DNA of 47,345 nt from Polaromonas sp. GTDB lineage: Bacteria > Pseudomonadota > Gammaproteobacteria > Burkholderiales > Burkholderiaceae_C. The notes below the pieces were generated by a model. It was given only the letters and a program-made list of their open reading frames with translations. It searched no databases and was not told the DNA's origin. The position numbers and the translations under genes were made by a program. Positions 1 to 47,345 of this stretch are shown one piece after another (the first letter of the stretch is position 1; each line of letters begins with the position of its first letter). The stretch covers positions 1 to 47,345 of the forward strand of contig NZ_JACDDD010000023.1 in the NCBI RefSeq assembly GCF_013817205.1, in the 5' to 3' direction.

Positions 1-644
1 CTGCTGCCCCCGGCTCCGACTTGATCGGAGCCTCTCCAATACCCGGCCAGCGCGGGGTCAAACATCTCGCCCAGCCAATGCAACACCACTGGCTGTTTGG
101 CCTGGCTCAGGATGCGGCCGTAAACGCGTTCGTAATCGGCCGGTGATTTGGCCACCCGCGCCAGCGCGCGGCTGGCCATGACGATCAGTTTGCCGCCCAG
201 CTTTTCAATCGCCGCCATCTGCTCTTCGTAGGCGGCAATCACCTCGTCAACCGTTTTGACTTCATCCAGCACCAAATGGTCGGTGCCGCAGCCGGAAGCG
301 ACCAGCGCCCCGGGAAAGTCCTTGGCCGCGTCCAATGAACGTCGTATCAGCTCCAGCGAAGTTGGCCAGTCCAGGCCCATGCCGCGCTGCGCGGTGTCCA
401 TGGCCTCGGCCACACCCAGGCCCAGCGACCACAGGTGGCGGCGGTAGGCGATGGTGTCGTCCCAGTCGATGGCACAACCGACCCAAGGGTCGCAAACTGC
501 CAGCGGGTCGGCCACCACGTGCGCCGCCGAATAGGCGATACGGTTGAATTTCACACCTGCAGGAGGACGTACGGGGGTGGCGCCTTGCGGCGTGTAGGGC
601 TGCAGGCCGCCCGCGACAGCGGGCAGCGTCAGGGATAAAGCCAT
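1..644 (-). CDS. DUF993 / dihydrodipicolinate synthase-like protein (partial, 3' end off window)
   Basis: The first 214 codons are visible, from an ATG at 644 to the window edge; the C-terminus is missing. The protein begins MALSLTLPAVAGG and includes KFNRIAYSAAHVVADPLA and WDDTIAYRRHLWSLGLGVAE, which resemble the DUF993 group of dihydrodipicolinate synthase-like TIM-barrel proteins. These are usually encoded next to Gfo/Idh/MocA oxidoreductases and are thought to act in carbohydrate or aromatic side-chain catabolism; no defined reaction is known to me. It lies 60 bp downstream of the Gfo/Idh gene on the same strand, with a repeat copy in the gap, and is probably the distal gene of the TetR-Bug-oxidoreductase unit. 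The family call is from memory of sequence pattern and moderately sure. Confidence 0.7.
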   Translation of the reverse strand, partial: MALSLTLPAVAGGLQPYTPQGATPVRPPAGVKFNRIAYSAAHVVADPLAVCDPWVGCAIDWDDTIAYRRHLWSLGLGVAEAMDTAQRGMGLDWPTSLELIRRSLDAAKDFPGALVASGCGTDHLVLDEVKTVDEVIAAYEEQMAAIEKLGGKLIVMASRALARVAKSPADYERVYGRILSQAKQPVVLHWLGEMFDPALAGYWRGSDQVGAGGS

Positions 645-655
645 GAATTCACCTT

Positions 656-717
656 TATGCATCAAATCGGGCTGTAGCCCTTGCTGTACCTGCGCAAGCA
701 GCTATCAAACCAGTAGC
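656..717 (-). repeat. R1 dispersed repeat, copy a
   Basis: Read on the minus strand this has the R1 order: a GCTACTGGTTTGATAGC start, the AGCTGCTTGCGCAG core, then CAAGGGCT, and a GATTTGATGCATA tail. It spans the 3' end of the Gfo/Idh gene, so the last residues (ALLV) and the TGA stop of that gene lie within the repeat, and it fills the spacer before the DUF993 gene. Confidence 0.75.
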
Positions 718-1868
718 GCCGGAACATCCACCCAGCGGCGCTCTTTCCAGCTTTCGAGTGCGGCTTCCACCAGTTGCACGCCCTTGGCGCCTTCGGGCAG
801 CGTCCATTTGTAGGGCTCGTTTTCAACCACGTGGCGGATGAAATGCTCCCACTGGATCTTGAAGCCGTTGTCGTAGACCTGGGTGTCCGGCACTTCCTGC
901 CACTGGTCGGAGAAGTTCATCGTCTGCTTTTCATCCGGGTTCCAGACCGGGCGCGGGGTGTTGACGCGCGATTGGGCTTTGCACGAGGACAGACCGGCGA
1001 CGGCCGAGCCGTGCGTGCCGTCAACATGGAAGGTCACCAAATCTTCGCGGTTCACGCGGGTGGCCCAGGACATGTTCATCTGCGCAATCACCGGCTCGCC
1101 GTTGTGGCCGATCAGCTCGGCCGTGGCATAGGCCGCGTCATCTGCGGTCGCCTTGTAGGGCTTGCCGGCTTCGTCCCAGCGCTCGGGGATGTGCGTCGCA
1201 CCTATGCAGGAGATCGACTTCACTTCGCCGAACAGGTTGTCCAGCACATAGCGCCAGTGGCACATCATGTCCAGGATCATGCCGCCGCCGTCTTCGGTCC
1301 GGTAGTTCCAGCTTGGTCGCTGGATGGGTTGCAGGTCGCCTTCAAACACCCAGTATCCGAACTCCAGTCGCACCGACAGCATCTTGCCGAAGAAGCCGGC
1401 GCGGCGCAGCATGTCGAGCTTGCGCAGGCCGGGCAGGAAAAGCTTGTCCTGCACCGCGCCGTGTTTCAGGCCGGACTTTTCGGCCAGACGCGCGATCTCG
1501 ACGGCTTCATTGAGGTTGGTGGCAATTGGCTTTTCGCAATACACGTGCTTGCCAGCGCGTATGGCCTTGGCCAGCAGCGTGGGGCGCATCTGCGTGGTGC
1601 CCGCATCAAAGAAGATGGTGTCGGCCGGGTTGGCCAGCGCCTGGTCGAGGTCGGTGCCCCAGCGCTCGATGTTCCAGGCTTTGGCCAGAGCCACCATTTT
1701 TTCGGCATTGCGGCCGATCAGGATGGGGTCGGGCATGACCTTGTCGCCGTTGGAGAGCGTGACGCCGCCCTGCTTGCGAATCGCGACGATAGAGCGGATC
1801 AGATGCTGGTTCATGCCCATGCGTCCGGTGACGCCGTGCATGATGATGCCTAGTTGCTGGGTTGCCAT
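705..1868 (-). CDS. Gfo/Idh/MocA family NAD(P)-dependent oxidoreductase
   Basis: A 387-residue protein of normal length for the family. The N-terminal Rossmann region starts MATQQLGIIMHGVTGRMGMN, with a glycine-rich nucleotide-binding turn, and the family motif GKHVYCEKPIATN (EKP, the lysine contacting substrate and cofactor) lies near residues 106-118. The C-terminal alpha/beta domain includes DGGGMILDMMCHWRYVLDNL, with the usual GG..D...H pattern. The protein should oxidise or reduce a hydroxyl/keto group of a sugar, polyol or similar compound; the substrate cannot be read from the sequence. It lies 17 bp after the Bug-type binding protein gene and 60 bp before the DUF993 gene, so one transcript is likely. 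Its last codons and stop fall in repeat R1 copy a. Confidence 0.9.
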   Translation of the reverse strand: MATQQLGIIMHGVTGRMGMNQHLIRSIVAIRKQGGVTLSNGDKVMPDPILIGRNAEKMVALAKAWNIERWGTDLDQALANPADTIFFDAGTTQMRPTLLAKAIRAGKHVYCEKPIATNLNEAVEIARLAEKSGLKHGAVQDKLFLPGLRKLDMLRRAGFFGKMLSVRLEFGYWVFEGDLQPIQRPSWNYRTEDGGGMILDMMCHWRYVLDNLFGEVKSISCIGATHIPERWDEAGKPYKATADDAAYATAELIGHNGEPVIAQMNMSWATRVNREDLVTFHVDGTHGSAVAGLSSCKAQSRVNTPRPVWNPDEKQTMNFSDQWQEVPDTQVYDNGFKIQWEHFIRHVVENEPYKWTLPEGAKGVQLVEAALESWKERRWVDVPALLV

Positions 1869-1885
1869 GGGTGTCCTGAAGCTGA

Positions 1886-2863
1886 TTACTGAGGGGAAAG
1901 GCCGGCGTTTTTGACCAGCTTGGCGTTGACGTCGATTTCATCCTTGATGTAGCTGTCGAACTGCTCGGGCTTCAACACCCAGGCCTCGGCGCCCAGACGC
2001 GCAAAGCGCTCCCTGACCTCGGGGGAGGCCAGTGCCTTTTCCACTTCGGCTTGCAGGCGCGTGATGATGTCGCGCGGCGTTTTGGCGGGGACCATCATGC
2101 CAATCCAGAAGTTGAACTCTGAACCGGGCACGCCCGCTTCAGACGTTGTCGGCACATTGGGCAGCGCGGGAGAACGTTTGGCCGAACCGACAGCCAACGC
2201 CAGCAGCTGGCCTTCCTTGATTTGCGGCAGCACAGGCGCAATCGGCGAGAAGTAGTAGTCCACGCTGCCGACCATCACATCGGTCACAGCCTCGGGCGAA
2301 CCGCGGTAAGGAATGTGCACCGCAAAAAATTTGCCCTGCATCTTGAATTTTTCGGCGTTTAGGTGCGTAGCACTGCCATTGCCAGCAGAGGCGTAGTTGA
2401 GCTTGCCGGGGTTTGCGCGGGCATAACGTACCAAGCCTTGCAAGTCCTTGAAGTCCTTTTTGGGCGAGATGACCAGGACATTGGGCAATTGCGCAATAGG
2501 CGTCACGCCCGCGAAATCCTTCAGCGTGTCGTACGGCAACTTGGCGTAGGTGGACGGGCTGACGGTGTGTGAGGAGGAGTGAACAAGGATGGTGTACCCA
2601 TCCGGCGCAGAGCGGGCCACTGCAGCAGCGCCCAACGTGCCACCCGCGCCGGCGCGGTTGTCAACAATGACCGGCTGGCCCAGGCTGGCGCCGAGTTTTT
2701 CGGTGATGGCCCGGGCAATGATGTCGGTGGTACTGCCCGCCGAAAAAGGCACGATGACCCGTATGGGTTTGTTCGGGTAGGCCGTCTGCGCGTTGACCAC
2801 CAGCGGTGATAACGCGGCAAGGCAGGCGAGGTAAGTCAGCGTGGCGCGGCGCATGAGTTTCAT
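1886..2863 (-). CDS. Bug-family (TctC-like) periplasmic substrate-binding protein
   Basis: The start is ATG 2863 (MKLMRRATLTYLACLAALSP), preceded by an AGGAGA ribosome site; an upstream in-frame start at 2986 would bury the signal peptide. It encodes 325 residues with a signal peptide ending near VVNAQTAYPNKPIRVIVPF, the typical Bug entry motif. FSAGSTTDIIARAI and DNRAGAGGTLGAAAVAR match the ligand-binding loops. Bug proteins bind carboxylates and related small acids in the periplasm, sometimes with TctAB permeases; no tctAB is seen here. The gene follows the TetR gene (157 bp apart) and precedes the oxidoreductase, suggesting uptake or sensing of the compound those enzymes handle. A perfect palindrome at 2951-2972 lies in its promoter region. 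Confidence 0.92.
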   Translation of the reverse strand: MKLMRRATLTYLACLAALSPLVVNAQTAYPNKPIRVIVPFSAGSTTDIIARAITEKLGASLGQPVIVDNRAGAGGTLGAAAVARSAPDGYTILVHSSSHTVSPSTYAKLPYDTLKDFAGVTPIAQLPNVLVISPKKDFKDLQGLVRYARANPGKLNYASAGNGSATHLNAEKFKMQGKFFAVHIPYRGSPEAVTDVMVGSVDYYFSPIAPVLPQIKEGQLLALAVGSAKRSPALPNVPTTSEAGVPGSEFNFWIGMMVPAKTPRDIITRLQAEVEKALASPEVRERFARLGAEAWVLKPEQFDSYIKDEIDVNAKLVKNAGLSPQ

Positions 2864-2950
2864 GAGATGTCTCCTGGCATGGTGGCAACAAGGGTGCACA
2901 ACAACTGTTCGACGATGCGGCCAGTTGCTGTGGTGGAGACATCTTACACA

Positions 2951-2972
2951 TAATTCACCAATAGGTGAATTA
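2951..2972. promoter_or_regulatory. Perfect palindromic operator upstream of the Bug gene
   Basis: Nine-base arms TAATTCACC and GGTGAATTA are exact reverse complements around a 4-base centre (AATA). It sits 88 bp upstream of the binding-protein start, and a close variant sits at the TetR gene start. Binding by the adjacent TetR protein is inferred. Confidence 0.7.
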
Positions 2973-3020
2973 AAAAATGACAACAAGAAACTTGCCAGGC
3001 GGGCGGCACTTGCGCCGCAA

Positions 3021-3680
3021 TCAGTTTCTAAGGACGTAGCCCAGAACGACGTCGCACATGTGCGACAGCCGCTCGTGCCGCGCTTTGGGCGTCATCAAGT
3101 CGCGCCCGAAGATGGCCGAGAGGGTGTGATTGTTTGAGAGATAAAAATAGGACATGCCCGCGATGGACACGTAGAGCTGCACCGGATCGATGCCGCCACG
3201 AAACAACCCATCGGCCCGCCCGCGTTCGAGTATTTCTGCCAGCGTCTGCACCAGCGGCGAGTTCATTTCCTGGACTCGGCTGGACATTGCCAGATGGCGT
3301 CCCAAGTGCAGGTTTTCACTGTTCAGAAGTGTCAAAAACTCGGGGTGGTCGATGTAGTATTCCCAGGTGAACTCGGTGAGCCGACGGATAGCCAGGGTCG
3401 GTGCCATGTTGCGCAGCTGCAGCTTGGTTTCCGCAGCGCGGATGTCGGCGTAGGCTTGCTCGAGCACTGCCAGAAAGAGGTCGTCCTTGCTTTTGAAGTA
3501 GTAGTAAATCAGGCGCTTGTTGAGATCAGCGCGCTCGGCGATGCGGTCCACCCGCGCACCACCGAGGCCGTGCTGCGCAAACTCGTCGCGGGCGGCCAGC
3601 AGGATGGCCTGCTGGGAGCGGTCGGCATCGCGCGAGCGCGGTTCGGCAGGCTTGGCGGTCGCGCTTGGGGGGCTTGGCAT
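3021..3680 (-). CDS. TetR family transcriptional regulator
   Basis: The start is ATG 3680 (MPSPPSATAKPAEPRSRDAD), giving 219 residues; a longer in-frame version from 3782 would run through the operator and lacks TetR-like sequence. The N-terminal helix-turn-helix reads QAILLAARDEFAQHG, then GARVDRIAERADLNKRLIYYYF, the standard TetR_N pattern, and KSKDDLFLAVLEQAY follows. The C-terminal half is the ligand-binding dimer domain. An imperfect palindrome lies just upstream of its start and a perfect version lies upstream of the next gene, so it probably represses itself and the Bug-oxidoreductase-DUF993 genes until an effector binds. The effector is unknown, but is likely the catabolic substrate or a product. 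Confidence 0.92.
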   Translation of the reverse strand: MPSPPSATAKPAEPRSRDADRSQQAILLAARDEFAQHGLGGARVDRIAERADLNKRLIYYYFKSKDDLFLAVLEQAYADIRAAETKLQLRNMAPTLAIRRLTEFTWEYYIDHPEFLTLLNSENLHLGRHLAMSSRVQEMNSPLVQTLAEILERGRADGLFRGGIDPVQLYVSIAGMSYFYLSNNHTLSAIFGRDLMTPKARHERLSHMCDVVLGYVLRN

Positions 3681-3686
3681 GGCGGA

Positions 3687-3709
3687 TAATTTAACTGTTT
3701 GGTGAATTA
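3687..3709. promoter_or_regulatory. Imperfect palindromic operator at the TetR gene start
   Basis: TAATTTAAC and GGTGAATTA are separated by 5 bases and share 16 of 18 arm positions with the perfect site at 2951-2972 (right arm identical). It ends 7 bp upstream of the TetR ATG, a position fitting autorepression, and could also affect the divergent gene at 3845. Confidence 0.6.
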
Positions 3710-3844
3710 ATGCAATGCAGAAGAACGTCGCGCCCCGGCCGCAGCGAAGCGCCGGCCGCACGGATGACAGCGACTGTACCAAGCTGTGTTCATAATGGGG
3801 CAGGTATCGGCCACCCGCGCTGCTGCCACTTCAAGGAAATAGCC

Positions 3845-4153
3845 ATGAATGATTCGACCACCCCCAAGGACGGCGACTTCGCGAACTGGGTTGACGAAAA
3901 GTCCGAGGCACTCAAGTTCGAACTCGGCGAGAAGTTCCCGGTGCCGCCGACGGAGCTGCATTCATCCTCCGCCCATGCCGAAACGAGCAGGCAAAAGCTG
4001 GAGGAGGTGTTGTTGGAGCATGAGGAACCGACCGCCGAGTTGCTAGAGGAAATCCAGGCCATGGAAAATGCGCCACCCCTGAGCGATGAGGAACTCGCCC
4101 GGCAGGCGCTGGAAGCTGGCGGCGCTGACGGCGACGCGGCCACACCAGAGTAG
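3845..4153 (+). CDS. Small acidic hypothetical protein
   Basis: ATG 3845 is preceded by AAGGAAAT and opens a 102-residue protein starting MNDSTTPKDGDFANWVDEKS. I do not recognise a family. The protein is strongly acidic and without membrane segments. The middle stretch around residues 43-70 (ETSRQKLEEVLLEHEE, ELLEEIQAMEN) is likely helical or coiled-coil, and the C-terminus is low-complexity (GGADGDAATPE). It is divergent from the TetR gene but looks unrelated to the catabolic unit. Codon use looks like the neighbours, so I regard it as a real lineage-restricted gene. Confidence 0.65.
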   Translation: MNDSTTPKDGDFANWVDEKSEALKFELGEKFPVPPTELHSSSAHAETSRQKLEEVLLEHEEPTAELLEEIQAMENAPPLSDEELARQALEAGGADGDAATPE

Positions 4154-4204
4154 CTCCGCACCACGTCCTCCGAGGGAACGGAGTACATCGAACTACGTTG
4201 CGGG

Positions 4205-4297
4205 GCTTTGTCTTGACCGGCAGGGGCCGCGGGTCGTAAGCGCAGCGGCCCCCTCGCGGGGCAGCGACCCACACGCAGTGGGGGAGCGTGGGGGCAC
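4205..4297 (-). repeat. R2 dispersed repeat, intergenic copy
   Basis: Minus-strand reading gives GCCCCCACGCT, then CGCTGCCCCGCGAGGGGGC, then GCGGCCCCTGCCGG, the same order of blocks as in the copies inside cobQ and the BtuF-like gene. It fills the space just before the ThDP enzyme start (4307) and can form strong hairpins in the leader. Confidence 0.65.
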
Positions 4298-4306
4298 AAT
4301 ATCCTG

Positions 4307-6010
4307 ATGACAACACAACTTGCCGGCCATCTTCTCGTTCAATGCCTTGTGGCCCAGGGCGTCACCCACGCGTTTGGCGTGCCCGGTGAAAGTTATCTTG
4401 CGGTGCTGGATGGCTTTCATGCGTATCCTGACCAGATTCGTTTTGTCATCAACCGGCAGGAGGGCGGTGCCGCCTTCATGGCCGAAGCGCATGGCAAGCT
4501 GACCGGCCGGCCAGGTATTTGTTTTGTCACGCGCGGTCCCGGTGCGACCAATGCGTCCATCGGTGTGCACACGGCCTTTCAGGATTCCACGCCCATGATT
4601 CTGTTTGTCGGCGACGTGGCCAGCGACACGCGTGACCGCGAGGCTTTCCAGGAGGTCGACTACAGCAGCTTTTTCGGCCCTTCAACCAAAGGCATGGCCA
4701 AACGGGTCGAGCGTATTGACGATGCGCGTCGCATTCCCGAATACGTGGCGCGTGCCTTCGCTACCGCGATGAACGGCCGTCCCGGCCCGGTGGTGCTGGT
4801 GTTGCCGGAAGACATGCTCACGCAGATGGTGGATGCAGATCCGCTGCCGCGCGTGGAAGCGGTTGAGGCCTGGAGTGACCCCGGCTCCCTGCGCCAGTTG
4901 CGTGAGATGCTGCTGCAGTCCCAGCGCCCGCTGGTGATCGCTGGTGGCGGCGGCTGGACGCCACAGGCGGCGCAGGCCTTGCAGCGCTTTGCCGAGAACT
5001 GGTCGCTGCCGGTAGGCAACGCCTTTCGTTTTCAGGACACCTTTGACAACCACCACCCGCTCTATGCGGGCGATGTTGGTATCGGCCTGAACCCGAAACT
5101 GGCTGCGCGGATCAAACAGGCCGACCTGGTCCTGGCCATCGGGCCGCGGCTGGGCGAGATGACCACAGGCGGCTACACGCTGATCGAAGCGCCGCGGCCG
5201 AAGCAAAAGCTGGTGCACATCCACGCCAGCGCGGAGGAACTCAACCGCGTGTTCCAGGCCGACCTGGCCATCAATGCCACCATGAATGCGGCTGCGCGTT
5301 CGCTGGAGGTGTTGACGGCGCCCGTGACGGTGCCCTGGCAGTCTTGGGCCGCATCCGCCAACGCGGATTACCTGGCCAACATAGCCCCCACCAATGACGG
5401 CGTGGTGCTGCCAGGCACGATCGACATGCCGGCCATTGTTGCGACGCTCAAGAAGCTGCTTCCCGAGGACGCCGTGCTGACCAACGGCGCTGGCAATTTT
5501 GCGAGCTGGGTGCACCGCTTCTTCCAGCATCACGGACTGGTCAAGGGCCTGAAGACCCAATTGGCGCCAACGGTGGGTGCCATGGGTTACGGTGTGCCAG
5601 CCGGCATTGCAGCGGCCATCACCACTGGCCGGACCGCCTTCACGATTGCGGGCGATGGCGACTTCCTGATGAACGGACAAGAGCTGGCAACGGCGGTTCA
5701 GCATGGCGCGAAAAGCATCGTGCTGCTGCTCAACAACGGCATGTACGGCACCATTCGCATGCACCAGGAGCGCGAGTACCCGCGCCATGTCAGCGGCTCC
5801 AGCCTGCACAACCCCGACTTCTGCGCACTCGCGCGGGCTTACGGCTACACCGCCACCCGCATCACGCGCACCGAAGAATTCGAAGCCGTGATGCGGCAAG
5901 CGCTGCAGGGCAAGGAAGGCGCGCTGATCGAGGTCATGCTGGACCCGGAAGTCATCAGCACGCGCGGCACGCTGTCAGGCATCACCACTTCGGCGCTACA
6001 AAAACAGTAG
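4307..6010 (+). CDS. Thiamine diphosphate-dependent enzyme, acetolactate synthase large-subunit-like
   Basis: A 567-residue protein with the three-domain layout of the acetolactate synthase/benzoylformate decarboxylase superfamily. The N-terminal Pyr domain includes GVPGESYLAVLDG and the cofactor-activating glutamate in NRQEGGAAFMAEAHGKL. The central domain follows, and the C-terminal PP domain carries the ThDP motif, GDGDFLMNGQELATA ending with LLNNGMYG. No regulatory small-subunit gene is adjacent, so a catabolic or promiscuous ThDP lyase/decarboxylase is as likely as a biosynthetic AHAS. There is no clear Shine-Dalgarno at ATG 4307; an R2 repeat ends 9 bp upstream. The last codons and TAG stop overlap a degenerate R1 repeat. 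Confidence 0.9.
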   Translation: MTTQLAGHLLVQCLVAQGVTHAFGVPGESYLAVLDGFHAYPDQIRFVINRQEGGAAFMAEAHGKLTGRPGICFVTRGPGATNASIGVHTAFQDSTPMILFVGDVASDTRDREAFQEVDYSSFFGPSTKGMAKRVERIDDARRIPEYVARAFATAMNGRPGPVVLVLPEDMLTQMVDADPLPRVEAVEAWSDPGSLRQLREMLLQSQRPLVIAGGGGWTPQAAQALQRFAENWSLPVGNAFRFQDTFDNHHPLYAGDVGIGLNPKLAARIKQADLVLAIGPRLGEMTTGGYTLIEAPRPKQKLVHIHASAEELNRVFQADLAINATMNAAARSLEVLTAPVTVPWQSWAASANADYLANIAPTNDGVVLPGTIDMPAIVATLKKLLPEDAVLTNGAGNFASWVHRFFQHHGLVKGLKTQLAPTVGAMGYGVPAGIAAAITTGRTAFTIAGDGDFLMNGQELATAVQHGAKSIVLLLNNGMYGTIRMHQEREYPRHVSGSSLHNPDFCALARAYGYTATRITRTEEFEAVMRQALQGKEGALIEVMLDPEVISTRGTLSGITTSALQKQ

Positions 6011-6057
6011 CTATCGGCGCCCGCAGGTCGGGGGCAAGACCTCGCTTTTATCAACAG
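5995..6057 (+). repeat. R1 dispersed repeat, degenerate copy b
   Basis: GCTACAAAAACAGTAGCTATC, a GGGGGCAAG block and a TTTTATCA tail follow the R1 order with several substitutions. It supplies the terminal residues and TAG stop of the ThDP enzyme. Confidence 0.5.
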
Positions 6058-6062
6058 ACATA

Positions 6063-6091
6063 AAAAAAGGGCCACTTGCGTGGCCCTTTCT
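6063..6091 (-). terminator. Intrinsic terminator of the SWIB gene
   Basis: GGGCCAC and GTGGCCC pair around a TTGC loop. On the minus strand the stem is followed by a run of seven T, placing a Rho-independent terminator 45 bp after the SWIB gene stop. The weaker opposite side (CCCTTTC) could also slow transcripts from the ThDP gene. Confidence 0.85.
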
Positions 6092-6135
6092 ACCGGTCTT
6101 GCCCAGCGCAAACGCGGAGCAAGTCCTTCGCGACG

Positions 6136-6588
6136 TTACTTGACGTGCTTGCCGATCAGGCCAGCCATCTCGAACATCGACACCTGCGCCTTGCCGAAAA
6201 CGGCACGCAGTTTTTCGTCGGCATTGACCATGCGCTTGTTGATCTTGTCCTGCAGACCCTTGGCCTTGATGTAGACCCAGAGTTTGCGCACGATCTCGGT
6301 ACGTGGCAACGCAGCAGCGCCAACCACAGCCGACAAGGCAGGGCTCAATGTCAGTGGCTTCATGAAGGCTGCGTTGGGCGTACGCTTTTTGGCGGGCGCT
6401 TTTTTCGCAGGCGCTTTTTTCGCCACTACTTTTTTCGCAGGGGCTTTTTTCGCCACTACTTTTTTAGCCGGTGCTTTTTTCGCAGGGGCTTTTTTCGCGG
6501 GAGCTGCTTTCTTCGCAGCTACTTTCTTTGCCGGTGCAGCCTTCTTTGCGGCTGCTTTTTTTGCCGGTGCTTTTTTTGCAGTTGCCAT
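6136..6588 (-). CDS. SWIB/MDM2-domain protein with histone H1-like lysine/alanine-rich N-terminus
   Basis: ATG 6588 opens a 150-residue protein. The first ~70 residues are repeated AKKAPAKK/AAKKA blocks resembling the tail of bacterial histone H1-like proteins, expected to bind DNA by charge. Residues ~71-150 form a SWIB domain: FMKPLTLSPALSAVVG, LPRTEIVRKLWVYIKAKGLQ, then a C-terminal helix with FEMAGLIGKHVK. SWIB domains are best known from eukaryotic SWI/SNF complexes but also occur in Chlamydia and many betaproteobacteria. A role in nucleoid or topoisomerase-related chromatin function is inferred. It is monocistronic with its own terminator. The short codon repeats in the tail could vary in length between strains. 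Confidence 0.9.
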   Translation of the reverse strand: MATAKKAPAKKAAAKKAAPAKKVAAKKAAPAKKAPAKKAPAKKVVAKKAPAKKVVAKKAPAKKAPAKKRTPNAAFMKPLTLSPALSAVVGAAALPRTEIVRKLWVYIKAKGLQDKINKRMVNADEKLRAVFGKAQVSMFEMAGLIGKHVK

Positions 6589-6709
6589 GATTGATTTTCC
6601 TTCTAGAAGTTGATAAATCACCAATGCAGATAACTACTCTTCACTGGCACTGCGGATGCTACTGGAGAAAACACCTGTTTCATAGGGAAAACGGAATATT
6701 TTTGGTCTT

Positions 6710-7621
6710 TTATGTAGCCGGTTTACCTCTGAAAATCAAAAAGACGCCAGTGAGAATCACGCTGCAGGCAGCCCATTCACCTCCGGTGACATGTTCCCCA
6801 GCGAAAAAAGCACCCAGAAATATCGCGATCAAGGGGTTCACAAAGGCATAGCTGGTGGCCACGGCGGGCGATGCATGAGCCAGCAAATACATGTATGCGC
6901 TGAACGCGATCAGCGATCCGAAGGTCACCAAATAGAGCCAAGCCAGCACGGCCTGAGGCTGCAATGGCCAGTTGCTGATGACCTGGTGAGGCTCACCCAG
7001 TGCGAGAGATATGACCACTAACACCGCGCCACCACACAGCATTTCGCTGGCGAAGCCCGCAGGGCCGGTGGCCAAGGGCAAGCGTTCGGTGGACAGCACT
7101 GAGCCCAGCGACCACAAGGCGGTGGCCCCGGCAATGCAGACCAAACCCAGTGGCGCGGCGGCAAAACTAGCGCCCCGAACCAGCAGCAACACGCCGGCCA
7201 AGCCCACGGCCATGCCAAAAAATTCCAGCCGATTGGGTCGCTGGCCCAGCATCAAACCCCAAGCCGAGACCATGATGGGGACCACCGCGATGAAGGCAGC
7301 GATCAAACCGGAGCCAATGTGGACCTCCGCGCTGGCGACCAGCCCCATGCCCCCGCCCAGCATCAGGGTGCCAATAACGAAGGCGTTGCGCCATTCGCGC
7401 CGGGTCGGGAGCTTGTGTTTCCTGATTACCACCCACGCCATCAGAAGCGCACCCGCCACCAGGAAGCGCGTGCCCATCTGGAAAAAAGGGGGGAAACTCA
7501 CCAGCGCAAGCTTGATGGCCAGGTAGGTTGAGCCCCATACCAGGTAGCAAGCGAGCAGGGCGGGAATCAGGAGGGGTGCAGCCCTGGCGGGCCGAGTAGG
7601 AAGACAGAGGGTGGTGGTCAT
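6710..7621 (-). CDS. EamA/DMT-superfamily permease (YedA-like exporter)
   Basis: About 303 residues from ATG 7621; an in-frame TTG at 7642 is the alternative start. Ten hydrophobic segments form two EamA repeats. The first begins LLIPALLACYLVWGSTYLAI, whose WGSTY is typical of YedA/RhaT-type members, and the second begins APLGLVCIAGATALWSLGSV. The protein acts in the inner membrane as a drug/metabolite or amino-acid exporter; the substrate is not visible. It is divergent from an Lrp/AsnC-type regulator gene only about 90 bp away, a frequent pairing in which the regulator controls an amino-acid exporter. Confidence 0.9.
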   Translation of the reverse strand: MTTTLCLPTRPARAAPLLIPALLACYLVWGSTYLAIKLALVSFPPFFQMGTRFLVAGALLMAWVVIRKHKLPTRREWRNAFVIGTLMLGGGMGLVASAEVHIGSGLIAAFIAVVPIMVSAWGLMLGQRPNRLEFFGMAVGLAGVLLLVRGASFAAAPLGLVCIAGATALWSLGSVLSTERLPLATGPAGFASEMLCGGAVLVVISLALGEPHQVISNWPLQPQAVLAWLYLVTFGSLIAFSAYMYLLAHASPAVATSYAFVNPLIAIFLGAFFAGEHVTGGEWAACSVILTGVFLIFRGKPAT

Positions 7622-7713
7622 CCAGTCATCGTAGTTTGCCAACTACCGCAAGGACATGCAAAATTAAAGGCAGATCGGCAGGCTTGCCTTTTAAATAAAT
7701 GGTTGAAAGCACT

Positions 7714-8205
7714 ATGACAGAAACTTCAGAATTCGACACCTATGACGGCCGTATCCTGGCCGAACTGCAAAAAGATGCACGCATCACCATGGCCGAGCTG
7801 GGGCGGCGGGTGCATCTGAGCCAGCCTGCGGTTACCGAACGTGTGCGCAAGCTCGAGCTCAATGGCGTGATCAAGGGCTACCGTGCTGAGGTGGATCTGA
7901 CGCGGCTGGGTTACGGCATTCGCGCCATCATTCGGGTGGGGCGTGTGGAATACGCCCGGGTCGTCAAGCTGATTGAGCAGACGCCAGAGGTCATCAATGC
8001 CTACAACGTCACCGGAGACGACAGCTGGGTGCTGGAGATTGCCGTGATTGACGTGGCCCACCTTGATGCCGTGGTAACCAAATTTTGCATCGTCACCGAA
8101 ACCGCGACCTGCATTGTGCTCAATGCGCCGCGCGAAAATGCCGTCGTATTGCCGGCCCGCCGTGAAAATATCAAACACTCCATCAAAAAAGTCACTGGAA
8201 GATGA
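7714..8205 (+). CDS. Lrp/AsnC family transcriptional regulator
   Basis: About 163 residues from ATG 7714 (GAAAG upstream); ATG 7699 is in frame and possible. The N-terminal AsnC-type winged HTH reads YDGRILAELQKDARITMAEL, then LSQPAVTERVRKLELNGVI. The C-terminal RAM domain includes IRVGRVEYARVVKLIEQTPE and VTGDDSWVLEIAV, which matches the usual effector-binding region (VTGxxD). It probably senses an amino acid and controls the divergent EamA permease. The stop overlaps the start of the truncated rraA by ATGA, so the two are co-translated. Confidence 0.92.
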   Translation: MTETSEFDTYDGRILAELQKDARITMAELGRRVHLSQPAVTERVRKLELNGVIKGYRAEVDLTRLGYGIRAIIRVGRVEYARVVKLIEQTPEVINAYNVTGDDSWVLEIAVIDVAHLDAVVTKFCIVTETATCIVLNAPRENAVVLPARRENIKHSIKKVTGR

Positions 8206-8522
8206 CAAACCAAGCGGCTTCGACGTTCGCCACCTCCGATTTTTGCGACCTATATAAGAACGACAGCCCCGGCCACTTTCGCGTTCTTCCCTCTGTGTTC
8301 AGGCCTTTTGGCGGTGTTCCCGCCTTTTGCGGGCCGGTCGTTACGGTCAAATGTTTTGAGGACAACTCACTGGTCAAGGCGGCGATGGACAGCAGTGGGC
8401 TGGTCGACACGCCGACCGGCCCCGTGCCGGCCGTGCTGGTGGTCGACGGCGGGGCTTCTTTGCGGCGCGCTGCGTGGGGCAAGCTCGGCGCGGCAGGTTC
8501 AGGCGGGCAGTTTGATTCCTAG
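8202..8522 (+). pseudogene. rraA: Truncated rraA (RraA / HMG aldolase-like protein)
   Basis: Residues 9-90 match the N-terminal half of RraA (ribonuclease E inhibitor and 4-hydroxy-4-methyl-2-oxoglutarate aldolase relatives): ATSDFCDLYKND, VFRPFGGVPAFCGPVVTVKC, FEDNSLVKAA and VLVVDGGASLRRA. Full-length members have about 160 residues, with the catalytic Arg/Asp region after GGxLRRA. Here similarity ends shortly after that motif, and the frame runs into the 3' end of the convergent ArsR gene (overlap 8499-8522). The active-site lid and trimer contacts are missing, so it is almost certainly non-functional. It looks like a deletion joined the ArsR gene to this locus. Translation is coupled to the Lrp gene by ATGA. 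Confidence 0.75.
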
Positions 8523-9194
8523 CCGCTTGAGCTGCTCGCCGCCTTCGGTTGTGACCTGCACCACACGCGAATGTTTTTTGCGCTCTATCCAGCCTTGCTG
8601 TGTGAAGTGCTCGGCCAGCGCGGCACCCAGCGCACCGCCCAAGTGGTCACGCCGCTCGGACCAGTCCAGGCAGCGGCAGGCAAACTGCCGGCGCCGCGCT
8701 CGGGCACCCACCAGGTCGATGCCCAGGGACGTGAAGGCCTTGCTGCCCTTGGGCGTGAGTTCCAGCTGTTTGGCCGTGGTGTCGGCCACGTCGTTGACCA
8801 GCCAGCCCTTGCGCAGCAGCAGGGCCAGCAGGCCAGTGCCCAGGCTACCTGCGAGGTGGTCATAACAGTAGCGGGCCTGGCGGATCGGTTCGGCCGCATG
8901 TGCGGCCTCGGACTCGCGCCGCGGCGCCACACGCATCAGCGACTCCAGCAGCTGCGCAACCTGCTCCGATGCTAGGCGGAAATATTTGTGCCGCCCCTGT
9001 GAAGTGCCCGCCAGGAGCCCGTCATCAAGCAGGCGTTTGAGGTGGGCGGTGGCGGTGGCCGGTGTGATGCCGGCGCCCAGCGCCAGTTCTTTCGCCGTCA
9101 ACGCGCGGCCTTCCATCAACAGCGCCAGCATCTGGATGCGGCGCGGGTCACCCACGGTGGATGCGAGGCGGGCGAGGTCTGGGTCTGCATGCAT
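8499..9194 (-). CDS. ArsR-family HTH transcriptional regulator with long C-terminal domain
   Basis: A 231-residue protein starting MHADPDLARLASTVGDPRRI, the usual ArsR entry. The winged helix includes LTAKELALGAGITPATATAH and LKRLLDDGLLAGTSQGRHKY. No ArsR-type cysteine metal site is present in the recognition helix, so it is not an obvious metal sensor. The C-terminal ~120 residues (ARYCYDHLAGSLGTGLLALL, CRCLDWSERRDHLGGALGAA) form an additional domain seen in a subgroup of ArsR-like regulators; its ligand is unknown to me. It is divergent from the OsmC gene with an 84 bp spacer, so it probably controls the OsmC-P450-ABM set. Its 3' end overlaps the rraA remnant. Confidence 0.88.
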   Translation of the reverse strand: MHADPDLARLASTVGDPRRIQMLALLMEGRALTAKELALGAGITPATATAHLKRLLDDGLLAGTSQGRHKYFRLASEQVAQLLESLMRVAPRRESEAAHAAEPIRQARYCYDHLAGSLGTGLLALLLRKGWLVNDVADTTAKQLELTPKGSKAFTSLGIDLVGARARRRQFACRCLDWSERRDHLGGALGAALAEHFTQQGWIERKKHSRVVQVTTEGGEQLKRLGIKLPA

Positions 9195-9278
9195 GGTTTG
9201 ATCTTAGACAAACTATTGTTGCTCGACAAGTTGGGTGGGCCTCGCGACACTAGACGCCTTTGAACAAGGAGGGCAGAG

Positions 9279-9752
9279 ATGGCTGAATTCACCGCCGACA
9301 TCGCATGGGAGCGCGGCGCGCAGGATTTTCTGAGCGGGCGTTACAGCCGGCGACACCTGATGTCGTTTGACGGTGGGGCCGAGGTGGCGGGCTCGTCCTC
9401 GCCGCATTCGGTGCCGCTGCCGATGTCGGACGCCGCCGCCGTCGATCCGGAAGAGGCCTTTGTGGCTTCGCTGGCCAGCTGTCACATGCTCTGGTTTCTG
9501 GCGATAGCCGCGAAACGCAAATTTTGTGTGGACCGGTACACCGATGCCGCGGTGGGTGTGATGGAAAAAAATGAGCAGGGAAAAATGGCGGTGACAGTGG
9601 TCACCCTCAGACCCGCAGTGGTTTTTTCCGGCGAGCGTTTGCCCACCCGCGAACAACTGGACCATCTGCACCACGAAGCGCACGAGGAATGTTTTATCGC
9701 GAACTCGGTGCGTACCGAGGTCCGTTGCGAACCGGTGGTCAGTGATGCTTGA
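9279..9752 (+). CDS. OsmC family protein
   Basis: A strong AAGGAGGG ribosome site precedes ATG 9279; the product has 157 residues. It matches OsmC/Ohr-type peroxidases: ASLASCHMLWFLAIAAKRKF carries the first active-site cysteine and HHEAHEECFIANSV the second, with the helix and strand spacing of the family. OsmC proteins reduce organic hydroperoxides in the cytoplasm. It overlaps the P450 gene start by 8-11 bases, so the two are translationally coupled, and it is divergent from the ArsR gene that is the likely regulator. Confidence 0.92.
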   Translation: MAEFTADIAWERGAQDFLSGRYSRRHLMSFDGGAEVAGSSSPHSVPLPMSDAAAVDPEEAFVASLASCHMLWFLAIAAKRKFCVDRYTDAAVGVMEKNEQGKMAVTVVTLRPAVVFSGERLPTREQLDHLHHEAHEECFIANSVRTEVRCEPVVSDA

Positions 9753-10845
9753 AGAGGTCCTGCTGCCGCCCGCCGATCCCATCGCTGCAGTCATCCACCC
9801 CGACCCCTGGCCGTATTACCGGCAGCTGCGCGAAACGCGGCCGCTGTATTTCGATGCCGGCCTGAAGCTCTGGGTCGCCAGCAGCCTGGCGGTGATCAGC
9901 GAGGCTTTGCAGCATCCTGCATTGGCCGTGCGACCGCCGGGCGAGGCCGTTCCGGCGGCGCTGCAGGGCACGTGGGCAGGCGAGGTGTTTGCGCGGCTGG
10001 TACGCATGACGGACGGGGCATTCCATGCGGCCCACAAGCCGGCCGTGGTGAAGGCGGTGCGGCGCTGGACCCTCGAGGACGTGGGGCGCGCCAGCCAGGC
10101 GGCAGCGGCTGACCTGGGGCCGCGGCTGGGCGCCAATGCCTTGATCAGCGGGCTGCCCGTACAAACCATGGCGCGTTTGCTCGCTGTTGCGGACAGCGCG
10201 CTGGACGCCACCTGCGCCCATGTTCAGGCCTTAGTTCAAGGCATCGCTCCCGGTGCCTCGGAAACGTCTGTGGTGCTCGCTTCAGAGGCCGCCCAGGCCC
10301 TGACGGCCCAGGGCGTGATGCAGGGGCTGGACGCAGTGCAGGCGGCCAACCGCATCGCTCTGATGCAGCAGTCGCTGGACGCCACGGCCGGCCTGCTGGG
10401 CCACACCGTGCTGATGCTGCGGCGACATCCGGCGCTGGCTGGGGCTGCAGACCAGTCCTTGTCGGCGATGCGTGGTTTCGTGACTGAGGTCGAGCGGCAC
10501 CAGGCGCCTATCCAGAACACGCGACGTTTTGCGGCGCAGGCCCTGCAACTGGCCGGGCAGCGGATTGAACTGGGGCAGGGCGTGTTGCTGCTGCTGGCCA
10601 GCGGCAACCGCGATGAGGCGCTGAATCCGCAACCCGACACCTTTGATCCGCAACGCAGCGACCGCCGCAGCCTGGGGTTCGGAGCCGGCGCCCATGTCTG
10701 TCCCGGAGCCCAGATTGCTATCGAAATAGTAGCTGCTTGCGCACGCCAAATAAGGGCTGGAGCCCGATTTGATGCATATTTCGGGAAGCTGACAGGGTTT
10801 CGCCCGCTAGGCAATGCCCGCATTCCCGTGTTTGAAGAACGATGA
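9742..10845 (+). CDS. Cytochrome P450-like protein, divergent
   Basis: It starts at GTG 9742 or ATG 9745 and has about 367 residues, short for a P450 (usually about 400). The heme-binding loop FGAGAHVCPG with the proximal cysteine near residue 320 is intact, and EVERHQAPIQNTRR holds the K-helix ExxR and following region. The I-helix is unusual: ATAGLLGHTVLML replaces the usual AGxxT(T/S) oxygen-activation motif, so normal monooxygenation is doubtful. After the heme cysteine the L-helix and following residues (325-347, IAIEIVAACARQIRAGARFD) are encoded by an R1 repeat. It is coupled to OsmC upstream and followed 18 bp later by an ABM-domain gene. The substrate is unknown. Confidence 0.85.
   Translation: MMLEEVLLPPADPIAAVIHPDPWPYYRQLRETRPLYFDAGLKLWVASSLAVISEALQHPALAVRPPGEAVPAALQGTWAGEVFARLVRMTDGAFHAAHKPAVVKAVRRWTLEDVGRASQAAAADLGPRLGANALISGLPVQTMARLLAVADSALDATCAHVQALVQGIAPGASETSVVLASEAAQALTAQGVMQGLDAVQAANRIALMQQSLDATAGLLGHTVLMLRRHPALAGAADQSLSAMRGFVTEVERHQAPIQNTRRFAAQALQLAGQRIELGQGVLLLLASGNRDEALNPQPDTFDPQRSDRRSLGFGAGAHVCPGAQIAIEIVAACARQIRAGARFDAYFGKLTGFRPLGNARIPVFEER
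10714..10781 (+). repeat. R1 dispersed repeat, copy c, inside the P450 gene
   Basis: A near full-length forward copy: ATTGCTATCGAAATAGTAGC, then the TGCTTGCGCACGCC core, AATAAGGGCTGGAGCCCG and TTTGATGCATATTTC. It codes P450 residues about 325-347 in an open frame, directly after the heme-binding cysteine loop. Confidence 0.85.
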
Positions 10846-10863
10846 TTTACAAAGGAGCACACC

Positions 10864-11208
10864 GTGGTTTCAGTGATTTTTGAAGTCTGGCCCGACCCGG
10901 CCCACCGCGAGGGCTACCTCAATTGGGCGGCCGAGCTCCACACCGAGCTGGTCAAGATGGAGGGCTTTATCTCCATTGAGCGTTTCCAGAGCCTGACCGA
11001 GCCCGACAAGGTGCTGTCACTGCAGTTCTGGCGCGACGATGCCTGCCTGACGGCCTGGCGCAATCTGGAGGCGCACCGGGCCGCGCAGGCTGCAGGCCGC
11101 AGCACCATGTTCAAGAACTACCGGCTGCGCATCGCTGAGGTGACACGCGACTACGGGCTGGCGGCGCGCGAGGAAGCACCGGCAGACTCGCGGGTGGCGC
11201 ACGGCTGA
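10864..11208 (+). CDS. Antibiotic biosynthesis monooxygenase (ABM) domain protein
   Basis: GTG 10864 follows AAAGGAG by a good distance; the product has 114 residues. The ABM fold is suggested by MVSVIFEVWPDPAHREGYL, MEGFISIERFQS, LSLQFWRDDACLTAWRN and a terminal strand YRLRIAEV. ABM proteins are small ferredoxin-like dimers that act as cofactor-free monooxygenases or heme-degrading enzymes; this one lacks features that fix the substrate. It is 18 bp after the P450 gene and is likely part of the same ArsR-linked transcript. It is convergent with the TauE/SafE gene. Confidence 0.85.
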   Translation: MVSVIFEVWPDPAHREGYLNWAAELHTELVKMEGFISIERFQSLTEPDKVLSLQFWRDDACLTAWRNLEAHRAAQAAGRSTMFKNYRLRIAEVTRDYGLAAREEAPADSRVAHG

Positions 11209-11220
11209 CGGGCTCGCGGG

Positions 11221-12039
11221 CTACAGGCTGCTCAAGCCCTTCCAGAGCATGTAGGCGGCCAGCACATAAAGGATGCTGGCAAAGACGCGTTTTAGCTTGC
11301 TCACTGGCAGCTTGTGGGCGAACCTGGCGCCCAGCGGCGCCACAAAAAAGCTGGAGATGGCGATCACCACCAGCGCGGGCAGCCAGATGTAGCCGAAGGA
11401 CGCTGGTGGCAGGTTTTGCACGGACTGGCCGCTGATCACATACCCCAGCACGTTGGCCACGGCAATCGGAAAGCCCAACGCTGCCGAGGTGGCGACCGCG
11501 TTGTGGATCGCGACGTTGCACCAGGTCATGAAGGGCACGCTGATGAATCCGCCACCTGCGCCGACCAGTCCAGAGAGAAAACCAATGCCGCCGCCGGCTG
11601 CAAACTGACCTGCCGTGCCAGGCATTTGCCGCGTCGGCTTGGGCTTCCTGTCCAGAAACATCTGGGTGGCCGAAAAGCTTACGAAAAGCCCGAAGAAGAT
11701 GGCCAGGTAAGCACCTTTGAGCAGCGCAAAAACGCCCAGGCTACCGATGATGCTGCCGATCACGATGCCGGGTGCCAGGCGCCTGACGATGTCCCATCGC
11801 ACCGCGCCGCGCTTGTGGTGTGCCCGCACGCTTGAGATGGAAGTGAAGATGATGGTTGCCATCGAAGTGGCAATCGCCATCTTGACAGCCAGATCGGGCG
11901 CCACGCCGCGTTGCGCCATGATGATGGTGATGAATGGCACCATCAGCATGCCGCCGCCTATGCCCAGCAACCCCGCGAGGAAACCTGTGCCAATGCCCAG
12001 CAGGGCGAGTTCAAGAATGAGCAGGGGTTCGAAGAGCAT
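11221..12039 (-). CDS. TauE/SafE family sulfite exporter-like permease
   Basis: A 272-residue inner-membrane protein of the family's usual size. It begins MLFEPLLILELALLGIGTGF and contains the two internal repeat signatures GLLGIGGGMLMVPF and GLVGAGGGFISVPF, each a glycine-rich re-entrant-like segment followed by VPF. About eight membrane segments are apparent. The family moves sulfite, sulfoacetate or other sulfur anions, or acts in uncharacterised anion transport; the substrate is not visible. It lies downstream of 6S RNA on the same strand with an 81 bp spacer. Read-through from zapA/6S is possible but not shown. Confidence 0.93.
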   Translation of the reverse strand: MLFEPLLILELALLGIGTGFLAGLLGIGGGMLMVPFITIIMAQRGVAPDLAVKMAIATSMATIIFTSISSVRAHHKRGAVRWDIVRRLAPGIVIGSIIGSLGVFALLKGAYLAIFFGLFVSFSATQMFLDRKPKPTRQMPGTAGQFAAGGGIGFLSGLVGAGGGFISVPFMTWCNVAIHNAVATSAALGFPIAVANVLGYVISGQSVQNLPPASFGYIWLPALVVIAISSFFVAPLGARFAHKLPVSKLKRVFASILYVLAAYMLWKGLSSL

Positions 12040-12120
12040 GCGTTGTACAGACAGGCTGCTTGCCTCGGCAAGCGGTTGGGCGGCCGGTTTGGCGAGCGGT
12101 TTAAGAAGTCAGCAAAAGGT

Positions 12121-12292
12121 GTCTGCAAGTGCCACCGGACCGTCATCCTGAACCGGGGTTCAGGTGGGCGAGGGCAGTCAGGTTTCGGGTTCGTCTGACG
12201 CGAGACGATCACGCCTGCCAGACAATTTACCAAGCCCGTGCTCGTAGAGCATTGGTTCAAGGAAATATAAAGCCCGGTGCGCACCGCAGACG
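12121..12292 (-). ncRNA. ssrS: 6S RNA
   Basis: The minus strand downstream of zapA, the conserved position of ssrS in proteobacteria, carries a 6S-like sequence of about 172 nt. The closing stem pairs GTCTGCGGTGC at the 5' end with GCACTTGCAGAC at the 3' end. GGGCTTTATATTTCCTTGAA and CACGGGCTTGG form the 5' side near the central bubble, and CCTGAACC/GGTTCAGG gives a strong hairpin in the 3' half. A TACAAT -10 box lies just upstream and a T-rich stretch (CCTTTTGC) follows. 6S RNA binds the sigma-70 RNA polymerase holoenzyme by imitating an open promoter. Ends are approximate. Confidence 0.88.
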
Positions 12293-12297
12293 ATTCC

Positions 12298-12303
12298 ATT
12301 GTA
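12298..12303 (-). promoter_or_regulatory. -10 box of the 6S RNA promoter
   Basis: TACAAT on the minus strand lies about 7 nt before the predicted 6S RNA 5' end. A clear -35 hexamer is not evident in the preceding GC-rich sequence. Confidence 0.55.
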
Positions 12304-12376
12304 GGCGCTTGTAGCTGACTGTGCAGCTGGCGGCGGGGCGCTTGATGGCGCGTCGGTGGCGGTGCACCGCGCTGCG

Positions 12377-12730
12377 TTAAAGCAGGCGTCCGTCCACACC
12401 CAGGGCGTTGTCCAGGCGTTGCAGCAATGCCGCCAGTTGGGGCTGCGCCCCATCGGCTGGTGCAGTGCCTGCCGTATCCGCCCGGGCTGCGGCAGGCGCG
12501 GCGTTGCGTGTGGCCTTCAGCGCATTGGCTTCCTGCTCGGACAGCTCGAACGCCAGGTTCAGCGCTGCCAGCACGGCGATGCGGTCGCGCGCCTTGATTT
12601 TTCCGGCGTCGCGGATCTTGCACATCGCGGCATCGACTTTTTCCACCGCATCCAGCAAGCGCGCCTCGCCACCTTCAGGGCAGCCGAGCAGATAGCTCTG
12701 GCCCATGATCTGTACATCGAGCTGCTTCAT
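12377..12730 (-). CDS. zapA: Cell division protein ZapA
   Basis: A 117-residue protein starting MKQLDVQIMGQSYLLGCPEG, the standard ZapA opening. EARLLDAVEKVDAAMCKIRD and KARDRIAVLAALNLAFELSE match the dimer domain and start of the coiled coil. A low-complexity Ala-rich stretch (~residues 78-95) precedes a conserved-looking end. ZapA binds FtsZ at midcell and cross-links protofilaments. It overlaps the upstream zapB-like gene by ATGA (12727-12730), and 6S RNA follows, the classic zapA-ssrS order. Confidence 0.93.
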   Translation of the reverse strand: MKQLDVQIMGQSYLLGCPEGGEARLLDAVEKVDAAMCKIRDAGKIKARDRIAVLAALNLAFELSEQEANALKATRNAAPAAARADTAGTAPADGAQPQLAALLQRLDNALGVDGRLL

Positions 12731-12984
12731 GAGTCTGATCCGGCTGTGCTTCTTGCGGAAGCAGCGCCCAGGCTGACGGACGATGATGAGTCGGGCAAAC
12801 GCTCAAGCAGCGCAACGACGCGCGCGCGCGCGGCGCTCAGGCGCGAGCGCAGGGAGTCGCGTTCCTGTGTGAGCACATGCACCTGTTCGCTGAGCAGGGT
12901 GTTGGTGCGCTGCAATTCCTCGTAGCGCAGCAGGAGCCGCTCGACACGTTCGGCAATCTGGTCGATGTGGGTTTGGTTCGACAT
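12727..12984 (-). CDS. ZapB-like / TIGR02449-type coiled-coil protein
   Basis: An 85-residue protein starting MSNQTHIDQIAERVERLLLR. Residues 5-65 form a heptad-like helix (LRYEELQRTNTLLSEQVHVL, TQERDSLRSRLSAARARVVA) and the tail is Ser/Ala-rich. Proteins of this kind sit directly upstream of zapA in beta- and gammaproteobacteria and are named ZapB-like or TIGR02449; a role with ZapA at the division ring is inferred from position. It is divergent from the riboswitch-led cobalamin operon, sharing a short promoter region. Confidence 0.85.
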   Translation of the reverse strand: MSNQTHIDQIAERVERLLLRYEELQRTNTLLSEQVHVLTQERDSLRSRLSAARARVVALLERLPDSSSSVSLGAASARSTAGSDS

Positions 12985-13036
12985 GGCTTTGTGATTGTAG
13001 GGTTTGCCGGGTTTTGGGGCGTAGAATCTCGCCTGT

Positions 13037-13303
13037 TGGTGCTCGCGGTGTGGTTCACACGCTGCAGTTCAACGGGAAGCAGGAGGGAGTTTTCGCCATG
13101 CGTTCGGGGTTCACCCCGGTCCGCAAGCGCCGCTACTTTTAACCTGCGCTGCCCCCGCAACGGTAAAACGGACGAATGTTTTCCCTGAAATTCAGCTTCA
13201 GGTGCATTCAGCCCCATCACAGCCACTGAGCGTTTGAACACACGTTTGGGAAGGCGATGGGGACAGTTCCGTCAGCCCGGATACCGGCCAACAAGGTGGT
13301 TGC
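13037..13303 (+). promoter_or_regulatory. Cobalamin (adenosylcobalamin-type) riboswitch
   Basis: Conserved blocks occur in the right order: AACGGGAAGC (13071-13080), the core GCTGCCCCCGCAACGGTAA (13149-13167), and the B12-box region GTCAGCCCGGATACCGGCC (13271-13289). A TAGAAT -10 box at 13022-13027 would start the transcript just upstream. The element lies between zapB and btuB and ends ~80 bp before the btuB start, leaving room for the hairpin at 13338-13367 as an expression platform. High cobalamin is expected to switch off the whole downstream operon. Confidence 0.95.
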
Positions 13304-13337
13304 ACGCCCGCAAGGGCTGCAGCCGTAACGCTCAATG

Positions 13338-13367
13338 CACTGGCGGGGAAGCCGGTGAGGGCTTTTT
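13338..13367 (+). terminator. Probable riboswitch expression-platform terminator
   Basis: CACTGGC pairs with GCCGGTG (one G-T wobble) around a GGGGAA loop and is followed by AGGGC and five T. It lies 18 bp before the btuB start, so ligand-dependent termination (or start-site masking) is plausible. Confidence 0.55.
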
Positions 13368-13384
13368 GTTGATTGTTTCCACCC

Positions 13385-15268
13385 ATGAAAACCTGTGTTT
13401 TTTATGCGCGCCCTGCCGCGTTGTCGCTGGCTTTGGCCGCTGCTTTGCCTGCGCTTTGTCAGACCGAAAAATCGTCCGAACTCGTCCAGACCGTTGTCAC
13501 GGCCTCGCGCGTGGCGACACCGGTCACCGATGTGATTGCCGACGTATCCATCATTGATCGGGAGACACTGGATCGGGCCGGGCAGTCGTCACTGCGCGAC
13601 ATCCTGGCACAGCAGCCCGGCGTGCAGATGGGCAGCAATGGAAGCTACCGCTCGAACTCAAGCATTTTCCTGCGCGGCGCCAGCAACTCGCAGACCATTG
13701 TTTTGATTGACGGCGTTCGGGTCGGCTCGGCAACTTCGGGCGGAGCATCGTTCGAGAACCTGCCGCTGGCGCGTATTGAGCGGATTGAAATTTTGCGCGG
13801 TGCCGCCTCTGCCCTGTATGGGCCGGACGCCGTGGGCGGCGTGATCCAGATTTTCACCCGTGAGCCCGCCGACGGCCTGGCACTCAGTGCCAGCGCCGGC
13901 TTTGGTTCGGACGGTCAGCGGCAACTGGACGCATCAGTGCGTGGCAGCACTGGCGCCATCGGGTACAGCCTGGGGGTATCGCGTGAAAAAGCGCGGGGCA
14001 TCAGTTCTGTTTCCAGCCCGCTATCGCCCAGTTTCAATCCCGATGCCGACGGTTTCAGTTCTACCAGCGTGGACGCCAAGCTGACCGCAAAAATCAACCG
14101 CGAGCATGCGCTGACGTTGAGTTTGCTGCAGAGCGATACCGAGTATCAGTTCGATGGTTTGCCCTCTCCCAATCCGCTGGCCTTGACCCGGCTTACCTCT
14201 GATGCCCGGGCCAAGCCAAAGCTCAACAATGCCACCTTCAAGTGGGAAGCGCAGTGGCTGCCGCAGTGGAAATCCACGCTCACAGCGGGAACCAGCGATG
14301 AGGAATCGGTCAACGAGTACTACCGCATCTCTGACAGACGCTTCGGTGGCGCCAGCCGGTTCAACACCCAGCGCAGGCAATTGACCTGGCAAAACGACTT
14401 CACGCTGGGCAAGGATGTGTTGTCTGTGTTGTTTGAGGACCGTTCCGAGGCGGTGGAGAGCTCCACCAACTACACGGTCAAGCAGCGTGACCTGCGCAGC
14501 GCCCTGGTGTCCTATGCGTTCAACCGGGAACGCTGGAATGCGCTGGCTGTGATCCGTAACGACAAAAACTCCCAGTTCGGCAGCTTCAACAACTGGGCGC
14601 TTGCCGCCGGTTACCGCTTGACGGACGGCCTGCGTGCCGTGGGCAGCGTGGGCACAAGTTTCCAGGCTCCCACCTTTAATCAGCTTTACTTTCCGGGTTT
14701 TGGCAATGCGGCCCTGGTGCCCCAGCGCAACCGGGCCACTGAAGTGGGCCTGAAATACCAGCAGGGCAATCTGGCGCTCGGAGCGGTGGCCTACCACAAC
14801 GACATTCAAGGCTTCATCATTCCATCGACCAATGTACAGAGTTCGCTGGCGGTGTTGCGCGGGGTCACGCTGACCGCCGATGTGCAGTCTGGCACCACCA
14901 GTTATGCGCTGTCTTACGACTATGCTGACCCGCGCTCCTACTCGTCTGTGCCGGCTTCCAATGGCCTGCGCCTGGTGCGTATTGCGCAACATGTACTCAA
15001 TGCCCGCGTCACCCACCGTATGGGTGATGTCAGTGTGTTTGGTGAACTCAGGCTGTCCGGCAACCGCGAGGACGCCAAGGTGGTCGGGGCTGGCCGCGAT
15101 ACCTTGCCCGGTCACAGCGTGCTCAATACCGGCGTGACCTGGAAGGTTCAGAAAGATGTCACCCTGTTAGGCCGCATCAACAACCTGACCGATACCCGCT
15201 ACATGCTTGCCAACGGCTTTTCGGTACCCGGTCGCAATTTCTTTGCGTCCGTTTCATGGGCCATGTGA
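13385..15268 (+). CDS. btuB: TonB-dependent vitamin B12 outer-membrane receptor BtuB
   Basis: ATG 13385 gives 627 residues; an ATG at 13373 is also in frame but lies before the natural signal peptide MKTCVFYARPAALSLALAAA. After cleavage near LCQTEK, a TonB-box-like segment (ELVQTVVTASR) begins the plug domain, with LRDILAQQPGVQMG, SSIFLRGASNSQTIVLIDGV and IERIEILRGAASALYGPDAV. The C-terminal barrel ends with an aromatic strand FFASVSWAM. BtuB imports cobalamin and other corrinoids across the outer membrane using TonB. Its placement behind a cobalamin riboswitch supports the substrate. It is followed 3 bp later by cobB. Confidence 0.95.
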   Translation: MKTCVFYARPAALSLALAAALPALCQTEKSSELVQTVVTASRVATPVTDVIADVSIIDRETLDRAGQSSLRDILAQQPGVQMGSNGSYRSNSSIFLRGASNSQTIVLIDGVRVGSATSGGASFENLPLARIERIEILRGAASALYGPDAVGGVIQIFTREPADGLALSASAGFGSDGQRQLDASVRGSTGAIGYSLGVSREKARGISSVSSPLSPSFNPDADGFSSTSVDAKLTAKINREHALTLSLLQSDTEYQFDGLPSPNPLALTRLTSDARAKPKLNNATFKWEAQWLPQWKSTLTAGTSDEESVNEYYRISDRRFGGASRFNTQRRQLTWQNDFTLGKDVLSVLFEDRSEAVESSTNYTVKQRDLRSALVSYAFNRERWNALAVIRNDKNSQFGSFNNWALAAGYRLTDGLRAVGSVGTSFQAPTFNQLYFPGFGNAALVPQRNRATEVGLKYQQGNLALGAVAYHNDIQGFIIPSTNVQSSLAVLRGVTLTADVQSGTTSYALSYDYADPRSYSSVPASNGLRLVRIAQHVLNARVTHRMGDVSVFGELRLSGNREDAKVVGAGRDTLPGHSVLNTGVTWKVQKDVTLLGRINNLTDTRYMLANGFSVPGRNFFASVSWAM

Positions 15269-15271
15269 GGC

Positions 15272-16615
15272 ATGCCCTCAGTCCGCTGCCCCGCCATCCT
15301 GATCGCTGCCCCGGCCTCCGGCCAGGGCAAAACCACGGTCGCGTGTGCGCTGGCGCGCCTTCACGCCCGTCAGGGCCGGCGCGTGCGGGTGTTCAAGTGC
15401 GGGCCGGATTTTCTGGATCCGCACTGGCTGGCGCTGGCCAGCGCCGCACCAGTGCATCAGCTCGATTTGTGGATGACCGGCGAAGCCGATTGCGCGCGAC
15501 GACTGCATGAAGCCGCACAGGAAGCGGATCTGATCATTGTCGAAGGCGTGATGGGCCTGTTTGACGGCCTGCCCAGCGCTGCCGACCTGGCACAGCACTT
15601 CAGTTTGCCGGTACTGACGGTGATCGACGCCGGCGCGATGGCTGGCACTTTCGGCGCCCTGGCCTGGGGACTGCAGTCCTACCGAGACGGCCTGCGTTTT
15701 GCCGGGGTGCTGGCCAACCGGGTCGCGTCGGAAGGTCACGCGGCCATGCTGGAGGAGAGCCTGCGTGATCCGGCGCAATGGCAAGGGGCGCTGATGCGCA
15801 GCCCGGCCTTCAATTTGCCCGAACGGCATTTGGGTCTGGTGATGTCCGGCGAGATGGACGATGCCATGGCCAGGCTGGATGCCGCTGCCGACGCACTCGC
15901 TGCCACAAAGCTGGGGCAAATGGATACGAACGCGTTGCAGGCCTGGGCGGTGGGCTTTCCCGGGCCGGATGATGCGGCGCCTGAAACGCCTCAGCTGCTG
16001 CAGGGCGTGACAGTTGCCGTTGCACGCGACGCAGCCTTCTGTTTTATTTATGCAGCCAACCTGGACTGCCTGCGGGCGCTGGGCGCCCACGTGGTGTTTT
16101 TCTCGCCCTTGCGCGATACCGCCTTGCCTGATTGTGACGCGCTGTGGCTGCCCGGCGGTTACCCCGAACTGCATGCGGCAGCGCTGGCGGAAAACAGCGC
16201 CATGAAAGCCGCCGTCGCCAGCCATGTGGCTGCCGGCAAGCCGGTCTGGGCCGAGTGCGGCGGCATGATGGCGCTGTTCGGTGAGTTGCAAACCATCGAT
16301 GACAGCCGCTTCGCGATGTGGGCCATATTGCCGGGCCGCGCAAGTATGCAAAAAAAACTTGCGGCCCTCGGTCCCCAACAATTGACAATGGCTGGTGGCA
16401 CCCTGCGCGGCCACACCTTCCACTACTCGACGTGCGAGACTTCGCTGGCCCCTGCGGCCCGCACTGAAGCCGCGCCGGGGCGCAAGCTGCGCGGCCAGGG
16501 TGAGGCGCTGTATGTGGCTGGCCCTGACCGCAAGGTCAAGGCCAGCTACTTTCACGCCTGGTTTCCTTCCAACCCGGCAGCTGCTGCGGCGCTGTTCATC
16601 AAGGAGAGGCTATGA
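15272..16615 (+). CDS. cobB: Cobyrinate a,c-diamide synthase (CobB/CbiA)
   Basis: A 447-residue, two-domain amidotransferase. The N-terminal ATP domain includes ILIAAPASGQGKTTVACALA (P-loop) and VEGVMGLFDG. The C-terminal class-I-like glutaminase domain has WAECGGMMALFG with the nucleophilic cysteine and GHTFHYST with the histidine. It amidates side chains a and c of (hydrogeno)cobyrinate using glutamine. In an otherwise salvage-type operon, its presence suggests that incompletely amidated corrinoids are taken up and repaired. It overlaps the next gene by ATGA. Confidence 0.95.
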   Translation: MPSVRCPAILIAAPASGQGKTTVACALARLHARQGRRVRVFKCGPDFLDPHWLALASAAPVHQLDLWMTGEADCARRLHEAAQEADLIIVEGVMGLFDGLPSAADLAQHFSLPVLTVIDAGAMAGTFGALAWGLQSYRDGLRFAGVLANRVASEGHAAMLEESLRDPAQWQGALMRSPAFNLPERHLGLVMSGEMDDAMARLDAAADALAATKLGQMDTNALQAWAVGFPGPDDAAPETPQLLQGVTVAVARDAAFCFIYAANLDCLRALGAHVVFFSPLRDTALPDCDALWLPGGYPELHAAALAENSAMKAAVASHVAAGKPVWAECGGMMALFGELQTIDDSRFAMWAILPGRASMQKKLAALGPQQLTMAGGTLRGHTFHYSTCETSLAPAARTEAAPGRKLRGQGEALYVAGPDRKVKASYFHAWFPSNPAAAAALFIKERL

Positions 16616-17541
16616 CCGCATCCACGGACTGGCGCGCGCTGGCATCAGGTACAAACAGGTCCGCCTATGGACCACAACGCATCGTCTGCCTGACCGAAGA
16701 GCCGACCGAGTGGCTGTACCTGCTCGGTGAAGAGCGGCGCATCGTCGGCATCTCGGGCTACACGGTGCGGCCACCGCGTGCGCGCGCCGAAAAACCGAAA
16801 GTCAGCGCCTTTCTGAACGCGAAGATCGACAAAATTGTCGAGTTGCAACCCGATTGCGTGATCGGCTTTTCCGACCTTCAGGCCGACATCGCTTCGCAGC
16901 TCATCAAAAAGGGCATCGCCGTCACCATCTTCAACCAGCGCAGCGTGGCCGAAATTTTCTCTATGCTGTACCAGCTTGCCGCCATGGTCGGGCAGGAGTC
17001 GCGCGGCCTGGAACTGATCGCGGGCATGCAAGGCCGGCTGCTTGAGATTGAACTGGCGGCGTCGGCGCTCAAGCGCCGGCCGCGCGTGTTTTTCGAGGAG
17101 TGGTACGACCCGCACATTAGCGCCATCGCCTGGGTGACGGAGCTGATCGGCATTGCTGGGGGCGACGATATTTTCCCCGAGCTGGCGTCGCAGCCCATGG
17201 GCAAGGACCGCATCATTGGCGACGGCGCAGAAATCGTGCGGCGCAACCCCGACATCGTTTTCGGTTCCTGGTGCGGTCGCAAGTTCCGCCCCGATCACGT
17301 GTTGGGCCGGGCCGGCTGGGAGGGCGTCAACGCCGTCAAACACCGGCAGCTGTTCGAGATCAAGTCCGCCGACATCCTGCAGCCCGGGCCAGCGGCACTC
17401 ACCGATGGAGTCGAGCAGATCCACCGGCTGATCATGAGCTGGAACATGACCCCCACGCTCGGCACTGGCGTGTCGTCGCTGCCCCCCGAGGGGGCCGTCC
17501 GCGCCTTGGGGCGGCCCGGCGGCGCGGGGTCCGCCCCATGA
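16612..17541 (+). CDS. BtuF-like cobalamin-binding protein lacking a signal peptide
   Basis: A 309-residue protein of the periplasmic-binding PF01497 fold: RIVCLTEEPTEWLYLLGEER, IVGISGYTVRPPRA, NAKIDKIVELQPDCVIGFSD and QPGPAALTDGVEQIHRLI. The N-terminus MTASTDWRALASGTNRSAYG has no signal peptide or lipobox, so it should be cytoplasmic, unlike the secreted BtuF encoded two genes later. Such proteins are common beside cobB/cobU in this lineage; binding of a corrinoid intermediate in the cytoplasm is inferred. Residues ~287-307 (SSLPPEGAVRALGRPGG) are encoded by an R2 repeat that forms the C-terminal extension and the ATGA overlap with cobU. Confidence 0.8.
   Translation: MTASTDWRALASGTNRSAYGPQRIVCLTEEPTEWLYLLGEERRIVGISGYTVRPPRARAEKPKVSAFLNAKIDKIVELQPDCVIGFSDLQADIASQLIKKGIAVTIFNQRSVAEIFSMLYQLAAMVGQESRGLELIAGMQGRLLEIELAASALKRRPRVFFEEWYDPHISAIAWVTELIGIAGGDDIFPELASQPMGKDRIIGDGAEIVRRNPDIVFGSWCGRKFRPDHVLGRAGWEGVNAVKHRQLFEIKSADILQPGPAALTDGVEQIHRLIMSWNMTPTLGTGVSSLPPEGAVRALGRPGGAGSAP
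17471..17533 (+). repeat. R2 dispersed repeat, C-terminus of the BtuF-like gene
   Basis: GTCGTCGCTGCCCCCCGAGG, GGGCC, then CTTGGGGCGGCCCGGCGG. The blocks CCCCCCGAGGGGGC and TTGGGGCGGCCCGGCGG are identical to those in the cobQ copy at 29406-29495. Confidence 0.8.
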
Positions 17542-18125
17542 ATACCCCTCACATAGCCCGCAGCGAATTGATCCTCGGCGGCCAGCGCAGCGGCAAGTCG
17601 CGCCGTGCCGAGATGCTGGCGCGGCAATGGCTGGACGCTGCACCTGAGCACCGGGCGCTGCTGATCGCCACCGCACAGCCCTGGGATGCGGAAATGCGTG
17701 AACGTATCGCGCGCCACCGGCAGGACCGAGCCGAACGTGTGCCGGGCATGACCACGGTGGAGGAGCCGCTGAACCTGGCACAGGCGATCACGCAGAACAG
17801 CAACGCGCAGACGCTGATCGTTGTTGATTGCCTGACACTGTGGCTGACCAATCTCCTCATGCCGGCCGGGAGTTCACAGCAAAATAGCCTTCCAGCCCCC
17901 GAGCCACAAGCGCAGACAGCTATGGTTTTGATAGCAATACAGAATTGCACCGGCCCGCTGGTGCTGGTCGGCAACGAGATCGGGTTGGGCGTTATTCCGA
18001 TGGGCCGCGAGACCCGCGACTTTGTCGACGCGTTGGGGCGGCTCAACCAGGAGGTAGCTGCCGCCTGCGAGCGCGTCACCTTCATGGCGGCCGGGTTGCC
18101 ACTGACGCTCAAGGGCTCCCCATGA
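17538..18125 (+). CDS. cobU: Bifunctional adenosylcobinamide kinase / adenosylcobinamide-phosphate guanylyltransferase
   Basis: ATG 17538 gives 195 residues (the Pseudomonas name is cobP). ELILGGQRSGKSRRAE is the diagnostic P-loop, ARHRQDRAE contains the histidine that is guanylylated, VVDCLTLWLTNLLMPAG and VGNEIGLGVIPMGRETRDFV are family blocks. It phosphorylates adenosylcobinamide and then attaches GMP, activating it for the lower-loop transfer. Residues ~114-134 (SQQNSLPAPEPQAQTAMVLI) come from an inserted R1 repeat in the variable linker, just before CTGPLVLVGNEIG. It overlaps both neighbours by ATGA. Confidence 0.95.
   Translation: MNTPHIARSELILGGQRSGKSRRAEMLARQWLDAAPEHRALLIATAQPWDAEMRERIARHRQDRAERVPGMTTVEEPLNLAQAITQNSNAQTLIVVDCLTLWLTNLLMPAGSSQQNSLPAPEPQAQTAMVLIAIQNCTGPLVLVGNEIGLGVIPMGRETRDFVDALGRLNQEVAAACERVTFMAAGLPLTLKGSP
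17878..17938 (-). repeat. R1 dispersed repeat, copy d, inside cobU
   Basis: Minus-strand reading: TTGCTATCAAAACCATAGCT, then GTCTGCGCTTG, CTCGGGGGCTGG and an AGGCTATTTTGCT end. It codes the linker around residues 114-134 of CobU in an open frame. Confidence 0.8.
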
Positions 18126-18988
18126 AACGCCTGATGTTGTTGCTGCTGGCCGGCATCGCTTGCTGGCTGCCGGCGCAGGCGCTTCAAGTGGTCGATGACC
18201 GGGGGGCGGCCATCAGCTTCACCCAGAGCCCGCAGCGCATCGTCAGTCTGCTGCCTTCGCTGACCGAAAGTGTGTGCGCGCTCGGGCAGTGCCAGCGCAT
18301 TGTCGGCGTGGACCGTTTCTCCAACCATCCGGTGAGCGTGCGCAGCCTGCCGGTCATGGGGGGCGGGCTGGACCCGAACATCGAGGGCATCGTGGCGCTC
18401 CGGCCCGACGTGGTTCTGCTGTCCGTCTCATCACGCGCCAGCCAGCGGCTTGAGTCGCTGGGCATCAAGGTGGTGGCACTGGAGCCCAAAAGCCATGCTG
18501 ACGTGCGCCGCGTGTTGTCGGTGCTGGGTGTGCTGCTGGAGGTGCCGGAAGAGCTTGGCGCCGCGCGCTTGTGGCGCGTCATTGATGCCAGCGTGTCAGC
18601 GGCGGCGCAGTCGCTGTCGCCGAAGGCGCGCGACACGCGGGTGTACTTCGAAGTCAGCCGGGGCCCATATGCCGCCGGTGAGTCGTCTTTTATCGGTGAA
18701 ACCCTGAAAAGGCTGGGCGTCAAAAATGTGGTGCCGGCTGCGCTGGGACCTTTCCCCAAGCTCAACCCCGAGTTTGTGGTGCGCGCCAACCCGGACGTGA
18801 TCATGATTGGCAACCGCAGCATGCAGGCCATGGTGCCTTACCCGGGATGGGCCAGCATCAAGGCCGTGCGCGACAAGCGCATCTGTGTCTTCGGCGTGGA
18901 CGAGTCCGACGTGGTGGTGCGGCCCGGTCCACGCATGGCCGAGGCCGCGCGCCTGATGGCCCGCTGCCTGGAAGAGCAGGCGCGATGA
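18122..18988 (+). CDS. btuF: Periplasmic cobalamin-binding protein BtuF
   Basis: ATG 18122 gives 288 residues with a clear signal peptide (MKRLMLLLLAGIACWLPAQA). The mature protein follows the helical-backbone PF01497 pattern: QRIVSLLPSLTESVCALGQC, IVGVDRFSNHPVSVRSLPVM, GGGLDPNIEGIVALRPDVVL and ANPDVIMIGNR. It delivers corrinoids from the periplasm to the BtuCD permease encoded next. It overlaps cobU and btuC by 4 bp each. Confidence 0.93.
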   Translation: MKRLMLLLLAGIACWLPAQALQVVDDRGAAISFTQSPQRIVSLLPSLTESVCALGQCQRIVGVDRFSNHPVSVRSLPVMGGGLDPNIEGIVALRPDVVLLSVSSRASQRLESLGIKVVALEPKSHADVRRVLSVLGVLLEVPEELGAARLWRVIDASVSAAAQSLSPKARDTRVYFEVSRGPYAAGESSFIGETLKRLGVKNVVPAALGPFPKLNPEFVVRANPDVIMIGNRSMQAMVPYPGWASIKAVRDKRICVFGVDESDVVVRPGPRMAEAARLMARCLEEQAR

Positions 18989-20004
18989 GCCCGCAGCGCA
19001 GCGCGCAGAACCGCAGGGCGCTGTGGCTGGCCGGCGGCTTGCTGCTGGCCACGGGCTTGTTGTTGCTGTTGGGCGTCAGCGTGGGCAGCACCGGCTTCGA
19101 AAGTGTGCGGGCCATGGGTCGCGATGCGCAGGCCCTCCAGATTGTCTGGGAGATCCGTCTGCCACGCACCGTCGGCGCCTGGCTGGCCGGCGCGCTGCTG
19201 GGGCTGGCCGGCGCCGTGGCGCAAGGCCTGTTTCGCAACCCGCTGGCCGATCCTTACCTGCTGGGCAGCGCATCCGGCGCCTCGCTGGGCGTGGCGCTGG
19301 CCATGGCGCTGTTCGGTGTGTCACCGCTGGCCACGCACTGGGTCGCGCGCATCGGGCTGACCGGGGCCGCTTTTGTCGGTGCTGTGCTGGCGGTGCTGCT
19401 GACCCTGTTGCTGGCCAAGGGCGTGCAGCACACCCTGCGCCTGTTGCTGGCCGGCGTGATTGTGGGCGTGGTGCTGGGGGCGCTCAGCTCGCTGATCCTG
19501 CTGATGACCCCGGACATCATGCAGGCCATGCAGTCCTTCATGCTGGGCAGCACCGCCTTTGTCGGCTGGACCGCCTGCGCCGTAATGGCGGGCGCGCTGC
19601 TTGCCAGTTTGCTGGCGGCCTGGATGATGAGCCATGTGCTCGACGGGCTGGCGCTCGGTGAAGCCACTGCACAAAGCCTGGGCCTGAAGCTGCCGCAAAT
19701 GCGCGCGGCGCTGGTTGCGGTGCTGGCGCTGGCCACCGGCACGGCGGTGGCGCAGACCGGGTTGGTGGCCTTTGTCGGCCTGGCTGCGCCGCATCTGGTG
19801 CGCTCGGTGGTCAAGACCACCCACGGTCGGCTGATTGTGCTCGCCACCCTGATGGGCGCGGTGTTGTTGATGGCCGCCGACATCCTGGCACGCTGGTTGA
19901 TTGCGCCGCAGGAGTTGCCGGTCGGCGTGTTGACCGCCGTGCTCGGTGGCGGTTACCTGCTGTGGCTGATGCACCGAAGCAGCGCAAGGGGAGGGGGCAT
20001 CTGA
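18985..20004 (+). CDS. btuC: BtuC/FecCD-family ABC transporter permease
   Basis: ATG 18985 gives 339 residues with about ten membrane helices. Family motifs include WEIRLPRTVGAWLAGALLGL, GAVAQGLFRNPLADPYLLGS (the conserved NPLADPxxLG block contacting the ATPase) and AFVGLAAPHLVRSVV near the end. It forms the inner-membrane channel for corrinoid import. Its TGA overlaps the btuD ATG by one base. Confidence 0.94.
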   Translation: MSPQRSAQNRRALWLAGGLLLATGLLLLLGVSVGSTGFESVRAMGRDAQALQIVWEIRLPRTVGAWLAGALLGLAGAVAQGLFRNPLADPYLLGSASGASLGVALAMALFGVSPLATHWVARIGLTGAAFVGAVLAVLLTLLLAKGVQHTLRLLLAGVIVGVVLGALSSLILLMTPDIMQAMQSFMLGSTAFVGWTACAVMAGALLASLLAAWMMSHVLDGLALGEATAQSLGLKLPQMRAALVAVLALATGTAVAQTGLVAFVGLAAPHLVRSVVKTTHGRLIVLATLMGAVLLMAADILARWLIAPQELPVGVLTAVLGGGYLLWLMHRSSARGGGI

Positions 20005-20795
20005 TGTCGGGAATATCTCCAATTGCTATCAATTCAGTAGCTGTGCACGCAAGCGGGGTAAGGGCCAGACTCGGAAATACCGAGATATTGCACGATGTGT
20101 CGCTGGCCGTGCCGGCAGCTCGCTGGACCAGCATTGTTGGGCCCAATGGCGCCGGCAAGTCCACCCTGCTAAAGGTGCTGGCGGGGCTGCTGCCCTGCAG
20201 TGGAAGCATCACCCTGCTCGGACGGCCCCTGGCCGAGTTGCCTGCCCGCGAGCGCGCGCAGCAGCTGTCATGGCTGGGCCAGAACGAAAGCTCGCCCGAC
20301 GACCTGACGGCCTGGGACGTTGCCATGCTGGGCCGCTTGCCGCACCAGGCCTGGCTGGCGCCGCCCAGCGCGCAGGACCACGCCGCTGTCGAGCGTGCGC
20401 TGCGCGCGACCCACGCCTGGGACTGGCGCGAGCGCGCCCTCGGCCAGCTCTCTGGCGGTGAGCGTCAGCGCGTGCTGCTGGCGCGGGCGCTGGCGGTCGA
20501 GGCGCAGATGTTGTTGATGGACGAGCCGCTGGCCAACCTGGACCCGCCACACCAGGCCGACTGGCTGCTGATGGCCCGCGCGCTGGTGGCGCAGGGAAAA
20601 ACCGTGGTCAGCGTGCTGCATGAGATCTCGTTCGCGCTGCAGGCCGATGAACTGGTGGTGATGGCCGACGGCCGTGTCATGCACCAGGGCGCCTGCGCTG
20701 ACCCGGCCACCCACCGCGCGCTGGAAAGCGTGTTTGCGCAGCGCATCGCCGTGCACCCGTTGGCTGGCCAGTGGCTGGCCGTGCCCCGAATCTGA
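20004..20795 (+). CDS. btuD: Cobalamin ABC transporter ATP-binding protein BtuD
   Basis: 263 residues with a complete ATPase: Walker [14 protein letters not shown]-loop in [20 protein letters not shown], signature [17 protein letters not shown], Walker [12 protein letters not shown] and H-loop [10 protein letters not shown]. It powers BtuC. The N-terminal residues ~7-26 ([19 protein letters not shown]), before the core strand EILHDVSL, are encoded by an R1 repeat copy, so the first beta-strand region of this ATPase is of repeat origin or was replaced by it. Confidence 0.95.
20022..20080 (+). repeat. R1 dispersed repeat, copy e, N-terminus of btuD
   Basis: ATTGCTATCAATTCAGTAGC, then TGTGCACGCAAGCGGGGTAA and GGGCCAGACTCGG. 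Same orientation and same reading frame (IAI..VAV) as copy c in the P450 gene. The tail diverges from the other copies. Confidence 0.7.
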
Positions 20796-20812
20796 AAGCT
20801 GAAAGACACCCC

Positions 20813-21394
20813 ATGCAAATCGAGACGCCCCCCACTGAAAAACGCTACGACAAACCCGAGGGCGAACGCCGCGGCCTGGTTATCGTCAACACCGGTGACG
20901 GCAAGGGCAAAAGCACGGCCGCCTTCGGCCTGGCACTTCGTGCCCACGGCCGCCACCACGTGCATGGCAAGGCCGTGAAGATCTTCCAGTTCATGAAAGT
21001 GCCGAGTGCGCGTTTCGGCGAACACCGCATGTTTGAGCAGCTCGGCATTCCCATCGAAGGCCTTGGCGACGGCTTCAGCTGGAAAAGCCAGGACCTGGAA
21101 CACTCGGCCCAGCTCGCGCGTGATGGCTGGCAGAAAGCCAAGGCCGCCATCCTGGGCGGTGAAAACTTCATGGTGGTGCTGGACGAGCTGACCTATCCGC
21201 TGATTTACGGCTGGATGCCGCTCGACGATGTGTTGCAGACTCTGAAGGACAGGCCCAGGGATGTGCACGTAGTCATCACCGGCCGGCGTTGCCCGCCGGA
21301 GCTCATCGAGCTCGCCGACACGGTGACTGAAATGACCAAAGTCAAACACGCCTTCAACGCCGGCATTCCGGCGCAGCGCGGCATCGAGGACTGA
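20813..21394 (+). CDS. cobO: Cob(I)yrinic acid a,c-diamide adenosyltransferase (CobO/BtuR type)
   Basis: ATG 20813 ([20 protein letters not shown]) gives 193 residues. The P-loop [38 protein letters not shown], and [18 protein letters not shown] with [14 protein letters not shown] are characteristic of CobA/CobO/BtuR enzymes. It transfers the adenosyl group from ATP to cob(I)alamin precursors. It begins 17 bp after btuD and is followed 3 bp later by bluB. Confidence 0.95.
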
Positions 21395-21397
21395 GGC

Positions 21398-22108
21398 GTG
21401 ACGCCCCAGTTGCCGGACCACGCCTTCAGCCTGCCGGAACGGCAGGCGGTGTACCGCGCGATTTACGAGCGGCGCGACATGCGCCATTTTTGCGGCGGCA
21501 CGGTCGCTGACGAGTTGCTGGCGCGCCTGCTGTCGGCTGCCCACCACGCGCCCAGCGTCGGTTTCATGCAGCCCTGGCGCTTTATCCGTGTGCGCAACAG
21601 CGCTTTGCGCCAGGAGGTGCATGCGCTGATCGAGCAGGAACGCGTGCTGACCGCGCAAGCGCTGGGCGAGCGGCAGGATGACTTCATGAAGCTCAAGGTG
21701 CAGGGCGTGCTCGACGCCGCCGAGGTGCTGGTTGTGGCCTTGCCGCCAGGGCGTGAGGCCCATGTATTTGGAAGGCGTACGCTGCCCGAGATGGACCTGG
21801 CTTCTGCGGCCTGCGCAATCCAGAACCTGTGGCTGGCTGCCCGCGCCGAAGGGCTGGGCATGGGCTGGGTGTCGATTTTCTGCCCGCTCAGGCTTGGCCA
21901 GTTGCTGCAGATGCCCGAGGGCAGCAAGCCTGTTGCCGTGCTGTGTCTGGGCCCCGTTGCCGATTTTTACGACCAGCCCATGCTGCAAGCTGAAAAATGG
22001 GCGCGCCGCACTGCCTTGTCTGACCTGGTCTTTGAGGATGGCTGGGGCCCGGGTGCTCCGCTTTCGCCCGTTGCCGGTTCTCTTCATGATTCACTCCCGC
22101 CCCATTGA
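21398..22108 (+). CDS. bluB: 5,6-Dimethylbenzimidazole synthase BluB
   Basis: GTG 21398 gives 236 residues. The nitroreductase-like FMN fold is clear: YRAIYERRDMRHFCGGTVAD, LLSAAHHAPSVGFMQPWRFI (the conserved SVGxMQPWxF block) and EGLGMGWVSIFCPLRLGQLL. BluB breaks down reduced FMN with oxygen to form the lower-axial base DMB, so the organism should make true cobalamin aerobically. It is in the operon between cobO and the TolQ-like gene. Confidence 0.95.
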   Translation: MTPQLPDHAFSLPERQAVYRAIYERRDMRHFCGGTVADELLARLLSAAHHAPSVGFMQPWRFIRVRNSALRQEVHALIEQERVLTAQALGERQDDFMKLKVQGVLDAAEVLVVALPPGREAHVFGRRTLPEMDLASAACAIQNLWLAARAEGLGMGWVSIFCPLRLGQLLQMPEGSKPVAVLCLGPVADFYDQPMLQAEKWARRTALSDLVFEDGWGPGAPLSPVAGSLHDSLPPH

Positions 22109-22118
22109 AAGCCACGCC

Positions 22119-22583
22119 ATGCCTTTTGAAAATGCCCTGTTCCAGCTCGCCCAGATGTTTCTCTGGCCGGTCACCCTGTTGGTGTTCGCCGTATTTGCCT
22201 ATGCGGTGATGTCCCTGGGCGCCTTCGGCGTGGAGTGGCTGCGGCGACGACGCCAGCCCGATCGGCTGCTGCTGCTGAACCGGCTTAGCGACGCCTCGGC
22301 CGAAGCGCTGGAACTGGCGGTACTCAAGGAGCTTGAAGGTTTGCGGCTGTGCAGCCGCGTCGCGCCCATGTTGGGACTGGTGGCGACCATGATCCCCATG
22401 GGCCCGGCGCTGGTCGCGGTGGCTTCGGGCCAGTCGCAGGGCGTGGCGCAAAACCTGGCGCCTGCTTTTGCGGCGGTGATCGTGGCGCTCGTCGCAGCAT
22501 CGATCACCTTTGTGGTGTACAGCGTGCGCCGGCGCTGGCTGCTCGCGGAAATGCTGGCGGTGCTGGACGGGCAGACCGCATGA
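22119..22583 (+). CDS. MotA/TolQ/ExbB-like proton channel family protein
   Basis: ATG 22119 gives 154 residues, shorter than ExbB/TolQ (about 220-240). Membrane segments lie near residues 13-35 (PVTLLVFAVFAYAVMSLGAF), 80-100 (SRVAPMLGLVATMIPMGPAL) and 112-135 (LAPAFAAVIVALVAASITFV). The middle segment matches the conserved GLLGTVxGM-type helix of the ExbB family (MLGLVATMIPMGPAL). Homologues paired with a DUF2149 protein and a CobN-family protein occur in methanogens and, as I recall, in Bacteroides heme-uptake loci. It probably forms a proton-driven motor with the next gene product. It overlaps that gene by ATGA. Confidence 0.8.
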   Translation: MPFENALFQLAQMFLWPVTLLVFAVFAYAVMSLGAFGVEWLRRRRQPDRLLLLNRLSDASAEALELAVLKELEGLRLCSRVAPMLGLVATMIPMGPALVAVASGQSQGVAQNLAPAFAAVIVALVAASITFVVYSVRRRWLLAEMLAVLDGQTA

Positions 22584-22999
22584 GCCCGCCCGGCAGCGCT
22601 TCGCCCAAGCCAGTCACAAGAGTGGCAGCCGCCAGGCCGCGCATGCGCATTCTTGACGAGGACGACGACGACCCGGTGCTCTCCACCATCAACCTGATCG
22701 ACGTGTTTCTGGTCGTCATTGGCATGCTGCTGATTGCGGTGATCAACAACCCGCTCAACCCGTTCGCTAATGACAAGCTGACCATCATCCGCAACGAAGG
22801 CCAGCCCGACATGGAAATCATCACCAAGGACGGCCAGAAGCTCACCCGCTTCAAGGCCAGCGGTGCCTCGGGCGAGGGCGATGGTGAAAAAGCCGGTACC
22901 GCCTACCGCATGAAGGACGGCACCATGGTGTACGTGCCGGTCGTCCCGGTCGTCCCGGTCGTGCCCGACGGCGCGCAGGCTCAGGGGGCGCGGCCATGA
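22580..22999 (+). CDS. DUF2149 family membrane protein (ExbD-like partner)
   Basis: 139 residues from ATG 22580. A charged cytoplasmic start (RMRILDEDDDDPVLSTINLI) leads into one membrane helix (DVFLVVIGMLLIAVINNP) and a soluble periplasmic part (DKLTIIRNEGQPDMEIITKD). The topology matches ExbD/TolR: short N-terminus, one helix with an aspartate at its start (NLIDVFLV), periplasmic tail. That aspartate is the natural candidate for the proton-carrying residue. The C-terminus has a VPVVPVVPVVP repeat. It overlaps the TolQ-like gene and the CobN-family gene by ATGA, giving a three-gene module. Confidence 0.82.
   Translation: MSPPGSASPKPVTRVAAARPRMRILDEDDDDPVLSTINLIDVFLVVIGMLLIAVINNPLNPFANDKLTIIRNEGQPDMEIITKDGQKLTRFKASGASGEGDGEKAGTAYRMKDGTMVYVPVVPVVPVVPDGAQAQGARP
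22936..22968 (+). repeat. Short tandem 9-bp repeat in the DUF2149 gene
   Basis: About three copies of a CCGGTCGTC unit encode the VPVVPVVPVVP tail. The unit keeps the frame, so copy-number change would only lengthen or shorten the periplasmic tail. Confidence 0.7.
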
Positions 23000-25900
23000 C
23001 GCTGGTGCGTCGCCTGCTGGCCAGCGTGCTGTTGCTGCTGTTGCTCGGGGCAGCGGGGGCTGCGGCCCAAACTACCCAGCTGCATGTGGTGTTGCTGACC
23101 ACCTACGTGGTCACGCCGTCGCGGCTGGCGCAACTCGTGGCCGGGGCGCGGCAGGCCGGGGTGCCCCTGACCACGCTGTCGGCCGAACAAGGCACGCCAG
23201 AGGCATTGGCCCAGGCGTTGCGCGGTGCGCGCTTGCTGGTGATTGATGCTCCGCACAGCAGCGTGGCGCAAAACACGGCCGCCCGCTTCGGCGACATCCT
23301 GGACAAGGGCGATACCCCGTATGTGCTGGTGGGCGAGTTTGCCGCCGTGGCGAACAAGCAGCCCGTGGCCGCTGCGCCCCTGGCCGCCGAGCGCGGCGTG
23401 GACAGCGCCTGGGCACAGCGCCTGCGCGAGTACTGGCGCTTTGGCGGTGCGGCCAACATCGCTTTGGCCATGAGCGCCCTGAAGCAGTCGCTGGCCGGCA
23501 CGCCCGACGCTGCGGCCCTGCCAGTTGCTGTGCAGTTGCCTCTGGCAGGCTTTTACCACCCGCGTTGGCCGCAAATGCAGAGCCAGGCATCGGAGCTCGA
23601 TCAGCTGCCGTTTTCAGCATCAAATATGCCTCGAGCCCTTATGGGACGGGCGCAAGCAGCTCCCAAAACAGTAGCAATCGCCGTCAACAACGCCGTTTTT
23701 ACCGGTGCCGACACCGGCTGGCTGGACAGCCTGATCGCCGCGCTGGAGCAGCGCGGGCTGCGCGCCTACGCGTTTTACGGGCCGCGCCAGCAACAAGACC
23801 TGTTCTATCAGGCCACCCACATCACTGAGCCGGCGGGCCAGCGGCGTGTTGCCGACCTCATCATCAATGCCGCGCTGGTCTTCAACCCGACCGGGCGCAA
23901 GGCCGAGCTCGAGCGGATCGGCGTGCCGGTGCTGCAGACCATGCCGGCGCTGGCGATGAACCCGCCCGAATGGGCGCAGAGCCGCGACGGGCTGGCGCTC
24001 AGCGATGTGTCCTACTACTACACGCCCAGCGAGTTGTCGGGCATGGTCGATGCCATGCTGATCACGGCGCGCGACACGACCAGCGGCTCGCTGCTGCCTA
24101 TCGCCGGCCAGATCAACGCCGTGGCCGACAAGGCCGCCGCCCTGGTGCGCCTGCAGCAGACGCCACCGGCGCAGCGCCGCGTGGCGATGATGGTCTACAA
24201 CTATCCGCTGGGTGAGGGCAATGTGGGCGCGTCCTTCCTGAACGTGCCGAAAAGCCTGCATAACATGCTGGCCGCGATGAAAGCCGCCGGCTACCAGACC
24301 CAGGCGCCGACGGCGGATCAGATCACGCCCCAAGTGCAGGCCACCATGACCGCGTTTTACAAGCCCGAGCTGGTGCGGGGCCTGCTGGCGCAGGGGCTGG
24401 CCGAGGCCTTGCCGCTGGCCAGCTACCTGACCTGGTTCCGCAGCCTGCCACCGGCCACACAAAAGCGCATTGAGGACTACTGGGGGCCGGCCGACAAGGC
24501 CGCCATGCTGCGTGCGACCGATGCAGGCCAGCCGGCCTTCATCATCCCGCGGCTGCAGCTGGGCGAGGTAGTGATCCTGCCGCAGCCGCTGCGCCACGAG
24601 ATCACGGCGTCAAGCTCAGCCGAGCAGCGCAAAAAACGCATCGGCCACCGCTCCCAGGTGCCGCTCAGCCACAACTACCTGGCCACCTACCTCTGGCTGC
24701 GCACCCAGTTCGGCGCCCATTCGCTGGTGCATGTGGGCACACATGGCACGCTGGAATGGGCACCGGGCAAGGAGCGCGGCCTCTCGGCGCAGGACGATCC
24801 GCTGCTGGCCCTCGGCGACATGCCCAACATCTACCCCTACATCATGGACAACCTCGGCGAGGCACTCACCGCCAAGCGGCGCGGCCGCGCGGTGCTGGTC
24901 AGCCACTCGACGCCGATGTTTTCACCGGCCGGTTTCCGCCCCCAGGTGCACGAGATGCACGACCTGATGCATGACTGGGAAACCGTCGCCCCCGGGCCGG
25001 TCAAGGCTGAGCTGGAAGCGCGCCTGATCACCCACTTTGTCGAGCACAACTACCATCTTGACCTGAAGTGGAGCCGGGAAAAAATCCGCAACAACTTTGC
25101 CGGATTCATGGAAGTGCTGCACCCCTTTATGGATGACCTGGCGCAGGCCGCCCAGCCGCTGGGCCTGGCCGCCTTCGGCGAGGTGCCGGACGCACAGCGC
25201 CGCCTGCTGACCGTGCTGCAGACCCTGCGCAAGCCGTTGATCGAGGCGCTCGGTGAGGATATCGACGAGGTCTTTTTGCTCGACGGCGCACGCCTGATGC
25301 AGTCGCGCCCCGCGCGCTGGTTGCAGGTCGCGTTGAAAGACCCGCAGGCCGCGAGCCGGCTGGACCTGCGCGCCGAAGACGCGAAGAATCCAAAGACCTC
25401 GGTGCCGAATCGCGCCGAAGCCAAGCTGCTGGACCCGCAGGTGCTGCTGGCACTGGCGCAGCGCGCCATCCAGCTCGATGCCGCGCTGGCCAACAACGAA
25501 GAGATCAGCGGCTTTCTGAAAGCGCTGGACGGCCGGCATCTGGCCGCCAGTTACGGCGGCGATCCGGTGCGCAACCCCGACAGCCTGCCGACGGGCCGCA
25601 ACCTCTACGGCTTCGATCCCGGCCGCGTGCCGACACGCCAGGCCTGGGACACCGGGGTGGCCGCCTTCGATGCCTGGATGGCGCAGCACCGCGCAGACAA
25701 CAAGGGCCGGTGGCCTCAAAAAATTGCCTTCACCCTGTGGGCCGGCGAAACCATGCGCCATCAGGGCGTGATGGAAAGCCAGGCCCTGCACGCCCTGGGT
25801 TTGCGCCCGCGCTGGGATGACGCTGGCCGCGTCACCGGCCTGGATACGGTGCCGGCCAGCGAACTCAAACGACCCCGGCTCGATGTGCTGCTCAGCGTGA

Positions 25901-27189
25901 CCGGCTCCTACCGCGACCAGTTCCCGACCGTGATGCGCTGGCTCGATCAAGGCGTGCAGCAAGTGGCCGCCTTGCGCGAGGCCGACAACTTCGTGGCGCG
26001 CAACTCCGAGGCGCTCGCCCGAACCATGCAGGCCGGCGGCGCCACAGCAGCGCAGGCGCGGCGCTGGTCCACCGCACGGGTCTTCTCCAACGAGCAGGGC
26101 GCCTACGGCACCGGCCTTGCCGATGCGGCGCAGGCCACCGACCTCTGGCAGACTGCGGCCAGAGCCGGGGGCGACGCAGAGATGGCCAGCCTGTACATGG
26201 CGCGCATGGGCCATGCCTACGGCGAAGGGCTGGGCGAGTCGGATAGTGGCGGCGAGTCATCGACTGTGCTCAACAAGCTGCGCAGCGCTGTCTATGCAGG
26301 CAACCTCCGGCAGGTCGACACCGCCTTGTTGTCCCGTACCTCCAACACCTACGGTATGCTGACCAGCGATGATCCTTTCCAGTACCTTGGCGGCATATCG
26401 CAGGCGGTGCGTCAACTGACCGGCAAAGACCCCTCCCTCTATGTCCAGAATCTGCGTGACGCCACAGAAGTCAAGACCGAAACTGCGGCCAGCGCGCTGA
26501 CCAAGGAAATGCATACCCGTTACCTGCATCCGCAATGGATCAACGCGCAAAAGGCCGAAGGCTACAGCGGCACCCTGCAGGTGCTCAAGACGGCACAGTT
26601 TCTCTGGGGCTGGCAGGTCACCTCACCACAGACGGTGCGGCAGGACCATTGGCAGTCGCTGCACAACGTGTATGTGCGCGACCAGTACAAACTGGGCACA
26701 CGGCAGTGGCTGGAAGGCCATAACGGGGTTAGCCGCGCGGCTTTCGCACAGACGCTGGAGCGCATGCTCGATGCAGTGCGCCTCAATTACTGGCGGCCCG
26801 ACGATGCGACGAAAAAAGAGCTGGCGCAGGCGTACATGGACGCACTCAAGGCAACCGGTTTGCGCGAAAGCAATCCCGCGGTGCGGCGTTTTGTTGAAGC
26901 GCAAGCCGGTTCTGTCCCGCCCGCAGCCACGCGCCAGATTGTGCAGCCCGCGACTGCGGCCGCGCCGCAACCCCTCGCCCAGGTGACAGATGCACAGCTT
27001 GCCCCAAAATCGCCTGCGGCGGTGCAGGGATTGAAACTCGAACCGCAGGCCGACGTGCCCGCGCCGAAAGCCACGCCCGTGGTGGACACCCTCTTTGCGC
27101 TGTTTGCCACGGCGCTGTTGCTGGCGCTGGGCGCCTGGCGGCAGGCACGGCGTGGCCGCGTCGCCGTGGCCTCGCGTCATCGAGGATAG
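22996..27189 (+). CDS. cobN: CobN/magnesium-chelatase H-family protein, exported and membrane-anchored
   Basis: 1397 residues. The family core is clear: MVYNYPLGEGNVGASFLNVP, VGTHGTLEWAPGKERGLSAQ, GDMPNIYPYIMDNLGEALTA, KRRGRAVLVSHSTPMFSPAG and FTLWAGETMRHQGVMESQAL. In aerobic B12 synthesis CobN with CobS/CobT inserts cobalt in the cytoplasm. This copy differs: the N-terminus (MTLVRRLLASVLLLLLLGAA then GAAAQTT) is a signal peptide, and residues ~1365-1385 (TLFALFATALLLALGAWRQA) are a C-terminal membrane helix followed by basic residues, so the catalytic domain should face the periplasm. No cobS/cobT lies nearby; the TolQ-like/DUF2149 pair just upstream may supply energy. A role in periplasmic metal insertion or removal on a tetrapyrrole is inferred. 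An R1 repeat codes residues ~207-228. Confidence 0.88.
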   Translation: MTLVRRLLASVLLLLLLGAAGAAAQTTQLHVVLLTTYVVTPSRLAQLVAGARQAGVPLTTLSAEQGTPEALAQALRGARLLVIDAPHSSVAQNTAARFGDILDKGDTPYVLVGEFAAVANKQPVAAAPLAAERGVDSAWAQRLREYWRFGGAANIALAMSALKQSLAGTPDAAALPVAVQLPLAGFYHPRWPQMQSQASELDQLPFSASNMPRALMGRAQAAPKTVAIAVNNAVFTGADTGWLDSLIAALEQRGLRAYAFYGPRQQQDLFYQATHITEPAGQRRVADLIINAALVFNPTGRKAELERIGVPVLQTMPALAMNPPEWAQSRDGLALSDVSYYYTPSELSGMVDAMLITARDTTSGSLLPIAGQINAVADKAAALVRLQQTPPAQRRVAMMVYNYPLGEGNVGASFLNVPKSLHNMLAAMKAAGYQTQAPTADQITPQVQATMTAFYKPELVRGLLAQGLAEALPLASYLTWFRSLPPATQKRIEDYWGPADKAAMLRATDAGQPAFIIPRLQLGEVVILPQPLRHEITASSSAEQRKKRIGHRSQVPLSHNYLATYLWLRTQFGAHSLVHVGTHGTLEWAPGKERGLSAQDDPLLALGDMPNIYPYIMDNLGEALTAKRRGRAVLVSHSTPMFSPAGFRPQVHEMHDLMHDWETVAPGPVKAELEARLITHFVEHNYHLDLKWSREKIRNNFAGFMEVLHPFMDDLAQAAQPLGLAAFGEVPDAQRRLLTVLQTLRKPLIEALGEDIDEVFLLDGARLMQSRPARWLQVALKDPQAASRLDLRAEDAKNPKTSVPNRAEAKLLDPQVLLALAQRAIQLDAALANNEEISGFLKALDGRHLAASYGGDPVRNPDSLPTGRNLYGFDPGRVPTRQAWDTGVAAFDAWMAQHRADNKGRWPQKIAFTLWAGETMRHQGVMESQALHALGLRPRWDDAGRVTGLDTVPASELKRPRLDVLLSVTGSYRDQFPTVMRWLDQGVQQVAALREADNFVARNSEALARTMQAGGATAAQARRWSTARVFSNEQGAYGTGLADAAQATDLWQTAARAGGDAEMASLYMARMGHAYGEGLGESDSGGESSTVLNKLRSAVYAGNLRQVDTALLSRTSNTYGMLTSDDPFQYLGGISQAVRQLTGKDPSLYVQNLRDATEVKTETAASALTKEMHTRYLHPQWINAQKAEGYSGTLQVLKTAQFLWGWQVTSPQTVRQDHWQSLHNVYVRDQYKLGTRQWLEGHNGVSRAAFAQTLERMLDAVRLNYWRPDDATKKELAQAYMDALKATGLRESNPAVRRFVEAQAGSVPPAATRQIVQPATAAAPQPLAQVTDAQLAPKSPAAVQGLKLEPQADVPAPKATPVVDTLFALFATALLLALGAWRQARRGRVAVASRHRG
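23615..23679 (-). repeat. R1 dispersed repeat, copy f, inside cobN
   Basis: Minus-strand reading: GATTGCTACTGTTTTGGGAG, then CTGCTTGCGCCCGTCCCATA, AGGGCTCGAGGC and ATATTTGATGCTG. It codes SNMPRALMGRAQAAPKTVAI of the CobN-family protein. Confidence 0.85.
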
Positions 27190-27199
27190 GGAGCCTCAG

Positions 27200-28249
27200 A
27201 TGCTGACAGCGTGGAACTTCTTCCAGTTGGATCCAAGCCCCGGGATGCTCGCGGTGTGTGTGGCGATTGTTATGGTGTTTGTGCTGGTGCTGGCCCTGTC
27301 GATTGATGCGCGCTGGGGCGAACCAAGACCGGTTGTCCATCCTGTCGTCCTGATGGGCCGTTACCTGCAGGCCTGCGGGGATGTGATCACTGCCCGTCCG
27401 CCGGCCCTGGCTTTTGTCGGCGGCGCGCTGGCCTGGCTGGCCGGGGTGCTGGTTGTGGGCGCCCTAACTTTTGCGCTGCAGGCCCAGATCTTGCGTCAGG
27501 TCACGCATCTGGTGCTGAATCCGGGGCTGGACAAGGCCGCCATTGCCATGCTGTGGGTAGTGCTCATGGGATGGCTGCTCAAATGCATGTTGTCCTGGCG
27601 CATGCTGCATGACGAGGTCGGTGCGGTGGAGACCGCCTTGCAGCAATCGGTGGAAGCCGGGCGTGCACGGCTGGCCTGGCTGGTCAGCCGCAACACCGCC
27701 CTGCTCAGCGAGAGCGAGGTGCGAGAAAGCGCTATCGAGTCACTGGCCGAAAATCTCAACGATTCGGTGGTGGCACCGGTGTTCTGGTTCGTTCTGTTCG
27801 GCCTGCCGGGCGCGGCCATCTACCGTTTTGCCAATACCGCCGACGCGATGTGGGGCTACCGCGGCATGCACCGCGGGCAGCACTGGGAGTGGGCCGGCAA
27901 ATGGGCGGCGCGTGCCGATGACGTGTTGTCCTGGTTGCCAGCGCGCCTGACGGCTGGTTTGCTGGCATTGGTGGCGCGCGGCCTGCCGGTGGGCGCCTTG
28001 CGTTGGGAAGCCGCCAAGACACCGTCGCCCAACAGCGGCTGGCCAATGGCGGCCATGGCGCTGGCGCTGGGTGTCAGCCTGCGCAAGCCGGGGGTGTACA
28101 CCCTCAACGCCGCAGGCCGGCCGGCCGAAGCCGCTGACACCGCCTCGGCCCGGAAATATGCATCAAAAGCGGTGTTTGCCCTTGTCCTGTGGGCGACGAC
28201 AGCTATCTTTTTAATAGCATTGACCTTGTTCCCGGGAATTTCGCAATGA
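27200..28249 (+). CDS. cobD: Adenosylcobinamide-phosphate synthase (CobD/CbiB)
   Basis: ATG 27200 gives 349 residues. This membrane enzyme joins adenosylcobyric acid to (R)-1-amino-2-propanol phosphate. Family blocks: DARWGEPRPVVHPVVLMGRY (DxxxGDPxxxxHPVxxMG), SRNTALLSESEVRESAIESL, AENLNDSVVAPVFWF and YRFANTADAMWGYRG. About five hydrophobic segments are seen. The final helix and tail (residues ~318-341, KYASKAVFALVLWATTAIFL) are encoded by an R1 repeat, so the last membrane segment is repeat-derived. It overlaps cobC by ATGA. Confidence 0.94.
   Translation: MLTAWNFFQLDPSPGMLAVCVAIVMVFVLVLALSIDARWGEPRPVVHPVVLMGRYLQACGDVITARPPALAFVGGALAWLAGVLVVGALTFALQAQILRQVTHLVLNPGLDKAAIAMLWVVLMGWLLKCMLSWRMLHDEVGAVETALQQSVEAGRARLAWLVSRNTALLSESEVRESAIESLAENLNDSVVAPVFWFVLFGLPGAAIYRFANTADAMWGYRGMHRGQHWEWAGKWAARADDVLSWLPARLTAGLLALVARGLPVGALRWEAAKTPSPNSGWPMAAMALALGVSLRKPGVYTLNAAGRPAEAADTASARKYASKAVFALVLWATTAIFLIALTLFPGISQ
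28153..28221 (-). repeat. R1 dispersed repeat, copy g, 3' end of cobD
   Basis: Minus-strand reading: CAATGCTATTAAAAAGATAG, then CTGTCGTCGCCCACAGGACA, AGGGCAAACACCGC and TTTTGATGCATATTTC. It ends 28 bp before the cobD stop and shares frame with copies d and f. Confidence 0.85.
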
Positions 28250-29262
28250 GCTTTTTGCCGCTTGCGAGTGCGCGCAACCACGGCGGTCCTGACCAGTTCG
28301 GCGTGCCCCTGCATGATTTTTCAAGCAACAGCAATGCCTGCGGGCCGTGCCCGGATGCGCTGGCTGTGGTGCAGCAGGCCGATGCCACGGCGTATCCCGA
28401 CGCCGGCTACACCCGGTTGCGCCGCCAACTGGCGAATTTTCACGATGTTGCGCCTGAGCGTGTGCTGGTGGCCGGCAGTGCCAGCGAGTTTGTGTTTCGG
28501 GTGACGGCGCTGGCGGCGCAGCGCGGCGCTTCATCCGTCTGGCTACCGCGCTACAGCTACGGCGACTATGCGCAGGCGGCTTCAGCCTGGGGGCTGCCGC
28601 TGGCCTCGTCGCCAGATGGGGCGCAGTTGCGCTGGGCCTGCGACCCGTCCAGCCCGCTGGGTCAGTCTGACGCGGCGCCGGACGGTCGCGCAGACACGAA
28701 TGCCCTGTGCGTGCTGGACCGTGCTTACGAGCCCCTGCGCCTGAGCGGTGTGTCGGCATGGTCGGGCGGCGCGGTGCAAAACGTCTGGCAACTGTGGACG
28801 CCGAACAAGGCCCTGGGCCTGACCGGTGTGCGCGCAGCCTATGTGATTGCACCGACCGGCCAGGACGGCACGGTCAGGCAACTTGAAGCACTCGCGCCGT
28901 CCTGGCCGGTGGGCGCGCACGGGGTCGCCATGCTGCAGGCCTGGGTCAGGCACGACGTGCAGGCCTGGCTGGCCGCGAGTTTGCCGGTGCTGCGGGAATG
29001 GAAGGCCGCGCAGCTTCAATTGTGCGAATCGTTGGGCTGGGGCTGCCTGCCCAGTGAGGCCAATTTCTTTAGCGCGCAGCCGGCCCTGCCTTCGGGAATC
29101 ACGCTGGCAGAGGCGCTGGTGGCATTGCGGACGAGGGGTATCAAGCTGCGTGACACCACTTCCTTTGGCCTGCCCGGCCATGTGCGCCTGAGTGTCGCGG
29201 CTCCAGCGGCGCAGGATGCCTTGCGCAAGGCATGGCCCGATATCGCGAGGGCTGCGGCATGA
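28246..29262 (+). CDS. cobC: Threonine-phosphate decarboxylase (CobC, PLP-dependent)
   Basis: ATG 28246 gives 338 residues. It is a class I aminotransferase-fold enzyme that makes (R)-1-amino-2-propanol phosphate for the CobD step (Salmonella name cobD). Evidence: HDFSSNSNACGPCPDALAVV at the start (substrate entry), ATAYPDAGYTRLRRQLANFH, VLVAGSASEFVFRV (cofactor phosphate region) and WTPNKALGLTGVRAAYVIAP with the PLP lysine. The motif around the lysine is NKALG rather than the common TKxFG-type, a mild divergence. A few non-canonical residues aside, length and order fit. It overlaps cobD and cobQ by 4 bp each. Confidence 0.9.
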   Translation: MSFLPLASARNHGGPDQFGVPLHDFSSNSNACGPCPDALAVVQQADATAYPDAGYTRLRRQLANFHDVAPERVLVAGSASEFVFRVTALAAQRGASSVWLPRYSYGDYAQAASAWGLPLASSPDGAQLRWACDPSSPLGQSDAAPDGRADTNALCVLDRAYEPLRLSGVSAWSGGAVQNVWQLWTPNKALGLTGVRAAYVIAPTGQDGTVRQLEALAPSWPVGAHGVAMLQAWVRHDVQAWLAASLPVLREWKAAQLQLCESLGWGCLPSEANFFSAQPALPSGITLAEALVALRTRGIKLRDTTSFGLPGHVRLSVAAPAAQDALRKAWPDIARAAA

Positions 29263-30815
29263 GGGCGAAGGCCATCATGGTGCTGGGCACCACCAGTGGC
29301 GCCGGCAAAAGCTGGCTGACCACCGCGCTGTGCCGCTATTACGCCAACCAAGGCCTCAAGGTCGCGCCTTTCAAGGCGCAGAACATGAGCAACAACGCCA
29401 GAGTCGTAGCCCCCACGCTTGTCGCTTCGCGTACTACGCTACCCCCCGAGGGGGCTAATTTTCCTTGGGGCGGCCCGGCGGAAAATTGCGTGCCTGGCGG
29501 CGAGATCGGCAGCGCGCAGTATTTCCAGGCGCTGGCGGCCCGCGCCGTGCCCGAGGTGCGCATGAACCCGCTGCTGCTCAAGCCCGAGAAAGACACGCAG
29601 AGCCAGGTCATCCTGATGGGGCAGGTCAACACGGAACTGTCGCGTATGGCCTGGCGCGGCCGCAGCGCGTCGGTGTGGCCGGTGATCGCGCAGGCGCTCG
29701 ACGAGCTGATGGCCGAGAACGACGTGGTGGTGATTGAAGGCGCGGGCTCGCCCGCCGAGATCAACCTCAAGGACAGTGACATCGTTAACATGCGTGTGGC
29801 CCTTCACGCCCATGCGGCCTGCCTGCTGGTCACCGACATTGATCGCGGCGGTGCGTTTGCGCACCTGTACGGCACTTGGGCCATGCTTGATAACGCCGAG
29901 CAAAAACTGATCAAGGGTTTTGTGCTCAACAAGTTCCGCGGCGATGCAACCCTGCTTGCACCCGGCCCGCAAATGCTGCAGAACCTGACCAGCGTGCCGA
30001 CGGTCGCGACCCTGCCAATGTGGTGGCAGCACGGCCTGCCCGAGGAAGACGGAGTCTTTGACGCCAGCAGCCGCGCCACTGGCACCGTTACCAAAACCAT
30101 CGCGGTGATTGCCTACCCGCGCATCAGCAACCTCGACGAATTCCAGCCGCTTAAAAACGTTCCCGGCATTCGCCTCCAGTGGGTGCGCAGCCCGTCAGAA
30201 CTCGCGGGTCTGTCGCCGGCCGACTGGGTCATCCTGCCCGGCTCCAAACACACGAGCGGCGACCTGGACTGGCTGCGCGCCCAAGGGCTGGATCGCGCAG
30301 TGGCCGAACATGCCGGCCGCGGCGGCGCGGTGCTCGGTATCTGCGGCGGTTTGCAGATGCTCGGTGAAGCGCTGATTGACACTCACGGCATCGACGGCAA
30401 TGGCCCGGGCCTGGGCCTGTTGCCGGTTGTCACGATGTTCGAGCCGGCCAAGACGGTGCGGCACCGCGAGGCGGGCTTTACTGCGGTGAGCGGGCCCTGG
30501 TCGGCGCTGTCGGGCGTGATGGTGCGGGGTTATGAAATTCACCACGGCCAGACCGCGCCGCACAGCGCCATGGCTGCCGCCGGTGACCTGGCACAGGCGG
30601 TGCTGCCTGAGGGCCTGGGCTGGCAAAACGCTGCGGGCAATGTGCTGGGCGTTTACCTGCATGGGCTGTTCGAAGACCCGGCGGTGCTGCAGGCACTGTT
30701 CGGTGCGGGCACCCCCACGCTGGACTCAGTGTTCGAGGGCCTGGCCGGCTACATTGACCGACACTTCGAGCCGAGCGTACTGAATGAACTGATTGCCGGA
30801 AGGGTTGCGCCATGA
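29259..30815 (+). CDS. cobQ: Adenosylcobyric acid synthase (CobQ/CbiP) with repeat-derived insertion
   Basis: ATG 29259 gives 518 residues. It amidates side chains b, d, e and g of adenosylcobyrinic acid a,c-diamide. The N-terminal ATP domain has VLGTTSGAGKSWLTTALCRY and VAPFKAQNMSNNARVV; the glutaminase domain has GICGGLQMLGEAL (nucleophilic Cys) and RGYEIHHGQT (His). Between NNARVV and GGEIGSAQYFQALAAR, which are normally adjacent, lie about 28 extra residues (APTLVASRTTLPPEGANFPW, GGPAENCVP) encoded by an R2 repeat. The frame is kept and all catalytic motifs remain, so the enzyme may tolerate the extra surface loop. It overlaps cobC and the channel gene by 4 bp each. Confidence 0.94.
   Translation: MRAKAIMVLGTTSGAGKSWLTTALCRYYANQGLKVAPFKAQNMSNNARVVAPTLVASRTTLPPEGANFPWGGPAENCVPGGEIGSAQYFQALAARAVPEVRMNPLLLKPEKDTQSQVILMGQVNTELSRMAWRGRSASVWPVIAQALDELMAENDVVVIEGAGSPAEINLKDSDIVNMRVALHAHAACLLVTDIDRGGAFAHLYGTWAMLDNAEQKLIKGFVLNKFRGDATLLAPGPQMLQNLTSVPTVATLPMWWQHGLPEEDGVFDASSRATGTVTKTIAVIAYPRISNLDEFQPLKNVPGIRLQWVRSPSELAGLSPADWVILPGSKHTSGDLDWLRAQGLDRAVAEHAGRGGAVLGICGGLQMLGEALIDTHGIDGNGPGLGLLPVVTMFEPAKTVRHREAGFTAVSGPWSALSGVMVRGYEIHHGQTAPHSAMAAAGDLAQAVLPEGLGWQNAAGNVLGVYLHGLFEDPAVLQALFGAGTPTLDSVFEGLAGYIDRHFEPSVLNELIAGRVAP
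29406..29495 (+). repeat. R2 dispersed repeat inserted in frame in cobQ
   Basis: GTAGCCCCCACGCTTGTCGC, TACGCTACCCCCCGAGGGGG and CCTTGGGGCGGCCCGGCGG. The element shares its terminal and central blocks with the copies at 4205-4297 and 17471-17533, and it coincides with the extra residues of CobQ (about codons 50-79). Confidence 0.85.
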
Positions 30816-31237
30816 TTCTGGTTGTTGCGGCGAATCTTGCCGTGGTGTTGATGGCAGTGGTGATTCATTACGAGTTCCTGCTGCGGCTCAGTGTGCTGCT
30901 GCGTCGCGTCAAGATTCCACACCGGCCGCGGCTTCTGCTCGGCGTGGGCGGCGCACTGGTGGCGCACGCGGTGGAGGTCTGGCTGTTTGCTGCCGTCTAT
31001 TACCTGATGCACCATGCCGAGGGCTGGGGCAGGCTGACGGGCAACTTCGACGGCAGTCTGATGGACTGCGTTTATTTCTCCTTCACCACCTTCACCACGC
31101 TGGGCTTTGGTGACATCCAGCCGATTGGCGAGATGCGTTTTTTGACCGGCATCGAAGCCCTGACCGGGCTGGTGCTGATCACCTGGACCGCCTCCTTCCT
31201 GTTTGTGGAGATGCAGAAGTTCTGGGATTCAAAATAG
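30812..31237 (+). CDS. Two-TM potassium-channel-like protein (Ion_trans_2)
   Basis: 141 residues from ATG 30812, overlapping cobQ by ATGA. The N-terminal helix (LVVAANLAVVLMAVVIHYEF) and a second helix (LLLGVGGALVAHAVEVWLFA) precede a pore loop, YFSFTTFTTLGFGDIQPIGE, with the potassium selectivity filter TxGFGD, and a final helix (FLTGIEALTGLVLITWTASF). It is a minimal channel without a regulatory domain. As last gene of the riboswitch operon its link with cobalamin is unclear; it could help charge balance or simply be carried along. Homologues at this position in other Comamonadaceae would argue for a link. Confidence 0.88.
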   Translation: MILVVAANLAVVLMAVVIHYEFLLRLSVLLRRVKIPHRPRLLLGVGGALVAHAVEVWLFAAVYYLMHHAEGWGRLTGNFDGSLMDCVYFSFTTFTTLGFGDIQPIGEMRFLTGIEALTGLVLITWTASFLFVEMQKFWDSK

Positions 31238-31403
31238 CGCCTTTGCCATTTCGGTTTTTGGGGGGCGGCGGGCCCTCGGCGTGGGAGGCAAAATCCGGCA
31301 GGCCAGAACCGGCGGCGAGGTCATCAACGACTGCTTGTATGTGAGGCATCCAACAGCGTACCAGGCACTGCGGAATTGTCGGTATGTTGCCCAGTAGTCT
31401 GCG

Positions 31404-32453
31404 TCAATTCTCCGGGGAAGACTGCTGCGTCAATGCGCGTAACCGGGCCGCCACTTGAGTCAGCCCGATTACCTCCTGCGCCGCCCCCAGCGCAATGGCC
31501 TGCCGCGGCATTCCGAACACGATGCTGCTCGCCTCGTCCTGCGCAAGGGTGATGGCACCTGCATGCCGCATGGCCAGCAACCCCTCGGCGCCATCTGCGC
31601 CCATGCCCGTCATCAAGAGGCCGATGGCCTGGGCGCCCGCCGTCCGCGCCATCGACATGAAAAGAGCGTCCACGGACGGACGGTGCCTGTTTACCGCAGC
31701 ATCGTCGGTGACACGTAGCAGATAGCGCCCCGATTCCCGCGCGAGCAGGAGATGACGTCCACCCGGCGCCACATACACAGTGCCTTCAACAGCCTCATCT
31801 CCGTCGCAGGCCTGCCGGACCGACAACGCGCTGATGGCGTCGAGGCGGCGGGCGAAGGTCTCGGTGAATCCTGGCAGCATGTGTTGGGCCATAAGTATCG
31901 GTGGCATTTGCGCCGGGAGTTCGGTCAGGATCGCCCTGAGCGCCTCCACCCCGCCGGTCGAGGCGCCGATGCCGATGATGGTACCCACGGCCATTCGGCC
32001 TCGTGGTCGCTGCGGGGCTGCAGGCGCCGGCAAGAGTTGGGAACCGGCGGATGCCCTCACGACACGGGCCTGGGCTGCCGCACGAATCTTCTCGGCGATG
32101 TCCTGGCTCACACGCGCAAGTTCGTCCAGTGACGCCGGCTTGGGGAAAAAGTCGACGGCACCCAGTTCCAGCGCGCGAAAAGTGGCGTCAGCACCCTCTT
32201 GGGTCAGCGAGGAGATCATGAGCACCGGTAGCGGCCGCACCGCCATCAGCTTGCGCAGGAAGTCCAGGCCGTTCATGCGAGGCATCTCCACGTCCAGCGT
32301 GATGACGTCTGGCGCCGTGCGGCGGATGCGCTCTATGGCCAGTAAGGGGTCCGACACCACGCCTGCCAGTCGCATGTCGGGCTGCGCGTTGATCACCTGC
32401 GACAGGAAGGTCCGCATCACGGCAGAATCATCGATGACGAGAACGTTGATCAT
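31404..32453 (-). CDS. cheB: Chemotaxis methylesterase/glutaminase CheB
   Basis: ATG 32453 gives 349 residues; the longer open frame to 32609 only overlaps cheD. Receiver domain: VLVIDDSAVMRTFLSQVI, phospho-acceptor in TLDVEMPRMNGLDFL, and FPKPAS. A linker (~residues 140-160) leads to the methylesterase domain with IGIGASTGGVEALRAIL (Ser), MAQHMLPGFTETFARRL (His) and LMTGMGADGAEGLLAM (Asp). It demethylates and deamidates MCP glutamates for adaptation. It overlaps cheD by ATGA and is the last gene of the chemosensory operon. Confidence 0.96.
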   Translation of the reverse strand: MINVLVIDDSAVMRTFLSQVINAQPDMRLAGVVSDPLLAIERIRRTAPDVITLDVEMPRMNGLDFLRKLMAVRPLPVLMISSLTQEGADATFRALELGAVDFFPKPASLDELARVSQDIAEKIRAAAQARVVRASAGSQLLPAPAAPQRPRGRMAVGTIIGIGASTGGVEALRAILTELPAQMPPILMAQHMLPGFTETFARRLDAISALSVRQACDGDEAVEGTVYVAPGGRHLLLARESGRYLLRVTDDAAVNRHRPSVDALFMSMARTAGAQAIGLLMTGMGADGAEGLLAMRHAGAITLAQDEASSIVFGMPRQAIALGAAQEVIGLTQVAARLRALTQQSSPEN

Positions 32454-33052
32454 CTGGAAAAAATCTCGACGTCGCCACTGCCCGATTGGCCCGACAGGCC
32501 CTGAAGATACGCTTGCTCCTGCCGCTGAACCGGGTCGTCCTGGCGCAGGCTCAGGCGTTTGAGTTGGACTTTGCCCGTGGCAGGAAAAAAGTGGACCTTG
32601 CGCGGGCACTCCCCAAGCAGGTCCTGCCCCAACAGTTCAATACCCTCCTCGCGCAAGAAGCTGAGTACAAATTCGCTGTTGCGTGCGCCCACGTCGAACC
32701 TCTCGAATCCCTGTAGGACCCGGGCACCGCCGAATACCTTGGCTACAAAGCGGCGTCGGTCTGCACCCAGATGAACCATGGTGTTTATCAGCAATTCCAT
32801 GGCGTTGATCCCGAATCGCGCTGACAGGGCCCACGGCGACGTGGGTGCAGCAGCTTCACCCGGAAGCATGAAATGGTTCATGCCGCCGATACGACGAACC
32901 GGGTCCCACAGGCAAGTGGCGACACAGGAGCCAAGCACTGTTGAGATCGAGCCATCGCCTTGCGTTGCGTAGTACTGCCCAGGCAGCACCCGCACTGAGG
33001 TAATCCTGAGTTCGCGGTCGAAGTAGCCCAGTGGCGCTGTGTCCATCACCAT
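32450..33052 (-). CDS. cheD: Chemoreceptor glutamine deamidase CheD
   Basis: About 200 residues from ATG 33052 (ATG 33046 is equally possible; a TTG at 33085 extends the frame). STVLGSCVATCLWDPVRRIG carries the catalytic cysteine, GGMNHFMLPG the histidine, and FGGARVLQGF the family glycine loop. CheD deamidates receptor glutamines and often binds CheC. No cheC is present in this operon. About 190 bp separates it from cheR, with no recognisable feature in that gap. Confidence 0.94.
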   Translation of the reverse strand: MVMDTAPLGYFDRELRITSVRVLPGQYYATQGDGSISTVLGSCVATCLWDPVRRIGGMNHFMLPGEAAAPTSPWALSARFGINAMELLINTMVHLGADRRRFVAKVFGGARVLQGFERFDVGARNSEFVLSFLREEGIELLGQDLLGECPRKVHFFPATGKVQLKRLSLRQDDPVQRQEQAYLQGLSGQSGSGDVEIFSR

Positions 33053-33242
33053 GCACGCGCGGCGTCCGCTGTGGGGTGACTCCAAGCCGGATGGTTTTCC
33101 TCATCGACCGTGCGCTGGAACGCTTTATCCCTGCGGATGCATGGTTTAGGCTCAATGTCGGCTTGCTCCGCCCTACAGCGGACGTCCTGCTTTTTGCACA
33201 CACGTGAGTTACCCGAAATGAAGAGCGGGAGAGCCATATGTT

Positions 33243-34070
33243 TCAACCAGGTATGAATTCGTAGGCAGTGCGGCCGCAGGGCTGGAACGCTGCCAAGGAG
33301 GCGGGGAAGCTTTCGGCATGGCCTACCGCCAGCAAGCCCTTGGGTCGCAGTACGGTAGCAAACCGTGTGAGCAGGTGTCGTTGTGCATCGCGGTCGAAGT
33401 AGATCACGACGTTGCGGCAGAAGATCGCGTCGAAGGGCTCCATGGTTGGCCAGCGTTGTGCTTGGAGGTTCAACTGCATGAAGCTCACCATGGGCCTCAA
33501 CTGTGGCCGCACGCTGATCCAGCCGTGGTTGTCACCGACTCCGCGCAGCCAGTGTGCGCGCAATTGCGCAGGTGTGAGGCTGGTCGCTCGGTCCTGCGGG
33601 TACAAGCCCGCATTGGCGTAGTCAAGGGCATCGGTGTCTATGTCGCTGCCCACTACTTCCGCCGGGCATTCAGCGTCGCGCAACGTCATGGCGATGGACC
33701 AGGCCTCCTCGCCCGTAGAGCAAGCCGAGCTCCACACGCGCATGGGGCGCCGCTCATTCGCACGATGGATCAGCGCCCGCGCGCGCAGCAATCCGAAGTG
33801 ATGCGGCTCGCGAAAGAACGCGGTGAGGTTGGTCGTGAGTGCGTTGACAAATGCCTCGCGCTCTCCCGAAACGTCGTCTAGCACCAGGTTCAGGTAGTCC
33901 GAAAAACTGTCCATGCCCCGCGCACGCAACCGCCGCGTCAGGCGGTTGTGCACCATATAGCGTTTTTGGGGTCCGATTTTAATCCCGGCGTATTCCGCGA
34001 TCAACCGCCTCACAAGCGTGAACTCTCTTTCACCCATCAGAGCCGTGACATCGGGAATCATTGGCGCCAT
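33243..34070 (-). CDS. cheR: Chemotaxis methyltransferase CheR
   Basis: 275 residues, usual for the family. The N-terminal all-alpha domain (LVRRLIAEYAGIKIGPQKRY, NALTTNLTAFFREPHHFGLL) is followed by the SAM-binding domain: RVWSSACSTGEEAWSIAMTL, DIDTDALDYANAGLY, and FDAIFCRNVVIYFDRDAQ. It methylates MCP glutamates. The adjacent MCP ends in QWEEF, a likely tether for this type of CheR. Confidence 0.96.
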   Translation of the reverse strand: MAPMIPDVTALMGEREFTLVRRLIAEYAGIKIGPQKRYMVHNRLTRRLRARGMDSFSDYLNLVLDDVSGEREAFVNALTTNLTAFFREPHHFGLLRARALIHRANERRPMRVWSSACSTGEEAWSIAMTLRDAECPAEVVGSDIDTDALDYANAGLYPQDRATSLTPAQLRAHWLRGVGDNHGWISVRPQLRPMVSFMQLNLQAQRWPTMEPFDAIFCRNVVIYFDRDAQRHLLTRFATVLRPKGLLAVGHAESFPASLAAFQPCGRTAYEFIPG

Positions 34071-34130
34071 TCAACTATGGATGATGAAGTGCAATCAGTT
34101 TTTGCTGCGGCCAAGCTACTCATGAGCGTC

Positions 34131-35738
34131 TCAAAACTCTTCCCATTGTCCGCTACCGGATGGTTTGCGCGAGGACGGCAGCATCTCTGCGACGGGCATT
34201 GGCGCGACGGGACTGACTGGCCGGGGTGTCGGCGCACGAACAACAACGGGCGTGGGGGCAGGCGGCTCTTGCTCGTCCAGTGCATCTTCATCGAGCTTGA
34301 AGCGCGACACGGCCTGAAGCAACGCGCCAGCCTGCTCCTTCATCGCCTCCGTAGCGGCGGTTGCTTCCTCGACCAGCGAGGCGTTTTGCTGCACCACCTG
34401 CTCCATCTGCGCTACTGCGGTGTTCACTTGTCCGATACCTGCGCTCTGCTCCTGACTGGCCGCTGCGATCTCGGCGATCAGGTCGTTGACCTCCTTGAAC
34501 GACAACACGATGCCCACCATCGTGTGGCCCGCTTCGTCAACCCGCGCACTTCCGGCCTGGACTTTCTGTTCAGAGTGCACGATCAGGGCTTTGATCTCCT
34601 TGGCTGCCGCCGCCGTGCGGTGCGCCAGGCTACGCACCTCCGCTGCCACCACTGCAAAACCGCGCCCTTGTTCGCCGGCACGCGCCGCCTCCACGGCTGC
34701 ATTGAGGGCCAGCATATTGGTCTGGAAAGCAATACCATCGATGACACTGATGATCTCGGACATTTTCTTGGATGCATCCAGGATTTCGTCCATGGTCGCG
34801 ACGACGCCGTCCACCACTTCGCCGCCTTTGCGGGCAGTGTCTGATGCAGCGGCCGCAAGCTGGCTGGCCTGGCGCGCATTGTCCGCGTTCTGCGCCACGG
34901 TGGAGGTGAGCTCTTCCATGGAACTTGCCGTTTCCTCCAACGTGCCTGCCTGCTCCTCGGTGCGTTGTGACAGGTCCAGGTTGCCCTGGGCGATCTGGGC
35001 ACTGGTGTCGGCGAAGGAGCGAGCGCTGTTCATCACTTCGTAGATCAACGCGCGCAAGCCAATGGTCATTTCATCCAGCGCCGTAGCCAGCTTTCGTGTG
35101 TGCAGTTGGTCCATGCCCTCGGCTCGAGCCGTCAGGTCGCCGGCCGAAACCCGCTCCAGGAGCTGCGTTGCGCCTCGCAAAGGGCGCAGATTGGACATGT
35201 GGATCCCGCGACGCAGCCGCCAACCTGTGACCATCCCGATCACGACCATGGCGGTCAGCAGCATGGCCGCCTGACGCTTGTCTGCATCCGCTTCTCGAGC
35301 GACCCGCGCGACTTCCTGCTCGATCATGCCGTCGACCGCCTGCGCCACCGATACCCACTTGGCGTGGTCCTGCTTGGCAGCCGCTTCCAGAACAGAGACG
35401 TCAAGCTTGTATTTTTCCATGACGGCGCGTGCCTCGGCAAGGTGCTTGCGAACCACATGCTGCTCGGGCGTGGGCGTCAAGAGTTGCGAGGAGGGTGTAC
35501 CCGTCCTGGCGGATCTAGCAGGGATCTGCTCAGTGGCCAGTCGTAAAGCGGCTGCATCAGCGGCATGCGCCGCCAGCGAGGCGGCGGCGAAGTCGCGCCC
35601 CATTTGAAGCGATTCCACTAGGCGCCGCTGCGACTGGTCGATGACGTAATAGGAATAGCTACCAGCGACGGCGACTCCCAGCAGCAGCAGAAGAATCAGG
35701 GTGTTGAGCAGGAATGCGGCGGTATGTTGTTTTTTCAT
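34131..35738 (-). CDS. Methyl-accepting chemotaxis protein with C-terminal CheR-tether pentapeptide
   Basis: 535 residues. TM1 lies at ~8-28 (FLLNTLILLLLLGVAVAGSY), followed by a periplasmic helical region of about 130 residues of unassigned type, TM2 (MLLTAMVVIGMVTGWRLRRG) and a HAMP-like segment. The signalling domain contains the hairpin tip ISVIDGIAFQTNMLALNAAV and EAARAGEQGRGFAVVAAEVR. Pro-rich sequence (PTPVVVRAPTPRPVSPVAPM) links to a C-terminal QWEEF, matching the xWxxF pentapeptide that recruits CheR. The ligand cannot be predicted. It lies 28 bp after cheW. Confidence 0.95.
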   Translation of the reverse strand: MKKQHTAAFLLNTLILLLLLGVAVAGSYSYYVIDQSQRRLVESLQMGRDFAAASLAAHAADAAALRLATEQIPARSARTGTPSSQLLTPTPEQHVVRKHLAEARAVMEKYKLDVSVLEAAAKQDHAKWVSVAQAVDGMIEQEVARVAREADADKRQAAMLLTAMVVIGMVTGWRLRRGIHMSNLRPLRGATQLLERVSAGDLTARAEGMDQLHTRKLATALDEMTIGLRALIYEVMNSARSFADTSAQIAQGNLDLSQRTEEQAGTLEETASSMEELTSTVAQNADNARQASQLAAAASDTARKGGEVVDGVVATMDEILDASKKMSEIISVIDGIAFQTNMLALNAAVEAARAGEQGRGFAVVAAEVRSLAHRTAAAAKEIKALIVHSEQKVQAGSARVDEAGHTMVGIVLSFKEVNDLIAEIAAASQEQSAGIGQVNTAVAQMEQVVQQNASLVEEATAATEAMKEQAGALLQAVSRFKLDEDALDEQEPPAPTPVVVRAPTPRPVSPVAPMPVAEMLPSSRKPSGSGQWEEF

Positions 35739-35766
35739 GATGAATCTCCCATACGTTGGGTGCGGT

Positions 35767-36288
35767 TTAGTGCGAGGCTGCCTCGACGAGTGCCATCTCT
35801 GAGCTGGTCATGAGCTTTTCGATATCGAGCAGGATGAGCATGGAATCGCCGACAGTGGCCAGTCCGGTGATGTATCGCGCGTCAAAGGTGGTCGACGCGA
35901 ACTCAGGTGCTGGGCGGATCAACTCAGCCGCCAGCGACACCACGTCTGACACCGAGTCCACCACCACGGCGACCACACGTGAGGCCACATTGAGCACAAT
36001 GACCAACGTCAGCTCGTCGTAGCGCGCCTCGGGAAGCTGGAACTTCACGCGCAAGTCCAGGATGGGTACGATCACACCGCGCAAGTTAATGACGCCCTTG
36101 ATGAATGCAGGAGCGTTCGCGATGACCGTGGGCTTCTCATACACTCGGATTTCCTGCACCTTCAGGATGTGGATCCCATAGCTTTCCTCCCCCAGGCGGA
36201 AGGTAAGGAACTCGATGTCCGGCGCTTGCGCTTTCGTTGGTCCCCCCGAGGGCGATAAGCTGCGGTAGCTGTTTTGCATGGTTTTCAT
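35767..36288 (-). CDS. cheW: Chemotaxis coupling protein CheW
   Basis: 173 residues. The CheW beta-barrel is evident: [60 protein letters not shown] and [15 protein letters not shown] near the end. It couples the MCP to CheA. The N-terminal lead ([18 protein letters not shown]) is of unassigned origin; its codons contain a short CCTCGGGGGG stretch resembling the R2 core. It lies 9 bp after cheA. Confidence 0.96.
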
Positions 36289-36297
36289 ATCCTCTTT

Positions 36298-38301
36298 TCA
36301 AAGCAGCATGGCTTCGCGGCGCCCACACAGGCGGGCGATATGTACCACGTCCAGGATCAAGGCCACCGAGCCATCGCTCATTACGGTTGCGGCAGAGATA
36401 CCGGGTACCTTGCGAAAGTTGGCTTCAAGACTTTTGACCACAACTTGTTGCTGGCCTATCAGCGCATCGACCATCAGCGCAGCGTAGCTTCCGTCCACCT
36501 CCACAATGACCGCAATGCCACTGGCTTTCGCGGGCTCCCGGCCTGAGGGAAATATCCTGTCCAGGTGCAACACGGGCAGGTACTCGCCGCGCAGGCGCAG
36601 TGTTTCCTGTTCACCGGGCAATGCATGAAAATCTGTTGGCGCCACGCTCAGCGACTCGACCACTGCCGACAGCGGGATGACGTAGGTTTCACCGCCCACG
36701 TCCACCGTCATCGCTTCGACGATGGCCAGCGTGAGTGGGACGCTTACCGTGACGGTCGTTCCCACACCCTGCGCGCTGAAGATGTCCGCGGTTCCGCCCA
36801 GTGCCTCGATGTTGCGGCGCACCACGTCCATCCCGACACCCCGTCCGGAAAGCTCCGTCACAGCCTCGGCTGTGGAGAAACCAGCCTCGAATACCAGCTG
36901 CCAGACCTCCATGTCGGAGGCGTCCGGCGACACGTCAAGACCTTGTCGTTTCGCCTGAGCGAGGATACGTTGCCGGTCCAGCCCCCGGCCATCGTCGCTG
37001 ACCTCGATCACCACATTGCCTCCACGTTGGCTGGCACGAAGCCTGAGAAGTCCTGCCGCCGGCTTGCTGACCGCCTGTCGGGCTTGCGGCGTTTCGAGTC
37101 CATGGTCGATTGCGTTACGCACGAGGTGTGTCAGCGGGTCAGAGATTTTTTCGATCAACCCGCGGTCCAGTTCAGTGGCCTCGCCATCAAACTGCAGTTC
37201 AACCTGTTTGCCCAGCTGCGCTGACAACTCATGGACCAAGCGGGCAAAACGAGAGAACACATGCGATATCGGTAGCATTCGGATGGCCAGTACCGCCTCC
37301 TGCAGGTTGCGGGTATGGCGCGACAAGTCCGTCAGGCCCTTGTCGGTAAAGCGGTCTGCCGCGGCGACATCATTTGGGCGCAGTGACCGCGCAAGCATGG
37401 CCTCCGTGATCACCAACTCCCCCACCAGGTTGACCAGCAGGTCAATCTTCTCGGTAGACACGCGGATCATGCCTCCGTCATGCGTCTGCAGGCCGACGAG
37501 TTCAGCTGTCTCCTCGGCGGCACGGAGAGGCACTGGCGCAGCAGCCGCCCGGAGCGCGTCGCGCCGCTGGCGAAACTCTTGCGGGTCCACGAAGAACTCA
37601 TCACCGTTGTCGGCGGGCGGGATCGTCTTGGCCTTCTCGATGGAGATCAGCTCCGGGGCCACCAGCAGTGAGAGCACGTCCGTCAAATCGGTCGCGGTCC
37701 CTTCCAGCGTCACCTGGAATGCCACCGCTCCGCCGGCTGTATTGTCAACCTCGGTTTGGGTCACAGAGCCCATCTCAGCCAGGCCGGCGAGCATCATTTC
37801 CAGCTCGGCTTGGGCGATCGGCTCAACCAAGGGACCCAGGCGCACGGCGAAGCTGCGCAGCATTGGCCCCGGCTGAGGGGTTGTCGCATCGCTGCGCGGC
37901 CGGGCCAGTTGCGCACGCAGAAGCGCTTCGGCTGGCGCGCTGTCGGGGGCTTCATGGGCCACGCCGCGATGACGCAGCGCTTGCGCTTGCACGGTGTCGC
38001 CGGCCCTCAACATGGCCTCCACATCGGCGGCCTCCAGCGCCCGCTCATCCTTGCGCAAGAGATCCAGCAGGCTTTCCTGCAGATGAGCCAGCGCTGCCAT
38101 GTCGTGGCAGCCCAGCATGGCGGCGCTGCCCTTGATGGAATGCACGGCACGGAATATGGCATTGAGCCCCTCCTGACAAGGCTGGCCGGGTTGCAGGCGG
38201 AGCAGGATCGCCTCAACATTGGTCAGGTGCTCATGCGTTTCCTCGAAAAAAATCGCGCGGTAGGTGTTGGGGTCTCCAAGGACACTGGCGGGTTCTTTCA
38301 T
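36298..38301 (-). CDS. cheA: Chemotaxis histidine kinase CheA
   Basis: 667 residues. One Hpt domain with FRAVHSIKGSAAMLG (His54), a variable middle (~125-260), a dimerisation helix pair (EKIDLLVNLVGELVITEAML), the HATPase with HLVRNAIDHGLE (N box) and VSDDGRGLDRQRI plus GRGVGMDVVRRNIEALGG, and a C-terminal CheW-like domain (TYVIPLSAVVESLSV). It phosphorylates CheY and CheB. The single Hpt and lack of a receiver separate it from ChpA/Pil-Chp kinases. It lies 15 bp after cheY. Confidence 0.96.
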   Translation of the reverse strand: MKEPASVLGDPNTYRAIFFEETHEHLTNVEAILLRLQPGQPCQEGLNAIFRAVHSIKGSAAMLGCHDMAALAHLQESLLDLLRKDERALEAADVEAMLRAGDTVQAQALRHRGVAHEAPDSAPAEALLRAQLARPRSDATTPQPGPMLRSFAVRLGPLVEPIAQAELEMMLAGLAEMGSVTQTEVDNTAGGAVAFQVTLEGTATDLTDVLSLLVAPELISIEKAKTIPPADNGDEFFVDPQEFRQRRDALRAAAAPVPLRAAEETAELVGLQTHDGGMIRVSTEKIDLLVNLVGELVITEAMLARSLRPNDVAAADRFTDKGLTDLSRHTRNLQEAVLAIRMLPISHVFSRFARLVHELSAQLGKQVELQFDGEATELDRGLIEKISDPLTHLVRNAIDHGLETPQARQAVSKPAAGLLRLRASQRGGNVVIEVSDDGRGLDRQRILAQAKRQGLDVSPDASDMEVWQLVFEAGFSTAEAVTELSGRGVGMDVVRRNIEALGGTADIFSAQGVGTTVTVSVPLTLAIVEAMTVDVGGETYVIPLSAVVESLSVAPTDFHALPGEQETLRLRGEYLPVLHLDRIFPSGREPAKASGIAVIVEVDGSYAALMVDALIGQQQVVVKSLEANFRKVPGISAATVMSDGSVALILDVVHIARLCGRREAMLL

Positions 38302-38316
38302 GGCGCTCCCGGGTCT

Positions 38317-38682
38317 TCAGATGAACTTCCCGACGATGTCGAGCATGCGTTGCGGATCGAAGGGCTTGGCCATCCAGCCGGTTGCGCCGGCTTCTCGGCC
38401 TTTTTGCTTGAGTGCCGGGTCGACCTCTGTGGAGAGCACGATCAGCGCGACAGTGTCATATTCGGCCAACTGGCGCAGCTCGCGAACCAAGGTCACCCCA
38501 TCCATGCGGGGCATATTGTGGTCCGTCACAACCAGGTCGAAGCGTCGGGTGTTGGCGGCTTCCAGCGCCTCTATGCCGTCGCCCGCCTCCGCCACGTCAT
38601 AGCCGGCGGCAGCCAGCACCGCGGCCACCATCTTGCGCATAGAGCGAGTGTCGTCCACCACCAGGATTGACTTGTTCATCAT
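38317..38682 (-). CDS. cheY: CheY-like single-domain response regulator
   Basis: 121 residues, a stand-alone receiver: ILVVDDTRSMRKMVAAVLAA, phospho-acceptor Asp in LVVTDHNMPRMDGVTLV, LSTEVD (Ser/Thr switch) and the lysine in GWMAKPFDPQRML. It is the likely output of the adjacent CheA; whether it acts on a flagellar motor or another target is not evident. Its ATG overlaps the stop of the upstream receiver gene (ATGA). Confidence 0.93.
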   Translation of the reverse strand: MMNKSILVVDDTRSMRKMVAAVLAAAGYDVAEAGDGIEALEAANTRRFDLVVTDHNMPRMDGVTLVRELRQLAEYDTVALIVLSTEVDPALKQKGREAGATGWMAKPFDPQRMLDIVGKFI

Positions 38683-39548
38683 TGTTTACGCTTGGAGCGC
38701 CCTTCGTGTTTGCGGCTGCTCGGAAGGAACTTGGCGATCACCTCCAGCAGGTGGTCTTCGTCAAGCGGCTTGGTCAGGTACTCGTCGCACCCGGCCAGCG
38801 AGCCGCGCAGCTTGTCGAACGGCGAGCTGCGGCTGGTCAGCATGACGACGGAGGTCTTCTTGATGGCTTGCTTGTTGGACTTGATCAGCTTGCAGACTTG
38901 GTAGCCGTCAATGCCGGGCAGAACCACGTCCAGGAACACACAGGTGTATTCACGCGTGCCACTGAGTCCAATGGCCTCTTCGCCGGTTTCGGCAAAGTCC
39001 ACCTCGAATCCGAAAGGCGCCAACTTGGCCTGCATAAACATGCGCACCGTCGCATTGTCGTCAACTACCAGCACCGTGTCGCCGAGCATGCGCTTGGTTG
39101 TCGCCTCGTCTGGGTTGTCCCGAGGGCTGAGCGTTCGACCCAGCTGCGCGCCAGGCAAGGTGCGACGCAGGGCAGGCACGGGGTCAAGTGTGCGACCAAG
39201 CGCGGCGGTTTGGTCCTCATCTCCACCCACGAGGTTGTCCAGTGCTTGCAACAGGCGAGCCCACTGCACCGGGCGCGGCAGCATGGGGAAGCCTTCCACA
39301 GCCGGGCCGCTGCCTATCATCACCGTGGGCAGGCTCGCGCGCTTGAACAGTGAACGGAATTCGCCGAGCGCAGTGGGCTTGTCAGCATCCACAAGGTAGA
39401 TGCCCGGCGGGCGGGTCGAAACGCCCGGTTCGTACTGCGCAAACCCCGGATCTCGGCGGGCGGCCAGCGCGAAGATGCTGGCGAGCATGGATCGCTCCAC
39501 GCTGTTGAAGCCGATCACGTCCACCAGGTATTGTTCGTTGTCACTCAC
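38679..39548 (-). CDS. Response regulator with degenerate N-terminal domain and C-terminal receiver
   Basis: GTG 39548 gives 289 residues (GTGA overlap with the kinase stop). The N-terminal ~115 residues resemble a receiver that has lost its acid pocket (IYLVDADKPTALGEFRSLFK then PTVMIGSGPAVEGFP). A linker follows (DQTAALGRTLDPVPALRRTL). The C-terminal domain is a complete receiver: VLVVDDNATVRMFMQAKLAP, VFLDVVLPGIDGYQVCKLIK, VVMLTSRSSPFDKLRG and DEYLTKPLDEDHLL, ending in a basic tail. No DNA-binding or enzyme output is seen. Position between kinases and cheY suggests a link between the two signalling types. Confidence 0.85.
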   Translation of the reverse strand: MSDNEQYLVDVIGFNSVERSMLASIFALAARRDPGFAQYEPGVSTRPPGIYLVDADKPTALGEFRSLFKRASLPTVMIGSGPAVEGFPMLPRPVQWARLLQALDNLVGGDEDQTAALGRTLDPVPALRRTLPGAQLGRTLSPRDNPDEATTKRMLGDTVLVVDDNATVRMFMQAKLAPFGFEVDFAETGEEAIGLSGTREYTCVFLDVVLPGIDGYQVCKLIKSNKQAIKKTSVVMLTSRSSPFDKLRGSLAGCDEYLTKPLDEDHLLEVIAKFLPSSRKHEGRSKRKQ

Positions 39549-40327
39549 GATAGTTGCTCCAACACGGCTTTGCCGTGGGCCCAGCGCTGCTCTGGTTTCT
39601 TGGACAGCATCCGGTTTAATAGAGGTTGATATTTCTCCAGCATTCGCGGCAGGCGCGGTACTGGAGCAAACATGTGTTGGCAGATGATCTCTGTCAGCGT
39701 CGTTCCGGGGTAGGGCGGCTTGCCTACCAGCCATTCGTAGAATAATACGCCCAGGCTATAGACATCGGCCGTAGGTTGGGCGGCGCCAGGGCCCTGCTGT
39801 TCTGGTGCCGCATAGCGCGGTGTGCCAATGAGGGTGCCGGCCGTGAGCGGATAGCGCTGGCCATGCGGGCAGGCTGTGCCGAAATCGGACAGGGCCACGC
39901 TGCCATCCCCACGCAGAAGCAGATTCGCCGGTTTCAAGTCCCGGTGTACCCAACCCTGCTGATGCAGCAGCGCCAGTGCGCTCGCCGACTGCGCCAGCAG
40001 CGCCAACGCCCGTGGCGGTTGCAGCGGGCCACGCAGTTGGCTGAGATCCCCGCCCTCCATGAGCTCCATGGCCAGAAAGGCCTGTTGCGAGGTGGCACCA
40101 TGGTCTAAGGCTTGTACGATATGCGGATGGATGGCCTGATTGTGCAATTTGAACTCGCGTTCAAATCCGGGGCTGACGCCGCCGCCTGTACCTCGGGAAG
40201 CCAGCTTGATGGCCACTTTGCGGCCCGTTTGCGGCGAGTGCGCCAAGTAGACGACCCCGTGGCGCCCACGCCCCAGCACAGCATCGAGCTCGTAGCCGGG
40301 CGGGGCGCTTGCGAATGTGGTGTGCAT
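39545..40327 (-). CDS. Serine/threonine protein kinase (Hanks type), minimal
   Basis: 260 residues, kinase domain only: glycine loop VLGRGRHGVVYLA, VAIKLA with the ATP lysine, catalytic loop WVHRDLKPANLLLRGDG, SDFGTA, GTPRYAAPEQ and DVYSLGVLFYEWLVGKPPYP. No sensor or membrane segment is present, so it is cytoplasmic. It starts 2 bp after the larger kinase and overlaps the receiver gene, so both kinases and the chemosensory genes appear to be co-transcribed. Confidence 0.94.
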   Translation of the reverse strand: MHTTFASAPPGYELDAVLGRGRHGVVYLAHSPQTGRKVAIKLASRGTGGGVSPGFEREFKLHNQAIHPHIVQALDHGATSQQAFLAMELMEGGDLSQLRGPLQPPRALALLAQSASALALLHQQGWVHRDLKPANLLLRGDGSVALSDFGTACPHGQRYPLTAGTLIGTPRYAAPEQQGPGAAQPTADVYSLGVLFYEWLVGKPPYPGTTLTEIICQHMFAPVPRLPRMLEKYQPLLNRMLSKKPEQRWAHGKAVLEQLS

Positions 40328-40329
40328 GC

Positions 40330-41931
40330 TTAGTGACCCACCTGGTTGAGCGCATTCAACAGCGTGGCCACTGACTCGTAGCGCTTGGCGGGGTCCTTGG
40401 CCATCATCTTTTCCAGTATTGGCTGTAGCATGCGGTGCGCCGAAGGCAGCAATGGCACCGGCGCGTCCACATGAAGCTGCAGCAGCTCGTGCGCCGTGGC
40501 CGCGGTGTATGGCTTCTTGCCTGTGAGCATCTCGAAGGCCAGCACGCCCAGACTGTAAATGTCGCAGCGTTGGTCGACGTTGCGGCCCAGGACCTGCTCG
40601 GGGCTGAGGTAGTAAGGGGTTCCGACAATCTCGTTGGCCCCGGTATCTGTGATCTCCATGGAGACCTGCTTGGCGATGCCGAAGTCCGCGATCGCGACGA
40701 TCCCGTCGTCGCGCATCATCACGTTGTCGGGTTTGAGGTCGCGGTGCACGATACCCACTTGATGGATGACTTCCAGCCCGGCGGCAATCTGCCGCAAGTA
40801 ATACAACGCCACGCCCGGGTCCAAGGCCCTGCGCATACGACTGCGCAGATCGCCCAGCGGGAAATACTCCATGGCGATATAAGCATTGCCGACACAGAAG
40901 TCCTGCCGGAAGATACGCGCCACATTCGGGTGATCGATCTGCGCCAACAACGCAAATTCCTGCATGAATCGCTGCAGGTCAGCCATGCCCTGCGCACTGT
41001 TAAGCCGCAGGACCTTAAGCACCTGAGGTTCGTGTCCGTGACTTGGCTGGGCCAGGAATACGGACGCAACACCGCCTTCGCCTATCTTGCGCAACAGGCG
41101 ATAACCTTCGATCAACAGGTGGCCGGCGTATTGCTGCCCTGCAGAGCTGGATGGCTGCGTGACTTTGGCGGCAGCCCGGGCCAACAGCTGGTTCTGGCGA
41201 AGCGACTCGCGCAGCGACTCGTAGTGGCTGGGCGGAGTGGCCGAACCTCTGCGCGGCACCAGGCCCGAGATCTCGACGATGTCCAGAAATCCATCGTCCG
41301 GTAGACCCAGGGTGCCGATGCGACCAGCGTCCACGCGGGTGCCGGCCGCCAGCCGGGTAGGGCCCGACGTGGCGAGATTCCAGTTCAAATCAGCAGCGGC
41401 AACCTCCAGAAGGCGTGCGATTTCCACCGCCTCGCCCATGGCGTGCACCATACCCTCGCTGTTGGTGGAGCGAGGTTTGACTTCACCCGCGCCGAGGTGC
41501 ACGCCGATGGCCACGCACAGTGGTGGAAGGCCGGCTGACTGGGGCCGGGCTGCGACGCGGCTCGACAGTTGTACACATTCATGGACCGTGAGAATGGCAG
41601 CGTGCAACGCCCGCTTGGCGTGCGTCGGGATGCGGTCTTGCGTTTTGTGCGTGAACGCGCATAAAACTGAGTCCGGCCGCCGCTGTGCGATCTGGCCCCC
41701 CAACTCCAGGACGGCGGCCGACAAGATGCGCCGGACATCGTTCACGAAAGAGGTAAGTTCTGTACCCTCCATGGTCTGACAGGTTGCTGTGAAGTTGTGC
41801 AAACGTGCATACAGGAAGGTGGATATATCCGCAGGCGGTGCGACCGGCTCGCTCTGCCCGGGCAACTCCAGGGGCGAGGCCTCGGTCGGCGGGAAATGCT
41901 CATTGGCTTCGGGCATTGACTCGAAATGCAT
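40330..41931 (-). CDS. Ser/Thr kinase with degenerate nucleotidyl-cyclase-like N-terminal domain
   Basis: ATG 41931 (MHFESMPEANEHFPPTEASP) gives 533 residues; a longer frame to 42033 has no supporting start signal. Residues ~30-220 look like a class III cyclase homology domain (FLYARLHNFTATCQTMEGTE, GGQIAQRRPDSVLCAFTHK, VAIGVHLGAGEVKPR), but the first metal aspartate is replaced (YARLHNF for the usual FADIxGF), so it is probably a non-catalytic sensor. The kinase follows (~265-533): IGEGGVASVFLAQ, VLKVLRL, IVHRDLKPDNVMMRDDG, IADFGIAKQ, GTPYYLSPEQV. It is the first gene of the chemosensory operon. Confidence 0.88.
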   Translation of the reverse strand: MHFESMPEANEHFPPTEASPLELPGQSEPVAPPADISTFLYARLHNFTATCQTMEGTELTSFVNDVRRILSAAVLELGGQIAQRRPDSVLCAFTHKTQDRIPTHAKRALHAAILTVHECVQLSSRVAARPQSAGLPPLCVAIGVHLGAGEVKPRSTNSEGMVHAMGEAVEIARLLEVAAADLNWNLATSGPTRLAAGTRVDAGRIGTLGLPDDGFLDIVEISGLVPRRGSATPPSHYESLRESLRQNQLLARAAAKVTQPSSSAGQQYAGHLLIEGYRLLRKIGEGGVASVFLAQPSHGHEPQVLKVLRLNSAQGMADLQRFMQEFALLAQIDHPNVARIFRQDFCVGNAYIAMEYFPLGDLRSRMRRALDPGVALYYLRQIAAGLEVIHQVGIVHRDLKPDNVMMRDDGIVAIADFGIAKQVSMEITDTGANEIVGTPYYLSPEQVLGRNVDQRCDIYSLGVLAFEMLTGKKPYTAATAHELLQLHVDAPVPLLPSAHRMLQPILEKMMAKDPAKRYESVATLLNALNQVGH

Positions 41932-42068
41932 GGCGGCTAGTAGAGCGGTCGGGAAATGGCTAAACAAGCTGAAAGTGACTGACGCGCGCGCGGAGCGAAG
42001 CGCAAACCGCAGGGAAGGCAGGGCCCACTCCAAAGGCTCTCCGCGCCGTCAGGATTGCGAAGAGGCGC

Positions 42069-42119
42069 TTTCCAGTCTCGACACTGTCTAGTGGCAGAGG
42101 TCGGCTCTGAGACTGGAAA
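42069..42119. repeat. Inverted repeat in the intergenic region
   Basis: TTTCCAGTCTC and GAGACTGGAAA are exact 11-base arms separated by 29 bp. It could be a regulatory site or hairpin for the kinase-chemosensory operon starting 140 bp away; no transposase is attached. Confidence 0.65.
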
Positions 42120-42603
42120 CTTGTGTGCATTAACGGTTGACAGTTTTTGGTGCATTTGGGTAACGTATCGCAAGAAAAGACACGTTCGGTTACATACTAT
42201 AAGCGTGATGCTTCAGATTTCCTTCCGTTCTTACGGTAATTCTTCACGATCAGGCAATGCAAGGCTATACCGATGCGGCAGATCCACACTTTAATAACGC
42301 CCATCGTGATAATGCTCTTTTACCCTGTTTGAGATAAATAGGCCAGCCATTGACGCGGCATCACATCATCGCCAGGAGACGGCGATGCAAGGATATGGTT
42401 GCTTTCGCGCACGCTCAAGATTCCCGGAAAGAGGCAGTGGAATCGGAGTTACAGCTAAGAGTCCGGGCGTCAGAAGGCGTAGAAGCGAAAAATGGACCGG
42501 CGCGGCGCATTGCAGCCGACCTTCCTTCTGTCGCCCAGGTTCATAGGAACGGGACTGCCAAAAACGCCTTCAACATGTTGCAGACGGAAATACAATACAG
42601 GCA

Positions 42604-42619
42604 CTGTGTATTTATCCAG
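42604..42619 (+). promoter_or_regulatory. Putative LexA (SOS) box
   Basis: CTGTGTATTTATCCAG has CTG-N10-CAG spacing and agrees with the proteobacterial LexA consensus at 13 of 16 positions. It lies 7 bp after a TACAAT -10-like box and about 90 bp before a DinG/XPD-type helicase gene, a typical SOS target. Confidence 0.5.
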
Positions 42620-42706
42620 ACCTTAACCAGTCCATACCGTAAGTGAAAGCCCTGCCATTTATTCAGCGCCGGAGGCAGTATTCCCCAAAGGGGCGCTTTT
42701 ACCAAC

Positions 42707-45028
42707 ATGGCTGAGGCGTATGTGGTCGCCGTGCGCGCTTTGTGCGACTTCACCGCCAAGCACGGTGACCTTGATTTGCGCTTCACCCCCTCGCCATCGG
42801 CCATTGAAGGCATGGCCGGCCACCGCATGGTGGCGATGCGGCGACCGCCGCACTACCAGACCGAAGTCAGCTTGAGTGGCGACTACCGCGACCTGCGGGT
42901 GCGCGGCCGCGCCGATGGCTACGACGCCGAGACTGGCCAGCTTGAAGAGGTCAAGACCTATCGCGGCAACCTGGACGCCATGCGCGAGAACCACCGGCAT
43001 CTGCACTGGGCCCAGCTCAAGGTTTATGGCCACCTGCTGTGCAGCCGCGATGGCCTGCAGCAGATCAAGCTGGCGCTGGTGTACTACAACGTTACCACTC
43101 AGGACGAGACGCTGCTGGTCGAGTCACACAGCGCGGACGAATTGCGCATTTTTTTTGAAGACCAGTGCGGGCGCTTTCTCGAATGGGCGCGCCGCGAGCT
43201 GGCGCACCGCGCTGCGCGCAACCAGGCGCTGGCGACATTGCCGTTTCCGCACGCGGCTTTTCGGCCCGGCCAGCGCGAGCTGGCTGAGGCGGTCTACAAG
43301 GCGGCCAGCAGCGGCCGCTGCCTGATGGCGCAGGCGCCGACCGGCATCGGCAAGACCATTGGCACGGTTTTCCCTTTGCTCAGGGCCTGCCCGACGCAGC
43401 AACTTGACAAGATGTTTTTTCTCGCTGCCAAGACACCGGGCCGGCAACTGGCGCTGGATGCGCTGGCGCTGATCAAGGCCACTGCGCCGGGCTTGCCGCT
43501 GCGGGTGCTGGAGCTGGTGGCGCGCAGCAAGGCCTGTGAACACCCGGACAAGGCCTGCCACGGCGAGTCCTGCCCACTGGCCCAGGGCTTTTATGATCGC
43601 CTGCCGGCAGCGCGCGAGGCAGCGGTGGATGTCGCCGCCGCCCGCCCAGGCCCGCTCGACAAAAATACCCTGCGCGAGGTGGCGCTGGCGCACAAGGTCT
43701 GCCCCTACTACCTGAGCCAGGACCTGCTGCACTGGAGCGACGTGGTGGTGGGCGACTACAACTACTACTTCGACGTCAACGCCATGCTGCATGCCCAGGC
43801 CCAGGCGGGGCAGTGGCGGGTTGCCGTGCTGGTGGACGAGGCGCACAACCTGGTTGAGCGTGCGCGCAAGATGTATTCGGCCGAGCTGGCCCCCGCCCAA
43901 CTGGCGGTGGCGCGGCAGGCGGCACCTCCGGAGATCCGCAAGGTGCTGGACGGCCTGGGCCGGAGCTGGCGCGCGCTGCACCGGGACCAGACAGAAGATT
44001 ACCAAGTGTATGAGGAGGTGCCGCAGGATTTTCGGGGCGCATTGCAGCAGACGGCCAGCGCCATCCTGGATCACCTGGCCGAACACCCTTCAGGTATAGC
44101 CGCTCCCTTGCAGGACTTTTTCTTTGAGGTGCTGCACTTTTCGCGCATGGCCGAGTTGTTGGGCGCCCATTCATTGTTCGACATCACCTTGGGCGAGGGC
44201 GGCGCACTGCTGTGCCTGCGCAACGTGGTGCCCGCACCATTCCTCGCGCCACGCTTTGCCGCCGCGCGCTCGGCGGCGCTGTTTTCGGCCACGCTGAGCC
44301 CGGCCAACTTCTACAGCGACCTGCTAGGCCTGCCGGAGGACACCGCCTGGATCGATGTGGCCTCGCCCTTCAAAGCCGAGCAGCTGGCGGTGCGGGTGGT
44401 GGATGACGTGTCCACGCGTTTTCACCATCGCGGCCACTCACTGCTGCCGATGGTGGAGCTGATGGCCGCGCAGTACAGGACGGCACCCGGCAACTACCTG
44501 AGTTTTGTCAGCAGTTTCGACTATCTGCAGCAAGTGCTGGCGCTGTTCAGCGCGCGTTATCCCGAGATACCCGTTTGGGCGCAGTCGCGCGGCATGGAAG
44601 AAAGCGCGAAGAAGGCGTTTCTCGACCACTTCACGGTGGTATCCGGCGGCATCGGTTTTGCCGTGCTCGGCGGCGCATTTGCAGAAGGCATTGACCTGCC
44701 TGGCAAACGCCTGATCGGCGCCTTCATCGCCACCCTGGGCCTGCCGCAGATCAACCCGGTCAACGAGCAGATCAAAGCGCGCATGGAAACCAGCTTCGGC
44801 CGCGGCTACGACTACACCTATCTGTACCCCGGGCTGCAGAAGGTGGTGCAGGCGGCGGGGCGGGTGATACGCACCGAGTCGGACAGCGGCGTGGTCTACC
44901 TGATCGATGACAGGTATGCGGCGCCTGAAGTGCAGCAGCTTTTTCCCGGGTGGTGGAAAGTGGAGCGGCTGCGGGCGCGTCTGCCCTGTGCGCCCGTGAA
45001 GCGGCCCTCCATCGATCTTGTAGGCTGA
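42707..45028 (+). CDS. DinG/XPD-like ATP-dependent DNA helicase with N-terminal PD-(D/E)XK nuclease domain
   Basis: 773 residues. The N-terminal ~150 residues contain a nuclease-like core, LRVRGRADGYDAETGQLEEV followed by KTYRG (D...EVK). Helicase motifs: Walker A MAQAPTGIGKTIGTVFPLL, four cysteines in the iron-sulfur region (KACEHPDKACHGESC and KVCPYYLSQDL), DEAH box VLVDEAHNLVERARK, then LFSATLSPANF, GGAFAEGIDLPGKRL and QAAGRVIRTESDSGVVYLID. XPD/DinG enzymes are 5'-3' helicases acting in repair. The nuclease-helicase combination suggests processing of branched or damaged DNA. An SOS box upstream supports a repair role. ATG 42707 has no good ribosome site. Confidence 0.9.
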   Translation: MAEAYVVAVRALCDFTAKHGDLDLRFTPSPSAIEGMAGHRMVAMRRPPHYQTEVSLSGDYRDLRVRGRADGYDAETGQLEEVKTYRGNLDAMRENHRHLHWAQLKVYGHLLCSRDGLQQIKLALVYYNVTTQDETLLVESHSADELRIFFEDQCGRFLEWARRELAHRAARNQALATLPFPHAAFRPGQRELAEAVYKAASSGRCLMAQAPTGIGKTIGTVFPLLRACPTQQLDKMFFLAAKTPGRQLALDALALIKATAPGLPLRVLELVARSKACEHPDKACHGESCPLAQGFYDRLPAAREAAVDVAAARPGPLDKNTLREVALAHKVCPYYLSQDLLHWSDVVVGDYNYYFDVNAMLHAQAQAGQWRVAVLVDEAHNLVERARKMYSAELAPAQLAVARQAAPPEIRKVLDGLGRSWRALHRDQTEDYQVYEEVPQDFRGALQQTASAILDHLAEHPSGIAAPLQDFFFEVLHFSRMAELLGAHSLFDITLGEGGALLCLRNVVPAPFLAPRFAAARSAALFSATLSPANFYSDLLGLPEDTAWIDVASPFKAEQLAVRVVDDVSTRFHHRGHSLLPMVELMAAQYRTAPGNYLSFVSSFDYLQQVLALFSARYPEIPVWAQSRGMEESAKKAFLDHFTVVSGGIGFAVLGGAFAEGIDLPGKRLIGAFIATLGLPQINPVNEQIKARMETSFGRGYDYTYLYPGLQKVVQAAGRVIRTESDSGVVYLIDDRYAAPEVQQLFPGWWKVERLRARLPCAPVKRPSIDLVG

Positions 45029-45121
45029 ATCAATGAAATTCACCGTCACTCGTCGGCCCCTCGCCGCGCCATGCGGCGTTGCTGCTGCGCTCTTGTTGCG
45101 CTTCTTGTGAGCGAGATCGCC

Positions 45122-45168
45122 TTCCAGCCCTTGCTCCATAAGCACAAGCAGCTATAAATACGATAGCG
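45122..45168 (-). repeat. R1 dispersed repeat, intergenic copy h
   Basis: Minus-strand reading: CGCTATCGTATTTATAGCTG, then CTTGTGCTTATGGAGCAAGG and GCTGGAA. It lies 12 bp downstream of the nth stop, between convergent genes, and lacks the TTTGATGCATA tail. Confidence 0.7.
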
Positions 45169-45180
45169 CCTGGGGGCTGG

Positions 45181-45822
45181 TTATGCCGGCACGGGCGTCT
45201 TCGGTGTGTAGTCGCAATACGGCGCCACCGCGCATTGCCAGCACATGGGCTTGCGCGCCACACACACATAACGGCCATGCAGGATCAGCCAGTGGTGCGC
45301 GTCCACCAGGTATTCGGGCGGGATGCGTTTGAGCAGCTTCAGCTCAACTTCCAGCGGCGTTTTGCCCGGTGCCAGGCCGGTGCGGTTGCCCAGGCGGAAG
45401 ATGTGGGTGTCCACCGCCATGGTGGCTTCGCCGAAGGCTGAGTTAAGCACCACATTGGCGGTCTTGCGGCCCACGCCGGGCAGCGCCTCCAGCGCCTCGC
45501 GGCTGTGCGGCACCACGCTGTGGTGTTGCTCGACCAGCATGCGGCAGGTTTCCATCAGGTGTTTGGCCTTGCTGCGGTACAGGCCTATGGTCTTGATGTA
45601 GCCCTCCAGGCCCTCAATACCAAGATCAAGAATCTTCTGCGGCGTGTTGGCCACTGCAAACAGCTTGCGTGTGGCCTTGTTCACACTCACGTCGGTGGCT
45701 TGTGCGCTCAGCAGCACGGCGGCCAGCAGCTCAAACACGCTGGTGTATTCCAGCTCGGTCACCGGCATGGGGTTGGCGGCTTTCAGCGTGGCAAAAAACG
45801 GGGCAATGTCGGTGGTTTTCAT
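45181..45822 (-). CDS. nth: Endonuclease III (DNA glycosylase/AP lyase)
   Basis: 213 residues, the usual size. ELLAAVLLSAQATDVSVNKA is the start of the helical core; ALPGVGRKTANVVLNSAFGE gives the helix-hairpin-helix and catalytic lysine, AVDTHIFRLGNRTGL the aspartate. The iron-sulfur cluster ligands follow as CVARKPMCWQCAVAPYC (C-X6-C-X2-C-X5-C). It removes oxidised pyrimidines. Its start overlaps the hipA stop by ATGA, an unusual partnership that could couple nth translation to hipA. Confidence 0.96.
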   Translation of the reverse strand: MKTTDIAPFFATLKAANPMPVTELEYTSVFELLAAVLLSAQATDVSVNKATRKLFAVANTPQKILDLGIEGLEGYIKTIGLYRSKAKHLMETCRMLVEQHHSVVPHSREALEALPGVGRKTANVVLNSAFGEATMAVDTHIFRLGNRTGLAPGKTPLEVELKLLKRIPPEYLVDAHHWLILHGRYVCVARKPMCWQCAVAPYCDYTPKTPVPA

Positions 45823-47176
45823 GGAAGCTCTGCAATAATTTTTTCAGCTTGGGCTAGCATGCCTCGGCGTATGGGGGTAAACACCCGCGAAGGAAAGCCG
45901 GGTGGCAACTCCGCCTCTACCCGCTCCAGCGCGTCAGGCACCTGCAGCACCAGCGCCACCATGTGGTCAAAGGCGTCAGGCACGCCGCTTTGCAGCGCCA
46001 GTTCTTGCCAGTGGCGGGTGCGAATCTCGTGCAAGTGGTCGTGCGTGTTTTTGCTACGCAGGGCCATGGCTAGTTTGGCGCGCCGCGGGCTGAGCTGGTT
46101 ATCGCCGTTGCCCATGATGGGCCAGACCGACAGCACGTCATACAGTGGCGTCATGTGAAAGCCACCGCCACGCTCCAGAAAGATCGAGAAGTTTTTGGCA
46201 TGCCCGTCTGTGGCGGCCATCAGCCAGAAGGCGAGCTGCGCTTTGACGAAGGTCAGGCGGTCTTCGTTGGCACGGCTGCTGATTTCAAGCTGGCGAAGAA
46301 TTGCGCGTAGGCCCGGGCCGCCTTCCGACTCGTACTTGCGCTCCCCGGATACGCCCAATGTCTGGCAAAAATCTTCCTGCGGCAGGCGCGCCAGCCACTC
46401 TTTGCCGGTTGGCGGAGACTGAAGCGCCCGGTCGAACCATTCAACCACCAGCACCTTGCGTTTGCCAAAAACCGCCGGCTCACATTTGGCCACGGGCATA
46501 CCGAGTGCCGCAAGGAGGCGGGCACACAGCCATTCGTTTTCTACAGAGTCGCTCATGTCCGCCCGCATGTTGCCCACAAGGTCGAGCGGGAGCTTGAAGA
46601 TGTGTGTGGTGGGCGTAGAACCCAGCGGACGCCTCCATTGACCTGCATGCCAGAGCAGGGCGGTTTTTTCCTGGGCGCCAGCGATCGAAATTCGAAAATC
46701 ATCAGCCTCCAGCATGCCAATGACGCGTCCCCCCGTCACTGCCGAATTGATGGCGCGCTCGACTCCAGCTTCGTCCAGCGGTTCGGATTCAATGCGGTCA
46801 ATACCTGCGGGGTCTTCGCCCAGCGGCAACAGCTGCACAGCGCCCACGCAATCGCGGCCTATGGCGGCAAGCAGGGCAAAGGTGTCGGTGCTTCCGGTGG
46901 TGAATTTATCCCGCAGGCGCCGGCGGATGGTGTCGCTGTCTGGCAGCAGATTGTCAAAAAAAAAAGAACCACATTTCCGCGGTGCGGCACGTTGTCGGGC
47001 GTCAGGGGCAGCGACAGCGACAGCGGCCGCCCCGCGGGTGACGCAGGCCAGCTTTCGGCGTACTGGAACCGGTGCTCTCCGTCGATGACGGACCAGGTGC
47101 CAACGCGCTCTCCGTTGGTCCACACAGCCAGCATGCTGTCTTGCGGCTTGGTCCGCGGGCGGCGCGGCGTCACCAC
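45819..47176 (-). pseudogene. hipA: HipA-family kinase, frame broken at a homopolymer
   Basis: The N-terminal part reads from GTG 47176 (or ATG 47134): MLAVWTNGERVGTWSVIDGE, PLSLSLPLTPDNVPHRGNVV. The rest reads in another frame: FFFDNLLPDSDTIRRRLRDK, ISIAGAQEKTALLWHAGQWR, THIFKLP, KCEPAVFGKRKVLVVEWFDR, LMAATDGHAKNFSIFLERGG (catalytic Asp) and MTPLYDVLSVWPI. Both parts are good HipA sequence; the frames meet at a run of ten T (46956-46965, minus strand). Eight or eleven T would restore one frame. HipA is the kinase toxin of hipBA modules, phosphorylating GltX or other targets. No hipB is found upstream, where an IS end lies instead. It may be phase-variable, dead, or a sequencing error. Confidence 0.85.
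46956..46965 (-). repeat. Ten-base T homopolymer at the hipA frame break
   Basis: Ten T on the coding strand between GTGGTTC and GACAATCTG. With this length the N-terminal frame reads on into LFFLTICC, not the HipA continuation FFFDNLLPDS. A change of +1 or -2 restores it, as expected of a slipped-strand switch. Confidence 0.85.
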
Positions 47177-47232
47177 GTGGGCCCTGGCTCAGACACTTTA
47201 TATTTGGGCGGCTCGTCAATCATCAGTCTGTC

Positions 47233-47345
47233 TGAATCGCCCCGGGTTTCATGGAGGCTGTTTGGTTTAAGTCATGCCTCCACCGTGGAGGCTTGACTGG
47301 CGAGTTGCCGGTAGTAGTTTGCCTCAGCTTCTGCCGGAGGTATAT
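47233..47345 (-). mobile_element. End of an IS3-type insertion sequence (continues beyond the window)
   Basis: TGAATCGCCCCGGGTTTCAT at 47233-47252 resembles the terminal inverted repeat TGAACCGCCCCGG(G)TTT of IS3-family elements, and the adjoining minus-strand sequence is a transposase C-terminus. The element lies 57 bp upstream of the hipA start codon. Confidence 0.65.
47272..47345 (-). CDS. IS3-family transposase OrfB, C-terminal end (partial)
   Basis: The last 23 residues are visible (PPAEAEANYYRQLASQASTV, ending EA and TGA). The PAEAE..YY pattern is common at the end of IS3-group OrfB integrases. The rest lies outside the window. Confidence 0.6.
   Translation of the reverse strand, partial: IPPAEAEANYYRQLASQASTVEA

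What the first reader, a model, noticed from the sequence alone, without database searches (positions are those of the whole stretch)
10714..28221. A short repeat family (R1) lies inside five protein-coding genes, always in an open frame
Copies in the P450 gene (10714-10781), cobU (17878-17938), btuD (20022-20080), cobN (23615-23679) and cobD (28153-28221) share the TTGCTAT...AGCTGC...AGGGC...TTTGATGCATA order with clearly intergenic copies (45122-45168). Other reading frames of the repeat contain TAG/TGA stops. The two forward copies (P450, btuD) use one frame and the three reverse copies (cobU, cobN, cobD) share another, so frame and orientation look selected. This resembles protein-invading palindromic elements described in Rickettsia. 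Four of five sit in one B12 operon.
Basis: partly seen in the sequence, partly recalled or inferred. Interest (0 to 1): 0.85.

Follow-up and report, generated by a model that had tools for sequence, protein, structure and literature searches.

The report
64-base genome-wide DNA motif inside genes
A long DNA motif repeated hundreds of times in this bacterium also sits inside genes, where ordinary codons have been bent to spell it rather than extra DNA having been inserted; it behaves like a DNA "password" for taking up kin DNA, but that function is untested.

Summary
R1 is a real, gap-free family of about 66 bp: 8 copies in the window and 78 in 446 kb of this genome, against 0 in simulated DNA. 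In 36 of 78 cases the whole copy lies inside a predicted gene; 29 of those 36 use the two frames that are stop-free in the consensus.

The insertion reading (Rickettsia palindromic elements) fails at most sites examined. Orthologues, R1-poor ones included, usually have the same number of similar residues there; cobN is the main exception. At 37 of 37 in-gene sites, codon choice fits R1 better than any of 2000 synonymous resamplings. Sites keep place and orientation between congeners in 34 of 39 comparisons, strong columns stay conserved while weak ones drift, and the consensus differs between lineages ("dialects").

Known DNA uptake sequences (USS, DUS) behave this way, but R1 is several times longer and lies in Comamonadaceae, where pilus-dependent, sequence-specific transformation is reported without a known signal. 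Pieces of R1 were published in 2017 as unexplained motifs.

Best reading: a genome-wide DNA recognition motif built in place by point substitution and working like an uptake sequence. The in-place part is well supported; the uptake role is inferred.

The parts
10715..10780 (+). R1 site inside the cytochrome P450 gene (9745-10845), frame F2, codons 324-345, just after the haem-cysteine stretch CPG
   Evidence: Model 61.3 bits; matrix 78.0; Pfam p450; codon choice above 2000 of 2000 synonymous resamplings. No orthologue was among the relatives fetched
17872..17937 (-). R1 site inside cobU (start about 17538, stop 18125), frame R2
   Evidence: 28.8 bits, not in training set; same-length orthologue with R1 score 38.5 in G004 and 40.6 in G123 of another genus
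20023..20088 (+). R1 site at the 5' end of the BtuD-like ABC ATPase gene (20004-20795), frame F2; only the first ~50 columns match well
   Evidence: 19.3 bits over columns 1-49, not in training set; G004 35.9, G123 23.7 at the same place
23612..23677 (-). R1 site inside cobN (22996-27189), frame R2, codons 206-227, in a loop that is 8-15 residues in 11 of 12 relatives and 23 in G004
   Evidence: 61.7 bits
28155..28220 (-). R1 site over the last codons of cobD (27191-28249), frame R2; it overlaps a possible start (28189) of the next gene's ORF
   Evidence: 25.0 bits, not in training set; 22 aligned residues in 9 of 9 relatives
654..719 (-). R1 site, mostly intergenic, touching the 3' end of the gene 705-1868(-) and the 5' end of the gene 3-662(-)
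   Evidence: 69.9 bits
5993..6058 (+).
45104..45169 (-). Intergenic R1 site between genes 42707-45028(+) and 45181-45822(-)
   Evidence: 39.2 bits, not in training set

Best explanation
R1 is a genome-wide recognition motif in double-stranded DNA, about 64-66 bp long, that is built and kept in place by point substitutions at roughly 650 sites per genome, in non-coding DNA and in genes alike. Inside genes, native codons drift towards the motif in the two reading frames whose translation is stop-free and tolerable; nothing is normally inserted. It most likely works like a DNA uptake sequence: a competence receptor prefers DNA that carries the motif, so recombination with taken-up kin DNA keeps renewing motif-bearing alleles. 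Shown here: the family, the in-place origin at most in-gene sites, DNA-level constraint, lineage dialects, and wholesale presence or absence between congeners. Inferred: a protein that reads the motif, and its role in uptake.
For: Codon level: at 37 of 37 in-gene sites the leave-one-out score (mean 47.5) exceeds all 2000 synonymous resamplings (mean -9.7). Fourfold sites within strong columns match the R1-poor genomes G247 and G156 at 3 of 20, against 1364 of 2231 in the flanks (p = 3e-5). Orthologous sites in those genomes score -10 to about -110 with similar residues and mostly equal length. Maintenance: 34 of 39 anchored comparisons with four R1-bearing congeners keep R1 in place and orientation; intergenic orthologues agree at 0.87 of strong and 0.43 of weak columns. 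Close pairs: strong 0.92-1.00, weak 0.63-0.82. Scores are bimodal: 78 between 14 and 90, none between 5 and 10. Within this genome no column pair covaries above shuffled columns (0.199 against 0.290), so no sign of subfamilies. Dialects differ by lineage. Spacing is near Poisson, neighbours are co-oriented in 38 of 72 pairs, no clear replication-strand bias among the listed hits. In genes 46% of copies against 90% coding, like USS at 47-70% (PMC2346458, passages). USS arise by substitution, not insertion (PMC1626085, passages), and DUS have dialects (PMC3630211, passages). Competence gene comEC and a ComP_DUS-family pilin are in this genome. Verminephrobacter and Acidovorax show pilus-dependent, sequence-specific or species-limited transformation (PMC4212676, passages).
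Against: R1 is far longer than any uptake sequence I saw described (9-12 bp cores), and its two halves always occur together. ComEC and ComP_DUS-type pilins also occur in R1-poor genomes (54 of 61 and 51 of 61 genomes in all), so they do not discriminate, and three R1-rich drafts (G002, G011, G020) show no comEC hit. cobN, and the site at C99:15815 in G004, differ in length between orthologues. Three other sites (C99 sites L073:601 and L074:7550, and G303:15358) are present in one species and missing in a relative together with a length difference. The motif matrix was trained on the same genome. Pooled across genomes, a few column pairs do exceed the shuffled maximum (0.193 against 0.130), which I read as dialects. 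22 of 44 viral-contig loci found with a 16-base core carry R1-like sites.
Confidence: 0.5

Rival explanations
1. R1 marks binding sites of an intracellular DNA-binding protein (chromosome organisation, recombination, defence against foreign DNA) and is kept by ordinary selection at each site, not by uptake.
For: All evidence for a maintained double-stranded motif applies equally. The motif contains a dyad GCTAT-N7-ATAGC and, in some dialects, a second inverted repeat, as dimeric DNA-binding proteins like.
Against: Hundreds of sites vanish between congeners (genus g86: 206 and 284 dyads against 1 and 2), which is odd for an essential architecture. No orientation or spacing pattern with respect to replication was seen.
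Confidence: 0.3
2. R1 is a short mobile element (RPE-, REP- or MITE-like) that inserts into genes in frame and adds residues.
For: High copy number; whole-unit presence or absence with a length difference at 3 intergenic or gene-edge sites; the extended cobN loop in two R1-bearing genomes; length variation at C99:15815.
Against: Equal residue numbers in orthologues at most in-gene sites; native residues kept inside the motif, such as the W and E codons of the reductase site C99:4830; no subfamily structure within the genome; 3 matching records of 72,556 plasmids and 0 of 50,697 phages (not normalised for how many come from this family).
Confidence: 0.08
3. R1 copies are overwritten by conversion from an abundant single-stranded or repeat template (a natural recombineering), so that sites jump towards the consensus in one step.
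For: Length is usually kept; there are few intermediate scores (36 hits between -20 and 5 against 12 simulated).
Against: In-gene sites are mosaics that keep native codons. Orthologous copies are more alike than paralogues at weak columns (0.43-0.71 against 0.32), so they are not being homogenised.
Confidence: 0.07
4. R1 acts in RNA (terminator, stability element or small-RNA target).
For: Non-internal copies are enriched between convergent genes (12 of 41 placed, against 25 of 200 gaps; p = 0.015).
Against: Copies occur on both strands inside genes (14 with and 22 against the gene); no stable consensus RNA fold; no Rfam match at any R1 site in the window.
Confidence: 0.05

Closest known systems
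DNA uptake sequences: USS of Pasteurellaceae and DUS of Neisseriaceae
   Same: Hundreds of chromosomal copies; present inside genes but depleted there; reading frame non-random; arise by substitution, not insertion; lineage dialects; near-random placement and orientation.
   Different: R1 is about 64 bp with roughly 56 bits of information instead of a 9-12 bp core with flanks; density is about 1 per 6 kb, lower than the ~1 per kb of USS (PMC7811141, passage); different family; uptake effect untested.
Motif pairs GCTTAT(N)5AAGCG (Acidovorax ebreus TPSY, 114 copies) and ATAGCT(N)22CAAAAG (Polaromonas naphthalenivorans CJ2, 125 copies), PMC5217627
   Same: The first matches the middle of the two Diaphorobacter R1 copies and the second has the spacing of R1 columns 15-20 and 43-48, so both look like pieces of R1 dialects. 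Reported there as unexplained, often near gene ends and between convergent genes.
   Different: That paper gives only six-plus-five-base fragments, mostly intergenic (107 of 114; 101 of 125), and no account of the full motif, the in-gene codon bending, the dialects or a function (section 13 read).
Rickettsia palindromic elements (RPE)
   Same: A repeat family found in open frames of unrelated genes.
   Different: RPEs are about 150 bp insertions that add peptides (PMC10969869, passages); R1 is 66 bp and mostly replaces nothing and adds nothing.
Betaproteobacterial repeat element (BRE), PMC3110155
   Same: Repeat of Betaproteobacteria including Comamonadaceae; some copies inside coding sequences.
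   Different: BRE is 75-91 bp, 69% G+C and often in tandem (section 14 read); R1 is about 66 bp, mostly 40-60% G+C. The BRE letters are not in the text, so no sequence test was possible.

Membership tests
Rickettsia palindromic elements | Insertion adding residues relative to orthologues | tested here: not met
   cobD 22 of 22 residues in 9 of 9 relatives, btuD and cobU equal in G004, C99 sites mostly equal; cobN is an exception
Rickettsia palindromic elements | About 100-150 bp palindrome with a stable fold | tested here: not met
   66 bp; consensus RNA fold -1.45 kcal/mol with no covarying pair; a short dyad GCTAT-N7-ATAGC does exist
Rickettsia palindromic elements | Reading frame compatible with the host gene | tested here: met
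   29 of 36 in F2 or R2
DNA uptake sequences (USS/DUS) | Strongly over-represented in the chromosome, inside and outside genes | tested here: met
   78 in 446 kb; 36 wholly in genes, 11 at gene edges, 31 intergenic
DNA uptake sequences (USS/DUS) | Arise by nucleotide substitution in pre-existing coding sequence, without alignment gaps | tested here: met
   exceptions at cobN and C99:15815
DNA uptake sequences (USS/DUS) | Lineage-specific dialects | tested here: met
   G000, G136, G110 and g86 consensus sequences differ in the middle block
DNA uptake sequences (USS/DUS) | Short 9-12 bp core | tested here: not met
   Informative columns spread over about 64 bp; both halves always together
DNA uptake sequences (USS/DUS) | Competence machinery present in carriers | tested here: inconclusive
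   comEC and a ComP_DUS-type pilin are in this genome but also in R1-poor genomes; comEC not found in three incomplete R1-rich drafts
DNA uptake sequences (USS/DUS) | Raises uptake of DNA that carries it | not testable with these tools
   Needs a transformation assay
BRE (PMC3110155) | 75-91 bp, 69% G+C, tandem arrays | tested here: not met
   66 bp, G+C 0.38-0.61 among the 71 hits (two at 0.62); closest neighbours 112 bp apart. No sequence comparison possible

The most novel reading that the evidence does not exclude
R1 is a third, independently evolved DNA uptake signal, and by far the longest: a 64-bp, multi-contact 'password' with genus dialects that has shaped the genomes and hundreds of proteins of many Comamonadaceae and explains their species-limited natural transformation.
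Probability: 0.4. Interest if true: 0.88.

Novelty: new variant of a known kind. Interest (0 to 1): 0.72.

Why it matters
Uptake signals are described in only two families (PMC7811141, passage). A third, unrelated and much longer one would turn the sequence-specific transformation reported for Verminephrobacter and Acidovorax into a testable mechanism. It would also show how strongly a DNA-level motif can dictate codons and residues in ordinary enzymes: here about half of some 650 sites. It also warns that repeat-like DNA in open frames need not be an insertion, and should be tested against orthologues and synonymous resampling first.

Tried and rejected
Tried and rejected. (1) RNA structure: consensus fold near zero, no Rfam match at R1 sites. 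(2) Folded or paired sequence: within this genome no column pair exceeds shuffled columns; pooled genomes show a few pairs above the shuffled maximum, read as dialects. (3) Replication-linked motif (Chi- or KOPS-like): over 20 trial origins the most uneven split was 28 of 75 co-oriented in G110 and 24 of 36 in G136; only listed hits were used (75 and 36 of 150 scored). (4) Receptor by presence and absence: ComP_DUS and comEC do not separate R1-rich from R1-poor genomes. (5) Literal search for R1 stretches in papers: none for four R1 strings; five unrelated papers for six dialect strings, judged from the listing. Word searches led to PMC3110155, PMC5217627 and PMC4212676 but to no description of the full motif. 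(6) B12-operon enrichment: none. (7) Elevated mutation in weak columns: they diverge more than flanks, but the flanks include coding DNA, so I draw no conclusion. (8) C99:20001-40000 has no R1 site; I did not find out why.

Limits. Genes were called with my own codon-usage script. The genome sample is 11.8% (window plus 20 stretches). In one search genes with several sites enter the flank count once per site, and G250 (3 of 9 strong fourfold sites identical), G014 (3 of 9) and G123 (6 of 12) were left out of both groups. G247 and G156 are R1-poor rather than R1-free (6 model matches in G247; 19 and 22 dyads). The direction of change was not formally polarised.
Full report
Observation. Thirty genome copies align almost without gaps over 68 columns. 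A sequence-only model from them gives at least 150 matches in the 3.77-Mb genome, a cap, and seven in the window. A weight matrix refined on 446,088 bases (window plus 20 stretches of 18.7-20 kb) gives 78 sites, 0 in simulated sequence. That is about 1 per 5.7 kb, or some 650 per genome. Scores are two-peaked: 78 sites between 14 and 90, none between 5 and 10, and a slight excess from -20 to 5 (36 against 12 simulated). The matrix was trained on this genome, but the copies in cobU, cobD, btuD and at 45105 were found by a model that had not seen them.

Where the copies lie. With my own gene calls (89.9% coding), 36 of 78 sites lie wholly inside a gene, 11 touch a gene edge and 31 are intergenic; btuD is a 37th in-gene copy that the gene finder missed. 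Genes are thus avoided (p = 8e-22), yet nearly half of the sites are in them. Frames: R2 17, F2 12, R1 3, R0 2, F1 1, F0 1. F2 and R2 have no stop in the consensus. Weighting frames by how often intergenic copies are open still leaves an excess (29 of 36, p = 0.002).

Insertion or not. Orthologues of the cob genes came from G004 (same genus) and up to eleven further relatives. Over the R1 stretch, cobD has 22 residues in 9 of 9 relatives; cobU has 23 in the window and in G004 (19-27 in the eight others); btuD has 17 in the window, G004 and G123 (11-16 in the other eight); cobN has 23 in the window and G004 but 8-15 in eleven others. For the seven in-gene sites of contig C99:1-20000, aligned orthologues have 22 residues with two exceptions: 18 in G014 at site 4830 and 32 in G004 at site 15815. 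The P450 carries its R1 stretch in the segment after the haem cysteine and is no longer than solved P450s there. Insertion is therefore not the rule; the cobN loop may be a partial exception.

Codons bent to a motif. In R1-poor genomes the same place scores like random DNA while encoding similar residues. For example, G247 scores -10, -30, -44 and -86 at four C99 sites where this genome scores 39.5, 46.6, 56.5 and 40.3. Fourfold-degenerate positions within strong columns agree with G247 and G156 at 3 of 20, against 1364 of 2231 in flanks. Resampling synonymous codons with this genome's usage and a leave-one-out matrix never reaches the observed score at 37 of 37 in-gene sites (2000 resamplings each; mean 47.5 against -9.7). 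The signal is in the DNA, not in the protein.

Maintenance. In 39 site-by-species comparisons that could be anchored with flanks (G004, G248, G241, G017), 34 keep R1 at the same place and orientation (sites without anchors are not counted). Intergenic orthologues agree at 0.43, 0.58 and 0.87 of weak, middle and strong columns; in-gene ones at 0.71, 0.72 and 0.88; paralogues within this genome at 0.32, 0.50 and 0.80. So sites descend individually and the strong columns are held. Two closer comparisons, G303 with G109 and G248 with G241, give strong columns 0.92-1.00 and weak ones 0.63-0.82. Among R1-bearing congeners, fourfold positions agree at 92 of 124 strong and 53 of 98 weak columns (p = 0.003), against 6574 of 9859 in flanks; the excess over flanks alone is not significant (p = 0.08). 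The sites in cobU and btuD are shared with G123 of another genus; those in cobN and cobD are not. One site is conserved within an otherwise scrambled stretch (L073:9349). Three sites are absent from a relative together with a length change: 68 bp at L073:601, about 99 nt at G303:15358, and unrelated longer sequence at L074:7550. Whole-site gain or loss by indel thus happens, mostly outside genes.

Anatomy. The consensus is TTGCTATTAATTTGATAGCTGCTTGCGCACGTCCGACAAGGGCTAGAGGCCGATTTGATTCAAAAA, with about 56 bits. It holds a dyad GCTAT-N7-ATAGC: 26 exact dyads in the sample all lie in R1 sites. Half-motifs do not occur alone at high score (left half at 12 or more, right half at 16 or more: 0 outside R1 sites). 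Within this genome no column pair covaries. Between lineages the middle block changes (G136, G110, g86, Diaphorobacter), in some dialects into a clean inverted repeat such as AGCGCTT...AAGCGCT. Placement is close to Poisson (10-kb bins: mean 1.72, variance 1.49), neighbours share orientation in 38 of 72 pairs, and no clear replication-strand bias was seen (listed hits only).

Distribution. The exact dyad, counted with a reversed-pattern control, is present 38 times or more in 24 of 37 same-genus genomes, 14-19 times in 2 and 0-5 times in 11 (control 0-5); 24 genomes of other families have 0-10 (control 0-18). In 299 genomes drawn from the family about 80 (counted by eye) have 20 or more, control never above 7, and congeners can differ totally (g86: 206 and 284 against 1 and 2). 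Named hits are a Polaromonas MAG and plasmids of Diaphorobacter, Rhodoferax and a Comamonadaceae strain, 3 of 72,556 plasmid records; 0 of 50,697 phage records match. In viral contigs a 16-base core finds 44 loci, 22 of which carry an R1-like site; these may be prophages or host flanks, which I did not check.

What it works like. The set of traits (in place by substitution, in genes but depleted, preferred frames, dialects, near-random placement, wholesale loss between relatives) is the one described for uptake sequences: 47-70% of USS in coding DNA (PMC2346458, passages), USS not insertions by the same gap test used here (PMC1626085, passages), DUS dialects (PMC3630211, passages), USS evolving by point mutation and only two families known (PMC7811141, passages). 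In Comamonadaceae, Verminephrobacter eiseniae takes up DNA by type IV pili with sequence selectivity, and tested Acidovorax strains did not transform with DNA of other Acidovorax species; no motif is given in the passages I saw (PMC4212676). This genome has comEC and a ComP_DUS-family pilin, but so do R1-poor genomes, and three R1-rich drafts lack a comEC hit. The uptake role is therefore an inference; an intracellular binding protein is the main rival.

Prior sightings. PMC5217627 (section 13 read) lists GCTTAT(N)5AAGCG in Acidovorax ebreus and ATAGCT(N)22CAAAAG in Polaromonas naphthalenivorans as potential novel motifs of unknown role. The first occurs in both Diaphorobacter R1 copies, the second fits R1 columns 15-20 and 43-48 by spacing. 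So the family has been glimpsed, not described. BRE (PMC3110155, section 14 read) is longer, G+C-rich and tandem; its letters were not available to me. Six paper searches found no description of the full motif in the held library.

Noticed in passing
window 13020-13306 (+): Cobalamin riboswitch (Rfam RF00174, 61.5 bits) just upstream of the first gene of the B12 cluster (13385-15268).
   Followed up: no
window 12116-12295 (-): 6S / SsrS RNA (Rfam RF00013, 49.7 bits, gathering 46.4).
   Followed up: no
window 6377-6581: Array of 15-nt coding repeats (repeat finder family D1, 9 copies in register) in an ORF on the minus strand; probably a lysine/alanine-rich histone-like tail (my reading of the codons).
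   Followed up: no
L138 9001-9066 and 13089-13154 (Diaphorobacter sp. HDW4A plasmid NZ_CP049911.1): Two R1 sites flank a plasmid-borne cobN, one over its 3' end and one upstream of its start.
   Followed up: partly
L072 (own contig C99:20001-40000): No R1 site in 20 kb, although the neighbouring 20 kb has 8; content not examined.
   Followed up: no
G303/G109 against G209/G362 (genus g86): Within one genus the dyad count goes from 206 and 284 to 1 and 2, a natural experiment for finding the gene that goes with R1.
   Followed up: partly
L139, L143, L138: In some dialects the middle of R1 is a clean inverted repeat (GCGCCCG...CGGGCGC; AGCGCTT...AAGCGCT), which is imperfect in the window's genome.
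   Followed up: partly
L158-L201 (viral contigs): 22 of 44 loci with the 16-base core carry R1-like sites; whether they are prophages or host flanks is unknown.
   Followed up: no
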